Origin: a virus
Direction: 5' to 3' (one strand)
IMG/VR virus record: IMGVR_UViG_3300033182_000487
Coordinates: 49,149-113,148 of that record
Length of the DNA: 64,000 nt
The notes beneath the pieces were generated by a model that saw only the letters and a list, made by a program, of their open reading frames with translations, was not told where the DNA came from and ran no database searches. Numbering within the stretch: position 1 is the stretch's first letter; every line of letters starts with the position of its first letter. This document shows positions 1 to 64,000 of this stretch, one piece after another. The position numbers were made by a program, and so were the translations under genes.

Positions 1-904
1 GTCCGTCACCCTCACCTTCGACGACGGGACCACCATCCTGTGGGAGAAGGGGTGGGAGAAGCCGGGCCGCAAGGGCAAGACAGTCAACCGCTACACCATC
101 AACGGGAAGCAGATCGCCACCGTGGGTCGAGGAGTCCCGCCCGAGGTCGAGGCGCTGGGGGTCAGGGAGATCCAAGCAGCGTCCGACCGGGTGTGGCCGC
201 AGATTGCCCAGCAGTTCGACGGCACCTTGTTCCTGGTCAACAGGCCGGGGTCGGCTGTGGCCGAGGCCCTGTCGGACGTGGAGAGGGTCGGTGCGCTCTC
301 CTCGGCGCTGAAAGCCTCCGAGAAGGACCGTCGAGCGGTGAACGCCGAGTTGAAGGTCCGGCGCAAGGACGTGGAGACGCACAAGGTCGCTGCCGAGAAA
401 TACGACGGTCTGGACGTGGTGGGGGATCAGATTCGCCGCCTCTCCGATGACCTCAAGAGCATCCAGCAGAAGGAGCAGGACATCCAGGACACCACCCGGT
501 GCCGGGATCAGCGGGCTGCGGCAGCACAGGCCGTCAACGACCTGGCGGACTTCGACGTGGTGATCCCGACCACGAAGGCAACGAAGATCAAGCAGGGCAT
601 CGTGAAGGTGCAGGGCTACGCCGACCGCCTCCGCGAGGCACGGGACGAGCACCAGATCTGGGGCTCTGTGTCCGTCACCCTCCCGTCCGCCGATGGGGTC
701 AACGCCACCCGTGCGGGGATCGACGTCGTGAACACGCTCTGGGAACGGTTCAACGCAGCCCACGATGCAGTCGATGCGGCAGATGCCGACGCCAAGCGTG
801 TGGCAGCGGAACTGGTCGAGGCCGAAGCCGAGGTCCAACGGCTCCTGGGCGAGCGTGGGGTCTGCCCGACCTGCAACACCATCCATGAAGGAGCACACCC
901 ATGA
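1..904 (+). CDS. sbcC: SbcC/Rad50-like recombination ATPase, N-terminal half (5' end outside window)
   Basis: The frame is open from the first base of the window, so the start and Walker A lie upstream. What remains is the end of the N-terminal ATPase lobe (beta-rich segment with TLTFDDGT), then a charged coiled coil, and finally the Rad50-type zinc hook CPTC, nine residues before the stop. In Rad50 and SbcC the hook sits in the middle of the protein, so this polypeptide is only the first half. A separate gene at 5506-6135 carries the matching C-terminal ATPase half. With the SbcD-like nuclease at 2046 it probably forms a DNA end-processing complex for phage recombination. The stop overlaps the next start (ATGA). 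Confidence 0.8.
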   Translation, partial: SVTLTFDDGTTILWEKGWEKPGRKGKTVNRYTINGKQIATVGRGVPPEVEALGVREIQAASDRVWPQIAQQFDGTLFLVNRPGSAVAEALSDVERVGALSSALKASEKDRRAVNAELKVRRKDVETHKVAAEKYDGLDVVGDQIRRLSDDLKSIQQKEQDIQDTTRCRDQRAAAAQAVNDLADFDVVIPTTKATKIKQGIVKVQGYADRLREARDEHQIWGSVSVTLPSADGVNATRAGIDVVNTLWERFNAAHDAVDAADADAKRVAAELVEAEAEVQRLLGERGVCPTCNTIHEGAHP

Positions 905-1338
905 GTCAGAACAGCCTGTTTGCCTACCGTGAGTCCGAGCGGACCACGGGGGAGAAGCGTCGGATTGCCGTGTACCACTACATGCTCGTCCAAGGAGACG
1001 AGGGAGCCACCGACGACGAGATGATCCACACGCTGGGGATCAAGCACGCCAGCATGGCGGGCACCCGTCTCCAGTTGATGCGTCTGGGCGCGGTGGTCAA
1101 GACCACGAAGCGTCGGAAGACGGCAGCGGGCAACCCTGCCGATGTCTACGTCGCCATCCCCGGCATCAACGTCCGCAAGGCCCCTCCGAAGACCGAGCGG
1201 GATCACATGCTCACCGCAGCCCGGAAGAAGATCAAGGAGATGTCCGACGACGAGTTGCGGGCGTTCCTGGCCGAGGGGTCCGACGAACACGAGGCCCCCG
1301 ACGACCTGCTCGATTTCTACGCGGAGTTCCGGGATTAG
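901..1338 (+). CDS. Winged-helix protein, first of two tandem paralogues
   Basis: A 145-residue protein, start ATG overlapping the previous stop. Residues about 20-90 share an ordered pattern with the protein at 1400-1807: YHY, G.TD.E, a leucine-glycine turn, a GAVV strand and an R.T..G segment. This looks like a small winged helix-turn-helix with a beta wing. The C-terminal 50 residues are charged and helical. It is probably a DNA-binding regulator or accessory factor within the SbcCD operon. Its target is unknown, and the fold is inferred from pattern only. Confidence 0.55.
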   Translation: MSQNSLFAYRESERTTGEKRRIAVYHYMLVQGDEGATDDEMIHTLGIKHASMAGTRLQLMRLGAVVKTTKRRKTAAGNPADVYVAIPGINVRKAPPKTERDHMLTAARKKIKEMSDDELRAFLAEGSDEHEAPDDLLDFYAEFRD

Positions 1339-1370
1339 AGGGGGGTCGAGATCTCCTCCGGGTCGGTAAA
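1339..1370 (+). promoter_or_regulatory. Motif A promoter-like element (copy 1)
   Basis: AGGGGGGTC at 1339-1347, a 16-nt gap, then CGGTAAA at 1364-1370. It starts just after a TAG stop codon. The gene at 1400 starts 30 nt downstream with the ribosome site AGGAG. Three more copies with the same gap lie at 4038, 7220 and 7980. Confidence 0.55.
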
Positions 1371-1399
1371 TACAGAGGCACCTCTCAGCAGGAGACCAG

Positions 1400-1807
1400 A
1401 TGCCTTCCAACCGAGTCCGCCTCTACCACTACTTCCTCAAGCGGGGGAAGTCCGGGTCCACCGACGAGGAGGCTGAGGACGCTCTCGGTCTCCCCCACCA
1501 GACGGTGAGTGCTGTGCGCGGGGAACTGGTCAAGGCGGGGGCCGTGGTGGACACGGACCTGTGCCGATGGACCCGCAGCGGGAAGAAGGCGACCGTCCGG
1601 GTCGGAGTCCCCGACGTGGACGTGTCCCGCCGACTGCCCACCACCGCAGCCGAGGAGAAGCAGCGGTGGATCCGTGCCCAGATCCGCAACGTGAACGAGT
1701 CTGTCCTGGATGACATCATTCACACGCTCCAGGAAGCCCTGACCCCACCCAACCACACCGAGCAGTTGACCATCCTGGACCTGTTCGGAGAGGAGACGTC
1801 CCCATGA
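1400..1807 (+). CDS. Winged-helix protein, second of two tandem paralogues
   Basis: A 135-residue protein, ATG start preceded by AGGAG. It repeats the pattern of the preceding gene (YHYFL..G..G.TD.E near the N-terminus, then GAVV and a wing ending in a VGVPD strand), so the pair arose by tandem duplication. The C-terminus differs and ends in LFGEETSP. It has its own motif A promoter, unlike the first copy, so the two may be expressed differently. It is probably a DNA-binding protein; operators and partners are unknown. Confidence 0.55.
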   Translation: MPSNRVRLYHYFLKRGKSGSTDEEAEDALGLPHQTVSAVRGELVKAGAVVDTDLCRWTRSGKKATVRVGVPDVDVSRRLPTTAAEEKQRWIRAQIRNVNESVLDDIIHTLQEALTPPNHTEQLTILDLFGEETSP

Positions 1808-2049
1808 ACCAGCCCCTCCGAGTCGTCTGCAACAACCCCAACCTCTCCAGCCACGGCCTGTTCGGCACCGTTGTCGGCTCCGAGCGTGGCGAGGACAACC
1901 CCGTCCGCCCCGGCGTCCTGTGCGATGTCATCTGGCTCGACTACCCCGACGAGGGGAGCGACGAGATCGACGGCAGCAACCTCAAGGTGGTCAGCGAGAC
2001 CGCCTACCAGATCGAGGTCGTGGAACGCCGCCTTGACGGTGACTCGTGA
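1804..2049 (+). CDS. Small protein of unknown function
   Basis: 81 residues, start ATG overlapping the previous stop by four bases (ATGA), with the next gene overlapping its own stop (GTGA). It has an N-terminal GLFGTVVG turn, a DVIWLDYP strand and an acidic middle, suggesting a small beta-barrel of SH3 or KOW type. That is an impression only. Translational coupling on both sides ties it to the SbcD gene. Confidence 0.6.
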   Translation: MNQPLRVVCNNPNLSSHGLFGTVVGSERGEDNPVRPGVLCDVIWLDYPDEGSDEIDGSNLKVVSETAYQIEVVERRLDGDS

Positions 2050-3014
2050 GCATCAACCTCGTCTGGCGCACCGACGTTCACTTGTCCGACCGCGCACCGT
2101 CCAGCCGTACCGACGACTGGGCCGACGCCGTGTTCGACAAGTTGGGGCAGGTCCGTGATCTCGCCCGTGAGGTCAACGCCGCTGCCATCATCGACGGCGG
2201 TGACTTCTTCCACATCAAGTCCCCCGGTCGGAACAGCCATGCGCTCGTCAACCGGACGGCAGAGCACCACAGCACCTATCCGTGCCCGGTCTACTGCACT
2301 CCGGGGAACCACGACGCGGTGTACGGCGACTACTCCTTCCTGCCTCAGCAGCCGTTGGGCGTCCTGTTCAGCACGGGTGTCTTCAAGCGTTTGTACGACG
2401 AGCATGAGGCTGTGTTTGAGGAGTTCCACGGGGTCAAGGTCCGCGTGGTCGGCATCCCGTACCACGGCACGTCCTACGACATGGAGCGGTTCACCAGCAT
2501 CGAGAAAGGTGACGAGGACGTCCTGATCTGCGTGGCCCATGTGCTCGCCTCCCACAAGGGCGGCACCATGTTTGAGGGCGAAGACATCATCAAGTACGCC
2601 GACCTCGTGGACACCGCCCCCGACGTGTACCTGTTCGGTCACTGGCACAAGAATCAGGGGGTCGAGGAGATCGGCGGCAAGCAGTTCGTGAACATCGGCT
2701 CCCTGACCCGTGGGTCACTCTCGCAGGACAACATGGACCGGGTGCCCGCTGCGGCTGTGCTCCGATGCACCGAGCAGGGGGTCGAGATCGAGGTTGTACC
2801 GCTCAACGTGCGCCCCGCCGAGGAGGTCTTCGACGTGGAAGGCCGCGCTCGACAGGTCAAGCGGCAGGTGGAGATGGACTCGTTCGTCGAGGCTATCCGT
2901 GAAGCCCTCCAGCCCGCCGAAGGCGAGCAGACGCTGGCCGAAGCCGTGACGGGTATGGGTGATGTGCCCCACGAGGTTCGGGAGCGGGCACTGGCGTATC
3001 TGGAGAACACATGA
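2046..3014 (+). CDS. sbcD: SbcD/Mre11-like metallophosphoesterase nuclease
   Basis: 322 residues from a GTG start overlapping the previous stop. The calcineurin-like phosphoesterase motifs appear in order: D10-x-H12 near the N-terminus, GGDFFH near residue 50, GNHD near 87, a conserved AH near 164 and GHWH near 197. These ligate two metal ions in Mre11, SbcD and T4 gp47. The C-terminal 90 residues are helical and probably contact the ATPase subunit. It lies between the two halves of the SbcC-like ATPase. Expected role: nuclease subunit that opens blocked or hairpin DNA ends during phage recombination. Confidence 0.88.
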   Translation: MSINLVWRTDVHLSDRAPSSRTDDWADAVFDKLGQVRDLAREVNAAAIIDGGDFFHIKSPGRNSHALVNRTAEHHSTYPCPVYCTPGNHDAVYGDYSFLPQQPLGVLFSTGVFKRLYDEHEAVFEEFHGVKVRVVGIPYHGTSYDMERFTSIEKGDEDVLICVAHVLASHKGGTMFEGEDIIKYADLVDTAPDVYLFGHWHKNQGVEEIGGKQFVNIGSLTRGSLSQDNMDRVPAAAVLRCTEQGVEIEVVPLNVRPAEEVFDVEGRARQVKRQVEMDSFVEAIREALQPAEGEQTLAEAVTGMGDVPHEVRERALAYLENT

Positions 3015-3118
3015 CCCCATTGATCCTGACCCCCGGCTTTGGGGACGACGCACCCACGGCTGTCCTCTAGTTCGGAGGGTAGGGTGGCCCACGCTTCACC
3101 TTCCGTCTGGGAGCCGAC

Positions 3119-4039
3119 ATGAATCCTCAATCCACCCTCTACTGGTCCACCTTGAAGATGTACGAGGACTGCCCCCAGCAGTTCGTCTGGTCGAAGGGGT
3201 GGGAGGGGTATGACTGTGGGCACGGGCCGGGCAACCGCAAGCCGAAGCCTGAGCAGCGGTCCCGACACCATGCGGTGTTCGGCATCGTGATCCAGCACGC
3301 CATCGAGGCCATGTACAACGAGGAGTTGTACCGGGAGCCGAAGACCCTGACCGCCCGGATGCTGGAGATCGGCAAGGTCGAGTTCGACCGCCAGATCGAC
3401 AAGCCGAAGAACAACATCTCGTACTCCGAGGCTCGCATGACCCGCGCAGAAATGTGGGATCTGTGCGCCAGCGGGATCACGGGCTTCGTCCAGACCATGA
3501 AGGCTCACCGCTTCCTCGGCACCTACGCGAAGGCCGAGGTGGACCTGGTGGGGTGGATCGACAAGAAGAACCCCATCGGAGGCCGGGCCGACACCATCAT
3601 CAAGCGCGGCGACACGGGGATCACGATCCTGGACGGCAAGAACACGAAGTACAAGATGAAGTACACCGACCCGGACCAGTTGCGGTGGTACGCCCTGCTC
3701 TACAAGTTGGCCTACAAGGAACTCCCCGACCGTCTGGCCTACGTCTGGTACAGGTTCCCCTACGACCAGGACAACGACGAGGACGGGGTCGAGTGGGTCG
3801 AGTTCGACGAAGCAGACCTCCAGGGCCTCGCCCAGCGTGCGCTCGATGCGAAGGTCGCCATGCGCGCCGAGAAGTTTGATCCCACCCCCTCCCCGAAGAC
3901 CTGTGACTTCTGCGACTTCGTGACCGTCTGCGATGCACGCCGGGAGCAGAAGGCCGCCAACTCCGCAAAGCGGAACAAGAAGTCCCGCATCCAGGAGATC
4001 ACCGACTCCGAGACGGGGTTCGCGGACCTGACCCTGTAG
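3119..4039 (+). CDS. Cas4/RecB-like PD-(D/E)XK nuclease with iron-sulfur cluster ligands
   Basis: 306 residues. One cysteine near the N-terminus (C18, in YEDCPQQF) and three near the C-terminus (C261, C264, C270, in CDFCDFVTVC) match the four-cysteine 4Fe-4S arrangement of Cas4 and AddB-type nucleases. The catalytic core shows a GRAD segment followed by LDGKNTK (D171, K173), the D..D-x-K signature. A DQLRWYALLY helix matches the QxxxY motif of RecB nucleases. Likely an exonuclease working with the SbcCD-like complex on recombination intermediates. The roughly 100 nt upstream contain no gene. Confidence 0.82.
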   Translation: MNPQSTLYWSTLKMYEDCPQQFVWSKGWEGYDCGHGPGNRKPKPEQRSRHHAVFGIVIQHAIEAMYNEELYREPKTLTARMLEIGKVEFDRQIDKPKNNISYSEARMTRAEMWDLCASGITGFVQTMKAHRFLGTYAKAEVDLVGWIDKKNPIGGRADTIIKRGDTGITILDGKNTKYKMKYTDPDQLRWYALLYKLAYKELPDRLAYVWYRFPYDQDNDEDGVEWVEFDEADLQGLAQRALDAKVAMRAEKFDPTPSPKTCDFCDFVTVCDARREQKAANSAKRNKKSRIQEITDSETGFADLTL

Positions 4040-4069
4040 GGGGGTCGCGGAGGCCACTGGTTGGGTATG
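4038..4069 (+). promoter_or_regulatory. Motif A promoter-like element (copy 2)
   Basis: AGGGGGGTC at 4038-4046, 16 nt, then GGGTATG at 4063-4069. The first A and G are part of the TAG stop of the nuclease gene. It lies 22 nt before the start at 4092 and would drive the clamp and SbcC C-half operon. Confidence 0.55.
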
Positions 4070-4091
4070 CCTCACACACAGGGAGATGCAC

Positions 4092-4361
4092 ATGTCCGAT
4101 CTTGATTCACGCCTCGATGCCGCCCTCGCCTTGCGGGACTCGTTGAGCAGAGATGCCCAACGGATCCAAGGCCGCAAGGAGGCCGCAGAGAAGGCTCTGC
4201 GCGACGTGGAGGAGGAGATCCGGTCGAAGAACCTGGACCCGGACAACCTCGACGCGACCCTGGACACCCTCACTACCGCCTACGAGAAGGAGGTCACCTC
4301 GTTTGAGGCCGCCCTCGCGTCGGCCCAAACCGCACTGTCCCCCTATCTGGAGAACGCATGA
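4092..4361 (+). CDS. Small coiled-coil protein
   Basis: 89 residues. ATG 4092 is preferred over ATG 4086 because the ribosome site GGGAG at 4080-4084 is only 1 nt from 4086 but 7 nt from 4092. Nearly the whole protein is predicted helix with heptad-like leucine and alanine spacing and many E/K residues, typical of a coiled coil. It sits between the nuclease and clamp genes in a cluster where SbcC is split, so it could bind one of the SbcC coils. That is inference. The stop overlaps the clamp start (ATGA). Confidence 0.6.
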   Translation: MSDLDSRLDAALALRDSLSRDAQRIQGRKEAAEKALRDVEEEIRSKNLDPDNLDATLDTLTTAYEKEVTSFEAALASAQTALSPYLENA

Positions 4362-5509
4362 ACATCGAAGTCGCAAAGTCGGACCTTGAGGTCGCCCTCA
4401 AGGTCGCATCCACCACCGTCGGGTCTGGTTCCGACCTGTCCTCCCACTACCTGTTCCGCTACCGCGACGGGCAGGCCGAGGTCTTGTCCTACGATATGCG
4501 CGTCTTTAGCCGTGCTCCCTTCACCGCGACCGTGGAGGGCGACGACGACGCAGCGTTCACCGTCGAGGCGTGGCGTCTCGACAAGTGGATCTCCTCCGTC
4601 GGTGACGGGGTGCTCACGCTGACCTGCGATGACCAGGGCCAGGTGACCGCGAAGGGTCCGCGTTCCAAGGTCAAGTTGCGTTCGCTCGACGCCAGCCGCT
4701 TCCCGTACTGGGATGGCCTGATGGCAGAGGCCGAGGACGTGGGTGACGTGGCTCCTGCAACGCTCCACCGTGCTCTCAGCCTGAGCAAGCACTTCGTGTC
4801 CTCCGATGACACCAGCCGCCCCGAGATCTGTCAGGCCGAGGCCACCGACGGTGTGTTGAAGGCGACCAACCGTCGTGCTGTGTCGAGCGTCACGGTCCGT
4901 GATCTCCCCGGTCTGGACCTCCGGGTTCCGGGCAAGGATCTGTCCGTGATCCTCAAGTTCCTGTCCGACAAGACTACCCAGGAGGACGACGTGTCCGTCA
5001 AGCGGGCCAGCCGCCCCGACGGCTCCGGCGGCGGTGCCGCTGCGATCTTCCTCCGTCCCGACGGCTCCTACGTTGGGGTCAGCCGCCCCACGACGGCGAT
5101 GCCGAAACTCCCCATCGAGGTGGAGGAGTCCGACGTGACCCTCTCCATCAACATCGAGGAGTTCAACGGCGCTGTCGATGTACTCCTCTCGTCTGCTCCG
5201 AAGGGGCACGAGGCTGTGTCCTTCTCGACGGGTGAGGAAGGTACCCTCTACCTGGCGATGCCCTCCGAGGCTGGAGGCATCGACGAGTACCCCATGATCC
5301 AGTCCTCGGCGACGGGCTTTGGGGACACCACCTTCACCATGGACTACTCCTACGTCGGAGCCATCGCGGACATGTTCGACCTCGACACCCTGACCTTCGG
5401 GGTTCACCAGCGGGGCCGAGGTGGGTATGTCTCTTTTGCCTACGAGGACGAGGGAGCCACCGAGGACTCGGGCAACCACTACTACACGGTGATCGTTTGG
5501 CGTTCGTGA
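4358..5509 (+). CDS. dnaN: DNA polymerase sliding clamp, DnaN-like
   Basis: 383 residues, close to the usual length of about 370 for bacterial beta clamps. The sequence alternates strands and helices in three repeats: the N-terminal VAKSDLEVALKVAS helix, a KVKLRSLDASRFPYW segment matching the domain-1 'FP' turn of clamps, a central ATLHRALSL helix, and a last domain with VDVLLSSAP and SYVGAIADMF helices. Paired with the DnaX-like loader at 8529, it would provide a phage processivity system. Individual residues are not strictly diagnostic, but the repeat order and context are. Confidence 0.75.
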   Translation: MNIEVAKSDLEVALKVASTTVGSGSDLSSHYLFRYRDGQAEVLSYDMRVFSRAPFTATVEGDDDAAFTVEAWRLDKWISSVGDGVLTLTCDDQGQVTAKGPRSKVKLRSLDASRFPYWDGLMAEAEDVGDVAPATLHRALSLSKHFVSSDDTSRPEICQAEATDGVLKATNRRAVSSVTVRDLPGLDLRVPGKDLSVILKFLSDKTTQEDDVSVKRASRPDGSGGGAAAIFLRPDGSYVGVSRPTTAMPKLPIEVEESDVTLSINIEEFNGAVDVLLSSAPKGHEAVSFSTGEEGTLYLAMPSEAGGIDEYPMIQSSATGFGDTTFTMDYSYVGAIADMFDLDTLTFGVHQRGRGGYVSFAYEDEGATEDSGNHYYTVIVWRS

Positions 5510-6135
5510 ATGACCATGACGGACTCTGCCAGTCTCTGGCACGGGTGGAAGCACTGAGGGATGCCTCTCTCGGTGCGCTCGCCAGTGCCGAGCAGCAGGT
5601 GGCGGCTCTGGAGGCTGAGGAAGAAGTCCTCGCCCGTGTGGCCGACCTGTTCCGCGTCTTGATTGACCGGGAGGTGGTGGACAACGCAAAGACCGTGGAA
5701 AGCCTCCTCACCGAGGGCCTGCAAGCGATCTTCGACGACCTGGACCTGTCGGTGCGAACCGAGATCGAGGTCCAGCGAGGCAAGGTCGCTGTGGACCTCG
5801 TGACGGTCCAGAAGGAACCCGACGGCACGACCACGGAAGGGTCCAGCACCGACGCCTACGGCGGATCGGTCGCCACGGTCCAGTCCGTGCTGCTTCGCAT
5901 CGTCGTCCTCAACCGACGGGGACTGCGCCCGCTCCTCCTGTTGGACGAGTCCCTCGGCGCGGTGGCCGAGCACTACGTCCCTCGCGTGGGCCAGTTCCTG
6001 TCCATCCTGTCCGAGCGGATGGGCCTTGATGTCCTCGCCGTGAGCCACAACCCGGCTCTGGTCGAGGCCGCGAACACGGCCTACCGCATCCAGAAGAAGG
6101 ACGGCGAGGCGGCGTTCCGCAAGATCGGGCGGTGA
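5506..6135 (+). CDS. sbcC: SbcC/Rad50-like ATPase, C-terminal half (separate gene)
   Basis: 209 residues. GTG 5506 is chosen because it overlaps the clamp stop (GTGA), as elsewhere in this operon; an upstream TTG is possible. A short coiled coil (about residues 5-60) leads into the C-terminal ATPase lobe: signature-like YGGSVATVQS, Walker B LLLLDESLG and the H-loop AVSHNP. There is no Walker A and no zinc hook; both belong to the other half, encoded in part at 1-904. The two polypeptides would need to pair to form a working ATPase with the SbcD-like subunit. No intein sequence is seen at the split. Confidence 0.8.
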   Translation: MNDHDGLCQSLARVEALRDASLGALASAEQQVAALEAEEEVLARVADLFRVLIDREVVDNAKTVESLLTEGLQAIFDDLDLSVRTEIEVQRGKVAVDLVTVQKEPDGTTTEGSSTDAYGGSVATVQSVLLRIVVLNRRGLRPLLLLDESLGAVAEHYVPRVGQFLSILSERMGLDVLAVSHNPALVEAANTAYRIQKKDGEAAFRKIGR

Positions 6136-6139
6136 CCTC

Positions 6140-6556
6140 ATGCGAACCCGAAGCGAGATCCAGCAGAAACTCAAGCAGGCCAAGTACCGGCATGTGAAGC
6201 GGATCTTGCGTGATCGGTTCCCCCGCGATCAGGACTGGCCGAAGCACGAGGTCGAGCAGATCAAGGACGAGTACCGGACCTTCTTCCAGGAGGCTCCGCT
6301 CCACGAGATCGCCCGCGAGTTCCCTGATGTCGCTGCCCTGATGTGGGTGCTGCAAGACCAGCCCGACCAGGCGCTGGCCGTCAACGGCACGATGGTGGGG
6401 GCCATGGGTGGGGTCATGCTGTGGGCAGACTCCCACGACGAGGCCGAGTACGCCCGTGACCTCATTGAGAAGGTCATGGCTCAGGCGCTCCAGCCGCCGA
6501 CCGTGCGAGACCCCGACCCGGTGAAGAAATCTTGGTGGCAGAGGATCTTCGGATGA
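6140..6556 (+). CDS. Protein of unknown function in the replication module
   Basis: 138 residues, start ATG 6140, stop overlapping the next gene (ATGA). The N-terminal 50 residues are basic and helical. A central ALAVNGTMVGAMGGVMLW stretch is hydrophobic and glycine-rich and could be a weak membrane segment or a buried helix hairpin. The C-terminus ends in WWQRIFG. No family recognised. Position after the SbcC half and spacing suggest co-transcription with the replication genes. Confidence 0.6.
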   Translation: MRTRSEIQQKLKQAKYRHVKRILRDRFPRDQDWPKHEVEQIKDEYRTFFQEAPLHEIAREFPDVAALMWVLQDQPDQALAVNGTMVGAMGGVMLWADSHDEAEYARDLIEKVMAQALQPPTVRDPDPVKKSWWQRIFG

Positions 6557-7074
6557 ACCCGCACCTGCTCGCCTCGGTTCAACACCCGTTCCAGAAGCGC
6601 CCCCTGATGCTCGATGGGGTTCCCGTACCCCGCGAGGCCGGGCCGTTCCTGATCACCGCGACCCGCGAGTTGATGTGGGTGGAGCGAGCCTTCGGCAGCG
6701 GCTTCCTGCGACTGGCGGTGCGGAAGCAGACCACCGACCAGTTGTACAGCGACCTGGTCGCCGAGATCGCCGAGGAAGGCGTCCGCCGTGACTGGGGGAA
6801 CGTCCAACCGCCGACCATGGCAGGTGTGCTGGAGGGGATGAACTACCTCCACTACTACGACCTCCCTGACCCCACGCTGCTGTACGGGTCTGAGTTCGAC
6901 ATCGGGGCCGCGCCTGACATGAACCGCGCCCCCGCTGACTGGCTTCCTCCCTCGTGGGCGGTGCTGGTCCCAGACCGAGCGTATGTGGGCACCGTCTACC
7001 TGTTTGGTGGCGGCTACCTCGGCGCGGTGGTTCACAACCCATCCCGAGGCGTGGTCGTCCTCCGAGGGGCATGA
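6553..7074 (+). CDS. Protein of unknown function in the replication module
   Basis: 173 residues from ATG 6553, which overlaps the previous stop. It has several aromatic-rich strands (NYLHYYDL, YVGTVYLFGGGYLG) and no transmembrane helix. No catalytic motif is evident. It closes the operon that begins at 4092, and a motif B promoter follows directly. Confidence 0.6.
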   Translation: MNPHLLASVQHPFQKRPLMLDGVPVPREAGPFLITATRELMWVERAFGSGFLRLAVRKQTTDQLYSDLVAEIAEEGVRRDWGNVQPPTMAGVLEGMNYLHYYDLPDPTLLYGSEFDIGAAPDMNRAPADWLPPSWAVLVPDRAYVGTVYLFGGGYLGAVVHNPSRGVVVLRGA

Positions 7075-7076
7075 CT

Positions 7077-7090
7077 CGGTAGGTTTCTAT
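7077..7090 (+). promoter_or_regulatory. Motif B promoter-like element (4-nt spacer variant)
   Basis: CGGTAG at 7077-7082 and CTAT at 7087-7090. All other copies have a 5-nt spacer. It lies 35 nt before the small gene at 7126. Confidence 0.5.
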
Positions 7091-7125
7091 GCGTAGGGTG
7101 TCGTATGACTCACGCGAGGATCCCC

Positions 7126-7221
7126 ATGACCCCCTCAGACCACAAAGCCCTGATCCGGCTGGCGAGCACCCTTCCTGATGGGGACCGCCTTCGCCGTGCG
7201 ATCCTGCGGAGCGTGAAGTAG
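7126..7221 (+). CDS. 31-residue peptide consisting of the LIRLASTLP motif
   Basis: ATG 7126 to TAG 7219-7221, with a GAGG upstream. The peptide has LIRLASTLPDGD followed by a basic RRAIL segment. The same motif forms the N-terminus of the proteins at 18499 and 29733, with the same order of hydrophobic and basic residues, so the short frame is unlikely to be chance. Here the motif is the entire product. It has a motif B promoter like the structural genes but sits in the replication module. Function unknown. Confidence 0.6.
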   Translation: MTPSDHKALIRLASTLPDGDRLRRAILRSVK

Positions 7222-7251
7222 GGGGGTCTGATCTCCCCGCGAACGGGTAAG
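7220..7251 (+). promoter_or_regulatory. Motif A promoter-like element (copy 3), possible leaderless start
   Basis: AGGGGGGTC at 7220-7228, 16 nt, GGGTAAG at 7245-7251. The primase ATG at 7259 is only 7 nt after the second box and has no ribosome site, so transcription may begin at or near the start codon. Confidence 0.55.
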
Positions 7252-7258
7252 CCACTCC

Positions 7259-7981
7259 ATGCGAGAGTGGTTGACCAACGCCCTGCTGGACTCTGCTGAG
7301 TCCGTCCCCGAAGAAGCCGAAGGCTACGTCCTCGGACGAGGCTTGCCGTATCGACTGATGGAGGAGATGCGGGTGGGCATCTGGCGCTGGCCGGAAGCCC
7401 CGTGCCCCGACGACACCTTCCTCAAGCGGCATGGGGACAAGGGCTTCCAGGTGGATGGTTGGCTCTCGATCCCTCTGTGGTCACCGCGAGGTCGGATCGT
7501 CGGTGTCGAGTTCCGCCGCTGGGACGGCGAGAAATCCGTGTCGAAGTACTTCCTTCCCGACACGTCCTGGTCCCCGGTGTTCGCGGGCATGACCCCATCG
7601 ACACTCAACCGCATCTGGAAGGGCGGGGACATCTGGCTCGTCGAGGGGGTCTTTGATCTCGCTCTGGCCCACGCTGTGCCACGCAAGGACGTGGTGCTCT
7701 CGTGCGGGGGTGCCAAGATCACGCCCAACCAGGTGGCCTTCATCCAGCGGTTCCTTGATCCTCGTGCGATGGTCCACGTCGCCTTCGACATGGACGAGAC
7801 GGGACGCAAGATGGCCCTCGGCTACCAGCACCCGGACACCGGACGTCGGGTCTGGGGTGTGGTCGAGCGACTGGAGCGTGTAGGCGTCCGATGCCGCGAC
7901 GTCCAGTACCGTGGCAAAGACCCCGGCGATGTTTGGGAGGTTGGGGGATCTGCTGGTTTGCGCCGTGCCTTCCGCCTGTAG
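7259..7981 (+). CDS. TOPRIM-domain DNA primase
   Basis: 240 residues, ATG start without a ribosome site. The C-terminal half has the TOPRIM signature: the glutamate motif VEGVFDLALAH (near residue 126) and the D-x-D motif AFDMDETG (near 180), which bind the catalytic metal ions of DnaG-type primases. The N-terminal 110 residues hold a WRWPEAP segment and a strand-rich region like the DnaG pre-TOPRIM domain. No zinc-binding CHC2 domain is present, so template recognition must differ from DnaG or use a partner. Likely synthesises primers for phage replication. A topoisomerase-like TOPRIM role is less likely at this length. Confidence 0.72.
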   Translation: MREWLTNALLDSAESVPEEAEGYVLGRGLPYRLMEEMRVGIWRWPEAPCPDDTFLKRHGDKGFQVDGWLSIPLWSPRGRIVGVEFRRWDGEKSVSKYFLPDTSWSPVFAGMTPSTLNRIWKGGDIWLVEGVFDLALAHAVPRKDVVLSCGGAKITPNQVAFIQRFLDPRAMVHVAFDMDETGRKMALGYQHPDTGRRVWGVVERLERVGVRCRDVQYRGKDPGDVWEVGGSAGLRRAFRL

Positions 7982-8011
7982 GGGGGTCATCGGAGCGCCC
8001 CGACGGGTAAG
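7980..8011 (+). promoter_or_regulatory. Motif A promoter-like element (copy 4)
   Basis: AGGGGGGTC at 7980-7988, 16 nt, GGGTAAG at 8005-8011. It overlaps the TAG stop of the primase gene and lies 37 nt before the start at 8049. Confidence 0.55.
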
Positions 8012-8048
8012 GATGAAGGACCGAGAACACCTACGACAGGAGGGCCCA

Positions 8049-8519
8049 ATGGCCGTAGACATCTGGAAAGCCAACGACGAAGTACACGCGAAGATCGCGG
8101 AACTGATCGGACAGAACCACCCCGACCTCGCACTGGTCTCCGACGAGATCGTCGTCGTGTTCCGCGAGAAGGCGGGCAAGAGCGGAGGACAGGTCGTCCT
8201 CGGCAACAGCAAGAAGGTCGCGGCCATCGCCAACGCCATCGGCAACACCGACTACAAGTTCGTGCTGGAGGTCGCTGCCGACCAGTGGGAGCACGAGTTG
8301 ACCTCCCGCCAGCAGGAGGCCCTGCTCGACCACCTGCTCACCGCCTGCCGCTGCGAGGAAGACCCGAAGTCGGGCAACCTCAAGTGCAGCGTGGCGAAGC
8401 CGGACATCATGGCCTTCCGCGAGAACGTGGAGCGGTACGGCATGTGGTTCCCGGTCGAGGAGAAGGAAGACGAGGGGCCGTCGCCCGTCGAGGAAATGTT
8501 CGGCGTCGATTCCGAGTAG
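8049..8519 (+). CDS. Degenerate phage metallopeptidase-like protein
   Basis: 156 residues; ATG 8049 follows a strong ribosome site (AGGAGGG). The order FVLEVAADQWEHEL, then Q.EALLDHLL, then IMAFRENVERYGMW matches a widespread phage family that normally carries a zinc-binding DHELxH motif between a W-x-x-L-x-x-x-Q helix and a final helix ending in G-x-W. Here the motif reads DHLLTACRC, so the catalytic glutamate and second histidine are missing, though two cysteines might still bind metal. Family assignment is from memory of the pattern. The product is probably non-catalytic and structural or regulatory. Confidence 0.55.
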   Translation: MAVDIWKANDEVHAKIAELIGQNHPDLALVSDEIVVVFREKAGKSGGQVVLGNSKKVAAIANAIGNTDYKFVLEVAADQWEHELTSRQQEALLDHLLTACRCEEDPKSGNLKCSVAKPDIMAFRENVERYGMWFPVEEKEDEGPSPVEEMFGVDSE

Positions 8520-8528
8520 GAGGGGACC

Positions 8529-9971
8529 ATGGCCCTCGACACGAAGTATCGGCCCCAGACCTACGGACAGGTGCTGGGTCAGGAGGCCGCTGTGGCCGTC
8601 CTGCGGCAGTTCGTTGTCGAGGGCCGTGGATTCCATCAGTCCTACGTCTTCTGCGGACAGCACGGTTCCGGCAAGACCACCCTGGGGAGGCTCCTCGCCA
8701 GGGCCTTGCTGTGCGAGGCTCCCGTTGATGGGGAGCCTTGTGACCAGTGCTCGTCCTGCACGACCTTCCTGAGCGGCGACGTCCACGAGTGCTTCGTGGA
8801 ACTGGATGCGGCAACGAAGTCCGGGAAGGCTGATCTCGCTCGCATCCTGGAGGACATCCAGTACTCCACGGTGTCGGGCAAGCGCCGCATCTACCTGTTC
8901 GACGAGTCCCATCGGTTGTCGAAGCAGGCGCTCGACGCCCTGTTGAAGCCGATGGAGGACAACGTGCTGGGGTCGGAGGACAAGCGGCTCGTTTGCATCT
9001 TCTGCACCACCGAGCCGGACAAGATGGTCAGCACCATCTTCTCTCGCTGCGCCCCGGCCTTCGTGATCCGCTCCGCACCCCACGCGGAGATCGTGAAGCG
9101 GTTGGGGTGGATCTGCGAGCAGGAAGGCATCGAGGCTGACCCCGAGGCACTGGAACTGATCGTCGAGCAGTCGGAGTCCCACATCCGGGATGCGCTCAAG
9201 ATGGTCGAGGGCGTGTCGATGCTGGGTGGGGTGACGCGGGAGAACGCGGCCACCTACCTCCAGGTGGGGTCCAACGACGGGGTGTTGGACCTTCTGGATG
9301 CTCTGGGGTCTGACCTCTCGGCAGCGGTCGAACGCGCCACCAGCCTCTCGCGAGAGGTGAGCCCAGCCTCCGCTTACGAGCGTCTGGCCGAGGCTGCTAT
9401 GCTGGCTTACCGGGTCCACCTCGGTGTGGCCGGACGAGTCCCGGCGAAGTGGGACGCGGAGAAGGTGGAGGTTTTGTCCTCACAGGGGTCTGCATGGTTG
9501 AATGTGGCTACTCGTTTCGCCGCACCCCCACACCGACCGACGAGACAGACACTGGTGCTGGACGTTGCGACCGCGCACCACTTTTTCGGGGGTCAACTGC
9601 ATCCACAGGCGGGGGGGATCCCCCTGCCACACCCCCCGCCTTCGGTTCCTACGGCTTCCCCGCCCCCGTCCACCAGAGAAACCCGAACACCGTCAACACC
9701 TTGTGATCCTCCCGTGGGTAATGTCGGACATGCTTCCACAGACTCCTCAGCACACCTCACCTCCTCCAACGTCTGGGTTGACCCCAGAGCGGTTGGTGGT
9801 GGTCCGCAGGATCGTGCTGCTCCCACCTCCAACCCAACCGCCCCTACCGGGTTGCACGTCCTCAATCCGAACGTCTTCCGTGAGTTGGTGCAGCACCACC
9901 TGCGGAGGCTGAGGCGTGGACGCACGGGATCAGACAACATGGGTGGTGCTGGAACTCAGCCATCATGGTGA
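8529..9971 (+). CDS. dnaX: DnaX-like clamp loader ATPase (gamma/tau)
   Basis: 480 residues, ATG with AGGAGG upstream. The N-terminal 210 residues are a AAA+ domain: KYRPQTYGQVLGQ at the start, Walker A GQHGSGKTT near 45, a zinc module ending CDQCSSC near 80, Walker B YLFDESHRLS near 125 and the FSRC motif near 180. A lid domain with the SESHIRDALKMVEG sensor-2 helix follows. The last 140 residues are proline- and threonine-rich and end with an LVQHHLRRLRR helix that overlaps the next gene by 56 nt. It loads the clamp from 4358. No delta subunit is seen in the window. Confidence 0.85.
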   Translation: MALDTKYRPQTYGQVLGQEAAVAVLRQFVVEGRGFHQSYVFCGQHGSGKTTLGRLLARALLCEAPVDGEPCDQCSSCTTFLSGDVHECFVELDAATKSGKADLARILEDIQYSTVSGKRRIYLFDESHRLSKQALDALLKPMEDNVLGSEDKRLVCIFCTTEPDKMVSTIFSRCAPAFVIRSAPHAEIVKRLGWICEQEGIEADPEALELIVEQSESHIRDALKMVEGVSMLGGVTRENAATYLQVGSNDGVLDLLDALGSDLSAAVERATSLSREVSPASAYERLAEAAMLAYRVHLGVAGRVPAKWDAEKVEVLSSQGSAWLNVATRFAAPPHRPTRQTLVLDVATAHHFFGGQLHPQAGGIPLPHPPPSVPTASPPPSTRETRTPSTPCDPPVGNVGHASTDSSAHLTSSNVWVDPRAVGGGPQDRAAPTSNPTAPTGLHVLNPNVFRELVQHHLRRLRRGRTGSDNMGGAGTQPSW

Positions 9972-10455
9972 GCGAGCCGCCGAGGAGGGGATCCTTGAAG
10001 AAATCCTCCGTGATCACGCGGACCTGGACTACGACCACCCGATCTTCATCCCGTACCTGACCTACACCTACCAGGGGAAGCGGACCCTGCTCTCCGTCAT
10101 GGAGGGCTACGTCTTCGTGGCGTCTGGCTTCGACGACGCCAGCCGCGACCACTTTGCCCGATCCCCCTACATCAAGAAGATCCTCACCCGAGGGGCCAAC
10201 CACTACTCCCCCTACGAGACCGTATCTCAGGCTTCGGTGGACTCTTTGCGCCACCGACTACGCGAACTGATGGCGGTCGAGATCCGGGAGGGGATGGAGG
10301 TCCGTATTGTGGATGGGCCACTCAGTGGTATAAGTGGGAGCGTGGTGGGGGTGTTTGATACACATGCGACCCTCCTCGTAGAGATGCGGTCCATACGCGC
10401 CATCCAATATCTTCCGTGCTTCCTCCTACGACCCGTGAGTGACGAGCATGAGTAA
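9916..10455 (+). CDS. NusG-like transcription elongation factor with KOW domain
   Basis: 179 residues from GTG 9916. The N-terminal 110 residues resemble a NusG N-terminal (NGN) domain: a WVVLEL first strand, a helix, a FIPYLTYTYQGK segment and the hallmark GYVFVASG. The C-terminal 55 residues form a KOW-type domain: IREGMEVRIVDGPLSGISG, then strands ending in LLRP. NusG binds RNA polymerase at the clamp and controls pausing and termination; RfaH and phage relatives act on chosen operons. Placed directly before the sigma-like gene, it is a candidate antiterminator for the long structural operons. Confidence 0.72.
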   Translation: MDARDQTTWVVLELSHHGERAAEEGILEEILRDHADLDYDHPIFIPYLTYTYQGKRTLLSVMEGYVFVASGFDDASRDHFARSPYIKKILTRGANHYSPYETVSQASVDSLRHRLRELMAVEIREGMEVRIVDGPLSGISGSVVGVFDTHATLLVEMRSIRAIQYLPCFLLRPVSDEHE

Positions 10456-11089
10456 CTATTGGTGCAGCCACATTGTCTTAGACCCCTCCGACATCGAGCG
10501 CATGTTCTCCAACGAGGACGGCCTCTCCACCTTCCCCGGCTCCACGGAGGAACTCTCGGACGAGAGCAAGGCCGAGTTGGAGCAGGTCAAGGGGGTGCTG
10601 GACCAGATCCCTCCCCGCGAAGCGGACTTCGTCGAACTCTACTTCTTCCAGCGCATCCGGCAGACCACCATCGCCTCGCTGTTCAACATCAGCCAGCCAA
10701 CCGTCTGCTACCGCCTGCAACGAGCCGCAGCCCGGATCCGCTACCTCCTCGACATGCCCAAGTACGACCCGTGGTTGATGGAGCAAGACCTCCGGGGCGT
10801 CCTCACTGACCCGAAGGACATCCAGATCATGATGGGCATGGTCGCCACGACCTGCCAGAGCGAGGTCGCGAAGGAACTCGGGGTCACGCAGGGCTTCGTC
10901 CGCCATCGGTACTTCCGCACCATCGGACGGCTCCAGAAGATGCGGGGGATGGAGCAGTACGTCCGGGTCTTTGAGCACGTCGCGGCGAACCTCAACATCC
11001 TCAAGGAGACCCACAGGTCGAAGTGGTCGGAGCCTGTGATCTACGTCGTCTCCGAGCACCCGACAGCGGTCGAAGCACAGCCCGCGTAG
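10448..11089 (+). CDS. Sigma-factor-like protein with two helix-turn-helix segments
   Basis: 213 residues from ATG 10448, overlapping the NusG-like stop. Residues about 50-100 match sigma-70 region 4: a PPREADFVELYFF helix, then the helix-turn-helix TTIASLFNISQPTVCYRLQ and a basic helix. A second helix-turn-helix (SEVAKELGVTQGFVRHRYF) lies near 140-160. No region 2, needed to melt the -10 element, is recognisable, so it may be a reduced sigma factor or a co-activator. Coupling to a NusG-like gene and sixteen copies of motif B make it the leading candidate for the late promoter-recognition protein. Confidence 0.68.
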   Translation: MSNYWCSHIVLDPSDIERMFSNEDGLSTFPGSTEELSDESKAELEQVKGVLDQIPPREADFVELYFFQRIRQTTIASLFNISQPTVCYRLQRAAARIRYLLDMPKYDPWLMEQDLRGVLTDPKDIQIMMGMVATTCQSEVAKELGVTQGFVRHRYFRTIGRLQKMRGMEQYVRVFEHVAANLNILKETHRSKWSEPVIYVVSEHPTAVEAQPA

Positions 11090-11097
11090 GGGTAGGT

Positions 11098-11112
11098 CGG
11101 TAGTCGCTCTAT
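11098..11112 (+). promoter_or_regulatory. Motif B promoter-like element
   Basis: CGGTAG at 11098, five bases, CTAT at 11109-11112. First copy after the sigma-like gene; the next start (11146) is 33 nt downstream. Confidence 0.6.
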
Positions 11113-11145
11113 TCCATTTCTCCTGTGAGACTTTGGAGCGAGAGC

Positions 11146-11466
11146 ATGGAAGACACGAAGACCGTATCTGTCCGCCGGGTCGCGATGGCGAAGCGGCTTG
11201 CGGCGAAGTGGATCCGATCTCACGCAGAGCCCGAGTACCGTCTCACGGTCTACCGGGGGTCAGGTCGTGAGTCCCGGAATCTGCCCGGACTGCTGCGGTC
11301 GTTCCGTGACGGCAAGATCAAGATCGCCGCGACCGAGCCAGTCCGCGACATGGGCATCAAGGCGGCCTTCGACCACATCACTGTCTGGTCGAAGGACAGG
11401 GAGGGGCTCCAGCGCCTCTCTGATGCCCTCCAGAAGATGGGCTGCGAAACCACAGGGGTCTTCTGA
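11146..11466 (+). CDS. Small basic protein with N-terminal RVA motif
   Basis: 106 residues; ATG 11146 follows GGAG at 11135-11138. Near the N-terminus it has RRVAMAKRLAAKWI, an arginine/alanine amphipathic helix like those found in many proteins of the virion module. The rest is a compact alpha/beta sequence with no recognised motif. It is the first gene of the late region and is probably a virion or internal capsid protein. Confidence 0.6.
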   Translation: MEDTKTVSVRRVAMAKRLAAKWIRSHAEPEYRLTVYRGSGRESRNLPGLLRSFRDGKIKIAATEPVRDMGIKAAFDHITVWSKDREGLQRLSDALQKMGCETTGVF

Positions 11467-11894
11467 TGGCAGCGTCCCTCGCCCAGTCTGAGTTCGTCTA
11501 CAGGTCGGGCACGAGCCCGGACATCTACACGTTCACCATCGTTTCCGATTCCCAGGGGAACCTGTCGGTGCGGGACATCGAAGACCCCTATGGGTTCGTG
11601 ATCTCGCCGTACACCCAGATCCCGCAGAGCGTGACCGCCGACATCTCCTCTGCCATGTCAGCCGTGGAGACTATTTTGGCACTCACATCAGCCGTCAACG
11701 GCACCCTGACCTTCACCGCTGAGACATCGAAGTCCGTGACCTTCGCCGAGGCGTTCGCCGACACCTCGTACCGAGTCCAGACGACCTCCGATGTCTTCGC
11801 CCCCTTCCGCATCACAAACAAGACCGTCCTGGGCTTCACCATCCAGGCCGGAGCCACCATCACCGGGACCGTCGGGTACGACGTCTTCGTGTGA
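11466..11894 (+). CDS. Beta-rich virion protein
   Basis: 142 residues, ATG overlapping the previous stop (TGATG). It is almost entirely short strands rich in T, S and V. The C-terminus (FRITNKTVLGFTIQAG, then TGTVGYDV) resembles the end of the fibre-like protein at 38354 (AIRNKTATEFRIEA, then TDTVGYSI), so the two share a small terminal beta domain. Likely a fibre, spike or decoration component. No enzymatic motif. Confidence 0.6.
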   Translation: MAASLAQSEFVYRSGTSPDIYTFTIVSDSQGNLSVRDIEDPYGFVISPYTQIPQSVTADISSAMSAVETILALTSAVNGTLTFTAETSKSVTFAEAFADTSYRVQTTSDVFAPFRITNKTVLGFTIQAGATITGTVGYDVFV

Positions 11895-11897
11895 TCA

Positions 11898-11912
11898 CGG
11901 TAGCGAGCCTAT
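11898..11912 (+). promoter_or_regulatory. Motif B promoter-like element
   Basis: CGGTAG at 11898, CTAT at 11909-11912, spacer 5. It is followed by a GC hairpin (CCCCC-GT-GGGGG, 11914-11925) and the start at 11942. Confidence 0.6.
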
Positions 11913-11941
11913 GCCCCCGTGGGGGTGACTGGAGATTCACA

Positions 11942-13870
11942 ATGACCACACTCCCCATCGAGCGTACTGCTTCGACCTTGCGCAAGGTCAAGTCCATCCT
12001 TCGTCGGTCGGGCCTTCTGGACAAGGTTGAACTTGGCGGACGAGGCAGCGATTGGAACGTCGAGGCTCCCGATGGGACGATCCAAGAGCAGGTTTCCGAC
12101 GCGCTCCGCAAAGCCGGGATCAACGTCGGCGGCTACCGCACCGGATACGGCGCATGGGTCTTGAGCGAGTCGTACCAGACCGACGACTACGACTTCAACA
12201 ACCCGGCGAGCCGCAGCCACTACGCCTCGGATCACCTGCCTGTCGAAACCCGCACCGCCGCGTCGTTCTTCGACATGTTCTTCAAGGAGAAGAACGTCCC
12301 GTACAAGGTCTTCGACGTGACGGACTCGCAGGGGATCACGCACAGCATCCCCAACGAGGTCGTGATCAACATGATCAAGCAGACCCGTGGCCGCGAGAAG
12401 GCGAAGATCGAGGAGACGCTTCGCATGATCGACTTCAAGAACGGGGATGTGAACCACTACCTCCAGCACCTCGCTCGCGGTCTGGCCGAGCAGTACAGCG
12501 GAACTCTCCGCTTCGCTTCCGAGCAGCAGGCCGAGAAGTTTGAAGCCGAGGCCGAAGCCGCCGAGGCACAGGCCGAAGCCGACCGCCAGAAGGCCGATGC
12601 CTCCCGCTTGAAGGCGGCGGGTCTTGGACCTGTCGCCCAGACCATCCTTGACCAGATGGGTGGCAATCGAGTTCTGGCGATGCTTGGGGTCAACCGCCTT
12701 GTTGATCTCCGCAACGGCATCGGGATCGGCTGGCCCAACCGCCAGCGGTCGAAGGGCAACTACGTCGAGATCATGCTCAACGGGAAAGACCTGTACGACA
12801 TGACCTTCTACAACCTCTCCATGCGGGGGAAGAAGAAGGTCAAGGAGTTCAAGGATCTCTACAACGACTCGCTGGCCGATACCTTTGAGGGTCAGACGGG
12901 GTGGTATCTCCGCATGGCGTCCGACAAGGCCGCTGCTGGTGGCCTCTACGGCTACACGAAGGGCACCCAGCGGGACGTGGAAGCGTCCATCCGCAAGGCC
13001 CAGCGCCGTGCCGCCAGCATCGCCAAGACCCTCTACGCGAAGGACGAGCGGAGCGTGGACTTCTTGAAGGCCCACGCGAAGCGGGCCAACAGCAAGACCG
13101 CTCGCCTGATCCTGGCTGCCATGAAGACCATCGGACCCCGCGTGGCGTCCGAGACGCTTCCGAGCGAGCGTCATGCCTCGATCTACCACGCCTCTGAGCA
13201 GGAGCAGTTGGAGTACGTCGTCGATGCTCTCCGTCTGGCGGGTGAGCAGGGACTCCGTGTGGACGGCCTCCCCCGCAAGGGTGCCCTGGCCGCTCAGAGC
13301 AAGGGCCTTGCCGACGCCGAGCGCGGCTACCTCTACATCACCCGGAAGGGTCGGAACGTCCGCATGGCTGCCGAGGAGAAGGTCGCTGGTGGCCTCTACG
13401 GCTACCCCACGAAGACCGCCCGTCTCGCACTGGTCGCTTGCTCCGACCTCCGCGCCTACGTCGGCGAGGTTGCCTACGGGCTGCACAGCCGCCGCACGGC
13501 CCGGTACGACCGGATCACCGGCTTCCTCAAGGAGCACGGCAAGACCGCGAAGTGCGCCTACTCCCGCATGATCCTCGACTGCTACCCCGACGCTCCGGTG
13601 TCGAAGCAGGCGAAGGAGGAGTACCCCTGGCCCGAGTGCATCGCTGACCAGGAGAAGCAGTACGGCAGCAAGGAGACCGCCGAGAAGGTCTGCGGCAAGA
13701 TCAAGGCTCAGTCGCAGGGCAAGAGCGCAGGGGCCAAGGACTATGGGATCATGGGGGGCAAGTTGGCCTCCAGCGAGATGCTCAAGAAGGCGTTCGTTCC
13801 TGACTCGGTGGACGGCTGGCTGGAGTGGGAGGACGGCTCCCGTACCGCTGCCACCCGACGCCGTGGTTGA
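11942..13870 (+). CDS. Large multi-domain virion-module protein with a duplicated domain
   Basis: 642 residues. ATG 11942 is chosen over an upstream GTG because motif B lies between them. An alanine/glutamate coiled coil spans about 195-230. A domain occurs twice (about residues 330-405 and 490-565): each copy opens with AGGLYGY and continues with a helical part containing an aromatic-R-x-x-R segment, then a KTA/YSRMIL or KTARLILAAM helix. Near the C-terminus a small helical unit has PWPECIADQ and YGSKETAEKVCG, a pattern common in phage structural proteins. No catalytic motif. Probably an internal head or tail protein. Confidence 0.65.
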   Translation: MTTLPIERTASTLRKVKSILRRSGLLDKVELGGRGSDWNVEAPDGTIQEQVSDALRKAGINVGGYRTGYGAWVLSESYQTDDYDFNNPASRSHYASDHLPVETRTAASFFDMFFKEKNVPYKVFDVTDSQGITHSIPNEVVINMIKQTRGREKAKIEETLRMIDFKNGDVNHYLQHLARGLAEQYSGTLRFASEQQAEKFEAEAEAAEAQAEADRQKADASRLKAAGLGPVAQTILDQMGGNRVLAMLGVNRLVDLRNGIGIGWPNRQRSKGNYVEIMLNGKDLYDMTFYNLSMRGKKKVKEFKDLYNDSLADTFEGQTGWYLRMASDKAAAGGLYGYTKGTQRDVEASIRKAQRRAASIAKTLYAKDERSVDFLKAHAKRANSKTARLILAAMKTIGPRVASETLPSERHASIYHASEQEQLEYVVDALRLAGEQGLRVDGLPRKGALAAQSKGLADAERGYLYITRKGRNVRMAAEEKVAGGLYGYPTKTARLALVACSDLRAYVGEVAYGLHSRRTARYDRITGFLKEHGKTAKCAYSRMILDCYPDAPVSKQAKEEYPWPECIADQEKQYGSKETAEKVCGKIKAQSQGKSAGAKDYGIMGGKLASSEMLKKAFVPDSVDGWLEWEDGSRTAATRRRG

Positions 13871-13959
13871 CAGGAGGGTGAGAAGCGGTCGCTTCCACAC
13901 TCCCATCCCCACCCCGAAGACATTGACGAATGGAACCCCGTGATCGAGGACGACGAGAC

Positions 13960-14790
13960 ATGAGCCAGCACCAGCGCGACAAGCAGGCGTACTTGAACGC
14001 CACACCCATGCAGCGGGAAGTGGTGCGTCGGCTCCTGTGCGACGTGCTGGCGTGTTTGAGAGCGCAGTATCTCTCGTACCAGACCTCGCACTGGCAGGTC
14101 GTCGGACAGTCCTTCTACGGCAACCACCTGCTGTTTGAGCGGCTGTACTCGTCCGTCCTGCTCCAGATCGACTCCCTCGCCGAGAAGTTGGTCGGCTACC
14201 TCGGGCGTGACGTCGTTGACCTCTCCGGCCAGTTGGAGAAGATCTGGGAGTACACCTCGGTGTGGACGCAGATCGACTGCCACCACAAGCGAGGCATCCG
14301 GTCAGAGCAGGACATCCAGGCCGCGCTCCAGCGTGCCTACGACGGGATCAAGCAGGCCAAGGCGATGACCCTGGGCCTCGACGACTGGATCATGGCCACG
14401 GCCAACATCCACGAGGAGAACGAGTACCTCCTCCAGCAGGCGCTGACCCCAGTGCCCGGACAGAAGCGGGCATCGACCGACGAGGGCTACTTCTACGACG
14501 CCCCCGACCACCACGTCGTCCTGGACTTCGCAAAGAGCCGCGCCATCACCAACGATGTGGATGTCGCCAAAGACGCTGCCGCCGAAGATCACCTCGACAT
14601 TCCCGAATCACAGGCTGTCACCGAAGCCGAGGAAGCCCCGCCTCTCCCGACGGAGATCGCGCAGGAGCCTGGTGGCGCATCCGTTTCCACGCTGAATCAG
14701 TACGTCATCACGTCGGAAGACCCCGTGGCTGAGAAGGCTGTCGCCATGAACAAGGCCCACATGGCCGCATGGCTCAAGGAGTTGACCTGA
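13960..14790 (+). CDS. Dps/ferritin-like protein with extended acidic C-terminus
   Basis: 276 residues from ATG 13960; an in-frame ATG at 13930 is the alternative. Residues 20-150 form a ferritin-like helical bundle. H44, H56, D71 and E75 have spacings of 12, 15 and 4, exactly those of the Dps ferroxidase ligands (E. coli H51, H63, D78, E82), and the flanking HWQVVG, GNHLLFE and DSLAEKL match Dps. Dps oxidises iron and coats DNA. The remaining 120 residues are acidic and unlike Dps, possibly a capsid attachment or processing region. It lies within the virion module between an internal protein and a helicase. Confidence 0.72.
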   Translation: MSQHQRDKQAYLNATPMQREVVRRLLCDVLACLRAQYLSYQTSHWQVVGQSFYGNHLLFERLYSSVLLQIDSLAEKLVGYLGRDVVDLSGQLEKIWEYTSVWTQIDCHHKRGIRSEQDIQAALQRAYDGIKQAKAMTLGLDDWIMATANIHEENEYLLQQALTPVPGQKRASTDEGYFYDAPDHHVVLDFAKSRAITNDVDVAKDAAAEDHLDIPESQAVTEAEEAPPLPTEIAQEPGGASVSTLNQYVITSEDPVAEKAVAMNKAHMAAWLKELT

Positions 14791-17700
14791 TGCCACCCCG
14801 CCCTTCCATGGCCTCCATGGCCGTCTCAGACCGCGCCTTCATGCAGTACCTGCGGACGTTTGGGCGCAACCCGAAGATCGTGGACCTGGTCCAGATCTAC
14901 AAGGATCTCAAGGACAACTTCGATGGCGAGATCATCGAGGGTGAGGTCGAGGACGGGGACGAGACCGTCGCTCGTGATGACTGGTTCCGTCGGTTCCAGC
15001 GAGCCCTGCTCCAGATGGAGTTGGAGGTCGATGCCGAGCCGTCGATCAACGCCATCGACGACAAGGGCAGCGAGATCAAGACCCTTCTGCGCCGACTGGG
15101 CAGCCAGGGGAAACTCAGTGCGAACCTCTGGCGTCGGCTGATCCCAGCGTACTCGGAACTGCTGCGGACCCTGGTTGCTGACAAAGACCTCTACTGGGCA
15201 CCCCGCGCCATCCCCGGACGGGACGGTGTGCGGTGGATCCAGTTGCGGAACGCCAGCCCGAAGCAGCGGGTCGTGGAGCAGGTCCGTCGGGATGATCCCG
15301 CTCTCTACGAGCGGATCCAGATGTCGAAGGACCAGCGCAGCAGCATGGACGACAAGATCAACAAGCGCATCGGGAAGATGGGCCTGGAGACTGGTCGCCA
15401 GCGCATCCGTGGTCGCTTCATCCAGGTCGGTGTTGACCCCGCTCTGATCCCCAACACGGTCACCGTGCGTGAGACCTACCGCGAGGCGGACCCGGACAAC
15501 CCCCGGAAGAAGATCCGCAAGACCCGGACGTACACGCTCTCCCGAGAGGAGGCCATGGAGCGCCTCGATGACCCCAGCGTCGTCGCGTCTCTCCCGTCGG
15601 AGTCCGTCCTGGTCTTCGACGACGACGGGTCCGTTGCTTCCCGCGAGGACTTCACCGCCAAGGTGGATGCGGTGAACGACGCCTACAAGGGCCTGTCGAA
15701 GATCAACCAGTTGGTCCACAAGAAGCGCGGAGGCAAGGGCTACGCCTACATCGACCCCGAAGAACTCCGCAGCGTCGGACGTGAGGAGTTTGAGGAAGCC
15801 TTCGGAGCCAACCCGAAGCCCGACGAGTACGTCGCCCTCACCGACGACCCCTACAAGAGCACCGCGCTCACGAAGATCTACCCGGTCAAGGAGTACCGGG
15901 GGAAGCAGATCATCACCGCCGGACGCTTCAAGGGCTACTACGTCTCCGACCTGGTGAACCGGGCTGGCCGCCTCATTGAGGGCTCCAGCACCTACTACAA
16001 CCCGGACACCGGAGAGATCGACCGCCGCGAGGTCACGAACGAGGACGGCTCCGTGAACGTCCGCAAGATCACCGAGCCCTACGTCACCGTGGACCGAGGC
16101 AAACTCCTCCTGACCCTGGAGGGCGGCACAGGCAAGAGCGCCCTGCTGCGCCAGTCGGTCCGGCAACTGACCCGCGTGGTCCCGAGCATCGTCTACGAGG
16201 AGGGCACGAAGAACCGCGTCTTCCGCTTTGACCCCAAGGACTTCGCTGCCATCCGCGAGGCCATCGGTGCCATGGCCCTGTCCAACACCGCGTCCCGGAT
16301 GCTCCAGAAGTACTTCGACAAGTTGGCGAAGGCCGAGCGGGCGACCTCCGAGCAGAGCATCAAGCGGTACAGCAAGGAGAAGTTGGGCCTGACCGTGAAC
16401 CTGCGCGAGCAGCAAGCACAGGCTGTCGCGTGGCTCGACGCCAACGACAACACCGGCATCTGCGCCCTGGACACGGGCGTCGGCAAGACCGGTGTGGCCG
16501 TCGCCACCATGCAGAACCTCCGGCGCAAGCCCGACGTGATGAAGGAAGGCAACGGACGCTTCCTGTTCGTCTGCAAGCGAGCCCTCGCCGGGAACCTCCC
16601 GAAGGAGATCTTCAAGTTCGTCGAGGGGGCACAGGCCGACGAGTTGGTCGAGATGACCGACATCGTGACCTACTTCACTTTCAGCAAGAACCGGGACAAG
16701 GACGAGAACTGGGGCGATGACTACGTCGCCATCTTCTTCGACGAGGCCCACGAGCGGTTGAAGAAGATGGAGAGCGCCTTCTACAAGAAGATCAGCGCCT
16801 GCAAGGCGAGGCGCAAGATCCTTCTGACTGCCTCCCCGATGGTGCGGTCCCCGAAGGAGGTCTTCACCCTCGCCTCCGTCGCCAACGGCGTGGACCTCAA
16901 CACGAAGGAAGGCCGCGCTGCCCTGCGGAAGTTCACCAACCGCTTCGCCGAGACAGTCGGTGGTCGCGTGGTTGGGATCAAGCGGGTGGACGACAGCACG
17001 TTCGCCTACAAGAACTACGTCCGGGCCGAGGAAGAAGCCGGGCGCGTTCCCCTCTCCCGAGAGGAGTGGCCTGGTCAGGTGGACCCCATCGTGACCCGCG
17101 ACTTCAACTCCTGGGTCAAGTCCAACCTCTTTTACGCGGACAAGCGGGACGTGATGGACGAGGAAGGCAAGAAGTTGGAGGAGTTGAACGTCCGTGAGCC
17201 TGAGACGGTCAACATGACCCCCGAGGTCGAGAAGATCTACCGCAAGACCATGAAGGACGTGGTCAAGGCCCTCCGCGAGGTCACGCAGAAGAAGTACAAG
17301 GGCAACCGAGCCCTCGCCATCGAGGCCGCGAAGGTCAAGTTGCGGCGGGAACTGGCGCTCCTGACCCGACTGAGCGACGTGCCCAACCTGGTGATCCCAG
17401 GCCAGCCCAACCCGAAGATCGACAGGGCCCAGAGCATCGTCGAGCAGGCGTCGGGCCGCTCCATCCTGTTCACCGACTCCCCGGACATGGCGAAGGCCGC
17501 GTTCGACCAGTTGAGCACCATGCCCGGCAAGGGCACGGCCATGGCGCTGTCGGACGGCATCTACATGCAGCCCGTCCGGGGCGAGATGATCCGCTTCACC
17601 GCAAAGAAGTACCCCGACTTCGACAAGAAGGCGGGCAAGGGTCGAGGCTTCCTGCTCAAGTACGAGAACGGGATGGCAAAGGTCGTCCGCAACGAGAACC

Positions 17701-18203
17701 CCCGAGTGCGCGGGTTCCACCGAGCCAAGAAGGACGCCTGGAAGGTCATCGTCCTCCAGAAGATCATCCAGCGTGACCCCACCATCAACACGCTGACCCT
17801 GACTGGCACCTACGCCGTGGGTCAGAACCTCCAGTCCTTCACCAACGTCATCCATCTCGACCGTGACGACTGGTCCAACGAGACCATGAAGCAGCGGTCC
17901 GCCCGTGCATGGCGCGCTGGGCAGAGCGAGATCGTCAACGAGTACACCATCGACACCGTGTACCAGGACGCCGTGTCCAACGACGACGCGGACAAGACGC
18001 TCGACGAGATCCGCAGGATCATCCAGGGCATGGATGCCGATCTGTTCAACGAGGTCGTCCTGGAGTCCCAGGTCGCTCGACTGGGCGAGGAGTGGGCCGA
18101 GGTCAAGAAGCAGCGGTCCATGCTCCACCAGGTTGACCGCCAGATGATGGAACGCGCCCTCTCACCCTACGCCAGCCAGATGGGCCGACAGGAGAAGCCA
18201 TGA
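14790..18203 (+). CDS. Virion-module SNF2-type DEAH helicase
   Basis: 1,137 residues; ATG 14790 overlaps the previous stop (TGATG). The N-terminal 540 residues are of unknown function. A superfamily 2 helicase core follows: Walker A LDTGVGKTGVAV near 560, a VCKRAL motif Ia-like strand, DEAH near 651, LLTASPM (motif III) near 680 and the motif V-VI region near 1,015-1,040 with LDRDDWSNETMKQRSARAW, typical of SNF2 translocases. Placement between structural genes suggests a virion-packaged or injected DNA translocase. Such proteins in other phages act on host chromatin or restriction systems. The exact role here is not known. Confidence 0.78.
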   Translation: MPPRPSMASMAVSDRAFMQYLRTFGRNPKIVDLVQIYKDLKDNFDGEIIEGEVEDGDETVARDDWFRRFQRALLQMELEVDAEPSINAIDDKGSEIKTLLRRLGSQGKLSANLWRRLIPAYSELLRTLVADKDLYWAPRAIPGRDGVRWIQLRNASPKQRVVEQVRRDDPALYERIQMSKDQRSSMDDKINKRIGKMGLETGRQRIRGRFIQVGVDPALIPNTVTVRETYREADPDNPRKKIRKTRTYTLSREEAMERLDDPSVVASLPSESVLVFDDDGSVASREDFTAKVDAVNDAYKGLSKINQLVHKKRGGKGYAYIDPEELRSVGREEFEEAFGANPKPDEYVALTDDPYKSTALTKIYPVKEYRGKQIITAGRFKGYYVSDLVNRAGRLIEGSSTYYNPDTGEIDRREVTNEDGSVNVRKITEPYVTVDRGKLLLTLEGGTGKSALLRQSVRQLTRVVPSIVYEEGTKNRVFRFDPKDFAAIREAIGAMALSNTASRMLQKYFDKLAKAERATSEQSIKRYSKEKLGLTVNLREQQAQAVAWLDANDNTGICALDTGVGKTGVAVATMQNLRRKPDVMKEGNGRFLFVCKRALAGNLPKEIFKFVEGAQADELVEMTDIVTYFTFSKNRDKDENWGDDYVAIFFDEAHERLKKMESAFYKKISACKARRKILLTASPMVRSPKEVFTLASVANGVDLNTKEGRAALRKFTNRFAETVGGRVVGIKRVDDSTFAYKNYVRAEEEAGRVPLSREEWPGQVDPIVTRDFNSWVKSNLFYADKRDVMDEEGKKLEELNVREPETVNMTPEVEKIYRKTMKDVVKALREVTQKKYKGNRALAIEAAKVKLRRELALLTRLSDVPNLVIPGQPNPKIDRAQSIVEQASGRSILFTDSPDMAKAAFDQLSTMPGKGTAMALSDGIYMQPVRGEMIRFTAKKYPDFDKKAGKGRGFLLKYENGMAKVVRNENPRVRGFHRAKKDAWKVIVLQKIIQRDPTINTLTLTGTYAVGQNLQSFTNVIHLDRDDWSNETMKQRSARAWRAGQSEIVNEYTIDTVYQDAVSNDDADKTLDEIRRIIQGMDADLFNEVVLESQVARLGEEWAEVKKQRSMLHQVDRQMMERALSPYASQMGRQEKP

Positions 18204-18484
18204 ACATCACCGATCCGGTCACCGTCGAGGAGTGGGGCCAGTACATCAGCAAACTGAGCGGGGCGAAGTTGTTTTCGCAGGCCATCGCCGCCAACACCCT
18301 CGACTTCGTGTTGGGGTTGCAAGAGGAAGGCTTTGGCAGCGACGAGATCACTGACATCCTGCTCATGTTCGCCCGCCAGTTCGACAAAGTCGATCTGGAC
18401 CTTCCCAACGGCATCCCTGGCGAGTACCTGTCCTACCCGGACCTGCTCGACTCGGTAGACCGTCTATCAGCCTCCCAGACGTAA
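18200..18484 (+). CDS. Small acidic helical protein
   Basis: 94 residues, start overlapping the helicase stop (ATGA), so probably translated together with it. Mostly helical and acidic; no motif recognised. The 3' end of the gene contains a motif B promoter for the next gene. It may be a partner of the helicase. Confidence 0.6.
   Translation: MNITDPVTVEEWGQYISKLSGAKLFSQAIAANTLDFVLGLQEEGFGSDEITDILLMFARQFDKVDLDLPNGIPGEYLSYPDLLDSVDRLSASQT
18453..18467 (+). promoter_or_regulatory. Motif B promoter-like element inside a coding end
   Basis: CGGTAG at 18453, CTAT at 18464-18467, spacer 5. It lies within the last codons of the preceding gene, 31 nt before the start at 18499. Confidence 0.55.
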
Positions 18485-18498
18485 AGGAGAACCCCACC

Positions 18499-18822
18499 AT
18501 GAAGTCCCTGACTGCTTCCGACCGCAAGACCCTCATTCGCCTCGCCTCGACACTCCCTGTGGGTGACGAGACTCGCAAGGCCATCCTCACCGGACTCGCC
18601 CAGACCCGCGAGGCTGGACGCCCCTGGGGCGGCCCCGGCTACGCGGCGAAGGCCGAGGACTACGACATCCCTCCCGCCCAGGGCGGCAGCGGCTCCCCGC
18701 CGTGCCAGCCGCTGGGTGACGGTCCCTGCTACCGGAAGCACGAGAACTCGCCTCCCGGCGGCACGAACGGCTCCGCGCAGCGCGCGAAGTACAACCAGTG
18801 GTATCGCGAAAACGCGATGTAA
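18499..18822 (+). CDS. Small virion-module protein with N-terminal LIRLASTLP motif
   Basis: 107 residues; ribosome site AGGAG. The N-terminus carries LIRLASTLPVGDETRKAIL, shared with the proteins at 29733 and 7126. The rest is low-complexity, rich in G, P and N, and has two cysteines about ten residues apart (PPCQPLGDGPC). The conserved head and variable tail suggest a targeting or processing segment joined to a small disordered cargo. Function unknown. Confidence 0.6.
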   Translation: MKSLTASDRKTLIRLASTLPVGDETRKAILTGLAQTREAGRPWGGPGYAAKAEDYDIPPAQGGSGSPPCQPLGDGPCYRKHENSPPGGTNGSAQRAKYNQWYRENAM

Positions 18823-18845
18823 TCGCGTAGCGGCCCTGCCGTTGG

Positions 18846-18860
18846 CGGTATCTCGCCTAT
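18846..18860 (+). promoter_or_regulatory. Motif B promoter-like element
   Basis: CGGTAT at 18846, CTAT at 18857-18860, spacer 5; one mismatch in the first box. The next start is 18914. Confidence 0.55.
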
Positions 18861-18913
18861 GGAGCCTCCCACGGTAGAGTGCATCTGCACCCTTCCATTG
18901 GGAGGCTTTCGCC

Positions 18914-20143
18914 TTGTTCGCTACCCTCACCGAAGCCCTCAAGCGGCGCATGATCGAGGAGATCCGGTACTACTGGGGCCAAGACCCGAAGTACAGGGAC
19001 TCGCTCGTGCCCAACATCCAGGGCAAGTTTTCCTTTCGGGAGCGACCACAGCAGGCCATCATCCTCAAGAGCCAGTCGGCCAGCCCCTTCCAGATGGCGG
19101 CGGACCACTACCAGGGGGCCATCGTCTCCTACTGCTACCTCACGAGGGTGTACGGGCAGCGAGGCACGAGCATCGAGTGGGTGCGGGAGAACGCGGTCGC
19201 CATCCAGGCCAACAGCGGTCTGTTCCCCTCGGCTCCGGGCGTCTACTACATCGAGGTCCGCTCCGAGGTCATCGACGTGCGCGGGGTGCCGAAGGAGAAG
19301 TTGGTCTTCTATGTGGACCCGCTCCTGGAGGTCATTGACCAGCGGCCCACGATGCTTGACCCCAGGCTCTACGAGGTCGCGGCGCAGTCGTTCCACCCCG
19401 GCTCGCTTCGGGTGTACGAGATGCCGGGGAACATCCCCTACTACGAGGACGTCAACTACACGGCTGACCCCACCACGGGCAGGATCACTCTTGCCAGCCC
19501 GTTGAAGCCCAACACCTACTTGTCGGTGGACTACCGCTACGCGGGAACCAGCACAGGGCCGTTCCCGCTCCCGGAGAACGGCTCCAACGTCCACGCCATC
19601 CCTGGCGTCGTGCTGGCCTTCGGTCGCCGAGCCTACGAGGGCGACATCATGGCGGTTGTCGTCGCCAATCGACGCGAGACCGTGGCGAAGGAGTTTGGTG
19701 GTCGGTGGGAGATGAACATCGACTTCGACATCATGGCGCGGGACGTCTACGCCCAGGGCGAGATCACGGACCGCACGATGATGTACCTGTACACCGACGC
19801 GAGGGACCGACTCTCGACCGAGGGCATCGAGATCACGATGGTCACGATGGGCGGCGAGGCCGAAGAAGTCTACGACGACGTGGGCGACGACTACTTCTAC
19901 ACGGCCAACATCTCGATGACGATCATGACCGACTGGGCCATCCATGTGCCTATCGGACGGACCCTGCTCAGGGCCGAGCCCAACACCGTGTCTGAGACCG
20001 AGATGGTCGCAGGTCTCACGGATGATCAGTTGGTCGAGATGGGGTCACCTACCGGGCTGCACTACGCGGAGTCGTTGAACCTCGTCCAGATCCGTGATCC
20101 CTACTTCCGGGGGCGCACGAAGACCTACGACCTGATCCGGTAG
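18914..20143 (+). CDS. Structural protein, tail or baseplate-like, unknown role
   Basis: 409 residues from TTG 18914, which follows GGGAGG by about nine bases. It is strand-rich with aromatic residues and contains a unit ending in TADPTTGRITLASPLKP and a YLSVDYRYAG strand, resembling the repeats in the tail sheath protein. No catalytic motif. The stop codon TAG is also part of the following motif B. Probably a tail, neck or baseplate component. Confidence 0.6.
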   Translation: MFATLTEALKRRMIEEIRYYWGQDPKYRDSLVPNIQGKFSFRERPQQAIILKSQSASPFQMAADHYQGAIVSYCYLTRVYGQRGTSIEWVRENAVAIQANSGLFPSAPGVYYIEVRSEVIDVRGVPKEKLVFYVDPLLEVIDQRPTMLDPRLYEVAAQSFHPGSLRVYEMPGNIPYYEDVNYTADPTTGRITLASPLKPNTYLSVDYRYAGTSTGPFPLPENGSNVHAIPGVVLAFGRRAYEGDIMAVVVANRRETVAKEFGGRWEMNIDFDIMARDVYAQGEITDRTMMYLYTDARDRLSTEGIEITMVTMGGEAEEVYDDVGDDYFYTANISMTIMTDWAIHVPIGRTLLRAEPNTVSETEMVAGLTDDQLVEMGSPTGLHYAESLNLVQIRDPYFRGRTKTYDLIR

Positions 20144-20152
20144 CCATCCTAT
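20138..20152 (+). promoter_or_regulatory. Motif B promoter-like element
   Basis: CGGTAG at 20138 (its TAG is the stop of the previous gene), CTAT at 20149-20152, spacer 5. Next start 20181. Confidence 0.6.
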
Positions 20153-20180
20153 GGCCCGCTACCAGGCAAAGGAGCCCCCC

Positions 20181-20618
20181 ATGAGCAAACTACGCACCAT
20201 CCTCGCCTCCGAGGGCCTGTACCTCGTGAAGAACAAGAAGGTGAAGTCCGAGTTGTGGCGTCGGCTCGCCGGGCGCGGTGACACATGGGGCCGCCGCCTC
20301 AATGAACTGAAGGCGGAATACATGCGTGAGGTCGTTGACGAAGCGGTCATCACCCTTCGGGTTGAAGGCGGGGCGAGAAGCGGCGAAGACACGAAGGTCA
20401 AGGGCAGTGTTCACGGTGTTGTCGGAGAGGTTCAGGGCACCTTCAAGGGTGAACCAGTCAAGTTGAGGTATCGGTGGGTGGATGGCGTCAAGACCATTGA
20501 GTCGGACCTCTCCATTGGCCGTGCATCGAAGAAGCACAAGATGGTCGTGTTGTCCTCGTCTCCGGCGAGTGTCGCCTCCGACAGCCTGTACGCGCACATC
20601 GGCGGGTTGATCTCCTGA
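20181..20618 (+). CDS. Small virion-module protein with N-terminal ILASEG motif
   Basis: 145 residues; ATG 20181 follows AAGGAG. The N-terminus (LRTILASEGLYLVKN) matches that of the protein at 37663 (LRRILASEGILK), a second recurring N-terminal motif in this module. The remaining part is basic, then beta-stranded (VDEAVITLRVEG, then VKLRYRWVDG). No enzymatic motif. Probably a virion component. Confidence 0.6.
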   Translation: MSKLRTILASEGLYLVKNKKVKSELWRRLAGRGDTWGRRLNELKAEYMREVVDEAVITLRVEGGARSGEDTKVKGSVHGVVGEVQGTFKGEPVKLRYRWVDGVKTIESDLSIGRASKKHKMVVLSSSPASVASDSLYAHIGGLIS

Positions 20619-20629
20619 CTCTGGGAATC

Positions 20630-20644
20630 CGATAGCCTCTCTAT
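20630..20644 (+). promoter_or_regulatory. Motif B promoter-like element
   Basis: CGATAG at 20630, CTAT at 20641-20644, spacer 5. The endolysin start follows at 20683. Confidence 0.55.
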
Positions 20645-20682
20645 GCCTCGTCTCTGGGTGACTGACACCAACCGGAGGCATC

Positions 20683-21507
20683 ATGCCGTCAACCATCCGA
20701 AAGGGATCACGCGGAAGCGACGTGATCCTCTGCCAAGACAGCCTCACGAAGAAGGGCTACCCCTGCGAGGCCGACGGCATCTTCGGGTCCGGCACCGAGT
20801 CGAAGGTCAAGCGGTTCCAGGCCGACAACGGTCTGATCGCCGATGGCATCGTCGGGCAGGCGACGTGGGGCAAACTGCTCGCGGACAACCCCGCTGATGT
20901 AGGCATCGCTGCTCCGTCCCCCCTCCCTCCGGTCATCGCTCACGCACAGAGCCTCGGCTACGAGACGTGGGGCGACCCGTGGCGTCTGTTCCTGTTTGGC
21001 ATCCGTTCCACGGTGCGGAAGGCCGATGCCTTCGACGACATGCTGGGATGCGCCTACGTCAACGACGAGGGCCTGTGGGAAGCCTTCTACTGGCCTGGAA
21101 CCACGGACCCCGGCGCGTACTACCTTGAGCACCCGATGAACAGTGCGGGCTGCGCCATCCTCGTGGCCGACCAGTACCTCGACACCTGGACCATCGACCT
21201 CCACGCCGGGAAGTACGAGGCCCTGTGCCAGAGGGCTGGAGAAGTCAGCGTCTACCGTGACCCCAGCATGGACGACAAGTTGGACCTCGACCCCGGCACC
21301 ATCGCTACGGGCTACTTCGGGATCAACCTCCATGCCGCGACGAGGACCGAGGGCCAGACTTCTACGGTCGTCGGCAAGTGGAGCGCGGGCTGCCAGGTCC
21401 ACGCCTCGGCAGACGGGTTCGCGAAGATGATGGAGTTGGCTCACCAGCAGCAGGACAAGACGGGTCGGGAGACCTTCTCGTACACCCTCATGGACAAGTG
21501 GTTTTGA
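20683..21507 (+). CDS. Endolysin-like protein with peptidoglycan-binding domain
   Basis: 274 residues; ribosome site CGGAGG. Residues 5-65 are a PG_binding_1 domain (RKGSRGSDVILCQ, then DGIFGSGTESKVKRFQ and DGIVGQATWGKLL). The C-terminal 200 residues contain a GINLHAAT segment and, 15 residues after its histidine, WSAGCQVHA. That spacing of H and S-x-G-C is like the active site of L,D-transpeptidase (YkuD) folds, though overall similarity is not clear. Likely cleaves or modifies host cell wall at lysis or entry. No signal peptide, and no holin was found nearby. Confidence 0.65.
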   Translation: MPSTIRKGSRGSDVILCQDSLTKKGYPCEADGIFGSGTESKVKRFQADNGLIADGIVGQATWGKLLADNPADVGIAAPSPLPPVIAHAQSLGYETWGDPWRLFLFGIRSTVRKADAFDDMLGCAYVNDEGLWEAFYWPGTTDPGAYYLEHPMNSAGCAILVADQYLDTWTIDLHAGKYEALCQRAGEVSVYRDPSMDDKLDLDPGTIATGYFGINLHAATRTEGQTSTVVGKWSAGCQVHASADGFAKMMELAHQQQDKTGRETFSYTLMDKWF

Positions 21508-21530
21508 TCGGGGGTTGAGGTAGGTGATCC

Positions 21531-21707
21531 GTGCTGGATGCCTTCATCATCGAGCACATCCGCCGCAAGGAGGAGCGTGAACGCCGAGAGCGTGAGCGCC
21601 CCCGACTTCGCATCCCCCCGCCAGAACCGCCGCAACCACCGAAGCCCGAGACCCCGAAGGACGAGGACTCAGGTCGTGGGGTCACCATCATTGACTTCGG
21701 GCTTTGA
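21531..21707 (+). CDS. Short proline/arginine-rich phage protein (IIDFGL tail)
   Basis: 58 residues from GTG 21531 with GAGG upstream. N-terminus LDAFIIEHIRRKEERERR, a proline-rich middle and the end GVTIIDFGL match a very common short phage protein with the same three-part layout. Its function is not known in any phage. The last 39 nt overlap, tail to tail, the minus-strand gene that ends at 21669. Confidence 0.68.
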   Translation: MLDAFIIEHIRRKEERERRERERPRLRIPPPEPPQPPKPETPKDEDSGRGVTIIDFGL

Positions 21708-21902
21708 GCACAGCCCCTCGTCGATCAGGTGCATCGCCTCCCGTCCGAACCAGCCCTGGAGGCTCCAGGCCAACCCGGTGTCGATCAACTCCTGCCAAGC
21801 CGCGTAGTACGCCTTCTCCTGCTCCTCGGGCGTCTCTCCCGGAGGTTGTTCCACCCCTTCGCAGATCAGGACGGTTTTCAACGCTGGCAACGGCTTGCTC
21901 AT
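21669..21902 (-). CDS. Conserved small phage protein (LIDTGLAWSLQGWFGR)
   Basis: 77 residues on the minus strand, ATG at 21902. It contains PPGETPEEQEKAYYAAWQ and then LIDTGLAWSLQGWFGR with a terminal IDEGLC, a pattern frequent in phage genomes from many hosts and known only as a conserved unknown. It is one of two small genes running against the long rightward virion operons. Its 3' end overlaps the gene at 21531-21707. Confidence 0.7.
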   Translation of the reverse strand: MSKPLPALKTVLICEGVEQPPGETPEEQEKAYYAAWQELIDTGLAWSLQGWFGREAMHLIDEGLCSKPEVNDGDPTT

Positions 21903-21950
21903 GGGTCCACCGTACCCCGTGGGTAAGGTAGGCGCACAGAGAGGTCACGA

Positions 21951-22412
21951 ATGCCCATCTACGAGTTCACCTGCCAGTCCTGCGGCCTCCGCTTTGAGAA
22001 ACTGTTCCGCCGCGTGTCCGAGGACGCCACGTCGCCGTGCCCCAACTGTGAAGGCACCGGGACGAAGCAGGTGTCGGCGGTCTCCTTCGCGTTCAAGCAC
22101 CCGGCCAGCCAGCGCAACGGACCGCTGCCGCCCAACACCGGAACGAGCGACGACTGGAACTTCGACAAGGCCATCGGCCACGATGCCGCCGAGAAGTGGG
22201 GCAAGATCCACGAGAACAACGCCCGCAAGGACAAGATGATTGCCGACGCCGCGAAGGAGGGTCGTGGGATCACCCGAGACCACCTCGTCCGAAAGCGAGA
22301 GGGTGGCTACCGCGAGGTCACCGAAGGCGAGCGCAAGTACATCAACCAGAACCGCGAGGCCGCTCATGCTGTCTCTCAAGCGGCCACGAAGCAGGCCAAA
22401 GAGAAGAAGTAG
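21951..22412 (+). CDS. FmdB-type zinc ribbon protein
   Basis: 153 residues; ribosome site GAGAGG. The N-terminus MPIYEFTCQSCGLRFEKLF with a second CPNC pair near residue 27 is the FmdB-type zinc ribbon, common in bacteria and phages. The rest is helical and charged (DDWNFDKAIG, then a basic lysine-rich tail). Usually annotated as a putative regulatory protein. Its position just before the tail sheath suggests a late role. Confidence 0.72.
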   Translation: MPIYEFTCQSCGLRFEKLFRRVSEDATSPCPNCEGTGTKQVSAVSFAFKHPASQRNGPLPPNTGTSDDWNFDKAIGHDAAEKWGKIHENNARKDKMIADAAKEGRGITRDHLVRKREGGYREVTEGERKYINQNREAAHAVSQAATKQAKEKK

Positions 22413-22421
22413 AGCGCCGTT

Positions 22422-22436
22422 CGATACCCCGTCTAT
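22422..22436 (+). promoter_or_regulatory. Motif B promoter-like element for the tail sheath gene
   Basis: CGATAC at 22422, CTAT at 22433-22436, spacer 5. The leader up to 22531 contains a GGTAGG downstream of CTAT, as in the copies at 51482 and 56873, and a small CTCAG/CTGAG hairpin. Confidence 0.55.
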
Positions 22437-22530
22437 ATCCGGCAGCAGGTAGGTAACACTGGCCCTCGTTGGTCGGGATCCCGCGCTTGCACCCTCTCAG
22501 CACCGCTGAGTCAAGATCACGAGGTTCACC

Positions 22531-25500
22531 ATGGCATTCCCAGGCTCCGTCTACGCCCCTCCGGGCGTCTACACCCAGACTCTCTTTGAAGACCCGCTCC
22601 AGAGCATCGCGGGCAACGTCCGCATCCCCCTGCTCATTGGCACCGGGTCCGAGATCCTGACCCAGAGTGGTCTGGAGTTGGTGCGCGGCTCCTCCTCCTC
22701 GGTTGACCAGCGTGTCGTCCAGGAAGACGAGACGGCTCGCGCCGTGGTGTCCATCACGGAAGCCGGACTCGTGACCCTCGGAGCCTTCGACAGCGTCCTG
22801 GACCGCATCCAGACGAAGCACTACCCCATCGTGAACGGCAACGGCACGGGCACCACGGCGACTGACTCCGCGTCGGTCAACGTCACCATCAACGGTGAGC
22901 CTGTTGTGGTCCTCGCCATCGACGGTGCGAAGGGCATCCTCACCCTGTCGAGCAGCCCTGATCCGGGCGACGAGGTGAAGGTCACCTACTACTTCAACCG
23001 CACCGACACCCTGATCACCGACACCCTCAGTGACCAGATTTCTCCCGACGCTCCCGAGATCATCGGCGCGGTCGGCGAGTCCTACGTCGTCATCGAGGGC
23101 GTCAACGACACGCTCTCCTTCACGGTGGACAGCGCCACCGTCGTGGACGTGACCATCACTCCTTCCGCCCCTGCTGGTTGGTCGGCTGCACAGGTCGCCT
23201 CGTTCATCAACGCCGCCGCTGCTGGGACGAGCCTCTCGGCTTCGACCACGGTGAACAACCTCGGCCAGACGGTGCTCTACCTGACCGCTGACCGCGACAT
23301 CGTCGTCGGCAACGGCCTGGCAAACACCACCCTCGGTCTGGACCTCGGTGCCGACACCGCCCGGAACAAGACCTTCTACACCTTCCAGCGTCCCATCGTG
23401 GACGGGTCGAACGGTGGTGTCACCACCACGGACCCGGCGGACGTGACAGTCAAGGTGGACGGCACCCAGGTGATCCCGACCTCTGTGGACGGGGCTTCCG
23501 GTGCTGTGGTCCTCCCCTTCGCGCCAGAAATCGGCGCTGTGGTCACCTGCCAGTACTACTTCAACTCGTGGCAGGACACGTTCGACTACCTCCAGCACCG
23601 AGGCGTCGTCGAGATCACCCAGTGCGGGATCACGCCTGACCGCAACGACTACATCGACGGTGCGGACTTCGTTTTGAAGGACGACAAGATCCTCTGGGGC
23701 ACCGCAGTCACCACCGAGGCTGGCGTCCACACCACGGGCAGCGCCTACTTCGACGACGTGCAGATCTCCACGACCCTGGTGGACACCCGCCAGTACCTGG
23801 CCGCCTGCTCCCCTGTGGTCAACACGAGCGTCAACCCGCCCGTCGAGAACCGCAAGGACTTCACCCTCCCGCTCCAGCCCACCACCGGAAACGGTCGCTC
23901 CACCCCGCTGGGTGCCGAGACCTACTCCAAGGTGGCCAACGGACGGGTTGACCTCCCGACTGACCGCCCTGATCTCGTGTGGGCCTACTGGGGCTTCTCC
24001 CTGGAGGACGCTCTGGACCGTGGCCGCGTCGAGGTCACGAAGGTCGAGTCCTCGACCAGCACCATCACCCTGCGTGAGCCGGTGCCCGTCGGCGCGACCG
24101 TCTACGCCACCTTCTACTACAACACCCTCGTGGACCAGGCGTACAGCGTTGCCTGTGACACCGCTGGTGCAAGCGGTGTGGGCACCTACTCGGTGACCAA
24201 CGAGGCCGGAACCTCGCTCCTGACCCCGCAGTTCGGCTCCAAGAGCGCCGCGCTCGCCACGGTCACCGTCGAGTTCCCGAGCGGCTCCGAGCGCACGCCG
24301 GACTGCCGCTTTGAGAGCCCGTTCGACACGTCGTCGTTCGTCGGCCCTGTCGAGGAGGACGTGACCGTCACGTTCGCTTCCCAGGACGCGACCCTGGCGA
24401 AGTACACGCTCCCCGGCTCCGGTCCCTACTACATGGTCCAGAACGCCAGCGACCAGTTGTCCATCAACATGGACAACTCGGGTGCTCCCGGCGACATCGA
24501 CCTGTCCTCGGTCAGCCGTGCATGGGTTGTCGGTGACGAGGTCGTCTACAGCCCCGACGGCTCCAACGAGTACGAGGACGGCGTGGCGACGACCAACAAC
24601 GAGGTCGATCTGATGATCGACGGCGTGTTGATCCAGTCACGGGCCGATACGGGTGACCGCACGGCCATCGTCGCGACTGACTTCCAGGACATCGGACGTT
24701 ACGCACAGTCCATCAACCGCGCAGCCTTCGGTGACTACGCCGATGCTGCGGGTGGTGTGCTCGTGCTCGCAGCGTCAACGGATGCGAACAACTTCCAACT
24801 GGACGCCGAGGCTTCCAACATTGACGACTACTACGTCGGCTGGACCGTCCGCATCACCAGTGGTGCTGAAGCAGGTAGCGAGGCCACCGTCACGTCCTAC
24901 AACGGCACCACCAACGCGGTGGTCGTCGGTGCGGGGCTCGGTGGTGATCCTGGTTTGGCCAACTACGTCCTCTACAACCCGGACGCGCTTCCGGTGTTGA
25001 AGGCTTCCACGCGCTTCCTGTCCTCGCTCACCATCGCAGCGGGCGAGTTCGACATCATCAACTGGCGCATCGTCGGTTCGTCCGCGACCATCACGGGCAC
25101 GACCCTCGGGATCGAGACTGCTGCTTCCGGTGGTGTGTTCACGTCGGCTACCGCTCTGGCAACCGACGTGCAGACCGTGTTGCAGAACTCCATCAACGCT
25201 GTTGCTGCTGTCCCTGCCATCGCTCCGCAGGTGCTTGTCTCGGCAGACTCCGACGGACGGCTCAACTTCAAGTTGGTCCCCGATGGGGCTGACCTTGAGG
25301 GTGCCTACCTGGAGTTCATCACCGACGGAACCCCCGCGCAGGACTTCTGTGTCCTCGCCGGTCTGGACACCGACACGGCTGGTGGCAGCCAGACTCACCT
25401 CTACAACAGGGCCATCGCCAGCACCTTTGAGTTCGCGGGTGCTACCACCACCCTGCGCCTCAACGACCGTCTGTTCCTCCAGAACCGCATCCGTCCCGGT

Positions 25501-27699
25501 GCTGGAACGGCCAACATGGACACCCAGTTCGTGCTCGACCAGTGCCAGTTGAAGGTGATGGGAGGCACGGGCCTCGCCCAGGCCGCCCTGACCGCCAACG
25601 AGCAGGGCTACGCCGCCATCCGGGCCACCATCATGCCTCCTACCACCTACGGTGAGGTCGGCTTTTCCGGTGGACAGGACGCTGCCGGACAGCCTGTCGT
25701 GACCTTCTTCGCGGCTGGTGGCACCACCGACCAGAACAACGTCTTCCAGATGACCTACGAAGGCACTCCGATCACCGTCGAGTTCACCGACTCGGCAGGT
25801 GCTCCGATTGCTGCCGGTGGTTCGGCAGACGTTCCGCTGGGGCCACTGACCGATGGGAACAGCATCCTGGGTCAGATCAGCGCAGCCATGACCGCCGCTG
25901 GGGTCACGGGGATTTCTCAGGAGGGTGCGGGCATTCGCTTCCGTGGTTCCTCCTCGGCGTCCTCGGCCACCATCGTCATCGGTAGCGGCAACGCCAACAC
26001 CGACCTGGGCTTCGACGACGGCGACATCGTGTACCGCACGGACGTCTCCGTGGAGTCCCTGGTCAGTGTCCTCAACTCCAGTACCCTCTGGAACGACGGC
26101 TCTGGACGCGGCTTCGCCAAGACCGTTCGGGACGACACCAACGCTTCCTTCCTGTACCTCCAGAGCACGGGTACGTCGGGCGCTGGTACGACCTCCTCCA
26201 TCGCCATCGAGGATGCAGCAGCCGACAACGCTCTGCGCCCCGGCAGCGGTCTGGGGGCCACGGACGGCGACGGCAACGTGGGTGAGGCGGCCATCGACGG
26301 CTTCTTCGTCACCTCGTCTGATCCCGTGTCCGGTTCGGGTACGGCCAACACCTCCATCCTCAACTCGGGAACGGGTCAGGACGGCGATGTCGGCGCGACC
26401 TACCGTGACCTGGTGACCGGCCTGACCTTCACCATCCTGCCCCGTGCAGGTGGCGCGGCCTACCCGGTCGGTGCGACCCTGACCTTCACGGTCCGGGCGG
26501 GCGTCACGACGGATGCCAACCTCCCGGTCAACACCATCCCCGGTGTAGAACTCTACGTCTCCAACACCTCCGGGATCACCGTTGGTGACACCGCTGTGGT
26601 GCAGACCTACGAGAAGGGCGGCAACCAGCCTGCCGTGGGCGACCTCTACTACGTCTCCTACGACTACCGGAAGCAGGACTACAGCACCCAACTGTTCACG
26701 AAGCAGTCGGCTGTGGAGGCCACCTACGGTGCAGCGGGCCCGGTCAACCCGGTTTCGCTGGCTGGCTACCTGGCCATCCTCAACGGGGCGGTCCTGATCG
26801 CCATCAAGCAGGTGGAGAAGGACACCGACTCCGACTCCGACGGCACGAACGACAGCGCCAGCACGGACGCTTTCCTCGCCGCCATCGACGAGGTGGAGGG
26901 GACGCTCCCTGGTGGGGCCTACCCGGACTACCTCGTTCCGCTCAAGGGTGACTCCCTGGAGTTGTTCCAGTACCTCGCACGGTCCTGCGACATCCAGTCG
27001 AGCATCCGCTACCGCGCCGAGCGCACCGCGATCTGTGGCCTGTCCGCAGGTACGCAGCCGCGTGAAGCCGGTGAGACGGCGGAAGCCATCGCCCGGACCC
27101 GGATGCGCCTCGTGTACCCGGACATCTGCACCCTGAGCCTGTCGCGGGCCGACGGGACCACGGACTCCTACCTGCTCGACGGCACCTACCTCGCCGCCGC
27201 GTGGTCCGGGAACCGTGCCTCGCCGACCATCGACGTTGCGACCCCGTGGACCCGTGGCCGGATCTTCGGCTTCGACGAACTGGCTCGCAAGATGGATGCA
27301 GTCCAGCAGAACCAGGTCGCTACTCGCGGTGTCACGGTGTTCAACCAGCGCCAGAGCATCGTCGAGTGCCGCCAGGGTCTGTCCACCGACATGACCAACG
27401 TGCTGACCAAGACCCCGACCGTGATCACCATCGCGGACGAGGTCCAGCGCCAGGCTCGTGCCACCCTGGACAAGTTCATCGGGATCAAGTTCCTGTCGAA
27501 CGTGACCACGACCATCGAGGGCCAGTTGTCCAAGACCCTCAAGCAGTTGGTCGCGGCTCAGATCATCAACACCTTCACGGGCGTCACCGCCAACGTGTCA
27601 CCTGATGATCCGACCGCTGCCGAGGTGGAGGCGTACTACCAGCCGGTGTTCCCACTTTTGTACATTATCGTGACCTTCAACCTGCGCTCAAGTCTTTGA
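22531..27699 (+). CDS. Tail sheath protein, unusually large
   Basis: 1,722 residues; sheath proteins are usually 400-700. The N-terminus (YAPPGVYTQT, then PLLIGTGSE) and the C-terminal 350 residues (ISVAG-like LAGYLAIL region, VDVATPWTRGRIFGFDELA, final FPLLYIIVTFNLR) are typical of contractile sheath proteins. Between them are repeated beta domains, seen near residues 113, 303 and 490, each with a V-x-G strand, a GxI-x-L strand, P-x-x-G and a YYFN- or YYYN-type end. These would sit on the outside of the sheath. A stop followed by a strong terminator ends the gene. Confidence 0.85.
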   Translation: MAFPGSVYAPPGVYTQTLFEDPLQSIAGNVRIPLLIGTGSEILTQSGLELVRGSSSSVDQRVVQEDETARAVVSITEAGLVTLGAFDSVLDRIQTKHYPIVNGNGTGTTATDSASVNVTINGEPVVVLAIDGAKGILTLSSSPDPGDEVKVTYYFNRTDTLITDTLSDQISPDAPEIIGAVGESYVVIEGVNDTLSFTVDSATVVDVTITPSAPAGWSAAQVASFINAAAAGTSLSASTTVNNLGQTVLYLTADRDIVVGNGLANTTLGLDLGADTARNKTFYTFQRPIVDGSNGGVTTTDPADVTVKVDGTQVIPTSVDGASGAVVLPFAPEIGAVVTCQYYFNSWQDTFDYLQHRGVVEITQCGITPDRNDYIDGADFVLKDDKILWGTAVTTEAGVHTTGSAYFDDVQISTTLVDTRQYLAACSPVVNTSVNPPVENRKDFTLPLQPTTGNGRSTPLGAETYSKVANGRVDLPTDRPDLVWAYWGFSLEDALDRGRVEVTKVESSTSTITLREPVPVGATVYATFYYNTLVDQAYSVACDTAGASGVGTYSVTNEAGTSLLTPQFGSKSAALATVTVEFPSGSERTPDCRFESPFDTSSFVGPVEEDVTVTFASQDATLAKYTLPGSGPYYMVQNASDQLSINMDNSGAPGDIDLSSVSRAWVVGDEVVYSPDGSNEYEDGVATTNNEVDLMIDGVLIQSRADTGDRTAIVATDFQDIGRYAQSINRAAFGDYADAAGGVLVLAASTDANNFQLDAEASNIDDYYVGWTVRITSGAEAGSEATVTSYNGTTNAVVVGAGLGGDPGLANYVLYNPDALPVLKASTRFLSSLTIAAGEFDIINWRIVGSSATITGTTLGIETAASGGVFTSATALATDVQTVLQNSINAVAAVPAIAPQVLVSADSDGRLNFKLVPDGADLEGAYLEFITDGTPAQDFCVLAGLDTDTAGGSQTHLYNRAIASTFEFAGATTTLRLNDRLFLQNRIRPGAGTANMDTQFVLDQCQLKVMGGTGLAQAALTANEQGYAAIRATIMPPTTYGEVGFSGGQDAAGQPVVTFFAAGGTTDQNNVFQMTYEGTPITVEFTDSAGAPIAAGGSADVPLGPLTDGNSILGQISAAMTAAGVTGISQEGAGIRFRGSSSASSATIVIGSGNANTDLGFDDGDIVYRTDVSVESLVSVLNSSTLWNDGSGRGFAKTVRDDTNASFLYLQSTGTSGAGTTSSIAIEDAAADNALRPGSGLGATDGDGNVGEAAIDGFFVTSSDPVSGSGTANTSILNSGTGQDGDVGATYRDLVTGLTFTILPRAGGAAYPVGATLTFTVRAGVTTDANLPVNTIPGVELYVSNTSGITVGDTAVVQTYEKGGNQPAVGDLYYVSYDYRKQDYSTQLFTKQSAVEATYGAAGPVNPVSLAGYLAILNGAVLIAIKQVEKDTDSDSDGTNDSASTDAFLAAIDEVEGTLPGGAYPDYLVPLKGDSLELFQYLARSCDIQSSIRYRAERTAICGLSAGTQPREAGETAEAIARTRMRLVYPDICTLSLSRADGTTDSYLLDGTYLAAAWSGNRASPTIDVATPWTRGRIFGFDELARKMDAVQQNQVATRGVTVFNQRQSIVECRQGLSTDMTNVLTKTPTVITIADEVQRQARATLDKFIGIKFLSNVTTTIEGQLSKTLKQLVAAQIINTFTGVTANVSPDDPTAAEVEAYYQPVFPLLYIIVTFNLRSSL

Positions 27700-27737
27700 G
27701 CCCCAATACAAACGAGCAGCGTTTAGGTTGCTAATGA

Positions 27738-27777
27738 CCCTCCGGTCGGGTAGATTCCCGACCGGAGGGTTTCGTTT
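27738..27777 (+). terminator. Rho-independent terminator after tail sheath
   Basis: A perfect 13-bp stem (27738-27750 with 27757-27769), 6-nt loop and TTTCGTTT. The right arm contains GGAGG, placed about 9 nt before the ATG of the endonuclease gene at 27778. Confidence 0.88.
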
Positions 27778-29289
27778 ATGGACTGCTCAATCTGTGGTTT
27801 CACCGTCTCCAACGCACGGGGACTCGTCGCTCACTTCCGCCACCAGTCGGACACGCATCCCGACTACAAGGAGTGGTCTGAGGAGCAGAAGTGGAAGGAC
27901 AAGACCGAGGGGGTGGACTTCGTTCGGTGTCGGGAGTGTGGGTTCCGCTCCAAGAGCCTCGCCCGACACTTGAAGTCGGCACATGGGTTCACCGCCGACG
28001 AGTACCGGGAGAAGCACGGGGCAGACGCTCCGACCCGATGCAACAGCACGGAGGCGAAGCGTCGTGCTGGGATCAAGGCGGCTCACGCCCGTACCGACCG
28101 TAAGGGACAGACCAAGACGGTTGCCTGTACGGGCTGCGGGGTGGACACCGAGATCGCTCTGTTCGCTGCTGCACCCACAGCGGTTTGCGGTGCCTGTCGG
28201 GATTCAGTGTGGGAGGGCAAGTCAGAGCCAGAGGACTTCGTGACTTGTCTCGACTGCGGACACCGTGCGGAGAACCTGACCAGCCATGTCACCAACGCCC
28301 ACCCAGACTACCGAGATCGCCACCCGGATGCGGTGATGGTGGCGTTGCGCTCCGCTGTTCGGGACAAGGAAGCCTTGCGGGGTCGTACCTTGTCTTCCGA
28401 GGTGCGGGCGAAGATGTCTGCCAACGCGGGTCGGTGGAACAAGGGCTTGACGAAGGAGACGCATCCCAGCCTCCGTTCGGCTTCGGAGAAGATGCGGACC
28501 AAGGTGCCGTGGTCGAAGGGTCTGACTGCGATGACGGACGAACGGCTCCAGCAGACGGTGGCGAAGTTGAGGCTCTATGTGGGGGAGAGCCGTCCGTGGT
28601 CGAACGGGTTGAAGGCCGACCTCACTCTGGAGGACTTTCAGCCGTTCCTTGATGATGAAGGCTGCGTGGATCGTCGTGCCATCGTGGAGGCCACGGGTCT
28701 GTCATGGCGGACGATCTTCACCTACATGCAGTCGCTTGATCTGGAGACTTCGGACAAGTACATCCGAGAGCGGTCAGAAGACCAGATCATCAGGCTCGAC
28801 CGAGAGGTGTTGGAACAGTCGTTGATGGAGAACGGGAAGGCTTGCATCGCCCGGATCATGCGTGACACCGGGCACTCGTTCTCGGTGGTCAAGAGGGAGT
28901 GCGCCCGACACGGGTTGGAGATGTTCACCCGAATGGGTGAGCAGATCCTTGTGCTGGACGCGATCTCGGAGGCGTTGGGGGGCAAGCCGTACAAGATGGA
29001 GTGGAAGGATTGGAGGTTCGTCAACCCCGCTACAGGTTGGCGTTTCAAGTTCGACGGCTACTTCCCCGATGTGGGGTTGGTGGTCGAGTATCACGGGCAT
29101 CAGCACTACATCTTCCCGAATGCTTGGCACTACAAGCCCGAGCACAAGGAAGCATGGCACGCGATGTTGGAGCGCGACCGGATCAAGAAGGAGATGGTCG
29201 AGGCGTCAAGTGATCTCACCTACTTGGAAGTCCGCTTCGATGACTCGTTGACCTCGGTAGATTTCTACCGGGGCTTGCTTCGTCGGTAG
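27778..29289 (+). CDS. Free-standing homing endonuclease with zinc fingers and Vsr-like nuclease domain
   Basis: 503 residues. The N-terminal 165 residues hold several zinc-finger-like units: CSICGF near the start, CRECGFRSKSLARHLKSAH, and CLDCGHRAENLTSHVTNAH. Two NUMOD3-like repeats follow (SSEVRAKMSANAGRWNKGL and a PWSKGL unit). The C-terminal 120 residues resemble a Vsr/PD-(D/E)XK nuclease: KFDGYFPDVGLVVEYHGHQH, then ERDRIKKEMVEA. The order DNA-binding fingers, NUMODs, nuclease is typical of mobile endonucleases. Codon use is less C/G-biased than in neighbours. It probably homes to the tail gene region of related phages lacking it. Confidence 0.75.
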   Translation: MDCSICGFTVSNARGLVAHFRHQSDTHPDYKEWSEEQKWKDKTEGVDFVRCRECGFRSKSLARHLKSAHGFTADEYREKHGADAPTRCNSTEAKRRAGIKAAHARTDRKGQTKTVACTGCGVDTEIALFAAAPTAVCGACRDSVWEGKSEPEDFVTCLDCGHRAENLTSHVTNAHPDYRDRHPDAVMVALRSAVRDKEALRGRTLSSEVRAKMSANAGRWNKGLTKETHPSLRSASEKMRTKVPWSKGLTAMTDERLQQTVAKLRLYVGESRPWSNGLKADLTLEDFQPFLDDEGCVDRRAIVEATGLSWRTIFTYMQSLDLETSDKYIRERSEDQIIRLDREVLEQSLMENGKACIARIMRDTGHSFSVVKRECARHGLEMFTRMGEQILVLDAISEALGGKPYKMEWKDWRFVNPATGWRFKFDGYFPDVGLVVEYHGHQHYIFPNAWHYKPEHKEAWHAMLERDRIKKEMVEASSDLTYLEVRFDDSLTSVDFYRGLLRR

Positions 29290-29660
29290 TCGTCTGTTAC
29301 TGTCGCTTTGCCCGCAAGGGTACCTTCTTGGTTCTCGTAGCCGAGAAGGTGGTAGGGGTTCAATGCCTTCCACCGGGCGAGCCTACTATCAACTTGAGGG
29401 GTGGGTTCCTCTCTTTCCTCCAAGCCTTTGGTTTAGGGGGAGCCTGTCGAGCAAGGTTCTGGCTCGACACGGAGGCTTCAACGCTTCCGTAAAAGGCATG
29501 GGTCGGTCGGGCGTTTCGTGCTCCCAAGATCGACCCGAGACCCTTCGGGGACTCCAAAATAGCCGCCATCGCCATCGCGATCACGGAGTGCGCCTTCCTT
29601 TCGGCACACTCCCCAAACCCCCAGTAAGGTATCGTCCACTGGGGGTTTGGTCTATCTGGG
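29290..29660 (+). other. Gene-free stretch with a series of hairpins; candidate structured RNA
   Basis: No convincing gene between 29290 and 29732. The stretch holds hairpins at 29322-29350 (10-bp stem with one G-T pair), 29446-29468 (7 bp), 29585-29612 (10 positions with one mismatch) and 29613-29650 (13 bp), then a motif B. It lies directly after a homing endonuclease gene. It could be a small non-coding RNA, an intron remnant or a long 3' leader. No tRNA cloverleaf was recognised. Confidence 0.35.
29613..29650 (+). terminator. Strong hairpin, probable terminator
   Basis: A perfect 13-bp stem (29613-29625 with 29638-29650) and a 12-nt loop. The following tract TCTATCT is weak, so termination may be partial. 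Placed just before the motif B at 29673. Confidence 0.6.
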
Positions 29661-29672
29661 GGCTTCGTTCGT

Positions 29673-29687
29673 CGGTAGGGAGCCTAT
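29673..29687 (+). promoter_or_regulatory. Motif B promoter-like element
   Basis: CGGTAG at 29673, CTAT at 29684-29687, spacer 5. Next start 29733. A related site at 29284 (CGGTAG with TGTT instead of CTAT) is not counted. Confidence 0.6.
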
Positions 29688-29732
29688 GGGCTCACCACAG
29701 GCATCAAGACTTCTCGTAGGAGTGGCCCCATC

Positions 29733-30179
29733 ATGCCCCGCATCATCACCGCCGCTGACCGATCTGCTCTCATTCGTCTGGCGAGCACCCTCCCTGCGGG
29801 CTCTGAGGAGCGGAAGGTGATCCTCGCCGGGTTGAAGCAGGCCCGCGCCCCCCGTGAGAACCAGACGGCTGGTCGCCTATCGGCTGATATGCGGAAACGA
29901 GAGGACGAGATCGAGTTCCTGTCCAGCGCGGGCGGCAAGGTGTTGAAGACCTACAGGAGCGTCTGGATGGAAGCCGCGAGGCTGGCGGAAACCTATGAGG
30001 GGTCGCCAAGTTACTCCCCTGATAGTGATTGGGGTGTTGAACAGGATCAGCGGGAGATCACGAACCAACTTGGTATGCAGGCGGCATCACTGAGGCAGAC
30101 GGCACAAAGGCTTCGGCAGTTGGTTGATGAACTGGAATCCTTCGCCGCTCAGGCGAAGAAGGTCGCTGATTCGTTCTAA
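29733..30179 (+). CDS. Coiled-coil protein with N-terminal LIRLASTLP motif
   Basis: 148 residues; ribosome site TAGGAG. Residues 7-35 carry ADRSALIRLASTLPAG and then ERKVILAGLKQA, nearly identical in layout to the proteins at 7126 and 18499. The rest is a long helix pair (RKREDEIEFLSSAGG, then TAQRLRQLVDELESFAAQ), probably a coiled coil. Unknown function, likely virion-associated. Confidence 0.6.
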   Translation: MPRIITAADRSALIRLASTLPAGSEERKVILAGLKQARAPRENQTAGRLSADMRKREDEIEFLSSAGGKVLKTYRSVWMEAARLAETYEGSPSYSPDSDWGVEQDQREITNQLGMQAASLRQTAQRLRQLVDELESFAAQAKKVADSF

Positions 30180-30180
30180 T

Positions 30181-30195
30181 CGGTAGCCTCTCTAT
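30181..30195 (+). promoter_or_regulatory. Motif B promoter-like element
   Basis: CGGTAG at 30181, CTAT at 30192-30195, spacer 5. Next start 30221 with AGGAG. Confidence 0.6.
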
Positions 30196-30220
30196 GGACT
30201 CCCTGTGGGCAGGAGAGTCC

Positions 30221-31105
30221 ATGTCCCGCAAGACCGCAAAGGCTGACCTGACTCCTGTTCGGCAGCGCACCCAGTATTCATGTATGGCAACCTCAATGAG
30301 CATGTGCCTCCGTGCTCTGGGCCACGAGTGCGACGAGGACGAGGTCAACAAGGTCATGGGCGCACGTCCCATGAAGGGCGCAGCGTGGGAGCAGGCGTTG
30401 GCCTGTGCCCAGCACTACGGATGCCGTGCGACCCTCACGTCACCCTCGACTGTGAAGCAGTTGAAGGAGTGGACCGACGCAGGCAAGCCCGTGATGATCG
30501 CGTGGAACCCCGAGGGCCGCGAGTGGTCCCACGCCAGCGTGGTGTTCGACGTGGACGACGACTTGAACGTCTACGTCGCTGACCCCAACATCCCTGATCC
30601 CGACGAGACTGTCCGGGTTGTGCCCAAGGGCGAGTTCTACAAAAAGTGGTACGAGAAGTGGCCCAACTACCTCGTCCGCCGACCTGCGATGATGATCGAC
30701 CGTGAGATCACCGCTGATGGGAGACAGGTCATGGCGTCTGCCGAGCGCGTGGCCTCGGCCTTCGCCCGCAGGGCTGCACAGGCGCGGATCGACAACAAGT
30801 TGAAGCGCGAGATCAACGCACGGATGCGTCGTCTCGGCCTCGACGGCAACGGACGCTTCCGCAAGCCCGACCGTGGCTTCGCAGCCGCCGTGGACGCCAT
30901 GCAGGAGCACGGAGTCACGCTGGACGGTGTGGTCAGCGCCCGTGAGTTCTCTGCACGACCCAGTGGCACCGTCCGCGCCGACATCGCCTTCATCGACGGC
31001 TCCCAGCCTTATGCGCCGGGCATCACCATCTCCAACTCCATCCTCTATCTCCAGTACACGGAAGTCAGCGACGACCGGTTTGAGGTAGTGGCCTACCTGT
31101 CGTAG
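30221..31105 (+). CDS. C39-like papain-fold cysteine peptidase
   Basis: 294 residues; ATG 30221 is chosen over ATG 30194 because it has a ribosome site and the earlier one overlaps the promoter motif. Residues 10-150 fit a C39-type peptidase: Q18-Y-S-C21 (oxyanion glutamine and nucleophile), H near 103 in EWSHASVVFDV and D near 121 in YVADPN. A basic helix follows (SAERVASAFARRAAQARI), one of the recurring RVA motifs, and then a strand-rich C-terminal domain. It may process virion proteins or cleave host peptide bonds after entry; the substrate is unknown. Confidence 0.68.
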   Translation: MSRKTAKADLTPVRQRTQYSCMATSMSMCLRALGHECDEDEVNKVMGARPMKGAAWEQALACAQHYGCRATLTSPSTVKQLKEWTDAGKPVMIAWNPEGREWSHASVVFDVDDDLNVYVADPNIPDPDETVRVVPKGEFYKKWYEKWPNYLVRRPAMMIDREITADGRQVMASAERVASAFARRAAQARIDNKLKREINARMRRLGLDGNGRFRKPDRGFAAAVDAMQEHGVTLDGVVSAREFSARPSGTVRADIAFIDGSQPYAPGITISNSILYLQYTEVSDDRFEVVAYLS

Positions 31106-31113
31106 AGGACGCC

Positions 31114-31554
31114 ATGACCACGAAGCACGCGAAGAAAAGCAAGCGCAAGGACCGCACTACCGAGGTCCGCACGGACAAGAAGGATCCCAACAAGGTCCGT
31201 GGCAAGGCCCCCTCTCGTCGGAACCCCCACGCTCTTGATGCCCTGTTGAACCGACCCGCCGGGCCTTCGGACAAGCGCAAGCAACGCACGAAGCGCAAGC
31301 GCAGCGTTCCCCGTGGGAATACCAAGCACAAGAAGGACTTGCGGCGGGAGCGGTACGCTTCGGCTGCTCGCGTGGCGACCATGTACCTGCTGTCGCGGAA
31401 GTCGAACGAACTGATCCGCCTCAAGTACAACAACCTCGGGGATTTCGGGGGCACTGACCCCATCCAGGACTCGTGGATTCTGGAGGTCGCTGGCCCCTAC
31501 GAGGCCATGCAGAGTTGGCAGGCTGGCGGTCTTCCGACCTTGAGGAGGGGCTAA
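31114..31554 (+). CDS. Highly basic protein, possible internal DNA-binding virion protein
   Basis: 146 residues; the first 80 are extremely rich in lysine and arginine (KHAKKSKRKDR, KRKQRTKRKRS). Then SAARVATMYLLSRKSNEL, a recurring RVA motif, and a 50-residue aromatic C-terminal part. The basic part suggests nucleic-acid binding inside the head or a basic linker. The next gene overlaps its stop (TAATG). Confidence 0.6.
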   Translation: MTTKHAKKSKRKDRTTEVRTDKKDPNKVRGKAPSRRNPHALDALLNRPAGPSDKRKQRTKRKRSVPRGNTKHKKDLRRERYASAARVATMYLLSRKSNELIRLKYNNLGDFGGTDPIQDSWILEVAGPYEAMQSWQAGGLPTLRRG

Positions 31555-32138
31555 TGTCCAAGGTGATCTCAGCGCAGCGCGCCTTCACGATGCTTGTGGG
31601 CACTCTCCGTCAAGGGAGTGATCCCAGCCTCGGACCCGCAGGCAACCCCGACGTGACCCGCTCGACTGCCACCATGCAGTACATGCCCGAGGTGGCTGTG
31701 CGTGGTGGACCCCGCACGGTGTCGCTCAACAACGATGCCCGTGGTCTGACCACCTACCGAGGGAACCTCCTGGAGCCCTCCGGTCTGGGTCCACAGAACT
31801 CGACGGGCACTGTCCAGTTGACCTCGGTTGCCTTCGACGGCCCCACGAGCCTGATCCTGGGTCAGTACACGCTGACCACGGACGAGGACTTCGTGGTCAC
31901 GGCTGCCGTCGCCAGCACCACGGCGAACCTCACGACCGCCATCAACTCCTTGCCCGACTACTCGGCTGTGGATGATGGGGTGGACACCATCACCATCACC
32001 GGCCCCGTGGGTCTCACGGGTAACGTGATCGAGTTCCGGGCCGCTGGTGTGTCTCCCTACCACTTCACGCTGGCACCCGCAGACGGGTCGCTTGACGGGG
32101 CCGAGCCCACGATTGGACCCTGGACCTTCACGTCATAG
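31554..32138 (+). CDS. Beta-rich structural protein
   Basis: 194 residues, start ATG 31554 overlapping the previous stop. The second half has a domain with FVVTAAVASTTANLTTAINSL and then DTITITGPVGLTGNVIEF. The same pattern (GDTITING, IAAEIVAAINDT, GSGGNAITL) is inserted in the fibre-like protein at 38354, so both share an adhesin-like beta domain. Likely a head decoration or tail surface protein. Confidence 0.6.
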   Translation: MSKVISAQRAFTMLVGTLRQGSDPSLGPAGNPDVTRSTATMQYMPEVAVRGGPRTVSLNNDARGLTTYRGNLLEPSGLGPQNSTGTVQLTSVAFDGPTSLILGQYTLTTDEDFVVTAAVASTTANLTTAINSLPDYSAVDDGVDTITITGPVGLTGNVIEFRAAGVSPYHFTLAPADGSLDGAEPTIGPWTFTS

Positions 32139-32146
32139 GAGATCAC

Positions 32147-32836
32147 ATGTCCGCACCGAAGCGCCAGACGAAGGAAGACCGCGAGTACATCCTCGCCAAC
32201 CTTCCCGGCGGGGTACGGCGCGTGCAGGTCATCGAGCCCAACGGCAAGCAGGTGTACAAGCGCCCGGACGACGTGGATGTGGTCCGGGACCAGATCATGC
32301 TCGCCAGCGACGGGACGCCCATCTGCATGAGGGGCAAGCCTGGCCGCAAGCCGAAGGCTCAGTTGAACCCCGTGACCCCACAGATCGCAGAGGTCGAGCA
32401 GGCCCGGCAGGAGCACATTTCTCAAGACCCTCTCCGCCACGCGGCGAAGAAGGACGCCGAGAGCGACGAGGTGCTCAACGCCATCATCGCTGCCATGGCC
32501 GACGAGGCTGCCGCCATCGAGTTTGAGCGTGGCGAGGCTGCCCGGCACGGACAGGACACCGCCAACCACTCAGCCAAACGTGCGCGAGTGCTCAAGGGCA
32601 TGGCGGACACCTGGTTGAAGCGGAAGCAGCAGATTGAGGGTGGGATCATCGACCTCGACTCCCCCGCCTTTGCGGCCCTGTTCGGCATGATCCTGGAGAC
32701 CTTCAAGGGAGCCATGGCCGACGCCGGAACCCGCCCCGAGCACATCGAGACCATCTTCGCCAAACTGGTGAAGGAACTGGACGAGGACTCGTGGCGTGAG
32801 GAAGCGAAAGCGCGCATGAAGGAGAAGGTGCGCTGA
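32147..32836 (+). CDS. Possible small terminase subunit or terminase-associated protein
   Basis: 229 residues; ribosome site TAGGAG. Mostly helical, with a basic, proline-containing segment (RGKPGRKPKAQLNP) near 65 and two helical regions, the last ending in EDSWREEAKARM. It lies two genes before the large terminase, the usual place of the small subunit. No helix-turn-helix is clear, so the role is inferred from position only. Confidence 0.45.
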   Translation: MSAPKRQTKEDREYILANLPGGVRRVQVIEPNGKQVYKRPDDVDVVRDQIMLASDGTPICMRGKPGRKPKAQLNPVTPQIAEVEQARQEHISQDPLRHAAKKDAESDEVLNAIIAAMADEAAAIEFERGEAARHGQDTANHSAKRARVLKGMADTWLKRKQQIEGGIIDLDSPAFAALFGMILETFKGAMADAGTRPEHIETIFAKLVKELDEDSWREEAKARMKEKVR

Positions 32837-33024
32837 TGCCGACGAACGTGGTCAAGACCCCCGAGGATGAACGCCTGTGGCAGAAGGCTAAGACCCGTGC
32901 GAAGGAGCAGGGCAAGGCCGACAACTGCGGCTACATCATGGGCATCTACAAGCAGATGAACTCCGACCGCTTCAAGAAATCCGCACGTCGGGTCGCGCAG
33001 CGGTACGCCGCAAAGGCCCGGTGA
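32836..33024 (+). CDS. Small helical protein ending in ARRVAQRYAAKAR
   Basis: 62 residues, TGATG overlap with the previous gene. The first 45 residues have a pattern seen in many phage genes (LWQKAKTRAKEQ, then GYIMGIYKQM). The C-terminus SARRVAQRYAAKAR is the clearest example of the recurring RVAxRYxAK motif. Unknown function; may be packaged. Confidence 0.62.
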   Translation: MPTNVVKTPEDERLWQKAKTRAKEQGKADNCGYIMGIYKQMNSDRFKKSARRVAQRYAAKAR

Positions 33025-33027
33025 CCG

Positions 33028-34989
33028 ATGGGTCTGGCTGACATCGCCGCCGCAGTCGGTCGGCGGTCCTCTACGTCTGACTCCGATGCCGTAGACATCA
33101 TCACGTTCATCGAGGCTCCGTGGGGTCTCGGGCTCAAACTGTTCCCGGTGCAGAGGATCATCCTCAAGGCGCACTATGGAATGGCACTGGACGACAACCA
33201 ACTGGGCATCCCCCTGGACATCCCGGTTGACCAGACGCACCCCCAGTGGAACGACTCGTGGGCCGAGCACCTGGACGACGAGGGCTACTACAAGTGGCGC
33301 ATCGTGGTCACCGACTTCCGCCGCGAGAACACCGAGTGCATGACAGAGGCGGGCTACCTCCGCTTCCTCTACGACGAGGGCCGGTGCAACATCCGGGAGG
33401 TCGTGCCCGGCCACCAGCGCCGGGAGATGGTCCTGTCCGTGGGCCGACGGTCCGGCAAGACCCTGATCACATCGTGCGTGGTCGCCTACGAGACGTACAG
33501 GCTGCTGCTCAAGGGCAACCCCCAGAAGGTCTACGGCTCGTCCCAGAGCAACGTGATCCAGTTGATCTCGGTCGCGACCGACCGGGATCAGGCCGGGCTG
33601 CTGTACCGCGAAGCCAGCGGCCACTTCACGAAGTGCGACTTCTTCAAGCCCTACGCAGCCAACGCCACTCAGTCCTTCGCGACGTTCCAGACCCCGTTCG
33701 ACATCGAGCGGTACGGCTCCTACGCGGACAACCAGAAGGCCAGATACTCCATCAACGTCACCTTCCGCTCCTGCGTGGCGAAGGGGCTCCGTGGTGGTGC
33801 CAACCTCCTGGTCGCGCTCGACGAGGTTGCTCACTTCGGGGAGAAGGGGCAGGCCAGTGCCGACGAGGTCTACCAGGCGGTCGAGCCGAGCACTCGTACA
33901 TTTAGTCCCAAAGATCCAAAAAACCCAACCCGCCCGATTGGTGAGAACGAGGGTCGGATCATCCTGATCTCGTCACCGCTGGGCAAGCAGGGCCTTTTCT
34001 ACAAGCAGTACCGGTTGGGCTTCGGCAACAACAAGGCCGCCGACAACCTGATCTGCATCCAGGCCCCGACCTGGGAGGTCAACCCGACGGTGCCTGCCGA
34101 GACGTTCGTGGCGTCCTACCTCAAAGACCCCAACGTCTTCTTCACCGAGTTCGGGGCCGAGTTTAGCGACCGCACGAAGGGGTGGATCACGGACAAGGCT
34201 GATCTCGTCGCCTGCATCGACCCAGACCTGCGCCCGAAGCACAGTGCCCCTGCCCGGATGCCCCACTTCATGGGCCTCGACGTCGCGTTGGTGGGCGACT
34301 ACACGTCCGTCGCCATCGGACACAACGACGCCAACGGCAACGTGGTCCTCGACTACATCGACAGGATCAAGGCGGGCGAGGGGGACTACGAGCACCTCGA
34401 CCGACTGGAGTTCGACGACGTGGCCGACTGGGTCTATGACCTCAGCCGCAAGTTCTACATCAGCGAGGGCATGTTCGACCAATGGTCCGGCATCCCCATG
34501 GAGCAGGCGTTGAAGAAGCGCGGCCTCTCCACGCTCAAGTCGGTCCACCACACCCGGAACCTGTCGAGCCAGATGTTCCAGAACTTCAAGAACCTCATGC
34601 TCGACAAGAAGATGACCCTGTACGACTGGCCCATCCCGGACGGGGATGACCACTCGGCTCACATCGCCGAGTTGCTGGAACTCCAGGCCGAGTTCATCAG
34701 CAAGTACATCATCAAGGTCGAGGCCCCCAAGGTCGAAGGCAAGCACGACGACCTCTCGGACGCCCTGGTCCGCATGGTGTGGGTCGCCACGAACAACTCG
34801 GCGAAGCGGGTAGTCCTCGCCGGGCACCGCCGAGGGAACATGGGCCCCTCGGCTTCCTCTGGGGCGGGATCACGGTTCGGTCGTGTCCCTACCTCGCTCA
34901 AGGGTCGCTCTGGCTCTCACCCGGACCGCCAGATCCCGAAGACGCGGCGCGGGGGTGGACGAGGTTGCGGCGGTTCCGGTAGGCGGTAG
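33028..34989 (+). CDS. terL: Terminase large subunit
   Basis: 653 residues. ATPase: Walker A VGRRSGKT near 138-145, Walker B LLVALDEVAHF near 258-268 and the coupling motif ISSPLGKQG near 313. Nuclease: first aspartate in MGLDVAL near 417 and the later HDDLSDALVRM near 573-583, as in RNase H-like terminase nucleases. It cuts concatemeric DNA and pumps it into the prohead through the portal at 35915. A patch of unusual codons lies at 33892-33931, after Walker B. The C-terminal 50 residues are basic, serine/glycine-rich and probably disordered. Confidence 0.92.
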   Translation: MGLADIAAAVGRRSSTSDSDAVDIITFIEAPWGLGLKLFPVQRIILKAHYGMALDDNQLGIPLDIPVDQTHPQWNDSWAEHLDDEGYYKWRIVVTDFRRENTECMTEAGYLRFLYDEGRCNIREVVPGHQRREMVLSVGRRSGKTLITSCVVAYETYRLLLKGNPQKVYGSSQSNVIQLISVATDRDQAGLLYREASGHFTKCDFFKPYAANATQSFATFQTPFDIERYGSYADNQKARYSINVTFRSCVAKGLRGGANLLVALDEVAHFGEKGQASADEVYQAVEPSTRTFSPKDPKNPTRPIGENEGRIILISSPLGKQGLFYKQYRLGFGNNKAADNLICIQAPTWEVNPTVPAETFVASYLKDPNVFFTEFGAEFSDRTKGWITDKADLVACIDPDLRPKHSAPARMPHFMGLDVALVGDYTSVAIGHNDANGNVVLDYIDRIKAGEGDYEHLDRLEFDDVADWVYDLSRKFYISEGMFDQWSGIPMEQALKKRGLSTLKSVHHTRNLSSQMFQNFKNLMLDKKMTLYDWPIPDGDDHSAHIAELLELQAEFISKYIIKVEAPKVEGKHDDLSDALVRMVWVATNNSAKRVVLAGHRRGNMGPSASSGAGSRFGRVPTSLKGRSGSHPDRQIPKTRRGGGRGCGGSGRR

Positions 34990-34998
34990 GGTGCCTAT
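34984..34998 (+). promoter_or_regulatory. Motif B promoter-like element
   Basis: CGGTAG at 34984 (its TAG is the terminase stop), CTAT at 34995-34998, spacer 5. Next start 35024. Confidence 0.6.
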
Positions 34999-35023
34999 CC
35001 CTCCCTGCGGTTAGGAGACACGC

Positions 35024-35599
35024 ATGGGCACCTTCATTCAGAACTCAAACCTGGACGATGCTGGCGACGTCGAGTTGATGTTCCCCGGCGACCGGATGCC
35101 TGTGATCGCAGGCCCGACCCTCCGCGCCAACGGCTGGAGGGGTGGCATCTTCGTCATGTACGTCACGGGCACGGACGACTTCACCGTCGAGGCCAGCGAC
35201 GGCAACATGGCGACAGGGTTCATCCTGTTCCAGAGCGAGGACTACCAACTGACCCCGCCGGACGGGACGGGTCCGGGATCACCGCAGAACTTCACGTCGC
35301 AGCAGTTCCTCAACCCCACGGGCGGGAACAACGTCGTCACCGTCATCAACGGAGGCACCCGCGCCTACTTCCGGGTGTTTGAGACCGTCGCCTTGAACGG
35401 CGCTGGGGCGAGGGCAGGCGGACCCATCACCTACACCCTCAACGAGGACTTGAAGGTGAGTGAGAGCGGCCTCCTGTGCAACGACTCGGACGTGAACCTC
35501 GCTGCTGCTGGAGTCACGACACCTCAAGTCGTCGGTATTGTGTCTGCGGTGCCCTCGGCTGCCAACGGCAACCGGCTGTGCCTTGACATGAAGTACTGA
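35024..35599 (+). CDS. Structural protein, possible head decoration
   Basis: 191 residues; ribosome site TTAGGAG. Strand-rich, with FVMYVTGTDDFTVEAS, GFILFQSEDY and RAYFRVFETVALNG segments, compatible with a beta-sandwich decoration or neck protein. It stands between terminase and portal genes. No catalytic motif; role unproven. Confidence 0.55.
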   Translation: MGTFIQNSNLDDAGDVELMFPGDRMPVIAGPTLRANGWRGGIFVMYVTGTDDFTVEASDGNMATGFILFQSEDYQLTPPDGTGPGSPQNFTSQQFLNPTGGNNVVTVINGGTRAYFRVFETVALNGAGARAGGPITYTLNEDLKVSESGLLCNDSDVNLAAAGVTTPQVVGIVSAVPSAANGNRLCLDMKY

Positions 35600-35607
35600 G
35601 GTTTTCC

Positions 35608-35925
35608 TTGTCCCGTCTGCGTGCCACATTGTCTCCGACCGAGACAGACCGAGAGATTCAACTGGCCCTCGACCGAGCGGCCCGTGAGATCGAGTCTGCT
35701 CTCCGCGTGGCGTCGTCCGCTCCCATGGAGAGACATCGCAAGCGCGGCACGTTGAGTGACCTCCAGGGGGCACTGGACCAGATCACTCGGGTTCGGTATC
35801 TCAGCCCGGCGCGTCCCGAGCGCGAGTCCTACGAGGACTGGAAGGCGCGGCATGACAAGCGGGATCAAGAGCGGCGTGCGCGGCGCGAGCAGCGCGCTCT
35901 GAGGGAGCAGACCGATGTCGGATAA
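35608..35925 (+). CDS. Small charged helical protein upstream of portal
   Basis: 105 residues from TTG 35608 with GAGG upstream. Mostly helical, with RAAREIESALRVASS and a very basic/acidic C-terminal helix (DKRDQERRARREQRALREQ). It overlaps the portal start by 11 nt, so it is translationally coupled to it. It could be a portal-binding or head assembly factor. Confidence 0.6.
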   Translation: MSRLRATLSPTETDREIQLALDRAAREIESALRVASSAPMERHRKRGTLSDLQGALDQITRVRYLSPARPERESYEDWKARHDKRDQERRARREQRALREQTDVG

Positions 35926-37618
35926 GAACGAGGGCCAGCCCGTCGGGAAGGTCCGCAACGGCGACGGGAAGAAGAAGGCGAAGACAGGCAAGCCTCGCAA
36001 GATCACGTCGTCCATGATGCGGGCGAAGACCGCGTCCTTCGGAGCCCTCGGCAACGGTGGGTCCATGGAGGGCATCGGCGGCAACTTCTACTCGCCTGAG
36101 TTGTCCACCGACTTCCTGGAGTTGCCTCAGAGCCTCCACGAGCAGTGGAACTACTACCGCTTCTTCTACCGCACGGAGCCCTTCGTGGGTCAGGCGGTGG
36201 ACCTCCACACGGAACTGCCGATCAGCAAGGTCCGCATCGGCATGGCGAAGGCGAAGAACCGTGATCTCGCCGTGGCTGCGACCCGCTTCTGCGAGCGTTG
36301 GGCGCAGCGCATCAACCTGCTCGACCGCCTCCTGACCATCACCCACGAGCGGAACCTGATCGGGGTGGTGAACATCTGGTGCGAGGACGCCAACGAGGAG
36401 ATGCCTCGTGAGGTCCGCGAGGAGGAGGTCCGCATCCTCAAGGAAGACGGCGAGGCCGTCGAGGAATGGCAACTCCGAGGAGATGCCGACGAGCGCGCCG
36501 TGGCGTGGCTCAAGAAGAACTACAAGGGCTGGACCAGTGTGCGGGTGTTGCCACCCGAGCAGATCAAGATGCAGTCGTTCAACTTCACGGACGAGCGCAT
36601 CTTTGAGTTGATCCCGGACAGCAAGACCAAGGCCATCATCGAGAAGTACCAGCAGGGCGACAAGGACGCGAAGCGCATCGTGGAGTCGATGCCTCCTGCT
36701 GTGGTCAAGGCGGTCGTCGAGGGGTCCAACATCCCGCTCAACACTGACCCCATGGCGGGGTCATACATCTACTGTCTGGTGAACCGGAAGTCCGACTACG
36801 ACCCGGAGGGCCGCTCCATCCTGGGTCGGTGCATGAGGATCCTCGTGTACCGGGACAAACTCCGGCAGGCCCAGACCAGCATCGCCTCCCGGCACATGAC
36901 TCCGATTCGGATCGTCTACGGGGAAGACCTCGACGCGGCTGATGTCGAGGCGTTGCGCGAGCAAGTGGACATGGCCCTGCAAGACCCTGACTACTCCATC
37001 ATCGCGAACTTCCAGATCAACTGGGAGGAGATGGGTGCGGACCAGCGGTTGCTCGACCTCAATGGCGAGTACGACCTGACCGACCGCCAGTTGTACGCGG
37101 GCCTCGGGGTCACCGAGGGGTTGCTCTCGGGTGAGTCCTCCTACAGCGGGGACAGGATCAACCTGGAGGTCATCAACACCCGGTACATGCTCCTGCGCGA
37201 GCAGTTGCAGGACTTCGTCGAGAAGCACCTGTTTGAGCCGATGTGCCGTCGCATGGGTTTCATCGAGGAGGACGAGGACGGAGAGGAGCGCGTCGTCGTG
37301 CCCACGCTGTCGTTCACCCGACTGGCTCTGCGGGACAACCGAGACACCTTCGACGCCCTGTACAACCTGTACCAGAAGGGCTCTCTTGACGTGGACACCA
37401 TCCTGGAGTTGCTCAACCTCGACCCCGTGGCGGTGCGCGAACGCATCGAGCGCGACCTGTTCACGGTCAACGACCCCACGTTCAACGAGGTGCTGCGCGG
37501 CGTCTACGGCGACACGGGCCGGGCGATTGCCGAGAACTCCGACGCTGCCGAGAAGATCGCGAAGGTGCTGGGGCTCAAGTACGAGCCACCGAAGGAGGAA
37601 GGCGGGGGCCGCTTCTGA
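35915..37618 (+). CDS. Portal protein
   Basis: 567 residues. A basic, disordered N-terminus is followed by a helical and strand core: the YRTEPFVGQAVDLH helix near 90, a DRLLTITHERNLIG region near 140, VNRKSDYDPEGRSILGRC with the following long helix, a DYSIIANFQINWEEMG strand, a QLYAGLGVTEGLLSGES segment typical of portals, and a stem/crown helix region. The C-terminus is acidic. The portal forms the dodecameric DNA channel used by the terminase. Position directly after terminase genes supports the call. Confidence 0.82.
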   Translation: MSDKNEGQPVGKVRNGDGKKKAKTGKPRKITSSMMRAKTASFGALGNGGSMEGIGGNFYSPELSTDFLELPQSLHEQWNYYRFFYRTEPFVGQAVDLHTELPISKVRIGMAKAKNRDLAVAATRFCERWAQRINLLDRLLTITHERNLIGVVNIWCEDANEEMPREVREEEVRILKEDGEAVEEWQLRGDADERAVAWLKKNYKGWTSVRVLPPEQIKMQSFNFTDERIFELIPDSKTKAIIEKYQQGDKDAKRIVESMPPAVVKAVVEGSNIPLNTDPMAGSYIYCLVNRKSDYDPEGRSILGRCMRILVYRDKLRQAQTSIASRHMTPIRIVYGEDLDAADVEALREQVDMALQDPDYSIIANFQINWEEMGADQRLLDLNGEYDLTDRQLYAGLGVTEGLLSGESSYSGDRINLEVINTRYMLLREQLQDFVEKHLFEPMCRRMGFIEEDEDGEERVVVPTLSFTRLALRDNRDTFDALYNLYQKGSLDVDTILELLNLDPVAVRERIERDLFTVNDPTFNEVLRGVYGDTGRAIAENSDAAEKIAKVLGLKYEPPKEEGGGRF

Positions 37619-37620
37619 TT

Positions 37621-37635
37621 CGGTAGTCCGCCTAT
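37621..37635 (+). promoter_or_regulatory. Motif B promoter-like element
   Basis: CGGTAG at 37621, CTAT at 37632-37635, spacer 5. Next start 37663 with AAGGAG. Confidence 0.6.
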
Positions 37636-37662
37636 CTCCCCTGACTCCACAAGGAGAGCACC

Positions 37663-38097
37663 ATGTTCAAGGCAAGCACACTTCGCCGCATCCTCGCTTC
37701 CGAGGGCATCCTCAAGACGGCGTATGCCAACACCCTGTCCTACATGGTGCAGTTGGGCAGTGATGCCGCGAACTACAATGCGACGGTGCGGGGGGAGGAC
37801 AACATCCCCAACTACCGCGACACCGCCAAGCAGGTCGAGCGCCTGCTGGAGAACAGCGTCCGCAACATCGACAGCATCACCTTCGATCCCCGTAGAGGGA
37901 CCATGAAGGTGTACTTGACGTTCGACTCTGGGGCCGACGAGGAGAAGTCCTTGTACAAGGCCGAGGCTGATCTGGAGAAAGCCTTCAAGGAGATCGGCGA
38001 GGGGTACGACCACCACCGCTACTTCCTCTACGGAAGCATCGACGGCGACTTCTCCGACTTCAAGATCGAGGACGGGGCCATCGAGGCGTGGGGCTGA
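37663..38097 (+). CDS. Small virion-module protein with N-terminal ILASEG motif
   Basis: 144 residues. The N-terminus STLRRILASEGILKTAY matches the protein at 20181. The rest is alpha/beta with a STRAND-helix pattern (GTMKVYLTFDSG, then KAEADLEKAFKEIGEG). Function unknown. It converges with the small minus-strand gene that begins at 38251. Confidence 0.6.
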   Translation: MFKASTLRRILASEGILKTAYANTLSYMVQLGSDAANYNATVRGEDNIPNYRDTAKQVERLLENSVRNIDSITFDPRRGTMKVYLTFDSGADEEKSLYKAEADLEKAFKEIGEGYDHHRYFLYGSIDGDFSDFKIEDGAIEAWG

Positions 38098-38098
38098 T

Positions 38099-38251
38099 TC
38101 AGAGGTTCTGGGTGTGCGCCCGTGCCTTTGAGTGGGTGAGGTACACCCCAACCCACTCACCAGCACGGTTCCAGACGTGGAACCCGTCGAGCATCAGCCC
38201 GGTCGGTGTGGGCCACGTTCCGATCCAGATCAAGGGTGATGGGTACTGCAT
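38099..38251 (-). CDS. 50-residue minus-strand protein
   Basis: ATG at 38251 on the minus strand with AGGAG six bases upstream; stop at 38099-38101, just after the end of the plus-strand gene. The peptide is aromatic-rich (PLIWIGTWPTPTG, then FHVWNRAGEWVGVY). It fills an otherwise empty 256-nt gap and has a better ribosome site than any plus-strand reading there. No family recognised. Confidence 0.52.
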   Translation of the reverse strand: MQYPSPLIWIGTWPTPTGLMLDGFHVWNRAGEWVGVYLTHSKARAHTQNL

Positions 38252-38297
38252 GGTCAACTCCTCTCTGTGACTCTCCGCATAGACACAGTAGGGAGGT

Positions 38298-38312
38298 CGG
38301 TAGTGACGCTAT
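38298..38312 (+). promoter_or_regulatory. Motif B promoter-like element
   Basis: CGGTAG at 38298, CTAT at 38309-38312, spacer 5. Next start 38354. Confidence 0.6.
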
Positions 38313-38353
38313 ACCCGTGGGGGCTGTAGACACTCACCGGGAGAAATCAGCAC

Positions 38354-39913
38354 ATGGCCCAGCCTCCCTTCCTCGTAGACGAACTCCAGATCGAACCTGG
38401 TAGCGGTGACACCCTCACCCTGTCGCGGGATTCGACCGACGGGGCGATGAAGTTCGTTGACGCTGTGCTCACCTCTGGTGCGCTGCTCCCGAATCTCGTC
38501 GGCCTGCGGAACGTCACCGGGGTCTACATCGTGGGCCGCGCTGGCGACGGTGCTCCCTACACGAGCATCCAGGACGCCCTCGACGCCGTGCCGGACTCGT
38601 CCAGCGCGGCGGCTCCCTCACTGATCATGATCCTGCCGGGGCTCTACACGGAGAACGTGACCATCCAGAAGGACGGCGCGTATCTCGTAGGACTCGGTGG
38701 GGTCACACTCACCAACAGCGGCGCGAGCGACACCGTCGAGATCAGCGCCGCCGTCACCACGACCCCGCAGGACGTCCTGCTCCGAGGACTCAAGATCCAG
38801 AACACCTCGGCGGCCCAGTCCTGCGTGAGGATCATCGGAGCCGACTCGTTCGCTTCGGGAACCGTCACAGTGAACGCTGCGCCACTGGCTACCGGGGACA
38901 CCATCACCATCAACGGCATCGCGCTCACCGGAACTGCTGGGGTCAGGACGTCCGGGAGCAACGATTTCTCGGTCAGCAGCGGCACCACGGACGGCATCGC
39001 CGCTGAGATCGTCGCAGCCATCAACGACACGGCCAACTCGTTTGCCACGCTCGTCGAGGCATCCGCTCTGCTCAACGTGGTCACCTTCACGGCTGTCACC
39101 GCAGGGTCCGGCGGCAACGCCATCACCCTCGCTGTGAGCACCACGCCTCCGGGCAACATGACCCCATCAGGAGCCAACCTCGCTGGAGGCGGCTCTGCGG
39201 GCTCCCTCGTGGGCAACGGGGTCATCACCATCGAGGACTGTGAACTGCTGGCAGCGGGCGCTGCGGGCTACCAGGTCCGAGCCGACACCTCGGGCCACAT
39301 CCGGGTCCGTGGCGGCACCTGGCGCGGCAGCGACAACGCCAGCCTCTCGACCGCTTCCAACTGCGCCCTCTTTTCGGTGGCCGACGTCGAGTGGGCCAAC
39401 GACTTTGAGGTCGCCTACGACACCACGGCAGACCGCCCCGCCGACACCACCTGCGAGTACGAACTCCTGAGCGTGGGTCGGATCAACGGCGTCCTGTCCA
39501 ACCTCTCGGGTGCAGGATCACTCGCCCTCAAGAACTGCCCTGAGACGGCAAGCGTGAGCCAGGACGGGGACCAGACCCTCAATGCCTACCTCTCCACGTT
39601 GGGCGCATTGACCCTCAACGGCACGACTGTGGCCACCCTCTACGGCAGCACACGGACCACCGCGACTCAGGCTGGTGGCAGTCCCACGCTGGCCGAGCCT
39701 CACGTTCGGGGTGAGAGGGCCTTTGCGGCGTCCGCGTCCGAGACCATCACCTTCGACATCCCCGCCCCGGACACCAACTACACGGTGCTGGTGGAGAACC
39801 CGTCACCGACAAGCACTCTGGCGATTCGGAACAAGACAGCCACGGAGTTCCGCATCGAGGCCACCCCGGCCCTCACGGACACCGTTGGCTACTCTATCGT
39901 CCGCAGCCTGTAG
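38354..39913 (+). CDS. Beta-helix tail fibre or spike-like protein
   Basis: 519 residues. Near 65 it has YTSIQDALDAVPDSSS and then a MILPGLYTENVTI strand, the entry of a pectate-lyase-type right-handed beta helix as in many tailspikes. A second domain (about 175-275: GDTITING, then AAEIVAAINDT) shared with the protein at 31554 appears inserted in the helix. The C-terminal domain (TITFDIPAPDTNYTVLV, AIRNKTATEFRIEA) is shared with the protein at 11466. Probably a surface-binding fibre or spike. No catalytic residues could be assigned. Confidence 0.68.
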   Translation: MAQPPFLVDELQIEPGSGDTLTLSRDSTDGAMKFVDAVLTSGALLPNLVGLRNVTGVYIVGRAGDGAPYTSIQDALDAVPDSSSAAAPSLIMILPGLYTENVTIQKDGAYLVGLGGVTLTNSGASDTVEISAAVTTTPQDVLLRGLKIQNTSAAQSCVRIIGADSFASGTVTVNAAPLATGDTITINGIALTGTAGVRTSGSNDFSVSSGTTDGIAAEIVAAINDTANSFATLVEASALLNVVTFTAVTAGSGGNAITLAVSTTPPGNMTPSGANLAGGGSAGSLVGNGVITIEDCELLAAGAAGYQVRADTSGHIRVRGGTWRGSDNASLSTASNCALFSVADVEWANDFEVAYDTTADRPADTTCEYELLSVGRINGVLSNLSGAGSLALKNCPETASVSQDGDQTLNAYLSTLGALTLNGTTVATLYGSTRTTATQAGGSPTLAEPHVRGERAFAASASETITFDIPAPDTNYTVLVENPSPTSTLAIRNKTATEFRIEATPALTDTVGYSIVRSL

Positions 39914-39921
39914 GAGATCAC

Positions 39922-41160
39922 ATGAGCAACCACGACGACTTCTGGACCAGCCTGGCTGCGGGCCACACCAACACGGTGCTGGCTGGCGCGATGGACTCCC
40001 ACCTGTCGGGCAAGAGCATCGACGAGTCGTTCGGCTCCGTTCGCACCCTGACCGACGTTCACCGACAGGCCAACGCGCTCTCCCTCCCCGTCGAGGCGGG
40101 CACGAAGGTCGTGTTCGCTGGCGGCCTGGGCGCGCACATGTCCTACGACGACGTGCCTGCTGATGGGATCACGGGCGAGGTCGTCACGGTCAAGTCCGCC
40201 ACGGGGAGCATCACCCACCACGACGGCAAGGTCTTCGTGAAGTGGGCCGACGGCAAGTTCCGTCCCATCCACGCCGAGCACCTGCGACTGGCTGGGCACG
40301 GCAAGCAGGCTTCCGGCAACACCCTCAAGGTTCTCCGTGACGGTCGCGAATACTGGATTGAGAGAGGTGGTCACCACCGTACATGGGATGATCGGTTCAA
40401 GGGCCCCTTTACCGCTGCTGATGTCGTCGGAGAAGTGGAGAAGCGCCTCAAGAAGGATCCTGATGTGGTCGTCATGGGGCGCAATCACTCTCTTGGTCGG
40501 AGCGGTGCGGCAGACGCATACAGTACGGCACCCTTCGTCATCCTTGACCGCAGGGGTGATGTGGTCGATGAAGGCTACACCCTTGAAGGTCTTTGGAATA
40601 AGTGGTTCGACCGCTTCCTCGGTTGGAGGATGGCTTCCTCGATTCAGGCATCCGACGTCAAGGCGACGTTTGAGAAGATCAAGGCCCTGGCCGAGAAGAA
40701 GCCGAAGAACAAGTTCCTCAAGGACTTGCTCAAGCAGATGGCCGACGAGGGCTTCACTCCCACCGAGAAGCAGATGAAGGTGGTGAAGGAGATCGAGGGC
40801 GAGATCGAGCAGCAGTCCGAGATGAAGAAGGAGTTGAAGGGCCTCGACAAGGACGCCGCGTTCGACCCGAGCATCATCGGCGAGAAGAAGGGTGGCCCGG
40901 TCGAGCATGACCCCGAAGACAAGAACATCATGAGGCACTTCGGTCAGGGCGACCTCCACGGCATGGCCGAGATGGTCAAGGGCAAGACGGCAACCTTCCG
41001 GGTCGCCAGCCTCGGCGACCTCACCCAGTTCCTCAAGGTCGCGGACGGCACACTGGTCCACAAGAGCACCAAGGATCTCTGGTCCTTCAACAAGGACGCC
41101 GACGGCAACTTCCTCGTCTCTCGGCTGTTCGACGACGAGGGCGAGCCCTTGAAGGTGTGA
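39922..41160 (+). CDS. Virion-module protein with SH3-like domain and coiled coil
   Basis: 412 residues. Residues 50-125 form an SH3/KOW-like barrel (GTKVVFAGGLGAHMSYDDVP, GEVVTVKSATG, VFVKWADGKFRPIHAEHLR), seen in other phage virion proteins. Residues about 133-240, encoded at 40321-40640, use a less biased codon set and look like an inserted domain. A long charged coiled coil follows (KKPKNKFLKDLL to KKELKGLDKD), then a C-terminal beta unit. Function unknown. The next gene starts inside its stop (GTGA). Confidence 0.6.
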   Translation: MSNHDDFWTSLAAGHTNTVLAGAMDSHLSGKSIDESFGSVRTLTDVHRQANALSLPVEAGTKVVFAGGLGAHMSYDDVPADGITGEVVTVKSATGSITHHDGKVFVKWADGKFRPIHAEHLRLAGHGKQASGNTLKVLRDGREYWIERGGHHRTWDDRFKGPFTAADVVGEVEKRLKKDPDVVVMGRNHSLGRSGAADAYSTAPFVILDRRGDVVDEGYTLEGLWNKWFDRFLGWRMASSIQASDVKATFEKIKALAEKKPKNKFLKDLLKQMADEGFTPTEKQMKVVKEIEGEIEQQSEMKKELKGLDKDAAFDPSIIGEKKGGPVEHDPEDKNIMRHFGQGDLHGMAEMVKGKTATFRVASLGDLTQFLKVADGTLVHKSTKDLWSFNKDADGNFLVSRLFDDEGEPLKV

Positions 41161-42614
41161 CCTTGTCTGCTGTGTCCCTATCGAGGACCGCTTCACGCTT
41201 CTCCGACCAGTACGAGTCTGCGGGGACGCTGGGTGGCGTGGACCCATCCCTTGCGAAGGAGATGGCTCAGTCCGGGTTGCTGGACGGCGACTCGGAGGAC
41301 GACAAGATCCCCACGTCGTCGAAGCCCATCAAGTCCGTCCAGTTGAACCCATCGCAGACGACCCTCGTGCTGAAAGACGTGGTGGGCATCGCTCTGGAGA
41401 TGCTGCTCAAGCGGCAGGGCCTCGGGGAAGACCTGGGAGCCCTGGTGTCCTCCGACCGCTACATCATGGACGGGCACCACCGCTGGGCCGGGAGCATCCT
41501 CGCTCATGGCCCACGAGCCTCAGTGAAGGTGTGGCTGTCCTCCCTGCCGGGGAAGGAACTCGTCCGGGTGTTGAACATCGTGAGCAAGGGGGCCTATGGG
41601 GTCACCTCCGGGAACACAGGCACCGGGTCCATCAACGACTTGACCCCAGCCAACGTCCGCCGCCAGTTGGAGACGTTCCTCCGCGAGGGGCGGCAGCACA
41701 AGCATTTCTCACCCTCAGCCGAGCAGGTGGCGAAGATCCTGGAGACCAACTTCGGGTCGGTGGAGAACGGGGTCAACGTGCTCGCCGAGCGGGCGAAGTT
41801 GATCCCGAAGGCGGTCCCCTCCTGGGCCCCTGTCCGGGACCAGATGCCGGTCATCCGCCGGAAGAAGGTCCAGGACGCAGCGAAGTTGCTCACTCAGGGG
41901 GTGGTGGACTGGGCCCCGCCCTACTCCGACTCCGAGCGCAGGGCTTCATTCGGTAGTGCGTCTATGGCCCCCCTCCCCGTAGGAGAGACATCCATGCGTC
42001 CTGATCCCACCCGCGTTGCAGCCCGATACGCTTCGCAGTCGAAGACTGCTGGCATGGTCCGTACTGCGGGCGAGGTCCGCTTCATCAAGGACCGCAGCGG
42101 TGACGCTGGCGAGTGGGCTTTCGGCCCTCCCGGTCCCAGCGAGCGTGACATCCAGCAGGACTTCGTGTTCAACGCGAAGCACCTCAAGCCACTGGCCCAG
42201 ACCCTCCGGTCTGCGCTGATGGCCCTCGGTCACGTCACCAGCGCCTACAACAAGTTCGTCAAGATCAAGAGCCGCAACGTGTCCCCCGACGGGTCGCTGG
42301 GCGGCAAGGGGTACATTCAGAAGATCCCCGACATGCGACGGCAACTGATGAACTGCGTGGAAGCACTCTCCGCTCTGACCGACACCATCTACGACGAGAT
42401 GACTGCACCTCACTGGAACCCCACCGAGGACACCCTCGACCCCCGCGACCGTGAGGAGGTCAAGGAGATCATCGAGGACGCCGAGGAGATCAAGGACGAT
42501 CCCGAGGCGTGGGCGTCCGGTCAGGAAGAAGAACTCGACGCGGAAAACGAGGAGGCGATGGGCAAGACCGCTCGCCGTGTGATGCTTCGGTACGCGAACA
42601 GGAGGCTCGCATGA
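41157..42614 (+). CDS. ParB-like domain protein fused in frame to a second virion protein
   Basis: 485 residues from GTG 41157. Residues 1-260: a SLSRTASRFSDQ start and a ParB/sulfiredoxin-like domain with YIMDGHHRWAG near 102-112, the family's nucleotide-binding motif. Residues 261-279 are the translation of what looks like an intergenic region: it contains a perfect motif B at 41951 and the ribosome site AGGAG before ATG 41994. Residues 280-485 are a second, separate-looking protein ending in TARRVMLRYANRRLA. A TAG stop lies in another frame inside the motif B. This may be a recent gene fusion by indel. Confidence 0.65.
   Translation: MTLSAVSLSRTASRFSDQYESAGTLGGVDPSLAKEMAQSGLLDGDSEDDKIPTSSKPIKSVQLNPSQTTLVLKDVVGIALEMLLKRQGLGEDLGALVSSDRYIMDGHHRWAGSILAHGPRASVKVWLSSLPGKELVRVLNIVSKGAYGVTSGNTGTGSINDLTPANVRRQLETFLREGRQHKHFSPSAEQVAKILETNFGSVENGVNVLAERAKLIPKAVPSWAPVRDQMPVIRRKKVQDAAKLLTQGVVDWAPPYSDSERRASFGSASMAPLPVGETSMRPDPTRVAARYASQSKTAGMVRTAGEVRFIKDRSGDAGEWAFGPPGPSERDIQQDFVFNAKHLKPLAQTLRSALMALGHVTSAYNKFVKIKSRNVSPDGSLGGKGYIQKIPDMRRQLMNCVEALSALTDTIYDEMTAPHWNPTEDTLDPRDREEVKEIIEDAEEIKDDPEAWASGQEEELDAENEEAMGKTARRVMLRYANRRLA
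41951..41965 (+). promoter_or_regulatory. Motif B promoter-like element inside a reading frame
   Basis: CGGTAG at 41951, CTAT at 41962-41965, spacer 5. It lies inside the open frame 41157-42614, 28 nt before an internal ATG with AGGAG. Confidence 0.6.
41994..42614 (+). CDS. Internal-start product of the fused gene: RVA-motif protein
   Basis: 206 residues if translation begins at ATG 41994 (AGGAG at 41981). The start DPTRVAARYASQSKTAG and the end ARRVMLRYANRRLA are both copies of the recurring RVAxRY motif. The middle is helical, with LKPLAQTLRSALMALGHV and an acidic DREEVKEIIEDAEEIKDD region. It has the same layout of promoter, leader and start as other late genes, so it is probably made separately even if the longer fusion also is. 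Confidence 0.5.
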   Translation: MRPDPTRVAARYASQSKTAGMVRTAGEVRFIKDRSGDAGEWAFGPPGPSERDIQQDFVFNAKHLKPLAQTLRSALMALGHVTSAYNKFVKIKSRNVSPDGSLGGKGYIQKIPDMRRQLMNCVEALSALTDTIYDEMTAPHWNPTEDTLDPRDREEVKEIIEDAEEIKDDPEAWASGQEEELDAENEEAMGKTARRVMLRYANRRLA

Positions 42615-44785
42615 GCAACGACAAGACCGCAGAACTCGACATCCTCGCGGAAGCCTTCCTGCCCTCCGACCTTCTGACCCCATCCCTGGGGTCCAACTAC
42701 GGTCTCGATGGCTACCCCGACATGGAGTACAACATGGGTGTGCTCGATGCGGTGGTGAACCCCGACTACCACGAGTCTCCCGCTCTCCCGACAGGCGTCC
42801 GTATGACGGCTGCTGCGGAGATGGATGTGCAGGACATCCTGGACGGGCAGCCCCTCGCCGATCTGGACTGGCTTGATCCCAGCCAGATGCAGGACGAGGA
42901 GCGCCTCCCCGAAAACCCTGTAGACCTCGGAATCCCAGAACTCATTGAGGCATGGGGTGTGAACCGCCGCACCGACGGCACGCATCTCACCGCGCACCAG
43001 CGCGATCTCACCCGCGCTCGCTACGAGCAGTCCCTGGAGGACACGGGTGGTCGCAAGCGCGTCAACGCTCGCACCATGGAAAAGGTGATCACACACGCCA
43101 TGCGCCGGTCCATCGAAGGGCAGCACATCGACCGTGTAGTGCGCGAAGCCGCCGAGAGCCTGGGAACCGAGTTCAAGCGCATCGTCCCGCACCTCCGTGC
43201 CGTCAAGGCGGATCACGGACTCGCGGGCAACGTGTTCATCCGTGCCGCCGCCTACCCCGGATGGGGTGCTGGCAAGGGCAAGGATCACGCGAAGAAGTAC
43301 GCGAAGCAGGCCCGCTACATCATCGTCTCCGAGCGAGACATGGAGCAGGCCACCTGGATTCAGAACGGTCGCTGTGCCTACACGGGCAAGGTGGCTGTGA
43401 CCCAGGTGCCGTGGGAGCGGGCCCTCGCCTACTATGCGCCTCGGCTGGAAGCCACAGGCCGGAAGGTTGCATCGGGTGATCCGAAAGCAGCACTCCGGGC
43501 AGCCTTCCTGACCAACCAGACCCAGCGTGTTGCCCACGGTGAGAACCTCCCCGTCTACAAGGCGGCGGGGGACGACATCACCGCTGCGGAAGCACGCCTC
43601 GCCGTGGATCAGGCCGACACCACCCGTAAGGTGGTCGAGGTCACGGAAGCCCACCTCCGGCAGCGTCTCGCTGCGTGGCGGAAGGCTCACATGCTCGACG
43701 ATATGCAGGTGCGATCCATCATCGACAGTACGGCCTCACCCAATGACAAGTTGGCCGCAGCAGTCGAGATGGTCACCGCCACCCGACGTGGCTCCTTCAC
43801 AGGGGCTGCGAACCGTGGGGAGGATGCGGCGCAGGAGCGCCACGAACGCACCCTCGCCGCGAAGCGGGAACGTCGCCAGGCCCACAGCGAGCGGTTGGCT
43901 GCTCTCTCCGAGCAGCGCCGACAGGAAGACATCAAGGCCCGCGTGGCTACCGTGCTCAAGCACATCGAGCGTGGGGCCCGTGGCTCCTACCTGCGGAAGA
44001 TCATCGCGAAGACGATCCCGCAGGAGTACGCCAGTGCAGCCACCCCGATGCTGCTGCCGACCCTCAAGAAAACGGGGGCTCTGCGAGACTCCGTGGCGAA
44101 GGTCGCGTCCTACGACGGCCCTGTCTTTGAGGTCGCCCAGCCGGAACGGACCTCGGTGACGCTCACCGCGCACGAGACGGCTCTGGCGAAGGCTGCATCG
44201 GCTGGGGGCACCAGCGTTCCGGTCATCCGTGGCACCCTCCAGAAGATCCGGCAGGCTATGTCCGAGGGCATGGCGGGCAAGGATCTCAGCGGGTTCATCG
44301 GGCTCCGCTTCACCGAGCGGGTGCTGACCGCCTCCACCGACCTGATCGCAGAAATCCGAGGCCGCCACGAAGGCGCGTCCGGTCACCTGTACGTCGATGC
44401 CGAAGCCTACGCTTCGCCTACGGGATCAGCGGGCTGCGAGAAGGCCGCGTCGAAGCACCGCGCCAACCAGATTCCCTCCGTGGCTGCCATGGACCGCTGC
44501 GCGTCCTGCACACTGGTCCGCACCCTGGAGGACGGCACCCGCAAGTGCGGTGCCTACAACAAGACCCTCCTGGATGACATCACCGGGGATGACATCGACA
44601 GGATCAAGGCGGCCAACATCAAGGGCGCTGACATGAACGACGCCGAGGTCACCGCCTCACTGTTCGCTCCTACCTATGATCCCTCCGAGTTCAACCTGCA
44701 CAACGCGAACCTGGAAGGCATCGAGACCGCCCTCCCCGAGACCGAGAAGTTGTCGGAGATCTTCTTTGGTGGCTGGGATCTGTAG
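42611..44785 (+). CDS. Large virion-module protein with C-terminal cysteine cluster
   Basis: 724 residues from ATG 42611 (ATGA overlap). The N-terminal 100 residues are acidic. A long helical region follows (about 420-480: AAQERHERTLAAKRERRQAH, charged coiled coil). The last 110 residues contain a possible zinc site: GCEKAAS, then RCASCTLVR and KCGAYNKTLL, a pattern seen at the end of several large phage proteins. No catalytic motif recognised. Probably an internal virion protein or assembly scaffold of the cargo cluster. Confidence 0.6.
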   Translation: MSNDKTAELDILAEAFLPSDLLTPSLGSNYGLDGYPDMEYNMGVLDAVVNPDYHESPALPTGVRMTAAAEMDVQDILDGQPLADLDWLDPSQMQDEERLPENPVDLGIPELIEAWGVNRRTDGTHLTAHQRDLTRARYEQSLEDTGGRKRVNARTMEKVITHAMRRSIEGQHIDRVVREAAESLGTEFKRIVPHLRAVKADHGLAGNVFIRAAAYPGWGAGKGKDHAKKYAKQARYIIVSERDMEQATWIQNGRCAYTGKVAVTQVPWERALAYYAPRLEATGRKVASGDPKAALRAAFLTNQTQRVAHGENLPVYKAAGDDITAAEARLAVDQADTTRKVVEVTEAHLRQRLAAWRKAHMLDDMQVRSIIDSTASPNDKLAAAVEMVTATRRGSFTGAANRGEDAAQERHERTLAAKRERRQAHSERLAALSEQRRQEDIKARVATVLKHIERGARGSYLRKIIAKTIPQEYASAATPMLLPTLKKTGALRDSVAKVASYDGPVFEVAQPERTSVTLTAHETALAKAASAGGTSVPVIRGTLQKIRQAMSEGMAGKDLSGFIGLRFTERVLTASTDLIAEIRGRHEGASGHLYVDAEAYASPTGSAGCEKAASKHRANQIPSVAAMDRCASCTLVRTLEDGTRKCGAYNKTLLDDITGDDIDRIKAANIKGADMNDAEVTASLFAPTYDPSEFNLHNANLEGIETALPETEKLSEIFFGGWDL

Positions 44786-44794
44786 GAGGATGCG

Positions 44795-47176
44795 ATGTCG
44801 TTTGGGCCCTCAGCACGAAGGGTAGCCCGCCGTAAGCAGGCGGACGCGGACCACGCCACCTCCATCGCTCTGATGAAGTGGCTGTCGAAGCAGACAAAGA
44901 GTCTGGGGATCGCGCAGCACGTCTACATCGTGGGCGGTGCGGTGCGGAACTTCGTGCTGGACCAGCCCATCAAAGACATCGACATGGTGGTGGACTCGCT
45001 CGCCCTGCGGGGCAACCGCGACTCCGAGTGGGTGGCACAGCGCCTCGCCCAGCGGATTCCCGGCTCCGCGATGCCGAAGATCCACACCTCCAACCTGGGG
45101 GTGTCCACCATCAAGATCACAGGCGACTGGCTGCTCGACGGCAACCAGATGAAAGGCAAGGACATCGACATCGCGAACGCCCGTGAGGAGGAGTACGCGG
45201 TGGACCCCGCGACGGGCGAGTACACCGGACACAAGCCCATCAAGGTGAGCCCGACCACGATGGAGATCGACGTCTCCCGCCGTGAGTTCACGTTCAACAC
45301 GCTCATGTGGTCGCTGATGTCGGTCGCCGACGGCCCCGACAAGGCTGAAATCATCGACATCACTGGCTGCGGTCTGCGCGACTTGAAGAACCGCGAGATG
45401 CGCTGCCCCAGCGATCCCGACGAGACGTTCGCGCAAGACCCCACCCGGATCATCCGCACCATCAAGTTCGCCTTCAAGTACGGCATGAAGTTGCCACCCG
45501 ACGTGAAGGCCGCAGCGAAGCGGCAGGCGAAAGGGCTCAAGCGCATCCCGTCGAAGGCGTGGACCGTGCTCCAGACCATCGTGTTCGACAACCCTCAGTA
45601 CAAGAAGGCCCTCGACGTCATGGCTGACCTCGGGGTCACGGACGTGCTGGCCGAGATGATGCAGTCGGACAAGCAGTTCCGCTCCACCCTGGGCAAGTAC
45701 TCCCAGGGCCGGGGGTTGGCCTACATGTTCGACCTGATGGACGTGGGCATTCCCGTTGACGAGCCCTTGAAGTTCCTCGACGCGGACCAGCGGAAGCGTC
45801 TCCGAGAGGTCACGACGGGCATGGACCGCGATGACGCGATGGCCTACCTGGAGGCGTTGAAGAACCCCGGCAAGGTCTACGACCGCAAGTTCATCCCCAC
45901 CCTTGCCAACAGCCTCGGCTACGGCGGCAAGCAGATGCGGAACTTCATGCAGACGGTCACCCCGCTTGGCCGGGAAGCCCTGCTGCGTGACCCCAGCCTC
46001 AAGGACAACCCGTCGGCACTGATGCGCGAGGTCGAGCAGGCTGCGAAGCGAGCCCTCCCTACTCGGGTGGCGATGCGGTGGGCCTCCGAGAACGAGCCTA
46101 CTGACCCTGGCCTGTGGGCGAAGGTGCAGGCCCTCGCCAAGGGTGAGCAGAAGTCCATGACCCACGACGGCAAGACCATCGAGGCTCCCAACGACGGTGC
46201 GGGCTTCAAGGTGTTCCCGAGCGCCTACGCCAACGGCTGGGCGAGCAAGACCTACGGTGATCTCGGCGGCGGCTGGAAGAAAAAGGCTTCCGCATCTCGC
46301 ATCGCTGATGCGTGGGGTCCGATGCTCCGTGAGGCACGCAGCCAGAACCCCTATGCCACTGATTTCGGGGGTAGTTGGACCATCAAGTTCGACGTTGGAC
46401 GGATGGAGCCTCTGCTCTGGACACCTTCTGGGTTCAAGGATTCCCGCAAACTGGACTACACGCGCTCGTCACGCAGTCCGAAGGACTTCCGTACACAGGC
46501 GGAAGCCAACCGTGAGATCCAGACAGAGGTGTTGGACTTCATCCGAGACTACAGGTCAGATCAAGCAGACCTGATTCGTGGGTGGGGTTCTCGTACCGCT
46601 CGCGGCAAGGCGAAGAAGGACGTGGGCCACGGCGGGCTGGACGAGTGGTTTAGCGGCCACGGCGGGGCCAAGGGGAAGGGCGAAGGTGCTACCTGGGGTG
46701 ACTGGGTGGCCATCTCCCCCGTGACGAAGACCCTCGACTCTGGGAAGAAGGTCGAGAAGGGCGACATCGTGGGCGACTGCGGCATCTCCGATGACCCCGA
46801 CTGGAAGGAGATCACGAAGGGCGGCAAGGATCCGCTCAAGTGTATGCCTCGCCAGAAGGCCCACGACATGCCGAAGGCCGAGCGCGCCGAGAAGGCGAAA
46901 GCGAAGCAAAGGGCCGAGAAGGCTGACTCCAACCGGGGCAAGAAGCCAACCATGACCCCGACCTTCCAGAAAGAGAAGGGCAAGAAGAAGGCGTCTTCAG
47001 ATTGGTACTACCCGTGGGATGTGGCGAGCGGCTGCATCTGGGGGTCGGGCGCGTTCAAGTCCGTTGAGCCTGTCGAGACCTGTGGCGTTGAGAAGTCAGC
47101 GACGGTGCAGCGCATCCAGATGAAGCGGGAAGCCTCCGCACGGCTCCGCGCTGCGTGGCGAGGCGACCGTGGCTGA
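44795..47176 (+). CDS. Nucleotidyltransferase (CCA-adding/poly(A) polymerase-like) virion-module protein
   Basis: 793 residues; ribosome site AGGAGG. The N-terminus SARRVARR is an RVA motif. Residues 43-230 match class II tRNA nucleotidyltransferases: VGGAVRN (47-52) with DIDMVVD (61-67) carrying the metal-binding aspartates, RREFTFNTL (162-170) and DPTRIIRTIKFAFKYG (215-230). A helical neck follows. After a second RVA motif (PTRVAMRWASE) come units common in phage proteins: AYANGWASKTYGDLGGGW and GLDEWFSGHGG with a cysteine-containing tail. A codon-atypical patch lies at 46316-46610. It may modify RNA 3' ends; the substrate is unknown. Confidence 0.75.
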   Translation: MSFGPSARRVARRKQADADHATSIALMKWLSKQTKSLGIAQHVYIVGGAVRNFVLDQPIKDIDMVVDSLALRGNRDSEWVAQRLAQRIPGSAMPKIHTSNLGVSTIKITGDWLLDGNQMKGKDIDIANAREEEYAVDPATGEYTGHKPIKVSPTTMEIDVSRREFTFNTLMWSLMSVADGPDKAEIIDITGCGLRDLKNREMRCPSDPDETFAQDPTRIIRTIKFAFKYGMKLPPDVKAAAKRQAKGLKRIPSKAWTVLQTIVFDNPQYKKALDVMADLGVTDVLAEMMQSDKQFRSTLGKYSQGRGLAYMFDLMDVGIPVDEPLKFLDADQRKRLREVTTGMDRDDAMAYLEALKNPGKVYDRKFIPTLANSLGYGGKQMRNFMQTVTPLGREALLRDPSLKDNPSALMREVEQAAKRALPTRVAMRWASENEPTDPGLWAKVQALAKGEQKSMTHDGKTIEAPNDGAGFKVFPSAYANGWASKTYGDLGGGWKKKASASRIADAWGPMLREARSQNPYATDFGGSWTIKFDVGRMEPLLWTPSGFKDSRKLDYTRSSRSPKDFRTQAEANREIQTEVLDFIRDYRSDQADLIRGWGSRTARGKAKKDVGHGGLDEWFSGHGGAKGKGEGATWGDWVAISPVTKTLDSGKKVEKGDIVGDCGISDDPDWKEITKGGKDPLKCMPRQKAHDMPKAERAEKAKAKQRAEKADSNRGKKPTMTPTFQKEKGKKKASSDWYYPWDVASGCIWGSGAFKSVEPVETCGVEKSATVQRIQMKREASARLRAAWRGDRG

Positions 47177-50100
47177 CCCGAAGCGCCTGGCAACCCTCCA
47201 CAAGCAGGGGGGCATCTACAAGCCGATGTCGGAGATCACGCCCGGCACTCAGGACTTGCTCGATTCGCCGACCCCGGCGTGGCTGGACCGCGACTACCCC
47301 TACGTCGCCCCTCCCGGAGAGGAGCACACGCTCCAGGAACTCAACTACCTCGTCTCGCTGATCCCGCTCCGTGAGAAGTGGGGCCCCTTCATCAAGGCTG
47401 CCGACGAGGACGTGGCAGGTCTGTTCGTGACTCTGTGCTCCGAGTTGGGTGCTCCCTGTGATCCTGATGCGCTCCATGAGATGGCCGACGAGGCCGCCAT
47501 CCTGATCACGAAGTTGAAGTGGCTCTACAACAGGCCGCGCCCCTACCAGATCGCCGAGAAGCACCAGCGCCTTGAAGGACAGGGCAGCGTGTGGCGACCC
47601 GGCGATTTCCCCGTCATGGGCACCGCGTCCGCGCACTCCCCGGCGTACCCGAGCGGCCACACCATCCAGTCGTTCCTGTTCGCTTCCCGACTGAGCGAGA
47701 CGTCCCCGCAGCACCGCAAGGCGTTCATGGACCTCGCCGAGAAGGTGTCCTTCTCCCGAGCCGTCGGCGGCTACCACTGGCCGTCTGACCTCGCGTTCGG
47801 CAAGGACATCTTCCGCCACATCGTCATGCCCCTGATGCCCTCGGCGGTCCGTGTGGCAAAGACCTTCACGGTGAACAAAGGCGACCCCATCTGGTACGGC
47901 AAGTACCAGAACAAGCGTGGGATCATCGACGGATTCAGCACCAACGACAAGGGCGACACCCTCATCACCGTCGAGCAGGTGCCCAACGAGTCTGGGCGCA
48001 AGCAGCCGAAGGAGATGAAACTGTTCAAGGTGCGCCCCCGCAAGGTCGAGGAGAAGAAGGCCGGGGGATCACGGACGCTCTACTACGTCGGCAAGCGCCC
48101 GGCACAGCCGAAGCCGAAGCGCGCCGAGTGGCGTCAACGAGGCCAGGACACTCCCGACTGGGTGCGTCCGTGGCTCGACGCCCCTGTGTCGAAGGGTGTC
48201 TTCCTGACCTCCAACCCGTTCCTCGTCGCTCCGAAGCACGGTGTGTTCGGGCACGTCTACGCCTACGAGGTTCCCCAGTGGGTCATCAAGGAGGCCAAGG
48301 GCATCCACCGCAAGGACGGGGCCAGCGAGGTCTTGATCCCCGAGCCGCTGTGGGAGCATGTGAAGTTCAAGGGCAAGTCCATGAGCCAGGACGACTTCCT
48401 GGACCAGGTCTACGGCAGCGACGACGCCGCCTTCACCCGGTCGCGGGGGAACAGGTACAGGACAAAGGCGGACTGGGAGGCCAGCAGGATGGCGTCTGTC
48501 CCGAAGAAGTACGAGCACATCGACTTCAAGCCCCCGGAGGGCGTGGCAAACGCCGCCGCGAAGGGGCTGGAACTGCGCCAGAAGGCCAGTCCGTCGAACC
48601 GTGGTGGCCTGACCCCAGCCGAAGCCAGCAAGCAGGGCATCGGCTCCGGCGTCCAGCGAGCGGTGAACCTCAAGAACCGTGATCCTGTCTCGCCGAAGGT
48701 CATCAAGCAGATGAAGGGCTTCCTCTCGCGCTCCGAGAAGTCCAGCGAGATCAGTGCGGAGAACCGGGGAACACCGTGGAACGACAAGGGCTACGTCGCG
48801 TGGCTGTTGTGGGGCGGTGATCCCGCGAAGGCGTGGGTCGAGAAGGTCATCAAGCAGATGGACGCCGCCGACGAGAAGGAGAAGCAGTCGAAGCAGGCTG
48901 CGGTCCGTTCGGCTGCGTCGAAGGCCCTGTCCAAAAAGGAAGTCCCGAAGGCGGATGGGAAGGGCACCACGACCGTCTACGAGTACGGCCCCCGCCAGGT
49001 GGCCGAGCGCCACAGGGAGAAGGCCGTCCGCATCGAGGCCCTCCGCAAGAAGATGGCCGACCTGCGCCAGAAGGCTCGTGGTGATCTCACCGCGAGTGAC
49101 CCTGAGACCAGGCTCACCGCGTTGGCGGTGTGCCTGATGGACGAGACCTACGAGCGCGTGGGCAACGAGAAATCCGCAAAGGACGGGCACTACGGGGTCA
49201 CCAACTGGACGGCGGACCACATCACGCTGTCGGACAAGGCGGCGACCATCCGGTACACCGGGAAGTCCGGCGTCAAGCACGAGAAGAAGGTCACCAACGC
49301 CCGTGTGCTCTCGGCACTCCGCAAGGCCCTCAAGGGCAAGGGCAAGGGCGACAAGGTGCTCTGCGACGGGGACGAGTGCTCGATCCTCGCCAAGGACGTG
49401 AACGCCTACCTCAAGCCCTACGGGATCACGGCGAAGGACATCCGTGGGCTCCACGCCAACGAGGAGATGAAGCACCACCTCAAGGCCCAGCGCAAGGCGG
49501 GTCCGGCTGACCTCCCGCACTCGCGCAAGGAGAAGGACCAGATCCTCAAGGCCGAGTTCCAGGCTGCGCTTGATCTCGCTGCTGCCGCTGTGGGCCACGA
49601 GGCTTCCACACTACGCAGTCAATACCTCGTACCCAGTATGGAAGCGTCCTACACACATGACGGCACGGTGCTCGACCGGCTCGACAAGAAGGCCACCCTC
49701 TCCGACTCCGAGAAGGAGGACCGGGAGACCGAGCGCCTGGTCCGCCGGTCTCCGAAGAAGAAGCCGCCTCGTCGTGACAAGGAGCGGGGCCGGATCGAGG
49801 GCGTCGAGGATGACCCCGACCCCGACGAGAAGCAGGACCAGAAGGATCGGTCGAACAACTACAAGGATGCGGCTGCCCGGCTCGCCCTGCGGTATCTGAC
49901 CGCAGGTGCAGCGAAGTCGAAGCGCCGCCGGAACAGGCCCCCCTCGGAACGCGAACTCGCCCGACGGAAGCAGCAGTCCGACGCCGCGAAGGCAAAGAAC
50001 CCGAAGCGCAAGGCCCCGCCGAAACTCAAGGAGGCTCCCGCCCCGAGCGGTGACCGTGAGGAACGCAAAGTCGGAGACGTCTGGGAAGGCAAGGACGGCA

Positions 50101-51458
50101 AGTGGTCTGCGAAGGGCGACGACGGCGTGCAGCGTGGCTTTGCGTCCCAGGACGCCGCGAAGGCGTGGTTGTCGGGCGGTCCGAAGCCGGGCGAGTCCGA
50201 TGCCCCGGAGTCGTCGAAGCCCCCGAAGACGGAGGAGCAGCAGGCCGTAGCGAAGATCAACGCGATGGTCGAGAAGTTGACCGCTGAGTCGAGCGAGGTG
50301 CTGCACAACCTGGACACCCAGACCCTGGGTGCCGTGGAGGAGGCGCTGGGCGACATCGCCGCACGGGTCACCGATATGGCCCTCAAGGCATTCTCCGTCA
50401 AGCAGTTGGAGGAGCAGGCACGGTTCGCCGAGTCTGTGCTACGCCGGGATGGGGAGCCCCCTACCCCGGCTGAGATCGCCAATGCGCTGCTCACGCTCCG
50501 GGCTAAGGAAGTCCGCAACGACCCCTTGCTCCTGGACCCGAAGAACCCCATCAGGAACCTGCCAAAGGAGCCGCTGGACTTGAAGGGGGACGCCCACAAG
50601 AAGCACATGAGCCAGATGGGTGACGCCTCCGTGAGGGCCATGTACGAGTACAGGGAGATGCCGAAGGACGACCGTGACGCCCACCGCGAAGGTCTCCGCA
50701 AGCACATGGAGGAGTTGGAGAAGGAAGGCGCGACTGACACCGAGCAGTACCACATGACCCTGGCTCAGTTGCGAGGGCTCCAGGTGGCTTCTGCCATGGA
50801 GGACGGAGACCAGGCCGTTGGGATCAGCCCGACCTTCCAGGTCATGCTCAAGGCTGCCGAGTCACAGGGTCAGGACGTGCTCAAGCAGTTCGTCAAACTC
50901 AACCTCACAGGTGCTGCGGAAGGGGACGTCCCTGCACAGCAGCAGTTCCGGCAGGTGCTCCGAGACACCGATCCGCAAGCACTGGCGAGAATCCTCCCCG
51001 AGGATCACCCGGCATACGAGGCCATCCAGGCGCTCACCGGAAACCATCTGGAGAACAGCAAGCAGAAGGCGCTCTGGATGAAGCACATGGACTCCGAGTC
51101 CCAGGAGATGATCCAGACCCTCATGGAAGATCTGGTCATGGATGACCTCATGTTCACGGACATGGACCTGGTTCGTGGTGGCATGGAGGTCGGGGACATC
51201 AAGGGGAAGGGCAAGAAGAAGCGCATGGAGCGCAGACGCAAGTTGGAGGACAAGAGCACCTCCGTCATGGCCCAGGTGATGGCGAAGGCGAAGGAGAAGG
51301 GGAACAACACCCTCTACACGCTGTCCTCCGGTTACTTCGGCAAGAAGACCAACTCCGGTCAGAAGCGCCCCACCAGCGGCAAGCCCCCTTCCAGTGGCAA
51401 GAAGGCATCCCCCGATCCGCTTTACGCTTACGACTTTCAACCCTGGGGGGCCCTGTGA
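47169..51458 (+). CDS. PAP2 phosphatase-topoisomerase IB fusion virion-module protein
   Basis: 1,429 residues from GTG 47169. Residues 105-220 carry all three PAP2 motifs: K115-x6-R122-P123, PSGH 161-164 and S196-R197-x5-H203-x3-D207. Residues 340-395 and 475-560 are two units common in phage proteins (FLTSNPFLVAPKHGVFG; AWLLWGGDPAKAW). Residues 580-830 are a poxvirus-like topoisomerase IB: R663 in YERVGNE, K699 in TGKSG, R759 in TAKDIRG, H810 and catalytic Y819 in LRSQYLVP. An RVA-like motif (AARLALRYLTAG) follows, then a long disordered and helical tail. Probably packaged and active on host membrane lipids and on DNA supercoils. Confidence 0.82.
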   Translation: MADPKRLATLHKQGGIYKPMSEITPGTQDLLDSPTPAWLDRDYPYVAPPGEEHTLQELNYLVSLIPLREKWGPFIKAADEDVAGLFVTLCSELGAPCDPDALHEMADEAAILITKLKWLYNRPRPYQIAEKHQRLEGQGSVWRPGDFPVMGTASAHSPAYPSGHTIQSFLFASRLSETSPQHRKAFMDLAEKVSFSRAVGGYHWPSDLAFGKDIFRHIVMPLMPSAVRVAKTFTVNKGDPIWYGKYQNKRGIIDGFSTNDKGDTLITVEQVPNESGRKQPKEMKLFKVRPRKVEEKKAGGSRTLYYVGKRPAQPKPKRAEWRQRGQDTPDWVRPWLDAPVSKGVFLTSNPFLVAPKHGVFGHVYAYEVPQWVIKEAKGIHRKDGASEVLIPEPLWEHVKFKGKSMSQDDFLDQVYGSDDAAFTRSRGNRYRTKADWEASRMASVPKKYEHIDFKPPEGVANAAAKGLELRQKASPSNRGGLTPAEASKQGIGSGVQRAVNLKNRDPVSPKVIKQMKGFLSRSEKSSEISAENRGTPWNDKGYVAWLLWGGDPAKAWVEKVIKQMDAADEKEKQSKQAAVRSAASKALSKKEVPKADGKGTTTVYEYGPRQVAERHREKAVRIEALRKKMADLRQKARGDLTASDPETRLTALAVCLMDETYERVGNEKSAKDGHYGVTNWTADHITLSDKAATIRYTGKSGVKHEKKVTNARVLSALRKALKGKGKGDKVLCDGDECSILAKDVNAYLKPYGITAKDIRGLHANEEMKHHLKAQRKAGPADLPHSRKEKDQILKAEFQAALDLAAAAVGHEASTLRSQYLVPSMEASYTHDGTVLDRLDKKATLSDSEKEDRETERLVRRSPKKKPPRRDKERGRIEGVEDDPDPDEKQDQKDRSNNYKDAAARLALRYLTAGAAKSKRRRNRPPSERELARRKQQSDAAKAKNPKRKAPPKLKEAPAPSGDREERKVGDVWEGKDGKWSAKGDDGVQRGFASQDAAKAWLSGGPKPGESDAPESSKPPKTEEQQAVAKINAMVEKLTAESSEVLHNLDTQTLGAVEEALGDIAARVTDMALKAFSVKQLEEQARFAESVLRRDGEPPTPAEIANALLTLRAKEVRNDPLLLDPKNPIRNLPKEPLDLKGDAHKKHMSQMGDASVRAMYEYREMPKDDRDAHREGLRKHMEELEKEGATDTEQYHMTLAQLRGLQVASAMEDGDQAVGISPTFQVMLKAAESQGQDVLKQFVKLNLTGAAEGDVPAQQQFRQVLRDTDPQALARILPEDHPAYEAIQALTGNHLENSKQKALWMKHMDSESQEMIQTLMEDLVMDDLMFTDMDLVRGGMEVGDIKGKGKKKRMERRRKLEDKSTSVMAQVMAKAKEKGNNTLYTLSSGYFGKKTNSGQKRPTSGKPPSSGKKASPDPLYAYDFQPWGAL

Positions 51459-51481
51459 CCCCTCAGAATGGAAATCCTCCC

Positions 51482-51496
51482 CGGTAGGGTTTCTAT
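51482..51496 (+). promoter_or_regulatory. Motif B promoter-like element
   Basis: CGGTAG at 51482, CTAT at 51493-51496, spacer 5. GGGTAGGAC follows 17 nt after the start of CTAT. Next start 51567. Confidence 0.6.
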
Positions 51497-51566
51497 ACTG
51501 ACACCCTATGGGTAGGACTTGTAGTGCAAGCCCTGCACCGGGAACCCACACCTTTCGGAGAAAACC

Positions 51567-52001
51567 ATGTCCAGACTGACCCGACGGGGAGCACGCAACC
51601 TGACTGCTACCCTCGACCGCATCGCTTCCACCGTGCAGGAGAACCCCGCTCTCCTCGGCATTGACCCCAAGATCGCAAAGGACTTCGCGTACCGCTGCGA
51701 CCTGATCTCGGACGCCGTTGAGCGTACCGCCGTCGCCAACTTCCCGAAGCAGGCCGACGAGAACAGCGCCATTCCCAGTGCTGGCGGTGACTACGAGGTC
51801 GCGAAGCCCGGCATCGAGAAGGAGATCGGCGCTGAGGTCAAGGGCCCCACCTACGAGGAAGACCCCTCGGACGGTGAGGACATCAAGGGCCACTTCACGC
51901 AGGCCGACTTCCACCAGTTGACCGAACTGGCTGAGAAGTTGAAGACTGCTGCCCAGAGCATCACGGTCGTCAACGATCACGGATTCAACCTCACCAAGTA
52001 G
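51567..52001 (+). CDS. Small virion-module protein
   Basis: 144 residues; ribosome site GGAG. A basic N-terminus (SRLTRRGARNLTATLDRIAS) resembles the other arginine-rich heads in this module. The middle has a helix with two aromatics, the rest is acidic (EEDPSDGEDIKG) and ends with a FHQLTELAEKLKTAAQS helix. It opens the head operon (protease, scaffold). Probably a core or internal head protein. Confidence 0.58.
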   Translation: MSRLTRRGARNLTATLDRIASTVQENPALLGIDPKIAKDFAYRCDLISDAVERTAVANFPKQADENSAIPSAGGDYEVAKPGIEKEIGAEVKGPTYEEDPSDGEDIKGHFTQADFHQLTELAEKLKTAAQSITVVNDHGFNLTK

Positions 52002-52009
52002 GAGGCACC

Positions 52010-52585
52010 GTGCGTCGGTTTGCCGAAAACTACGTCAACTACCAAGAGCGGGCCACCGAGTACTCCGTCGGAGACGTCGTGGTGCCGTTTGGTTTGTGGG
52101 ATTCCCAGAGCGGTCGAGTCACGGCTGTCTGGCCCGCTATTGGTATGGTGGACGTAGAGTTCCCGTCCGGCAACGCACGCTTCCCTGTTGAGGAACTCCA
52201 GCGTATGGGCGCTGATGGGCAAGCAGAGCCCCCCAGAACGGACTCGGCTCCGGGCGGGGGAGGCTCTGTCTCTGTTCCCGGCGGCCCGTACCCGGACAAG
52301 AAGAAGTCCGCCAACCGTGTGGCACAGGCGTTCGTCAAGCAGTCCCTTTACTGGGCGCAGAAGGATCGCCAGTACCGCATGACCCGCCCCGAGGTCAGTG
52401 CAGGACATCCCAACTGCCCTCGCTGTGATCACGGCCCTCTGAGCCGGACGGTCTACAAGCGCCGGGACGGCACCTCCGACCACCTTCTCGGGTGCAAGGG
52501 CTGCATGTTCCTGATCAAGGACGCCGACATCGTGAACTTCGGACCTGTAAGCGCCGAGGAGATCGAGATCGAGGGGCAGGACTGA
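52010..52585 (+). CDS. SH3-like and zinc-ribbon protein before the prohead protease
   Basis: 191 residues from GTG 52010 with AGGAGG. Residues 15-65 form an SH3-like barrel (YSVGDVVVPFGLW, GRVTAVWPAIGMVDVEFP). A glycine-rich linker leads to SANRVAQAFVKQSLYW, another RVA motif, and a C-terminal zinc ribbon (CPRCDHGPLSR, then LGCKGCMFLI). The ribbon pairs C-x2-C with C-x2-C. It overlaps the protease start (TGATG). Unknown role in head assembly. Confidence 0.6.
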   Translation: MRRFAENYVNYQERATEYSVGDVVVPFGLWDSQSGRVTAVWPAIGMVDVEFPSGNARFPVEELQRMGADGQAEPPRTDSAPGGGGSVSVPGGPYPDKKKSANRVAQAFVKQSLYWAQKDRQYRMTRPEVSAGHPNCPRCDHGPLSRTVYKRRDGTSDHLLGCKGCMFLIKDADIVNFGPVSAEEIEIEGQD

Positions 52586-55287
52586 TGGCGTTCCTCAAGC
52601 GAGCCAGTGCAGTAGTCGTCCACCCCCGCATCTCAGGGCGCGGTTGGGGCGGCATCCGCAAGACCGCATCCTCGGGATCATCGCGAAACCTGACCGACCA
52701 GGCGCGAGAAATCCTCGGGACATCGCTGTCCTCCGACGACTACCTCGTGACCCACTGCACCATCGTGGCGTCTGTGGATACCGACAAGGCCCCCAACGTG
52801 AAGTTGGGCAACGTCAAGGTCGGCACCCAGACGGTCAACCGTCGGTGGGACGACTACCTGATCAAGCCTGAGTGCTCGCAGTTCGTGAACAACAACGGCG
52901 ACTCGTGGAGCCGTGCGGTGTTGAAGATGGCGTACCCGACCTTCATCGGGGCGCACAACTTCCGCGAGCACGTCCAGATCGAGGAGCAGTCGAAGGGCCG
53001 GATCATCGACGCTGTGGCGCGTGACATCGGCGACTCGCTCTATGTGGACATCCTCGTCGCCACGAACCGCAAGCACGCGGCGCTGGTGCAGGACATCGAA
53101 TCCGGGAAGATGGCAACCCTCTCCATGGGCTGCTTCCTGCCGGGGACCATGGTGTCCCTTGCCGATGGGACTCGGATCCCCATCGAGGACATCCAGCCCG
53201 GCGACATGGTTCTGACCCACAAGGGTCGTGCCCGCCCCGTCGTGAACCAACAGATCCGTCGTCGCCACTGGACCTTGCGGCATATCACCGCCGTCGGAGT
53301 CCCCGAAACCATCTCGGCCACGGACACACACCCGTTCTTCGTGTTTCGCGCCCCGGAGGTTTGCGCCTGCGGCTGCGGTGAGCGCCTTCCCGAAATCAAG
53401 AACCAGACCCTTCGTTCCATGTCCCGTCGGTTCAAGCGCGGCCATGACAAGCGGGTCTTCAATCCCATGACTACCTACTCGTTGGATGAGTGCCGTGAAC
53501 GCACGGATCGTCTTGCGAACATCATGTCGGATGTGGAGATGGAGGAGGTTCGAGCAGCCGAACTCAAGGTCGGTGACTTCCTCTGCTTCCCTCGTGCTCA
53601 GTTTGACGGGGAGATTCCCGCAGAAGGGGTCACTGAAGGCCGCGCTCGCCTTCTCGGGTACTACTTGGCCGAAGGCAGCCTTATCAAGTACAAGGGTGCG
53701 CCCACTGGAGTGGAGTTCTGCTTTTCCCTCGATGAGCAGGACACCTACTGCGCTGAGGTGGCAGACCTTCTTCGGACGGAGTTCCCCGGAAACGAGCCTC
53801 GCCTCCATACCCGAGAGGACAGGAATACCTGTACGGTGATTCTGTCTGGTGCGGACACCGCGCAGTGGTTCCTTGATCATGGTGGTGAGTATTCTCATCG
53901 CAAGAGACTCCACCCTGATGTGGTCCGCTGGCCTGTGTCCGTTCAGAAGGCTCTTGTTGGGGCATGGGTGAATGGTGACGGCACCCTGACCAAGAAGGGT
54001 GTGACGGAAGGGGTGACCACCTCTTACGATCTCGCATGTCAGATGCACCTGATCGCTTCTCGGTGCGGGGCCTTCGTGAACACCTATGCGACTGTCCGTG
54101 GTCGTAAGGTGGCCGTTCGTGAGGTCGTCAACGGCGGCGTGGTGGTTCGGGATGAGGCGACGGGGCGTTTCCCCGCGTTCACCCTTCGTATGGGTCAGAC
54201 GCAGGCGCAAGTGTTTGCGGGACATACCGACAAGGTTGTGTCTGACCCTCACTTCAAGTCTCAGGGGGTGCGGGTTACGGACGATGTGGTGATGTTCCCG
54301 ATCACAGCCATCGTAGATGAACCATACTTCGGCTTCGTCTACGACTTGGAAGTTGATGAGGACCACTCATACATCGTGGAAGGTGTTGCCGTACACAACT
54401 GCACCACCGACTTCACGACCTGTACGAAGTGCGGCCACTTCGCTGTGGACGAGACGCAACTGTGTGACCACATCAAGTACGCGAAACTCAACACCTTCAT
54501 GGACGACAGCGGCCAGAAGCGTGTGATCGCAGAACTCTGTGGGCACGAGACCTACCACGACAACCCGGACGCCCCCGGTGGGGTCAGGTTCATCGAGGCC
54601 AGTTGGGTCGCGGTTCCTGCGTTCCCCGGCGCGGTGATGCGGAACATCCTTGATCCCAGCCAGGCGACCGACGACCAGGTCCGCAAGGTGCTCGCCTCTC
54701 CCCCTGCTCAGTGGTCTGACCACGCCGTGCAGAAGGCTGCGTCGATGACGGCTCTCGCCTTCGACTTCGGGGGTGACGACGAGGAAGACGAGGCCCCCGC
54801 GAAGGACGAGACGCCGAAGCCTCCGTTCCAGGAGGTCGAGGACGCGGTGTACGAGGCCCTCAAGGTCCGGGTCAAGGAACGTCTGGAGCGTGATCTCGCC
54901 CAGAGGGCTATCGAGGAGTCGGAGCCTGCCGACGCCATGGGCCCCAACGACAACATCATGAAGGAAGCCGCGTCTCACCACATGGCTTCCGTCAACACGC
55001 TTGTACGGGTAGCGTCTTCCCCAGTCGCACTGGTGGATGGTGTGGCCGCGATTGATTCCGCACACGGGATCAAGGTGGCACGGCATCTCTACCGGGTGGC
55101 ACTGGAGGCGGGCATTCCCACCAATCACCCATCTCTTGACCGTTACCTGTTCGCCTGTAAGAAGGCCGCTGGTCGCGGACTGAGTCCTGCCGAAACTCGG
55201 GTTGTGATCCGGCTCGGCACCTTGCTGGCTCGTTGGGCCAGCGTCAACAACCCCAAACCCCACTATCCTAAGAGGAGACTGCCATGA
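52585..55287 (+). CDS. Prohead protease precursor interrupted by an intein
   Basis: 900 residues as encoded; ATG 52585 overlaps the previous stop. Removing the intein (183-605) leaves a 477-residue protein. N-extein: FIGAHNFREHVQ near 130 (candidate catalytic histidine) and a VDILVATNRKHAALV helix, then ATLSMG, where S180 is the likely nucleophile; the intein follows two residues later. C-extein: cysteine-rich CTTDFTTCTKCG and CDHI, then a FIEASWVAVPAFPGA strand. An acidic linker and a helical C-terminus follow. The gene precedes scaffold and capsid genes, as prohead proteases do. The catalytic assignment is inferred. Confidence 0.75.
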   Translation: MAFLKRASAVVVHPRISGRGWGGIRKTASSGSSRNLTDQAREILGTSLSSDDYLVTHCTIVASVDTDKAPNVKLGNVKVGTQTVNRRWDDYLIKPECSQFVNNNGDSWSRAVLKMAYPTFIGAHNFREHVQIEEQSKGRIIDAVARDIGDSLYVDILVATNRKHAALVQDIESGKMATLSMGCFLPGTMVSLADGTRIPIEDIQPGDMVLTHKGRARPVVNQQIRRRHWTLRHITAVGVPETISATDTHPFFVFRAPEVCACGCGERLPEIKNQTLRSMSRRFKRGHDKRVFNPMTTYSLDECRERTDRLANIMSDVEMEEVRAAELKVGDFLCFPRAQFDGEIPAEGVTEGRARLLGYYLAEGSLIKYKGAPTGVEFCFSLDEQDTYCAEVADLLRTEFPGNEPRLHTREDRNTCTVILSGADTAQWFLDHGGEYSHRKRLHPDVVRWPVSVQKALVGAWVNGDGTLTKKGVTEGVTTSYDLACQMHLIASRCGAFVNTYATVRGRKVAVREVVNGGVVVRDEATGRFPAFTLRMGQTQAQVFAGHTDKVVSDPHFKSQGVRVTDDVVMFPITAIVDEPYFGFVYDLEVDEDHSYIVEGVAVHNCTTDFTTCTKCGHFAVDETQLCDHIKYAKLNTFMDDSGQKRVIAELCGHETYHDNPDAPGGVRFIEASWVAVPAFPGAVMRNILDPSQATDDQVRKVLASPPAQWSDHAVQKAASMTALAFDFGGDDEEDEAPAKDETPKPPFQEVEDAVYEALKVRVKERLERDLAQRAIEESEPADAMGPNDNIMKEAASHHMASVNTLVRVASSPVALVDGVAAIDSAHGIKVARHLYRVALEAGIPTNHPSLDRYLFACKKAAGRGLSPAETRVVIRLGTLLARWASVNNPKPHYPKRRLP
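53131..54399 (+). mobile_element. Intein with LAGLIDADG endonuclease in the prohead protease
   Basis: 423 residues in frame. Cys1 begins CFLPGTMVSLADGTRIPIED (block A); a TDTHPF block B follows near residue 66; two dodecapeptide motifs, LGYYLAEGSL and VGAWVNGDGTL, mark a LAGLIDADG homing endonuclease; block F is FGFVYDLEVDEDHSYIV and the end is VAVHN, followed by Cys+1 of the C-extein. All residues for protein splicing (C1, terminal H-N, C+1) are present, so it should be active. Base composition is less GC-biased than in the exteins, consistent with transfer. Confidence 0.9.
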
Positions 55288-56759
55288 GCCGTCAACGAAT
55301 GACTTGGACAGACCGTGGGGTGTCTCGGCGCGCCTCCGAGCACCCTGCTACCCCCGACGAGGGACCGGCTTCCCCCGCCTACAAGGCCGAGCCCGGCCCC
55401 GACGCCTACAAGAGCGGAGACACCTCCGCGTGGGCTGAGGATCCCCATCCCGGCCCCTACGAGAACGGTGAGCACCCCGCCACGCCCGACGAGGGTCCGG
55501 CCAGCCCCGCCTACAAGGCTGCCGCCCTGGAACGCAAGGCTGCGAAGTGCATCCGTCTCGCCACCGCCATGCTCGGTGAGGACGCTGGTGTCGCTGCCAT
55601 CGAGAACCAGGCTCTCGCTCTGATGGACCTCCCCGACCGTTCGATCAAGGCCAGCCTTGCTCGCATCGCCGAGGACGCCGACGAGGCCATCGACGAGGAC
55701 GACGCCGCCGAGGCTGAGGAAGACCTCAAGGAGGAAGGCAAGAAGAAGGCTTCCCTCACCGACCGCATCGCTCGCCTTGAGCGTGTGCTCGTCAAGTTGG
55801 CTGAGTCCGAGGATCCCGAGGGAGACGACGACGATGACGACGGGTCCGAAGACCCCGAGGGGGATGACGACGACGACGGCAGCGAGGACATGAAGAAGAA
55901 GGCCGCCGACGACGAGGAGATGGACGAGGAAGACGAGTCCATGATGAAGAAGAAGTCGGCCCTGGAGCGCCGCATGGACCGCATCGAGCGCGTCCTGCAC
56001 CGTCTCGCTGGAGACGAGGGCAAGGGCGGCACCGAGGACAAGGCTGCTGAGACCATCCAGGAGGAGGTCGAGCACGCTGCCGAGGACAAGAAGGCTTACT
56101 GGCAGCCTGGACATCGCTCCGAGGGCGGCTGGGATCCCGGTCACATGGAGAGCATGGGCGACGACGAGGAAGCCATGCTTGATATGATGCTCGCGGAAGA
56201 AGGCATGGGCCATGACCACGAGGCCATGGGCGAGTACATGGATGACGAGGAGTCCATGCTTGAGAAGATGATGCTGGAGGAGATGCGTCACGAGGAGGGC
56301 ATGGACCAGAACGATCCCGCCCACTTTGAGTCGATGGGCCACGACCATGAGTCCATGGATGACGAGTCGATGGAAGCCGAGGTTGCCGTGATGGACCCCA
56401 TGGGTCTGGACGGCGACGAGATCGTGGAGGAGGATGACATGATGATCCTCGCTTCTCTGTTCGGCAAGGAAGCCGGTGACCTCAAGGACGAGGACAAGAA
56501 GGAGAAGGAAGACCACGAGAAGGGTGCCATCGCCGACGACAAGGACCACATCGAGAAGTTGGAGAAGGACGAAGACGAGGACGCCGAGGATCTGGCGAAG
56601 GATGAGGAGTCGAAGAAGAAGGCTGCTCTCCGTCCCCAGCCGAAGCGGGCCAGCACCGGGGCGAAGACCCTGGGCGGCGTGTCGAAGGAAGCGGCTTCCG
56701 AGGTCGGTGACCTCAGCAAGTTGTGGGAGTCGGCCCCCGACGTGAGCAAGTTCTTCTAA
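55284..56759 (+). CDS. Prohead scaffold/core protein, acidic and methionine-rich
   Basis: 491 residues, ATGA overlap with the protease. It is very acidic, with runs of aspartate. Two repeats of HPATPDEGPASPAYK lie near 20 and 65. Coiled-coil units LERVLVKLAE and IERVLHRLAG recur near 165 and 240. Residues about 275-375 are rich in M, H, D and E (MGHDHEAM twice). The C-terminus LSKLWESAPDVSKFF is typical of phage scaffold ends that contact the capsid protein. It is expected to shape the prohead and be degraded by the protease upstream. Confidence 0.75.
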   Translation: MSRQRMTWTDRGVSRRASEHPATPDEGPASPAYKAEPGPDAYKSGDTSAWAEDPHPGPYENGEHPATPDEGPASPAYKAAALERKAAKCIRLATAMLGEDAGVAAIENQALALMDLPDRSIKASLARIAEDADEAIDEDDAAEAEEDLKEEGKKKASLTDRIARLERVLVKLAESEDPEGDDDDDDGSEDPEGDDDDDGSEDMKKKAADDEEMDEEDESMMKKKSALERRMDRIERVLHRLAGDEGKGGTEDKAAETIQEEVEHAAEDKKAYWQPGHRSEGGWDPGHMESMGDDEEAMLDMMLAEEGMGHDHEAMGEYMDDEESMLEKMMLEEMRHEEGMDQNDPAHFESMGHDHESMDDESMEAEVAVMDPMGLDGDEIVEEDDMMILASLFGKEAGDLKDEDKKEKEDHEKGAIADDKDHIEKLEKDEDEDAEDLAKDEESKKKAALRPQPKRASTGAKTLGGVSKEAASEVGDLSKLWESAPDVSKFF

Positions 56760-56782
56760 GCCTCTCGGCTGGAAGACCCCTC

Positions 56783-56817
56783 AAACGCCCTGTCAGGCCC
56801 GCCCTGACAGGGCGTTT
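56783..56817 (+). terminator. Terminator after the scaffold gene
   Basis: A perfect 15-position stem (56783-56797 with 56803-56817), 5-nt loop, with A and T tracts at its base. It separates the scaffold operon from the capsid operon. Confidence 0.85.
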
Positions 56818-56872
56818 GTCCGTTCACGGTCCGACTTTTCCGCCTACCGGACAGACTTTGTGGATTCGGTTT

Positions 56873-56887
56873 CAATACCCGTCCTAT
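56873..56887 (+). promoter_or_regulatory. Motif B promoter-like element of the capsid operon
   Basis: CAATAC at 56873, CTAT at 56884-56887, spacer 5. GGGTAGGAC follows, as after the copy at 51482. It drives the capsid genes after the terminator. Confidence 0.55.
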
Positions 56888-56921
56888 ATCAGCCCGTAAG
56901 GGTAGGACATCCACGTCCACT

Positions 56922-56937
56922 CCGAGGTTCGCCTCGG
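56922..56937 (+). promoter_or_regulatory. UUCG-loop hairpin in the capsid leader
   Basis: CCGAGG-TTCG-CCTCGG, a very stable tetraloop hairpin in the leader before 56990, followed by a second small hairpin (CCCTG/CAGGG, 56954-56967). Such 5' hairpins can protect abundant mRNA. Confidence 0.55.
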
Positions 56938-56989
56938 GTCAATCAAACCCCGCCCCTGTAAACAGGGAGCACAGTCAAGGAGAATCATC

Positions 56990-57577
56990 ATGGCTTTGCT
57001 TGGACAGGCTTCGGGTGCATGGACCGAAAGTTCCTCGGCCCTTCGTCTTCTGCACGTTGGGATTCGGAACACGGTCGGCATCCTGACCCTCGATTCCTTC
57101 ACTCAGACCAACCCGCCCACGGCCACGCTCGGCACCAGCACCTCCGCTGGTATGGACACGGCCACCCTCGGCGTCCTCTCCGGTTCCGTCGCGTTCACTC
57201 GCGGTGACCAGGGAGCCAACGAGATCGGCGGCGTCGGCTCTACCGCTGCTGCGACGGCTACCGTCCAGGAACTGGGCGTCTTCATCAACACCGCTGTCGG
57301 CAACGCCTACGAGAACACCCCCGGTGTCGCCTCGGGCAAGGGCCCCTACGTCTCCGGGCAGGGCACCTACGCCAACAGCCTCTACGAGACCCTGGACAAC
57401 GCGGCTGCGGCTCTCACCTACACCACGGGTGACGAACTGTACGCTTCGCACAACGGCTACCTCACCAACGGTGTGGCCGCTGACCGCTACCACGGGGCCA
57501 ACGCCATCGTCATGGGTATCCTCAAGATGCCCGCCGACGCTGTGCAGCCTGAAATCGTCTACGATCAGCGCATCTGA
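56990..57577 (+). CDS. Capsid-operon structural protein
   Basis: 195 residues; ribosome site AAGGAG. Small residues (A, T, G, S) dominate and there are few charges: IRNTVGILTLDSFTQ, then STAAATATVQELGVFI and TLDNAAAALTYTTGD. Found directly before the major capsid gene and expressed from the same promoter, it is likely a head decoration, minor capsid or head-fibre protein. No similarity that allows a firmer name. Confidence 0.65.
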   Translation: MALLGQASGAWTESSSALRLLHVGIRNTVGILTLDSFTQTNPPTATLGTSTSAGMDTATLGVLSGSVAFTRGDQGANEIGGVGSTAAATATVQELGVFINTAVGNAYENTPGVASGKGPYVSGQGTYANSLYETLDNAAAALTYTTGDELYASHNGYLTNGVAADRYHGANAIVMGILKMPADAVQPEIVYDQRI

Positions 57578-57613
57578 TCCAACTTCCAACCTTCAACTCT
57601 CAGGAGAACTCTC

Positions 57614-58486
57614 ATGTCTGTGAACAACAGCGTAAAGGCGAAGTTGATCAGCGAGTACATCGGCACTGCGTCCGGTCGTGCAAAGTTGGCTGCTTCGATG
57701 ACCCAGCCCCTCCGTCTTCGTCGCGACTACATGGCCGTTGGCCGGAAGACATTTCTTGTGGAGCAGTTGCCTGATGGCGCGCTCCCGATCTACGACAAGG
57801 ATGCGGACGTCACCGCATACGTCGTCGGCGAGGAGGGCGAGAACATCATCGCCGTCACCAAGCCGCGTCGTGTGATCTTCCCGCTCTTTGAGATCGCGTC
57901 CAACCCCGAGATCCCGCTCACCCAGATCAAGGAGCGCCGCTTCGACCTGATCGAGCGTGCTCAGGATCTGGCTCGTGCCCAGATCCAGGCTGCGGAAGAC
58001 GAGCGTGTCTTCGCCGTCCTCGATGCCATCGCCACCAACGGCTTCGACAGCGTGGGAGCCGTCAACGCGGACATCCCCGTCGTCGCTCCCCTCAGTGGTG
58101 ACGTCCTCGCCGACGCATTCAGCCTGATCGAGCGCCATGATCTGCGGGTTGCCCGTGTGTTCATGAACGCCCGTGACTACGCTGACCTGCGGAAGTTCGG
58201 ACGCGACATCCTGGACATCGAGACCCAGCGCGACCTGCTCAAGACCGGTCTGATGGCTACCCTCTGGGGTGCCCAGATCATCGTCAGCCGCCTGGTTCCC
58301 GTGGGCACGGTCTACGTCTGCTGCGAGCCGGAGATGTTCGGTCGGATGCCTGTCCGCACGGAACTCACGGTCCTCAGCGCCGACGACCCGAAGGCCCGTA
58401 CCATCGGTTTCTCGTGCTTTGAGAACCTCGGTATCGGCGCGTTCAACCCTCGCGGTCTGGTCCGTCTGACCATCACCCGTCCGTAG
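57614..58486 (+). CDS. Major capsid protein (HK97-type)
   Basis: 290 residues; ribosome site CAGGAG. The sequence fits a short HK97-fold capsid protein: an N-terminal helix, an E-loop-like strand region (LPIYDKDADVTAYVV), the spine helix (FDLIERAQDLARAQIQAAED), a P-domain and A-domain with LARVFMNARDYADLRKFG, a GLMATLWGAQIIVSRLVP strand pair and the C-terminal strand ending LVRLTITRP. A strong terminator follows and a stable leader precedes, as expected of the most expressed gene. A protease site may lie early in the chain but is not visible. Confidence 0.8.
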   Translation: MSVNNSVKAKLISEYIGTASGRAKLAASMTQPLRLRRDYMAVGRKTFLVEQLPDGALPIYDKDADVTAYVVGEEGENIIAVTKPRRVIFPLFEIASNPEIPLTQIKERRFDLIERAQDLARAQIQAAEDERVFAVLDAIATNGFDSVGAVNADIPVVAPLSGDVLADAFSLIERHDLRVARVFMNARDYADLRKFGRDILDIETQRDLLKTGLMATLWGAQIIVSRLVPVGTVYVCCEPEMFGRMPVRTELTVLSADDPKARTIGFSCFENLGIGAFNPRGLVRLTITRP

Positions 58487-58515
58487 TCGAAAAAACCCTT
58501 CTGAGGGGCGTTTTC

Positions 58516-58548
58516 AAAACCCCGGTAGGGCAACCTACCGGGGTTTTT
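58516..58548 (+). terminator. Strong terminator after the major capsid gene
   Basis: A perfect 14-bp stem (58516-58529 with 58534-58547), GCAA loop and a T run. A weaker hairpin with poly-A/T flanks (58490-58514) precedes it. Confidence 0.9.
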
Positions 58549-58618
58549 CGCGTTTATATGTGTTGGATTTTCGGAGGGTTGGTCCATTTTCAGGCCCTCT
58601 TTGATTTAGCCCCTTTGC

Positions 58619-58697
58619 GTATACCTGTCTGAAACACTGCCGGGTTGTATACGTTTGCGGAGATTTCGCGGCTTCGGTACAATGGCAGCATGTATAC
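58619..58697 (+). promoter_or_regulatory. Three GTATAC palindromes upstream of the methyltransferase fusion
   Basis: GTATAC at 58619, 58647 and 58692, the last overlapping the start codon at 58690. Such AT-rich palindromes are rare in this GC-rich sequence. They could be operator sites for autoregulation or sites of methylation. Confidence 0.4.
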
Positions 58698-60639
58698 TCT
58701 CGATGACCTCACACCAGACCTTCTTCGCCGCTTGTACTGCGATGACCTTCTCACGGAGAAGGTCATCGCGGAGCGGTACGGGACATACCAAGTCAAGATC
58801 AACCGGCTTCGGAAGAAGTGGGGGATCACGACACTCGGCAAGACAGGAAGACGTACAGCGTCCCTGTCACCACTGACGGACAAGCAGCGTGATCTGGTGT
58901 TGGGATCGTTGCTGGGAGATGGCTACTTGATGACTCCAAGTGATGCCACCGCCGCGTTCTGTGAGTCACATTCACAGAAGCAGTCCGCATACCTCCGCTG
59001 GAAAGGGGGCATCCTCGGAGATCATGTTTCCAGTTACACGCCCACCACCAAACAGAGTGGGGGCAAGGTGTTCCGAGGGGAACGCCTTACGGGTGTGGCC
59101 AGCACGCATATGCGTGAGTTCTACGACTTGTTCTATGCCCGGAATCCCGACGACAAGAGGATGTTCCCGTCGGATCTCTACAAGAGGCTCACGCCGTTTT
59201 CGTTGGCAGTCTGGTTTATGGACGATGGGAGTCTGATGGCTCGTTACCATCCCCGGATCACATTCGGCCTCGACGCCTTGAGCCTCAAGCGTGCGCTTCG
59301 TGCGCTTCGTGCTCTGGGGTTGAAGCCCAAGGTGCATGATGGCAACAGGGCACAGACGATTACATTTCCCGGTCAAGGCAAGGACTTCTTCGACCTTGTT
59401 TCTCCTCATGTGCCCGAGTGCATGGCGTACAAGTTGCCCTCGGAGGACACGCCCCGGCGTTTGGTGGACGGGAACGCCAAGAAGTTGAGTCCAGATCGGG
59501 CACGGGCTCTCTATGAAGGGGGAATGTCTCTGGGCGAACTCGCCTCTCTGTACGGGGTGGGGAGGTCTACCGCGAAGCGTAGGGTGCTTGCTGGAGGTGG
59601 GAGCCTTCGCGGTGCGGGACGCAAAGCACGGTCTTACTCACGGGAAGCGGCGGACGAGGTGTTGTCAGCGTACTCCCCGAAGGATTGGCCGACACTTCCC
59701 GACTCCCGCAAGGATCAGTGGGTCGATGAGGTCTTTGCCGTGCTCCGAAGCACTGGCTTTCCTGCTCCTGTCCCCTTGTCCGACAAGTCTTTCGACCGTG
59801 ATGTGGAGTTGGTTCGGCTGACCCAGTACCGGGTTGAGGACGAGACTTTGCATCCGTGGTCGGTGTCTGGCAACAGGGCTTGCCTCCCTTACTTCCCGAA
59901 CCGATACAAGGCGGCATCTCGCGGAGTTCGGACAGCGTTTGAAGCATGGCATGACGACAAGGTGTTGCGGTGGGCTATCCGATTCCAGTTGGATGCCGGT
60001 GATCCTGTTCTCCCGCACCGGGTCTTGCGTGCTGTGACCATGCAGCACCGCACCCCCAGTGTGTTTCGCCCTACGGTGGCTCGGTGGGTCTATGAAACCT
60101 ACTGCCGATCTGGAGGTAAGGTCTGGGACCCGTGCTCCGGGTATGGGGGCCGTTTGCTTGGAGCCTTCGCCGCTGGCGTTCGGTATGTCGCGACTGATGT
60201 TGAACCTGAGACTGTCGAGGGCAACCGGAGGCTTGCGGAGAGGCTTGGTTTCACGAACGTAGAGATCCACGAGTGCCCAGCGGAGCGGTTTGACCCCGGC
60301 ACCGTTGATCTCGTGTTCACCTCACCCCCGTACTTTGACCGGGAGCAGTATTCTGACCGTGACGGTCAGTCATGGGTGTCGCACGGTTCGGACTTTGATG
60401 CTTGGGTCGAGGGTTTCCTTCGTCCTGTGATCGCCACGGCGTACCAGAGGTCTCCCATGCTGGTCCTCAATGTGGCGGACATCCGAAAGAACCGGAAGTC
60501 GGTGCCTCTTGTAGATCGGACGATTCAGACGGCGGTGGCAGAGGGCTACACATTCAAAGAGCGCATCTGGATGCCTCTTGCGCGGCTGAACAGGACTCCC
60601 GAGAAGGCACGGGAGCCCCTTCTGGTGTTCAGCCGCTGA
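58690..60639 (+). CDS. LAGLIDADG endonuclease-DNA methyltransferase fusion
   Basis: 649 residues from ATG 58690 (TTG 58645 is possible). Residues 1-50 have a helix-turn-helix-like TEKVIAERYGTYQVKINRL. Residues 65-240 carry two LAGLIDADG motifs (LVLGSLLGDGYL near 69; LAVWFMDDGSL near 172). A second helix-turn-helix (LGELASLYGVGRSTAKRR) lies near 280. The C-terminal half is an amino-methyltransferase: motif I WDPCSGYGGRLLG near 478 and motif IV TSPPYFD near 543. The sequence has no intein splice blocks. Codon use is clearly different from neighbours, so it is probably a recently acquired mobile gene. Confidence 0.75.
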   Translation: MYTLDDLTPDLLRRLYCDDLLTEKVIAERYGTYQVKINRLRKKWGITTLGKTGRRTASLSPLTDKQRDLVLGSLLGDGYLMTPSDATAAFCESHSQKQSAYLRWKGGILGDHVSSYTPTTKQSGGKVFRGERLTGVASTHMREFYDLFYARNPDDKRMFPSDLYKRLTPFSLAVWFMDDGSLMARYHPRITFGLDALSLKRALRALRALGLKPKVHDGNRAQTITFPGQGKDFFDLVSPHVPECMAYKLPSEDTPRRLVDGNAKKLSPDRARALYEGGMSLGELASLYGVGRSTAKRRVLAGGGSLRGAGRKARSYSREAADEVLSAYSPKDWPTLPDSRKDQWVDEVFAVLRSTGFPAPVPLSDKSFDRDVELVRLTQYRVEDETLHPWSVSGNRACLPYFPNRYKAASRGVRTAFEAWHDDKVLRWAIRFQLDAGDPVLPHRVLRAVTMQHRTPSVFRPTVARWVYETYCRSGGKVWDPCSGYGGRLLGAFAAGVRYVATDVEPETVEGNRRLAERLGFTNVEIHECPAERFDPGTVDLVFTSPPYFDREQYSDRDGQSWVSHGSDFDAWVEGFLRPVIATAYQRSPMLVLNVADIRKNRKSVPLVDRTIQTAVAEGYTFKERIWMPLARLNRTPEKAREPLLVFSR

Positions 60640-60746
60640 GACGTTCTTGCGCGATCTCGGCACGGGCCTTCCGCTCGCTGCTCCGACGGGCGAGGATGCA
60701 GAGCAGATGGGTACTGTCCCTTGACCAAAGGGGTGTAGGAGTTGCC

Positions 60747-61346
60747 GTGCGAATCGCTGTCTCAGGAACCATCGGAGCAGGGAAGTCCACCCTGTGTGCC
60801 CATCTCTCAACCGCCCTCAAGTACGAGGTGTTTGAAGAACCCGTGGCCGACAATCCGTACCTGGAGGACTTCTACGCCGACCCGCACCGCTGGGCCTTCG
60901 ACGCTCAGGTGTTCATGATCTCGCATCGGTTCCGGCGGCAGATGGAGGCTGTTCATGCAGCCGAGAACAAGGGCTTCCTGCTGGACCGTTGCTTCCACGA
61001 GGACCGGGTGTTCGCTGAGGTCAACCACGAGATCGGCCACATCAGCGACCGCGACTGGGCGACCTACCTGCACCTGTACGAGTCCTTCTGCCGAATCGTT
61101 CCGCCCCCGGAGGTCGTCGTCTACCTCCAGACTGACCCCACGGTCGCCATGGGCCGCATCCAGAGCCGTGGTCGAGGATCAGAGCAGGAGATCCCCATGG
61201 ACTACATGACCCGGCTCCACGCGGCCTACGAACGCTGGGCTGAGGATATGGCCAGCAAGACGAAGGTGATCTCGGTCCCCTGGAACGACTACAGCACCCC
61301 CGGATGGCAGGGCGTCTACGACCGGCTGATCACTCCAGCGTCTTGA
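60747..61346 (+). CDS. Deoxynucleoside kinase
   Basis: 199 residues from GTG 60747 with AGGAG five bases upstream. It has the P-loop GTIGAGKST at residues 7-15, EEPVADNPYLEDFYAD near 33-48 and a WAFDAQVFMISHRF helix, all typical of the dCK/dGK/thymidine-kinase-2 family, plus DRCFHEDRVFA (the DRS-like motif) near 84 and a RGRGSEQEIP lid-like segment near 145. It would phosphorylate deoxynucleosides to supply precursors for phage DNA. The open frame extends upstream but lacks a family pattern there. It converges with the next gene, overlapping 17 nt. Confidence 0.8.
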   Translation: MRIAVSGTIGAGKSTLCAHLSTALKYEVFEEPVADNPYLEDFYADPHRWAFDAQVFMISHRFRRQMEAVHAAENKGFLLDRCFHEDRVFAEVNHEIGHISDRDWATYLHLYESFCRIVPPPEVVVYLQTDPTVAMGRIQSRGRGSEQEIPMDYMTRLHAAYERWAEDMASKTKVISVPWNDYSTPGWQGVYDRLITPAS

Positions 61347-61704
61347 GACGCTCGTACACCAGGTGGAAGTCCACGAAGTGCTCTGGGGTCGCCTCTCCGC
61401 AGAAGGGACAGTGGATGGACTTCGGGATGTCGTCCTCTCCCAGGTAAGCCGCCCACACTGAACCGCAGTTGGAGCACTGAGGGGCGTGCCAGGGCTGCAC
61501 CAGCCCCTCCTGCACCAGGACGTCCACGACCATCTGGGCCTGCCGCTCCGGTATCCCCACCTCCCGCGCCAGTTGCGGCACGGTGAAGAAGAACTCCCCC
61601 GACATCCGCTTCAACGCCTGTGGCCAGATTGGCTTCCCCACCTTGTCATCCATCCAGGCCATCCCATCGCAATCCTCGATGTCCCAGACGGATAGAGACG
61701 CCAC
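61330..61704 (-). CDS. Winged-helix protein with zinc ribbon
   Basis: 124 residues on the minus strand, GTG at 61704 with GAGGAG upstream. Residues 37-75 form a helix-turn-helix (FFTVPQLAREVGIPERQAQMV) followed by a wing-like LVQEGLVQP. Residues 78-108 are a zinc ribbon (CSNCGSVW, then CPFCGE). The combination is common in transcription regulators. It sits immediately after 61708-62415 in the same direction, separated by 3 nt. Targets are unknown. Confidence 0.65.
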   Translation of the reverse strand: MASLSVWDIEDCDGMAWMDDKVGKPIWPQALKRMSGEFFFTVPQLAREVGIPERQAQMVVDVLVQEGLVQPWHAPQCSNCGSVWAAYLGEDDIPKSIHCPFCGEATPEHFVDFHLVYERLKTLE

Positions 61705-61707
61705 CGT

Positions 61708-62415
61708 CTACTCCTCGGCAGCCTGGATGCGCTCAAGCATCTCAGTGGCCCGTTGGAGGTCTTCGGCAGTCGCGGTCCCGTCGTCGATGCGGGCCTCGAT
61801 CTCAGCCAACTCGATCTCGTCGAGGTCGGCGTCCTCCGGCTCAGGTTCGTCGTCTTCCTCGGGATCACCTGCACCCGTGATCGCGTCGATCAGGCTGGTG
61901 TCGCCGAGCACCGAGCAGTCAACCGGGGGTGGTGTGGGCTGGATCTGCTCGACGGGGAGATCATCGCTCTCCTCCTCGGCTTCTTCCTCCTCCCAGGTGC
62001 CGTCCCAGTCCGGGAACTCGGGATCACCGCCGAGGGCGTTGATGACCTCCTCCCAGTCGTCGGCGTCCTTTCCGTGCATGACCTTGAGCCGGGTCTCGGG
62101 GTCAAGGGGGGCCAACTCGATGCCGTACATGTGGGTCACGCCGTCGGGGATCGGGGCCAGGTAGAACTGCTTGTGGATCTCCTCCAGCATGTGGATGCGC
62201 CCTGACAGCAGGTCCGCCTGCTTCTGGATCTGCTTCTGGATGTTCGTGAGGGAGTCACGTTCGGCCTGTACCTCCCCCATGATCCCAGCCCCCTCGCACA
62301 GCAGGTCGATCTTCCGGTCGCTCTGGCGCTGGGCCGCTGCGAACTGCGCGGGGAGTTGGGCGAGGGCCTCGCGGTACTGCGCCAGGCTGGTGGTGATGAA
62401 CTCGGGTTCGTTCAT
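61708..62415 (-). CDS. Coiled-coil and acidic-tail protein
   Basis: 235 residues; ATG at 62415 has AAGGAG upstream. The N-terminal 90 residues are a coiled coil (AALQRQSDRKIDLL-like helix, then SLTNIQKQIQKQADLL and HMLEEIHKQFYL). The C-terminal 110 residues are strongly acidic (EEEEAEEESDD, then DDEPEPEDADLDEIE). No enzyme motif. It is the first gene of the leftward pair, divergent from 62561. It could be a regulator or an assembly factor. Confidence 0.6.
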   Translation of the reverse strand: MNEPEFITTSLAQYREALAQLPAQFAAAQRQSDRKIDLLCEGAGIMGEVQAERDSLTNIQKQIQKQADLLSGRIHMLEEIHKQFYLAPIPDGVTHMYGIELAPLDPETRLKVMHGKDADDWEEVINALGGDPEFPDWDGTWEEEEAEEESDDLPVEQIQPTPPPVDCSVLGDTSLIDAITGAGDPEEDDEPEPEDADLDEIELAEIEARIDDGTATAEDLQRATEMLERIQAAEE

Positions 62416-62532
62416 GGAGGACTCCTTTCCGGGACTGTACCCGCCACGAAAGGCCCGCTCTCTGGACCTTTCTGCGGAAAAAACCAAAAAACTTCGCCCT
62501 CTGCTGTCCGCAAACCGGGGGTGAGTCCGTCT

Positions 62533-62554
62533 CTCCTATGAACACACATAGGAG
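62533..62554 (+). promoter_or_regulatory. Inverted repeat covering the ribosome site of the gene at 62561
   Basis: CTCCTATG-AACACA-CATAGGAG, a perfect 8-bp stem. The right arm contains the AGGAG ribosome site six bases before ATG 62561. It could be an operator or an RNA hairpin that hides the site. The 145-nt divergent region also holds an A-rich tract near 62480. Confidence 0.5.
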
Positions 62555-62560
62555 TCCCCC

Positions 62561-63022
62561 ATGCACGTTATCGTTCGTACCCTCACTACTCAGGACGTTG
62601 AGTCCATCCTCGCTCGCCGTCGTGCGTCCCGCCTCCAGGTGCTGGAGAGCGCCCGGCGTTCCGGGATCACCCCCATGGTCGAGTGGTTCGACTCGGGCCG
62701 CGCAGGCAAGGTTCACGCCCATGCCGACCGCCGTCTGCTGGAGGATCTCTCCGTGGCCCCCGAGGCCCGCCTTGACGACCTCCTCGGCTTCTGGATCTCC
62801 ACTGGGGAGGGCGACAAGCGGGCCCCCGACTACTGCCCCGAGCACAGCATGTTGCCCTGGCTGCTCCCTGCCAAGGCCCACCTCGACGCGGGCCGGTTCG
62901 GCGATGCGTTCCTGGAGATCTGCGCCATGAACAAGGCTCTCGGAGGGCTCGTGCCTGACAGCCTCGACCCCAACGGCGACGGGTGGGCCGACGTCTCGGT
63001 CAAGGCCATCCCTTCGGCTTGA
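62561..63022 (+). CDS. Protein of unknown function
   Basis: 153 residues; ribosome site AGGAG inside a hairpin. N-terminal helix (VESILARRRASRLQVLESARRSG), then an alpha/beta middle with LDDLLGFWISTGEGDKRAPDYC, and a LEICAMNKALGGLVP helix. Near the C-terminus DPNGDGWAD resembles a calcium-binding loop (D-x-N-x-D-x-W). It converges with the minus-strand structural gene, overlapping 23 nt. No family recognised. Confidence 0.6.
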   Translation: MHVIVRTLTTQDVESILARRRASRLQVLESARRSGITPMVEWFDSGRAGKVHAHADRRLLEDLSVAPEARLDDLLGFWISTGEGDKRAPDYCPEHSMLPWLLPAKAHLDAGRFGDAFLEICAMNKALGGLVPDSLDPNGDGWADVSVKAIPSA

Positions 63023-63899
63023 CGAAGGAGGACCGGAGTCCCGTCCGTGTACCGGGCTGGGACTCGGCTGCGGTGATCCTGCCCTGCTCGTCCACGGTGA
63101 TGGTGGGGTTGGTGTACGTCGCGGCTGTGACCCCTGTGTCGGTCATCTTGACCTCGACGGTGGTTCCAGGTCCGTTGTCCGTGATCTCGATGCCCGTGCC
63201 TGCTTCAAGGGTCCGGGCGTTGGGAAGGCTCGCGTCCGCTGACAGGGTGACGTACTCGGCGGTGTCCGGTGCCCCTGCACCGTCGCCAGCCGTCTTGCCG
63301 ACGTACCGAAAGCCTACGATGTAAGGGTCAAACGCGGCAGGGGCGATGCCCGTCTCGGTGAAGAAGTCCGACGAGAACAGGAGCAGCCCGTTGGCGTAGT
63401 TGAAGGTCCAGCCGACGGTCTTGTTCGGTCCTGTGCCTGTGGTGCCCTCGGTGGTGGTGATCATCACCCCACCCGCTGCGGGATCACCGTCGTACAGGAA
63501 GATGGCGTAGCCGTTGCTGGGAGCACCGCTGGCCTGCTGGACCAACTGAGGGAGCAGCCAGTTCTTGATCTGGGCCGAAGACGTGTCTCCCGGCGTGGCG
63601 TAGGCGGCGTAGGTCGAGAAGTTGGTCCCCGGCACCAGCGTCATCTGCACGGCGTCTGCGTCGGCGGACAGGTCTTCAATCAGGTCCGTGTTCGCTGCGG
63701 CGTTGGCCTGAGCCTGTGCGCGGTTCGCAGCGGGGAGCCCACGAAGCCGGGGCATCTCCGTCCACACCTGCTCGGCGGACAGGACGAAGGTGAAGGGGAA
63801 GAAGACCTCGTACCAGACGCTGTTCGGGTTGGCGTCGATGACCCCAGCCTGGAGGGCCTTCGCGGCGATGTTGATCCTCTCCAGTTGCGAGAAGCCCAT
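63000..63899 (-). CDS. Fibre-like structural protein, minus strand
   Basis: 299 residues; ATG at 63899 overlaps the stop of the upstream minus-strand gene (TGATG). The N-terminus is helical (FSQLERINIAAKALQAGV), then an FPFTFVLSAEQVW strand; the centre is rich in T, G and N with a TVGWTFNYANGLLLFSSDF strand pair, and the end contains TGIEITDNGPGTTVEVKM, typical of fibre/adhesin beta domains. It begins a leftward structural module continuing beyond the window. Probably a tail or head fibre. Confidence 0.62.
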   Translation of the reverse strand: MGFSQLERINIAAKALQAGVIDANPNSVWYEVFFPFTFVLSAEQVWTEMPRLRGLPAANRAQAQANAAANTDLIEDLSADADAVQMTLVPGTNFSTYAAYATPGDTSSAQIKNWLLPQLVQQASGAPSNGYAIFLYDGDPAAGGVMITTTEGTTGTGPNKTVGWTFNYANGLLLFSSDFFTETGIAPAAFDPYIVGFRYVGKTAGDGAGAPDTAEYVTLSADASLPNARTLEAGTGIEITDNGPGTTVEVKMTDTGVTAATYTNPTITVDEQGRITAAESQPGTRTGLRSSFVKPKGWP

Positions 63900-64000
63900 C
63901 ACTCACCCCCTGTCTCGGCCATGTACTTCCCGAGGACGGGCATGACCTCGTGCTCCATGAGCCTGTAGACGCTGCGCGTGTGCATCCCGGTCTGGACGGA
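63899..64000 (-). CDS. Partial structural-module gene at window end
   Basis: The last 33 codons of a minus-strand gene whose start lies beyond the window. The visible end reads helical (RSVYRLMEHEVMPVLGKYMA, then a short TGGE end). Its stop overlaps the ATG of 63000-63899, so the two are coupled. Function cannot be judged. Confidence 0.55.
   Translation of the reverse strand, partial: SVQTGMHTRSVYRLMEHEVMPVLGKYMAETGGE

Follow-up and report, generated by a model that had tools for sequence, protein, structure and literature searches.

CGGTAG-N5-CTAT, a candidate late promoter core in a lineage of huge phages encoding a tandem sigma-region-4-like protein and a NusG-like partner

The NusG-like and sigma-like genes and their distribution

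The window, as we call the whole 64,000-nt stretch of viral DNA analysed here (part of a parent contig of 113,148 bp), carries adjacent genes for a NusG-like and a sigma-like protein, and a series of sites matching CGGTAG-N5-CTAT (Table 1). Two helix-turn-helix (HTH) segments had been claimed for the sigma-like gene, and our analyses bore this out. The protein matched Sigma70_r4 (PF04545, E 4e-12), and AlphaFold predicted two tandem bundles resembling sigma region 4 (aa ~38-101 and ~108-163), with pLDDT mostly 80-95 over aa 40-183 and low confidence in the N-terminal 35 residues. Foldseek matched the model to sigma region 4 and ECF sigmas, and the recognition helices of the HTHs are nearly invariant. 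Pfam gave no match to sigma region 2 in this protein, which implies that another factor must melt the DNA.

The call of its neighbour as NusG-like stood on weaker ground, since PF02357 (E 0.0017) and KOW (0.05) remained below the Pfam cut-offs, but a KOW-like motif, GMxVxVxDGxxxGLxGxVV, is kept in 11 members and the protein matched phrog_6386, 'transcription antiterminator' (3e-5). A role of the NusG-like factor in antitermination is plausible.

Table 1. Genes and candidate promoter elements, in window coordinates
Feature	Position	Strand	Remarks
Second-class element	1341..1368	+	before 1400, then SbcD-like 2046
Second-class element	4040..4067	+	before 4092, then sliding-clamp gene 4358
Doubtful 4-nt-spacing variant	7077..7090	+	ahead of ATG near 7136
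Second-class element	7222..7249	+	called start of TOPRIM gene (7259) only some 9 nt away
Second-class element, GGGGGT-N18-GGTA	7982..8009	+	fronts operon ending in NusG-like, sigma-like
NusG-like protein (NGN + KOW), 179 aa	9916..10455	+	GTG start, supported by homologs
Sigma-like protein, 213 aa	10448..11089	+	Sigma70_r4 match
Late-type site	11098..11112	+	exact; directly after sigma-like gene; gene start 11146
Late-type site	11898..11912	+	exact; gene start 11942
Late-type site	18453..18467	+	exact; within end of ORF 18200-18484; gene start 18499
Late-type site (CGGTAT)	18846..18860	+	1 mismatch; gene 18914-20143
Late-type site	20138..20152	+	exact; probable true start 20181 (SD AAAGGAG)
Late-type site (CGATAG)	20630..20644	+	1 mismatch; endolysin-like gene 20683 (endolysin families)
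Weak late-type site (CGATAC)	22422..22436	+	2 mismatches; 1722-aa gene 22531
Late-type site	29673..29687	+	exact; gene start about 29733-29763
Late-type site	30181..30195	+	exact; C39-peptidase-like gene, start about 30221
Late-type site	34984..34998	+	exact; behind large terminase gene; followed by gene 35024 and portal 35915
Late-type site	37621..37635	+	exact; gene 37663
Late-type site	38298..38312	+	exact; gene 38354
Weak late-type site (CGTTGG)	39883..39897	+	2 mismatches, PWM 14 bits; gene 39922
Late-type site	41951..41965	+	exact; inside ORF 41157-42614; probable true start 41991
Late-type site	51482..51496	+	exact; gene 51567
Doubtful site CAATACCCGTCCTAT	56873..56887	+	3 mismatches; ahead of 56990, with major head protein gene at 57614
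Late-type site (CGGTGG)	61692..61706	-	1 mismatch; 27 nt before called start of minus-strand gene 61330-61662

The two genes are neighbours, and the sigma-like gene occurs together with the motif throughout the lineage, which comprises 60 IMG/VR loci and genomes of up to 618 kb. In LR745208, and in 22 IMG/VR loci with the single exception of L034, a NusG-like ortholog immediately precedes the sigma-like gene. LR745208 is the sole named phage in which an ortholog of the sigma-like protein was detectable, and a DNA search against named phages gave zero matches. Relatives were also present on four contigs of bacterial or archaeal MAGs, two of them only 3-4 kb long and the other two longer than 120 kb; these are possibly binned phage DNA and tell nothing about the host.

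Number, spacing and placement of the sites

All the positions listed in the initial annotation could be read in the sequence, 11 of them as exact copies, compared with 0.02 +/- 0.14 expected from shuffles. The remainder held in part: the sites at 18846, 20630 and 22422 are imperfect, 56873 is weak and 7077 has the shorter spacer, and the list had overlooked the minus-strand site and the weak one at 39883. Note that CAATACCCGTCCTAT is like the CAAT...CTAT forms found behind the sigma-like gene of the relatives L141 and L147. With up to one mismatch the window contains 15 sites (0.96 expected), and the parent contig has 16 exact copies (13 on the plus and 3 on the minus strand) and 0 of the reversed pattern. 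The shuffle expectation and the reversed-pattern count rule out a chance origin. Moreover, the spacing is as strict as had been claimed: in the parent contig, CGGTAG and CTAT are five bases apart at 16 sites and four at one, with zero sites at any other spacer from 0 to 11. The element is a compact 15 bases whose boxes lie one helical turn apart. No information was seen, and no conserved -35 box found, upstream of CGGTAG, and we found no description of CGGTAG-N5-CTAT in published work on huge or jumbo phages.

When five genomes were pooled (related contigs up to 297 kb), about 140-150 sites lay on the coding strand, mostly 22-45 nt before the start codon, with a mode of 25-31 nt when measured from CTAT. 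The claimed placement in leaders was confirmed by counting 148 matches upstream of 654 genes and 0 in an equal coding stretch of the same genes. Because the gene caller was home-made, any one start codon may be misplaced, but the conclusions draw on a large number of genes. In the window, 20151 is probably not the start belonging to the site at 20138, its ATG falling within CTATG, and the probable start at 41991 is based on the LR745208 ortholog of 216 aa (alignment over 178 aa).

Sites are oriented with the genes: 95 of the 274 tandem gene gaps carry a sense site and 1 an antisense site, and sites were present in 29/45 divergent and 2/19 convergent gaps. Seven divergent gaps contain copies in both directions, some back-to-back; the copies of one pair are 9 bp apart and those of another overlap as CTACCGGTAG. 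Where copies stand back-to-back or overlap, the divergent gaps measure about 109 bp and offer no space for -35 boxes, so that the element has the look of a promoter core sufficient in itself. Its position close to the start codon, at an almost constant distance, would also suit an RNA-level element in 5' leaders, a translation or processing signal. We regard this as very improbable, since the same divergent gaps have no space for separate promoters, the fixed 11-bp phase suits double-stranded DNA and no other upstream promoter was found. Many asymmetric sites aligned with transcription could likewise recall the directional, stoperator-like repressor sites of a lysogenic phage, but this is hardly credible: the sites occupy the required core-promoter place and no separate promoter was seen. 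No lysogeny genes were seen among the proteins examined.

The sites are conserved at orthologous genes between the window's contig and G001 (18/22). With LR745208, at about 30% protein identity, the comparison gave 4/10 versus 1/37 (p 0.005), and with the G019 genome no conservation at orthologous sites. In the 42 loci outside the own clade, CGGT-N7-CTAT occurred 23 times upstream and 0 times in coding sequence, other spacings giving 3 or fewer; in relatives, spacings were counted with CGGT (and TAR) and CTAT over all distances. The site lists of divergent relatives were seeded with known motif parts, and their base preferences are biased. In most members a late-type copy lies 3-18 nt behind the sigma-like gene, and 30/52 distinct loci have one there with at most one mismatch of 8 (shuffles, 0.64). 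The replacement of CGGTAG by CGGTTTT goes together with a K in the second HTH (6/8 K rows; two are without it); because it arose once on the tree, we gave this covariation little weight as proof of binding.

Gene content and a second class of elements

The sites precede virion and lysis genes (terminase, portal, endolysin), and from this content we infer that the CGGTAG-N5-CTAT genes are late ones. In 40 kb of the late region sigma70-like promoters were at chance, and sigma70 promoters were rejected as drivers of the late genes; terminator-like sites in 40 kb were also near chance, with one clearly strong.

These frequencies bear on the idea that CGGTAG is the loading site of an antitermination complex of the lambda Q or GafZ type, where the sigma4-like protein would bind between -35 and -10 of promoters that a different sigma opens, and leave with the NusG-like factor and the polymerase. 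Caulobacter GafZ offers a parallel, a sigma-like HTH protein with a proposed element between -10 and -35 and with NusA, NusG and NusE, and the likeness extends to lambda Q (PMC11150451). Co-encoding with a NusG-like factor, and a weak match of the sigma-like protein to the Q-like family phrog_79 (2e-4), point the same way. However, GafZ and lambda Q use sigma70 promoters with -35 and -10 boxes and have one target cluster, whereas the lineage element is widespread, is itself the core and fronts many short late units instead of standing once before a long cluster. With no conserved -35, sigma70-like promoters not above chance and terminators near chance, we find this explanation improbable.

The initial annotation had overlooked a second promoter class. 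Replication genes and the DnaX-NusG-sigma operon are preceded by a different promoter-like element, GGGGGGT-N17-19-CGGTA (modelled with spacers 17-19). Among 651 genes, 143 carry only the late-type element, 80 only the second-class element and 1 both; second-class genes include the clamp (4358-5509 in the window), UvsX, RuvC-like, SbcD-like, TOPRIM and DnaX-like genes. The -10-like box of this class, CGGTA, resembles CGGTAG.

Candidate factors and a proposed late switch

RNA polymerase beta' (PF04998) had no match in 12 contigs, including some of 485-618 kb, and matched in 14/14 controls; a phiKZ-type multisubunit polymerase of the phage's own was rejected on this basis, although very divergent forms could escape PF04998. 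PF00940, the domain of T7-type single-subunit RNA polymerases, gave no match, yet neither did the control genomes. Sigma54 promoters, TGGCAC-N5-TTGC, also have boxes one turn apart. They share the 6-5-4 layout of the late-type element with different bases, but a sigma54-type promoter was rejected, as no RpoN DNA-binding domain (PF04552) exceeded the cut-off in the 12 contigs (9/14 controls matched).

An unannotated, divergent ECF-like sigma is encoded outside the window, in G006, G022/G013, G019, LR745208 and 16 IMG/VR loci. Its best fold matches are ECF sigmas, none at E <= 0.001, its Pfam matches are below cut-off, and against 3mzy (sigma-H) it gave E 4.7e-5. ECF promoters have their -35 about 16-17 bp upstream. 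That this sigma alone uses the late-type sites, the tandem-sigma4 protein doing otherwise, would fit its conservation, its ECF fold and 3mzy matches and the likeness of the two CGGTA boxes; we nevertheless consider it unlikely, because the -35 architecture suits GGGGGGT-N17-19-GGTA and not the 11-bp late-type element, and the ECF-like gene itself bears a second-class element in several members.

The reading that we prefer, with a probability of about 0.6 on the sequence evidence, is that the tandem-sigma4/NusG pair redirects host RNA polymerase to late promoters, the tandem-sigma4 protein being the dedicated late factor. CGGTAG-N5-CTAT would be the complete core of these promoters, to which host polymerase is sent late in infection. 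One or both HTH domains of the tandem-sigma4 protein would most likely sit on the CGGTAG box while the protein touches the polymerase in the manner of sigma region 4, and CTAT, one turn downstream, would be the melted -10 element, transcription probably starting 6-9 nt after it. The boxes could also be reversed in role, with CGGTAG as the -10 and CTAT at the start site. The initial annotation had suggested that the sigma-like protein may read both boxes; as it has no region 2, melting would be due to the sigma-2 domain of another protein, the best candidate being the phage ECF-like sigma, or else the sigma of the host. The NusG-like partner, translated from the mRNA that also encodes the tandem-sigma4 protein, would travel with the polymerase along the late operons. 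The pair and the replication genes would be made from the middle-type promoter at 7982, and the first late site, 8 nt past the sigma-like stop codon, suggests a simple middle-to-late cascade. Against this reading, the ECF-like sigma is also lineage-wide, and the motif need not belong to the tandem-sigma4 protein. A tentative version, to which we give limited credence, splits the initiation factor between two proteins: the ECF-like sigma with its sigma2 domain and the separate tandem-sigma4 protein would jointly read two boxes exactly one turn apart, without a -35, on promoters compact enough for two to overlap back to back. Being made along with a NusG of its own, the tandem-sigma4 protein would couple initiation to processive elongation in the late programme.

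Huge phages are mostly known only through metagenomes. For a lineage in which we found no RNA polymerase, the sequence by itself gives an explicit programme of gene timing, with two promoter classes and their exclusive gene sets, an operon holding the likely switch, and a motif and protein conserved in genomes of up to 618 kb; late control in uncultured huge phages thereby becomes testable in vitro. If the sigma4-only protein is indeed the late factor, a -35-less promoter would be read here by a sigma-like activator that has no domain for melting.

T4 late promoters also lack a -35 and consist of a TATAAATA box. That -10 element is absent here, where a GC-rich two-box element and a tandem region-4-like protein stand in place of the TATAAATA box and the region-2-like gp55. 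As described in the part of PMC6024815 consulted, the T4 late factors (gp55, gp33 and the clamp gp45) are made in the middle period, and the likeness lies in a multi-part factor, made at that time, that acts on host polymerase.

The phage sigmas phiEco32 gp36 and 7-11 gp47 redirect host polymerase to late-gene promoters (PMC8948821, in part). The gp36 promoter is likewise one compact element that lacks a -35, and the 7-11 -10 box, aCTA, resembles CTAT; the promoters differ (tAATGTAtA and GTAAtg-16-aCTA), gp36 is one protein without region 4 whereas the window protein has region 4 twice and no region 2, and the same part of that paper describes no NusG partner for gp36 or gp47. Finally, minimal single-HTH sigma factors exist in jumbo phages that have no polymerase of their own, with no promoter motif described for them in the part of PMC7824862 consulted; in the present lineage there are two HTHs in tandem, a NusG-like protein and a defined promoter-like element.

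The CGGTAG-N5-CTAT element and its conservation

The 113,148-bp IMG/VR parent contig (window, bases 49149-113148) is part of the genome of an uncultured huge phage. Its large terminase shares 55% identity with the one in LR745208.1, a 485-kb metagenomic phage that lacks annotation; identity to other named phages was below 30% among the matches listed, and a DNA search against named phages gave no near-identical match. The sigma-like protein retrieved 22 IMG/VR loci as a single query and 60 as an alignment, on contigs reaching 618 kb. Five contigs form the close clade: the parent contig, G006 (297 kb), G001, G005 and G004.

The CGGTAG-N5-CTAT motif claimed in the initial annotation proved real. 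The window holds 11 exact copies, compared to 0.02 in dinucleotide shuffles, and 15 with at most one mismatch, compared to 0.96. The whole contig has 16 exact copies (13 plus, 3 minus) and no copy of the reversed control pattern. When the gap between the fixed boxes was varied from 0 to 11, matches in the contig fell almost entirely at a gap of 5 (16 copies), with a single one at 4 and no others. Upstream of the 16 exact copies, T is preferred before CGGTAG, with otherwise no information; downstream, the Shine-Dalgarno zone is the sole signal. A weight matrix built from the close clade was then scanned up to 140 nt 5' of called starts, with an equal-length stretch inside the same genes as control. 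Across 654 genes there were 148 upstream matches and 0 coding matches, so the motif is not as frequent inside genes as in leaders.

In related contigs, TAG-N5-CTAT occurred at spacing 5 in 8 (G008/G007), 19 (G022), 8 (G019) and 16 (LR745208) copies, with 0-4 at other spacings. Beyond the close clade, 42 distinct loci yielded 23 upstream occurrences of CGGT-N7-CTAT and none in coding sequence; any other spacing gave at most 3. Orthologous genes keep the site in 18 of 22 cases between the parent contig and G001, and in 12 of 17 with G006. With LR745208 (~30% protein identity) it was kept in 4/10 versus 1/37 (p 0.005), and with G019 no site conservation was seen at orthologous genes. We also surveyed the 75 nt 3' of the sigma-like stop codon in 52 distinct loci: 30 carry CGGT-N7-CTAT (at most one mismatch of eight) 3-18 nt past the stop, compared to 0.64 in shuffles (maximum 3). 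Most of the others have weaker forms, other spacings gave 0-5, and in some loci the downstream gene is not the same.

Promoter-like geometry and two leader classes

Among intergenic gaps of at least 40 bp, 274 are tandem: in 95 of these the element faces the downstream gene, and in 1 it faces the opposite direction. It occurs in 29 of the 45 gaps between divergent genes and in 2 of the 19 between convergent ones. Seven divergent gaps have one copy per gene. The two copies are 9 bp apart in one divergent gap of G006, and overlap, sharing CTACCGGTAG, in one of G001. This leaves no room for separate -35 boxes, which argues that the whole promoter core would be 15 bp plus the start region. The motif could instead be an RNA element, but these back-to-back and overlapping copies disfavour that reading. 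We put at about 0.9 the probability that the CGGTAG-N5-CTAT sites are promoters of a late gene set.

Dyad counting in the close clade, after masking this first class and an early-gene element, gave a second leader element, GGGGGGT-N17-19-CGGTA, with 0 coding matches at the cut-offs shown. Among 651 genes, 143 have the first class only, 80 the second only and 1 both. The second-class block of the contig comprises a RecD/Dda-like helicase, RuvC-like resolvase, UvsX, SbcD-like nuclease, Cas4-like exonuclease, sliding clamp, TOPRIM protein and clamp loader. Its final copy, at 7982, precedes a tight run (metallopeptidase, DnaX-like, NusG-like, sigma-like), and the first class starts 8 nt past the sigma-like stop codon, standing before genes and operons that encode endolysin, terminase and portal, along with many unnamed proteins. 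Judged from this split, the switch genes appear to be of middle type and the genes they likely control of late type.

As occurs with T4 gp55/gp33, phiEco32 gp36 and phage 7-11 gp47, the system would work as a phage late switch. According to PMC8948821, gp36 promoters have a single -35-less element, tAATGTAtA, and gp47 promoters are GTAAtg-16-aCTA. Sigma54 shares the layout of CGGTAG-N5-CTAT but not the machinery; a search of 12 contigs gave no RpoN match above cut-off. The literature found on huge or jumbo phages held no description of the motif or of the tandem-sigma4/NusG pair.

Coordinates of features in the window and in related contigs
Sequence	Position (strand)	Feature
Window	7136; 18499	small proteins, N-termini MTPSDHKALIRLAST / MKSLTASDRKTLIRLAST
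Window	9916-10455 (+)	NusG-like
Window	10448-11089 (+)	sigma-like (tandem-sigma4)
Window	27736-27771	intrinsic terminator, 15-bp stem
Window	57614-58486	major head protein
Window	58645-60639	ORF behind head gene
G006	226947-227055	divergent gap, copies 9 bp apart
G001	108380-108488	divergent gap, overlapping copies
G006 (locus L117)	107571-108488 (-)	ECF-like sigma; also at L120-L135
G006	e.g. 95963, 113885, 207568	~40-bp element, 23 places
LR745208.1	e.g. 1605, 12947, 25759	GATTTC element, 60 places
LR745208.1	154162-154614	second tandem-sigma4 copy

Candidate factors for the two classes

A domain search with the 213-aa sigma-like protein gave a Sigma70_r4 match (4e-12) and none to region 2; since region 2 is missing, the protein is not strictly a sigma70-family member. 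The two helix-turn-helix (HTH) segments noticed earlier in its gene appear in the AlphaFold model as helical bundles (residues ~38-101 and 108-163, pLDDT mostly 80-95), and its Foldseek matches comprise ECF sigmas as well as region 4 of sigma factors (E 0.012 at best; TM to target, by domain, at most 0.85). Recognition segments SQPTVCYRLQRA and QGxVRHR are near-invariant down to 45% identity, consistent with an invariant target. The NusG-like gene lies directly 5' in 21 of 22 loci (the exception being L034) and in LR745208. RpoE of an RNA-guided transcription complex (PDB 9n9q chain C) weakly matches both HTH domains together (profile E 0.31, fold E 0.012), and the second LR745208.1 copy is diverged (41% identity). 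Minimal single-HTH sigma factors occur in other jumbo phages, according to survey PMC7824862.

No RNA polymerase beta' was found across 12 contigs; a search for the T7-type polymerase domain matched neither these nor the control genomes. A faint region-2 signal led to a putative ECF-like sigma, unannotated, ~300-430 aa long and encoded outside the window; its fold resembles ECF sigmas, and its sequence matches sigma-H 3mzy (5e-5). It has a long N-terminal extension and the core ...GYDPEDVLQEIYKGLLVRN...SSFGHYVHMVCGCIVSNYHRR..., and is conserved in the lineage; it goes undetected at the Pfam cut-off. Its gene has a second-class element in several members.

Host polymerase would transcribe from both classes. 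The second may be served by the ECF-like sigma: it has a -35-like and a -10-like box separated by a spacer that varies by 1-2 bp, an arrangement that suits such a factor. The -10-like box lies 19 nt from the start codon at the 5th percentile. For the first class, which lacks a -35, the minimum distance to the start codon is 31 nt from CGGTAG and 22 nt from the CTAT end (5th percentile 25, 25th percentile 27). Because of these minima we favour CTAT as the -10, placing CGGTAG at about -22 to -17. This matches the binding zone proposed for Q- and GafZ-type sigma-like proteins (PMC11150451), which by analogy makes the tandem-sigma4 protein the best candidate reader of CGGTAG; CTAT would be handled by a region-2 domain of another protein. 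Of the late programme initially proposed, the late-gene promoters and the tandem HTH protein adjoining a NusG-like factor are supported, while the reading of both boxes by one protein is less likely, as region 2 is missing. The sole specificity change seen is a CGGTTTT variant, present in 6 of the 8 rows whose HTH2 carries K; being a single event on the tree, it cannot decide this division of labour. We consider it reasonably likely that the tandem-sigma4/NusG pair is the dedicated factor of the late promoters.

Additional leader elements and neighbouring genes

The G006 element, GGGGGGTTCAACTC-GCCCCCC-TATCTCCGTATAGGAG, is strongly conserved, has two possible hairpins, often follows terminator-like sequences and precedes small ORFs, which are probably early. 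The LR745208.1 element, GATTTC-N-CTAAAAA-N15-CCGATAGGG, ~15-21 nt before small ORFs, is early-type and distinct from that of G006. G019 (618 kb) has early-type TTGAC-N17-CATACT promoters with embedded TATCAC at ~24 places in L109-L113; they often lie just ~5 nt from the start codon, so their transcripts are probably leaderless. At 26 places near start codons, G022 has GTAAACTT-N14-GCGTAGA, perhaps the counterpart of the second class.

In the window, the two small proteins resemble each other at their N-termini and are possibly paralogs; each gene is preceded by a late-type site or variant. The strong terminator follows a 1722-aa gene; elsewhere in the late region, terminator-like sites come close to the number expected by chance. 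The major head protein shares 85% identity with its LR745208 counterpart, compared to 56-62% for terminase and portal and 30-50% for most other proteins. The ORF behind it, in a stretch without gene-caller calls, has unusual codon use, matches LAGLIDADG homing endonuclease and DNA methyltransferase families, and is probably an acquired element.

Follow-up and report, generated by a model that had tools for sequence, protein, structure and literature searches.

Phages and conjugative elements encode polyvalent proteins, which are predicted to be packaged into virions and injected into the host (Iyer et al. 2017, PMC5512222). A related principle is known from the internal proteins and Alt of phage T4, the Dar proteins of P1 and the ejection proteins of SPN3US, which are prohead cargo ejected together with the DNA (PMC12810830, PMC10052503). 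The type IB topoisomerase (TopIB) of vaccinia virus, H6R, counts among the established virion enzymes (PMC1540416). Finally, HAD_SAK, 2H and CCA enzymes have been reviewed as tRNA-repair tools of jumbo phages (PMC7824862 section 3.4.9).

Here we describe a phage gene that joins a PAP2 domain and a TopIB domain in a single polypeptide. It lies in a 64,000-nucleotide stretch of DNA (the window), which corresponds to bases 49149-113148 of a 113,148-base virus contig. With a probability of roughly 0.55, we favour the view that the product is a polyvalent head-module protein, which is packaged and ejected with the DNA, and in which TopIB relaxes DNA while PAP2 acts as an RNA-end or nucleotide phosphatase.

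Two enzymes in one head-module polypeptide

The gene is embedded in a head module with the following members:

33028..34989, + strand: terminase large subunit (phrog_2, 1.1e-21)
35915..37618, + strand: portal protein (Portal_Mu matched weakly; LR745208 has a syntenic counterpart with 62% identity)
44795..47176, + strand: class II nucleotidyltransferase of the CCA-adding / poly(A) polymerase type, 793 aa (PF01743, 3.7e-14; phrog_2244, 9.3e-25)
47169..51458, + strand: PAP2-TopIB fusion gene (GTG start, 1429 aa)
51567..52001, + strand: conserved small head-module gene (synteny in relatives)
52010..52585, + strand: conserved small head-module gene (synteny in relatives)
52492..55287, + strand: head maturation protease, intein-interrupted (phrog_18299, 3.5e-6; Intein_splicing PF14890, Hint)
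57614..58486, + strand: major head protein (phrog_2522, 2.1e-54)

With its GTG start the fusion gene reaches 8 nt into the end of the upstream nucleotidyltransferase gene, stop codon included (GTGGCTGA). The NCBIfam pcnB/CCA matches of the latter stay below their cut-offs, and CCA addition and polyadenylation are not separable for this enzyme. The fusion gene is located between portal and prohead protease, and relatives, among them the 485-kb phage LR745208, have the same gene order. The protease intein has Hint and LAGLIDADG-like parts; it is also found in one relative (L013) and is absent from most relatives examined. Right behind the major head protein follow a LAGLIDADG/DNA-methyltransferase-like gene (58645-60639) and a thymidylate kinase-like gene (60402-61346).

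The fusion protein is composed of these segments:

47265..47867, + strand: PAP2 / class A acid phosphatase-like domain (Pfam, family profile, invariant residues, acid phosphatase matches)
47859..48041, + strand: small all-beta domain directly after PAP2 (profile matches in 26/67 loci of the family)
48069..48437, + strand: domain with LYYVG...VFLTSNPF...SEVLIPE (family profile)
48504..48902, + strand: 'GTPW' domain (profile; unrelated phages have it in head modules too)
48972..49691, + strand: TopIB catalytic domain (Pfam, invariant residues, profile match, fold search)
49692..49895, + strand: conserved 'tail' segment (PPRxDxxRxR...KDRSNNYKDAA), ending in an RLALRY tag at residue 904 (profiles)
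50394..51176, + strand: conserved C-terminal helical region, then a [WY]DFxPWG-type C-terminal motif

The matches to both PF01569 (PAP2) and PF01028 (Topoisom_I) exceed the curated Pfam cut-offs. Together with the position between portal and protease, this confirms the proposal of an initial annotation that two complete enzyme domains reside in one virion-module polypeptide. The annotation had also regarded neither domain as decayed, and since PAP2 and TopIB share one ORF in seven other non-identical loci, chance and decay are both excluded. An assembly artefact was considered as well and ruled out, as several independent contigs carry the fusion. No family for the protein was found in PHROGs.

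A constant core with exchangeable partners

A peptide scan of viral contigs with the whole protein yielded one locus only, and an alignment of the TopIB domain was therefore needed to search for relatives. Scanning with this alignment retrieved 142 relatives in viral contigs of up to 619 kb, all of them metagenomic and unannotated. Eighty of the 142 were fetched and, combined with earlier loci and two matches in MAG contigs (one labelled Actinomycetota; possibly mis-binned phage), gave 67 distinct sequences, in which the window stands in for its nearest full-length relative. TopIB is fused in 54 of these and solo in 13. Domains were called with home-made iterated profiles, which agree with the Pfam counts.

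Among 47 N-terminal parts scanned, Pfam identifies PolyA_pol in 12, 2_5_RNA_ligase2 in 11, PAP2 in 8 and HAD_SAK_1 in 4, besides a single InPase, a single NUDIX and a GNAT case; the set is dominated by RNA-end enzymes. C-terminal parts contribute InPase, RNA ligase and metallopeptidases, and tRNA_lig_CPD also belongs to the fusion partners. Nucleotidyltransferase, 2H and HAD_SAK, components of an RNA end-healing set, are frequent in the family; RNA ligase occurs in one fusion only, and no ligase was identified in the gene of the window. TopIB is the constant core, around which nucleotidyltransferase, 2H, PAP2, HAD, pyrophosphatase, NUDIX and other domains are exchanged. In one locus (L068) GTPW, nucleotidyltransferase, 2H, PAP2 and TopIB form a single ORF in this order, and L029/L038 and L040 have the nucleotidyltransferase joined directly to PAP2-TopIB. 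2H is found beside PAP2 in two loci (L055 and L068); most PAP2 loci are without 2H within reach.

A tree of the TopIB domains requires at least 30 changes of the nearest N-terminal partner over 10 labels. A well-supported clade around the window comprises PAP2 (the window and L034) as well as HAD_SAK_1 (L035), each with a nucleotidyltransferase upstream and in an otherwise similar context. PAP2 and HAD_SAK_1 are unrelated phosphatase folds, and their swap is the best clue to the function of PAP2; taken over all loci, HAD and PAP2 do not exclude each other significantly (P=0.22). The fusion belongs to a widespread, mix-and-match family of head-cluster enzymes of very large phages.

The partners and the HAD swap suggest that PAP2 acts on RNA ends or nucleotides, and the swap next to a tRNA-type nucleotidyltransferase turns this into a testable prediction, namely that PAP2 dephosphorylates RNA ends or nucleotides. 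Class A acid phosphatases, the closest solved relatives of the domain, are broad nucleotidases. PAP2 might accordingly target signalling nucleotides or nucleotide pools (alarmones, defence second messengers or dNTPs) rather than RNA ends, as the neighbouring NUDIX, pyrophosphatase and 2H domains might do. The presence of NUDIX and InPase in the same protein family fits such a role, and an action on nucleotides has been proposed for the 2H and InPase domains of polyvalent proteins (PMC5512222). Yet the commonest partners, nucleotidyltransferase, 2H and HAD_SAK, indicate RNA ends, and we consider signalling nucleotides or nucleotide pools as the target possible but on balance unlikely.

Head-module segments and a recurrent tag

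The small all-beta domain of the fusion protein turns up close to nucleotidyltransferase or 2H domains at other loci as well. A structure search gives a weak lead to an SH3 barrel of the EF-P/eIF5A type (Foldseek ranks 35, 40, 42 and 43), and a PDB sequence search with this domain returned chance matches only. The following domain (48069..48437) is possibly ART-like, as judged by eye; it is located C-terminal to TopIB in L035, and residues 300-440 have no match among solved structures in the PDB. In a relative whose TopIB part is 88% identical to that of the window (L001), a clean insertion, ART-like by eye, occupies residues ~210-355 between TopIB and tail; it is absent from the window.

The 'GTPW' domain is shared with head modules of unrelated phages, i.e., Vibrio phages, Synechococcus phage S-CBS4 and Roseobacter phage CRP-406. 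Most of 74 matched phage GenBank records carry 'GTPW', and the checked examples adjoin portal or capsid genes; in CRP-406 the domain is the N-terminus of an ORF annotated as major capsid protein. In most phages whose TopIB is solo, an ORF of its own encodes the 'tail' segment. The C-terminal motif [WY]D[FL]xPW (e.g., YDFQPWGAL or WDFAPWG) is common to the fusion protein of the window and to L010, L011, L001, L019 and L029.

A short tag, R-[VI]-A-x-[RK]-[YFW] with R or K as first letter, recurs at termini and domain junctions of head-module proteins. In the 67 loci it appears 115 times in sense and once in antisense frames, a count in which the copies just ahead of TopIB are homologous and hence not independent; those next to InPase, zincin, NUDIX and 2H domains stand in different contexts. 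Twelve copies lie at most 25 residues from a stop. When the pattern is relaxed slightly, 97 of the 100 copies found in frames with TopIB fall outside recognised domains. Nearly all copies in the record of the window belong to head-module genes; copies in the window include those at residue 904 of the fusion protein, in 41157-42614, in the nucleotidyltransferase (44795-47176) and in a 62-aa gene (32836-33024) that terminates in SARRVAQRYAAKAR. The tag is a candidate signal for packaging or processing.

Alternatively, the protein could be a late cytoplasmic enzyme that is not packaged, with TopIB assisting replication or packaging of DNA and the other domains acting late in the cell. Solo TopIB genes are positioned between TerL and portal (L017 and L026), a setting that fits the favoured head-module view; their adjacency to the terminase would also suit a packaging role, and TopIB is otherwise encoded by jumbo phages (PMC7824862). 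The fusion with tags and a head-module domain (GTPW) and the location ahead of the protease in most fused loci (the protease lies inside the fetched stretch for 38 of 54) argue against a purely cytoplasmic enzyme, which we regard as doubtful.

The PAP2 domain resembles soluble acid phosphatases

PF01569 matches residues 110-211 of the fusion protein (3.8e-12). The initial annotation had called the PAP2 signature complete, and its three motifs, K117-x6-R124-P125, P161-S162-G163-H164 and R197-x5-H203-x3-D207, are indeed invariant in 8 aligned sequences; the conserved K-x6-R-P has K117 as its first residue rather than the overlapping K115, and S196 of the presumed 'S-R' is unconserved. The catalytic residues comprise K117, R124, S162-G163-H164, R197, H203 and D207. 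In PDB sequence and structure searches the PAP2 part resembles the Pseudomonas aeruginosa acid phosphatase (7f17/7f18), PhoN and PhoC, and the best structural matches of the predicted model (moderate confidence, pLDDT 70) are class A acid phosphatases. Phage GenBank records searched with the PAP2 part alone gave no match. At this level of model confidence, the domain appears to be a soluble all-helical core closest to PhoN/PhoC.

According to the initial annotation, the delivered PAP2 enzyme would alter lipid carriers of the host membrane or cell wall. Lipid phosphatases do exist within the PAP2 superfamily, and LpxE and Bacillus PgpB are weak matches in the PDB searches. Soluble acid phosphatases match far better, however (2.6e-25 vs 9.5e-9 for LpxE), and the slot of PAP2 is filled by RNA-end and nucleotide phosphoesterases in relatives. 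Furthermore, no hydrophobic or transmembrane segment is found in the protein (maximal Kyte-Doolittle value 0.96 in a 19-residue window), which makes a lipid role unlikely. The genomic context and the example set by polyvalent proteins make delivery of the enzyme plausible; the lipid-carrier target is unsupported and very improbable.

A minimal type IB topoisomerase

PF01028 matches residues 613-814 (3.8e-22), and the catalytic pentad R, K, R, H(N), Y is present in order. All five residues named before, R663, K699, R759, H810 and Y819, proved invariant in 16 aligned sequences. The structure prediction suggested at the time likewise returned both folds; TopIB is modelled with a pLDDT of 88, and its matches among solved TopIB structures reach E values as low as 8e-11, the best being those of Deinococcus radiodurans, poxvirus and human. 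A PDB sequence search retrieves Deinococcus, archaeal, poxvirus and human TopIB. By core match and pentad the domain is a type IB topoisomerase, with predicted relaxing activity. A second, divergent TopIB gene (491 aa; G000:C1:2371-3846, L003) is carried by the same virus record outside the window.

The N-terminal DNA-clamping domain of viral and bacterial TopIB is accessory, not catalytic. The N-terminal domain of ~65 residues of the poxvirus and Deinococcus enzymes is absent from the fusion protein, and the profile match begins at residue 63-69 of 2h7f/2f4q. Solo TopIB relatives are also devoid of it, with mostly 15-30 residues ahead of the core. Lacking this domain of the known viral enzymes, the phage TopIB may have an altered activity. 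Site-specific tyrosine recombinases or resolvases share the fold, XerH gives weak matches, and one Phage_integrase match belongs to the genome's other TopIB. A recombinase is nonetheless extremely improbable, as Topoisom_I leads the matches by a wide margin and the five catalytic residues are those of TopIB.

A proposed role at the onset of infection

Context and architecture match those of polyvalent proteins, and from this gene order and domain arrangement we infer that the fusion protein is packaged in the particle and ejected (PMC5512222). The protein would be made late and probably taken into the prohead, where the R-V-A-x-[RK]-[YFW] tags may aid uptake or serve as processing linkers; protease cleavage that releases the domains is possible. 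Ejected together with the DNA, the protein would protect the infection. PAP2 and the upstream nucleotidyltransferase, in some relatives along with 2H, may strip RNA ends of their terminal phosphates or act on other nucleotide phosphates, and the removal of phosphate could reverse damage or signals produced by host defences.

The poxvirus virion TopIB is thought to relieve torsional stress on DNA. By analogy, the minimal TopIB of the fusion protein would release torsional stress in phage DNA that is incoming or transcribed early, and the relaxation of incoming DNA, which the initial annotation had put forward, is a reasonable inference.

A more specific version of the proposal is that an RNA-end repair kit of nucleotidyltransferase, 2H and PAP2/HAD is carried in the particle, fused to TopIB and addressed to the prohead by the new tag. 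We offer it tentatively and deem it rather unlikely; if true, repair of host-damaged tRNA could begin before any phage gene is expressed. The recurrent tag, in turn, could show how these phages select their cargo.

Comparison with known systems

In the open-licence literature searched, we found no description of a phage TopIB in a head-module polypeptide, of a PAP2-TopIB fusion or of PAP2 linked to RNA repair, and the passages found in the papers on PaBG, RsoM2USA and Atu_ph07 do not report TopIB in particles. With its variable combinations of enzyme domains among relatives, the protein has the architecture of polyvalent proteins, which are multi-domain, linked to terminase or portal genes, and mix 2H, InPase, GNAT, peptidase and NTase domains in one polypeptide as seen here (PMC5512222). 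The constant TopIB core and the PAP2/HAD_SAK partners are the feature of the window family; in the text of PMC5512222 'topoisomerase' appears in a reference title only, and 'PAP2' and the word 'phosphatase' are absent.

The RNA/tRNA repair equipment of jumbo phages comprises the same set of enzymes, a HAD Swiss-army-knife phosphatase, 2H, a CCA-type NTase and RNA ligase (PMC7824862). These sets were described without a head-module TopIB fusion, whereas in the window family the enzymes are fused or adjacent to TopIB, and PAP2 occupies the position of the phosphatase in some members. The class A acid phosphatases PhoN, PhoC and 7f17/7f18 share their soluble PAP2 fold and the three catalytic motifs with the window protein; they are secreted, stand-alone enzymes, while the PAP2 domain of the window is embedded in a phage polypeptide.

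The cargo logic proposed here is common to the internal head proteins of T4, P1 and SPN3US, from which the present system differs in its tag candidate. The poxvirus virion TopIB (vaccinia H6R) is of the same enzyme family and has the same catalytic residues, but is free-standing and equipped with the N-terminal DNA-binding domain, in contrast to the TopIB of the window, which is without this domain and fused to other enzymes. If packaged, the fusion protein would be a phage counterpart of the topoisomerase in poxvirus virions.
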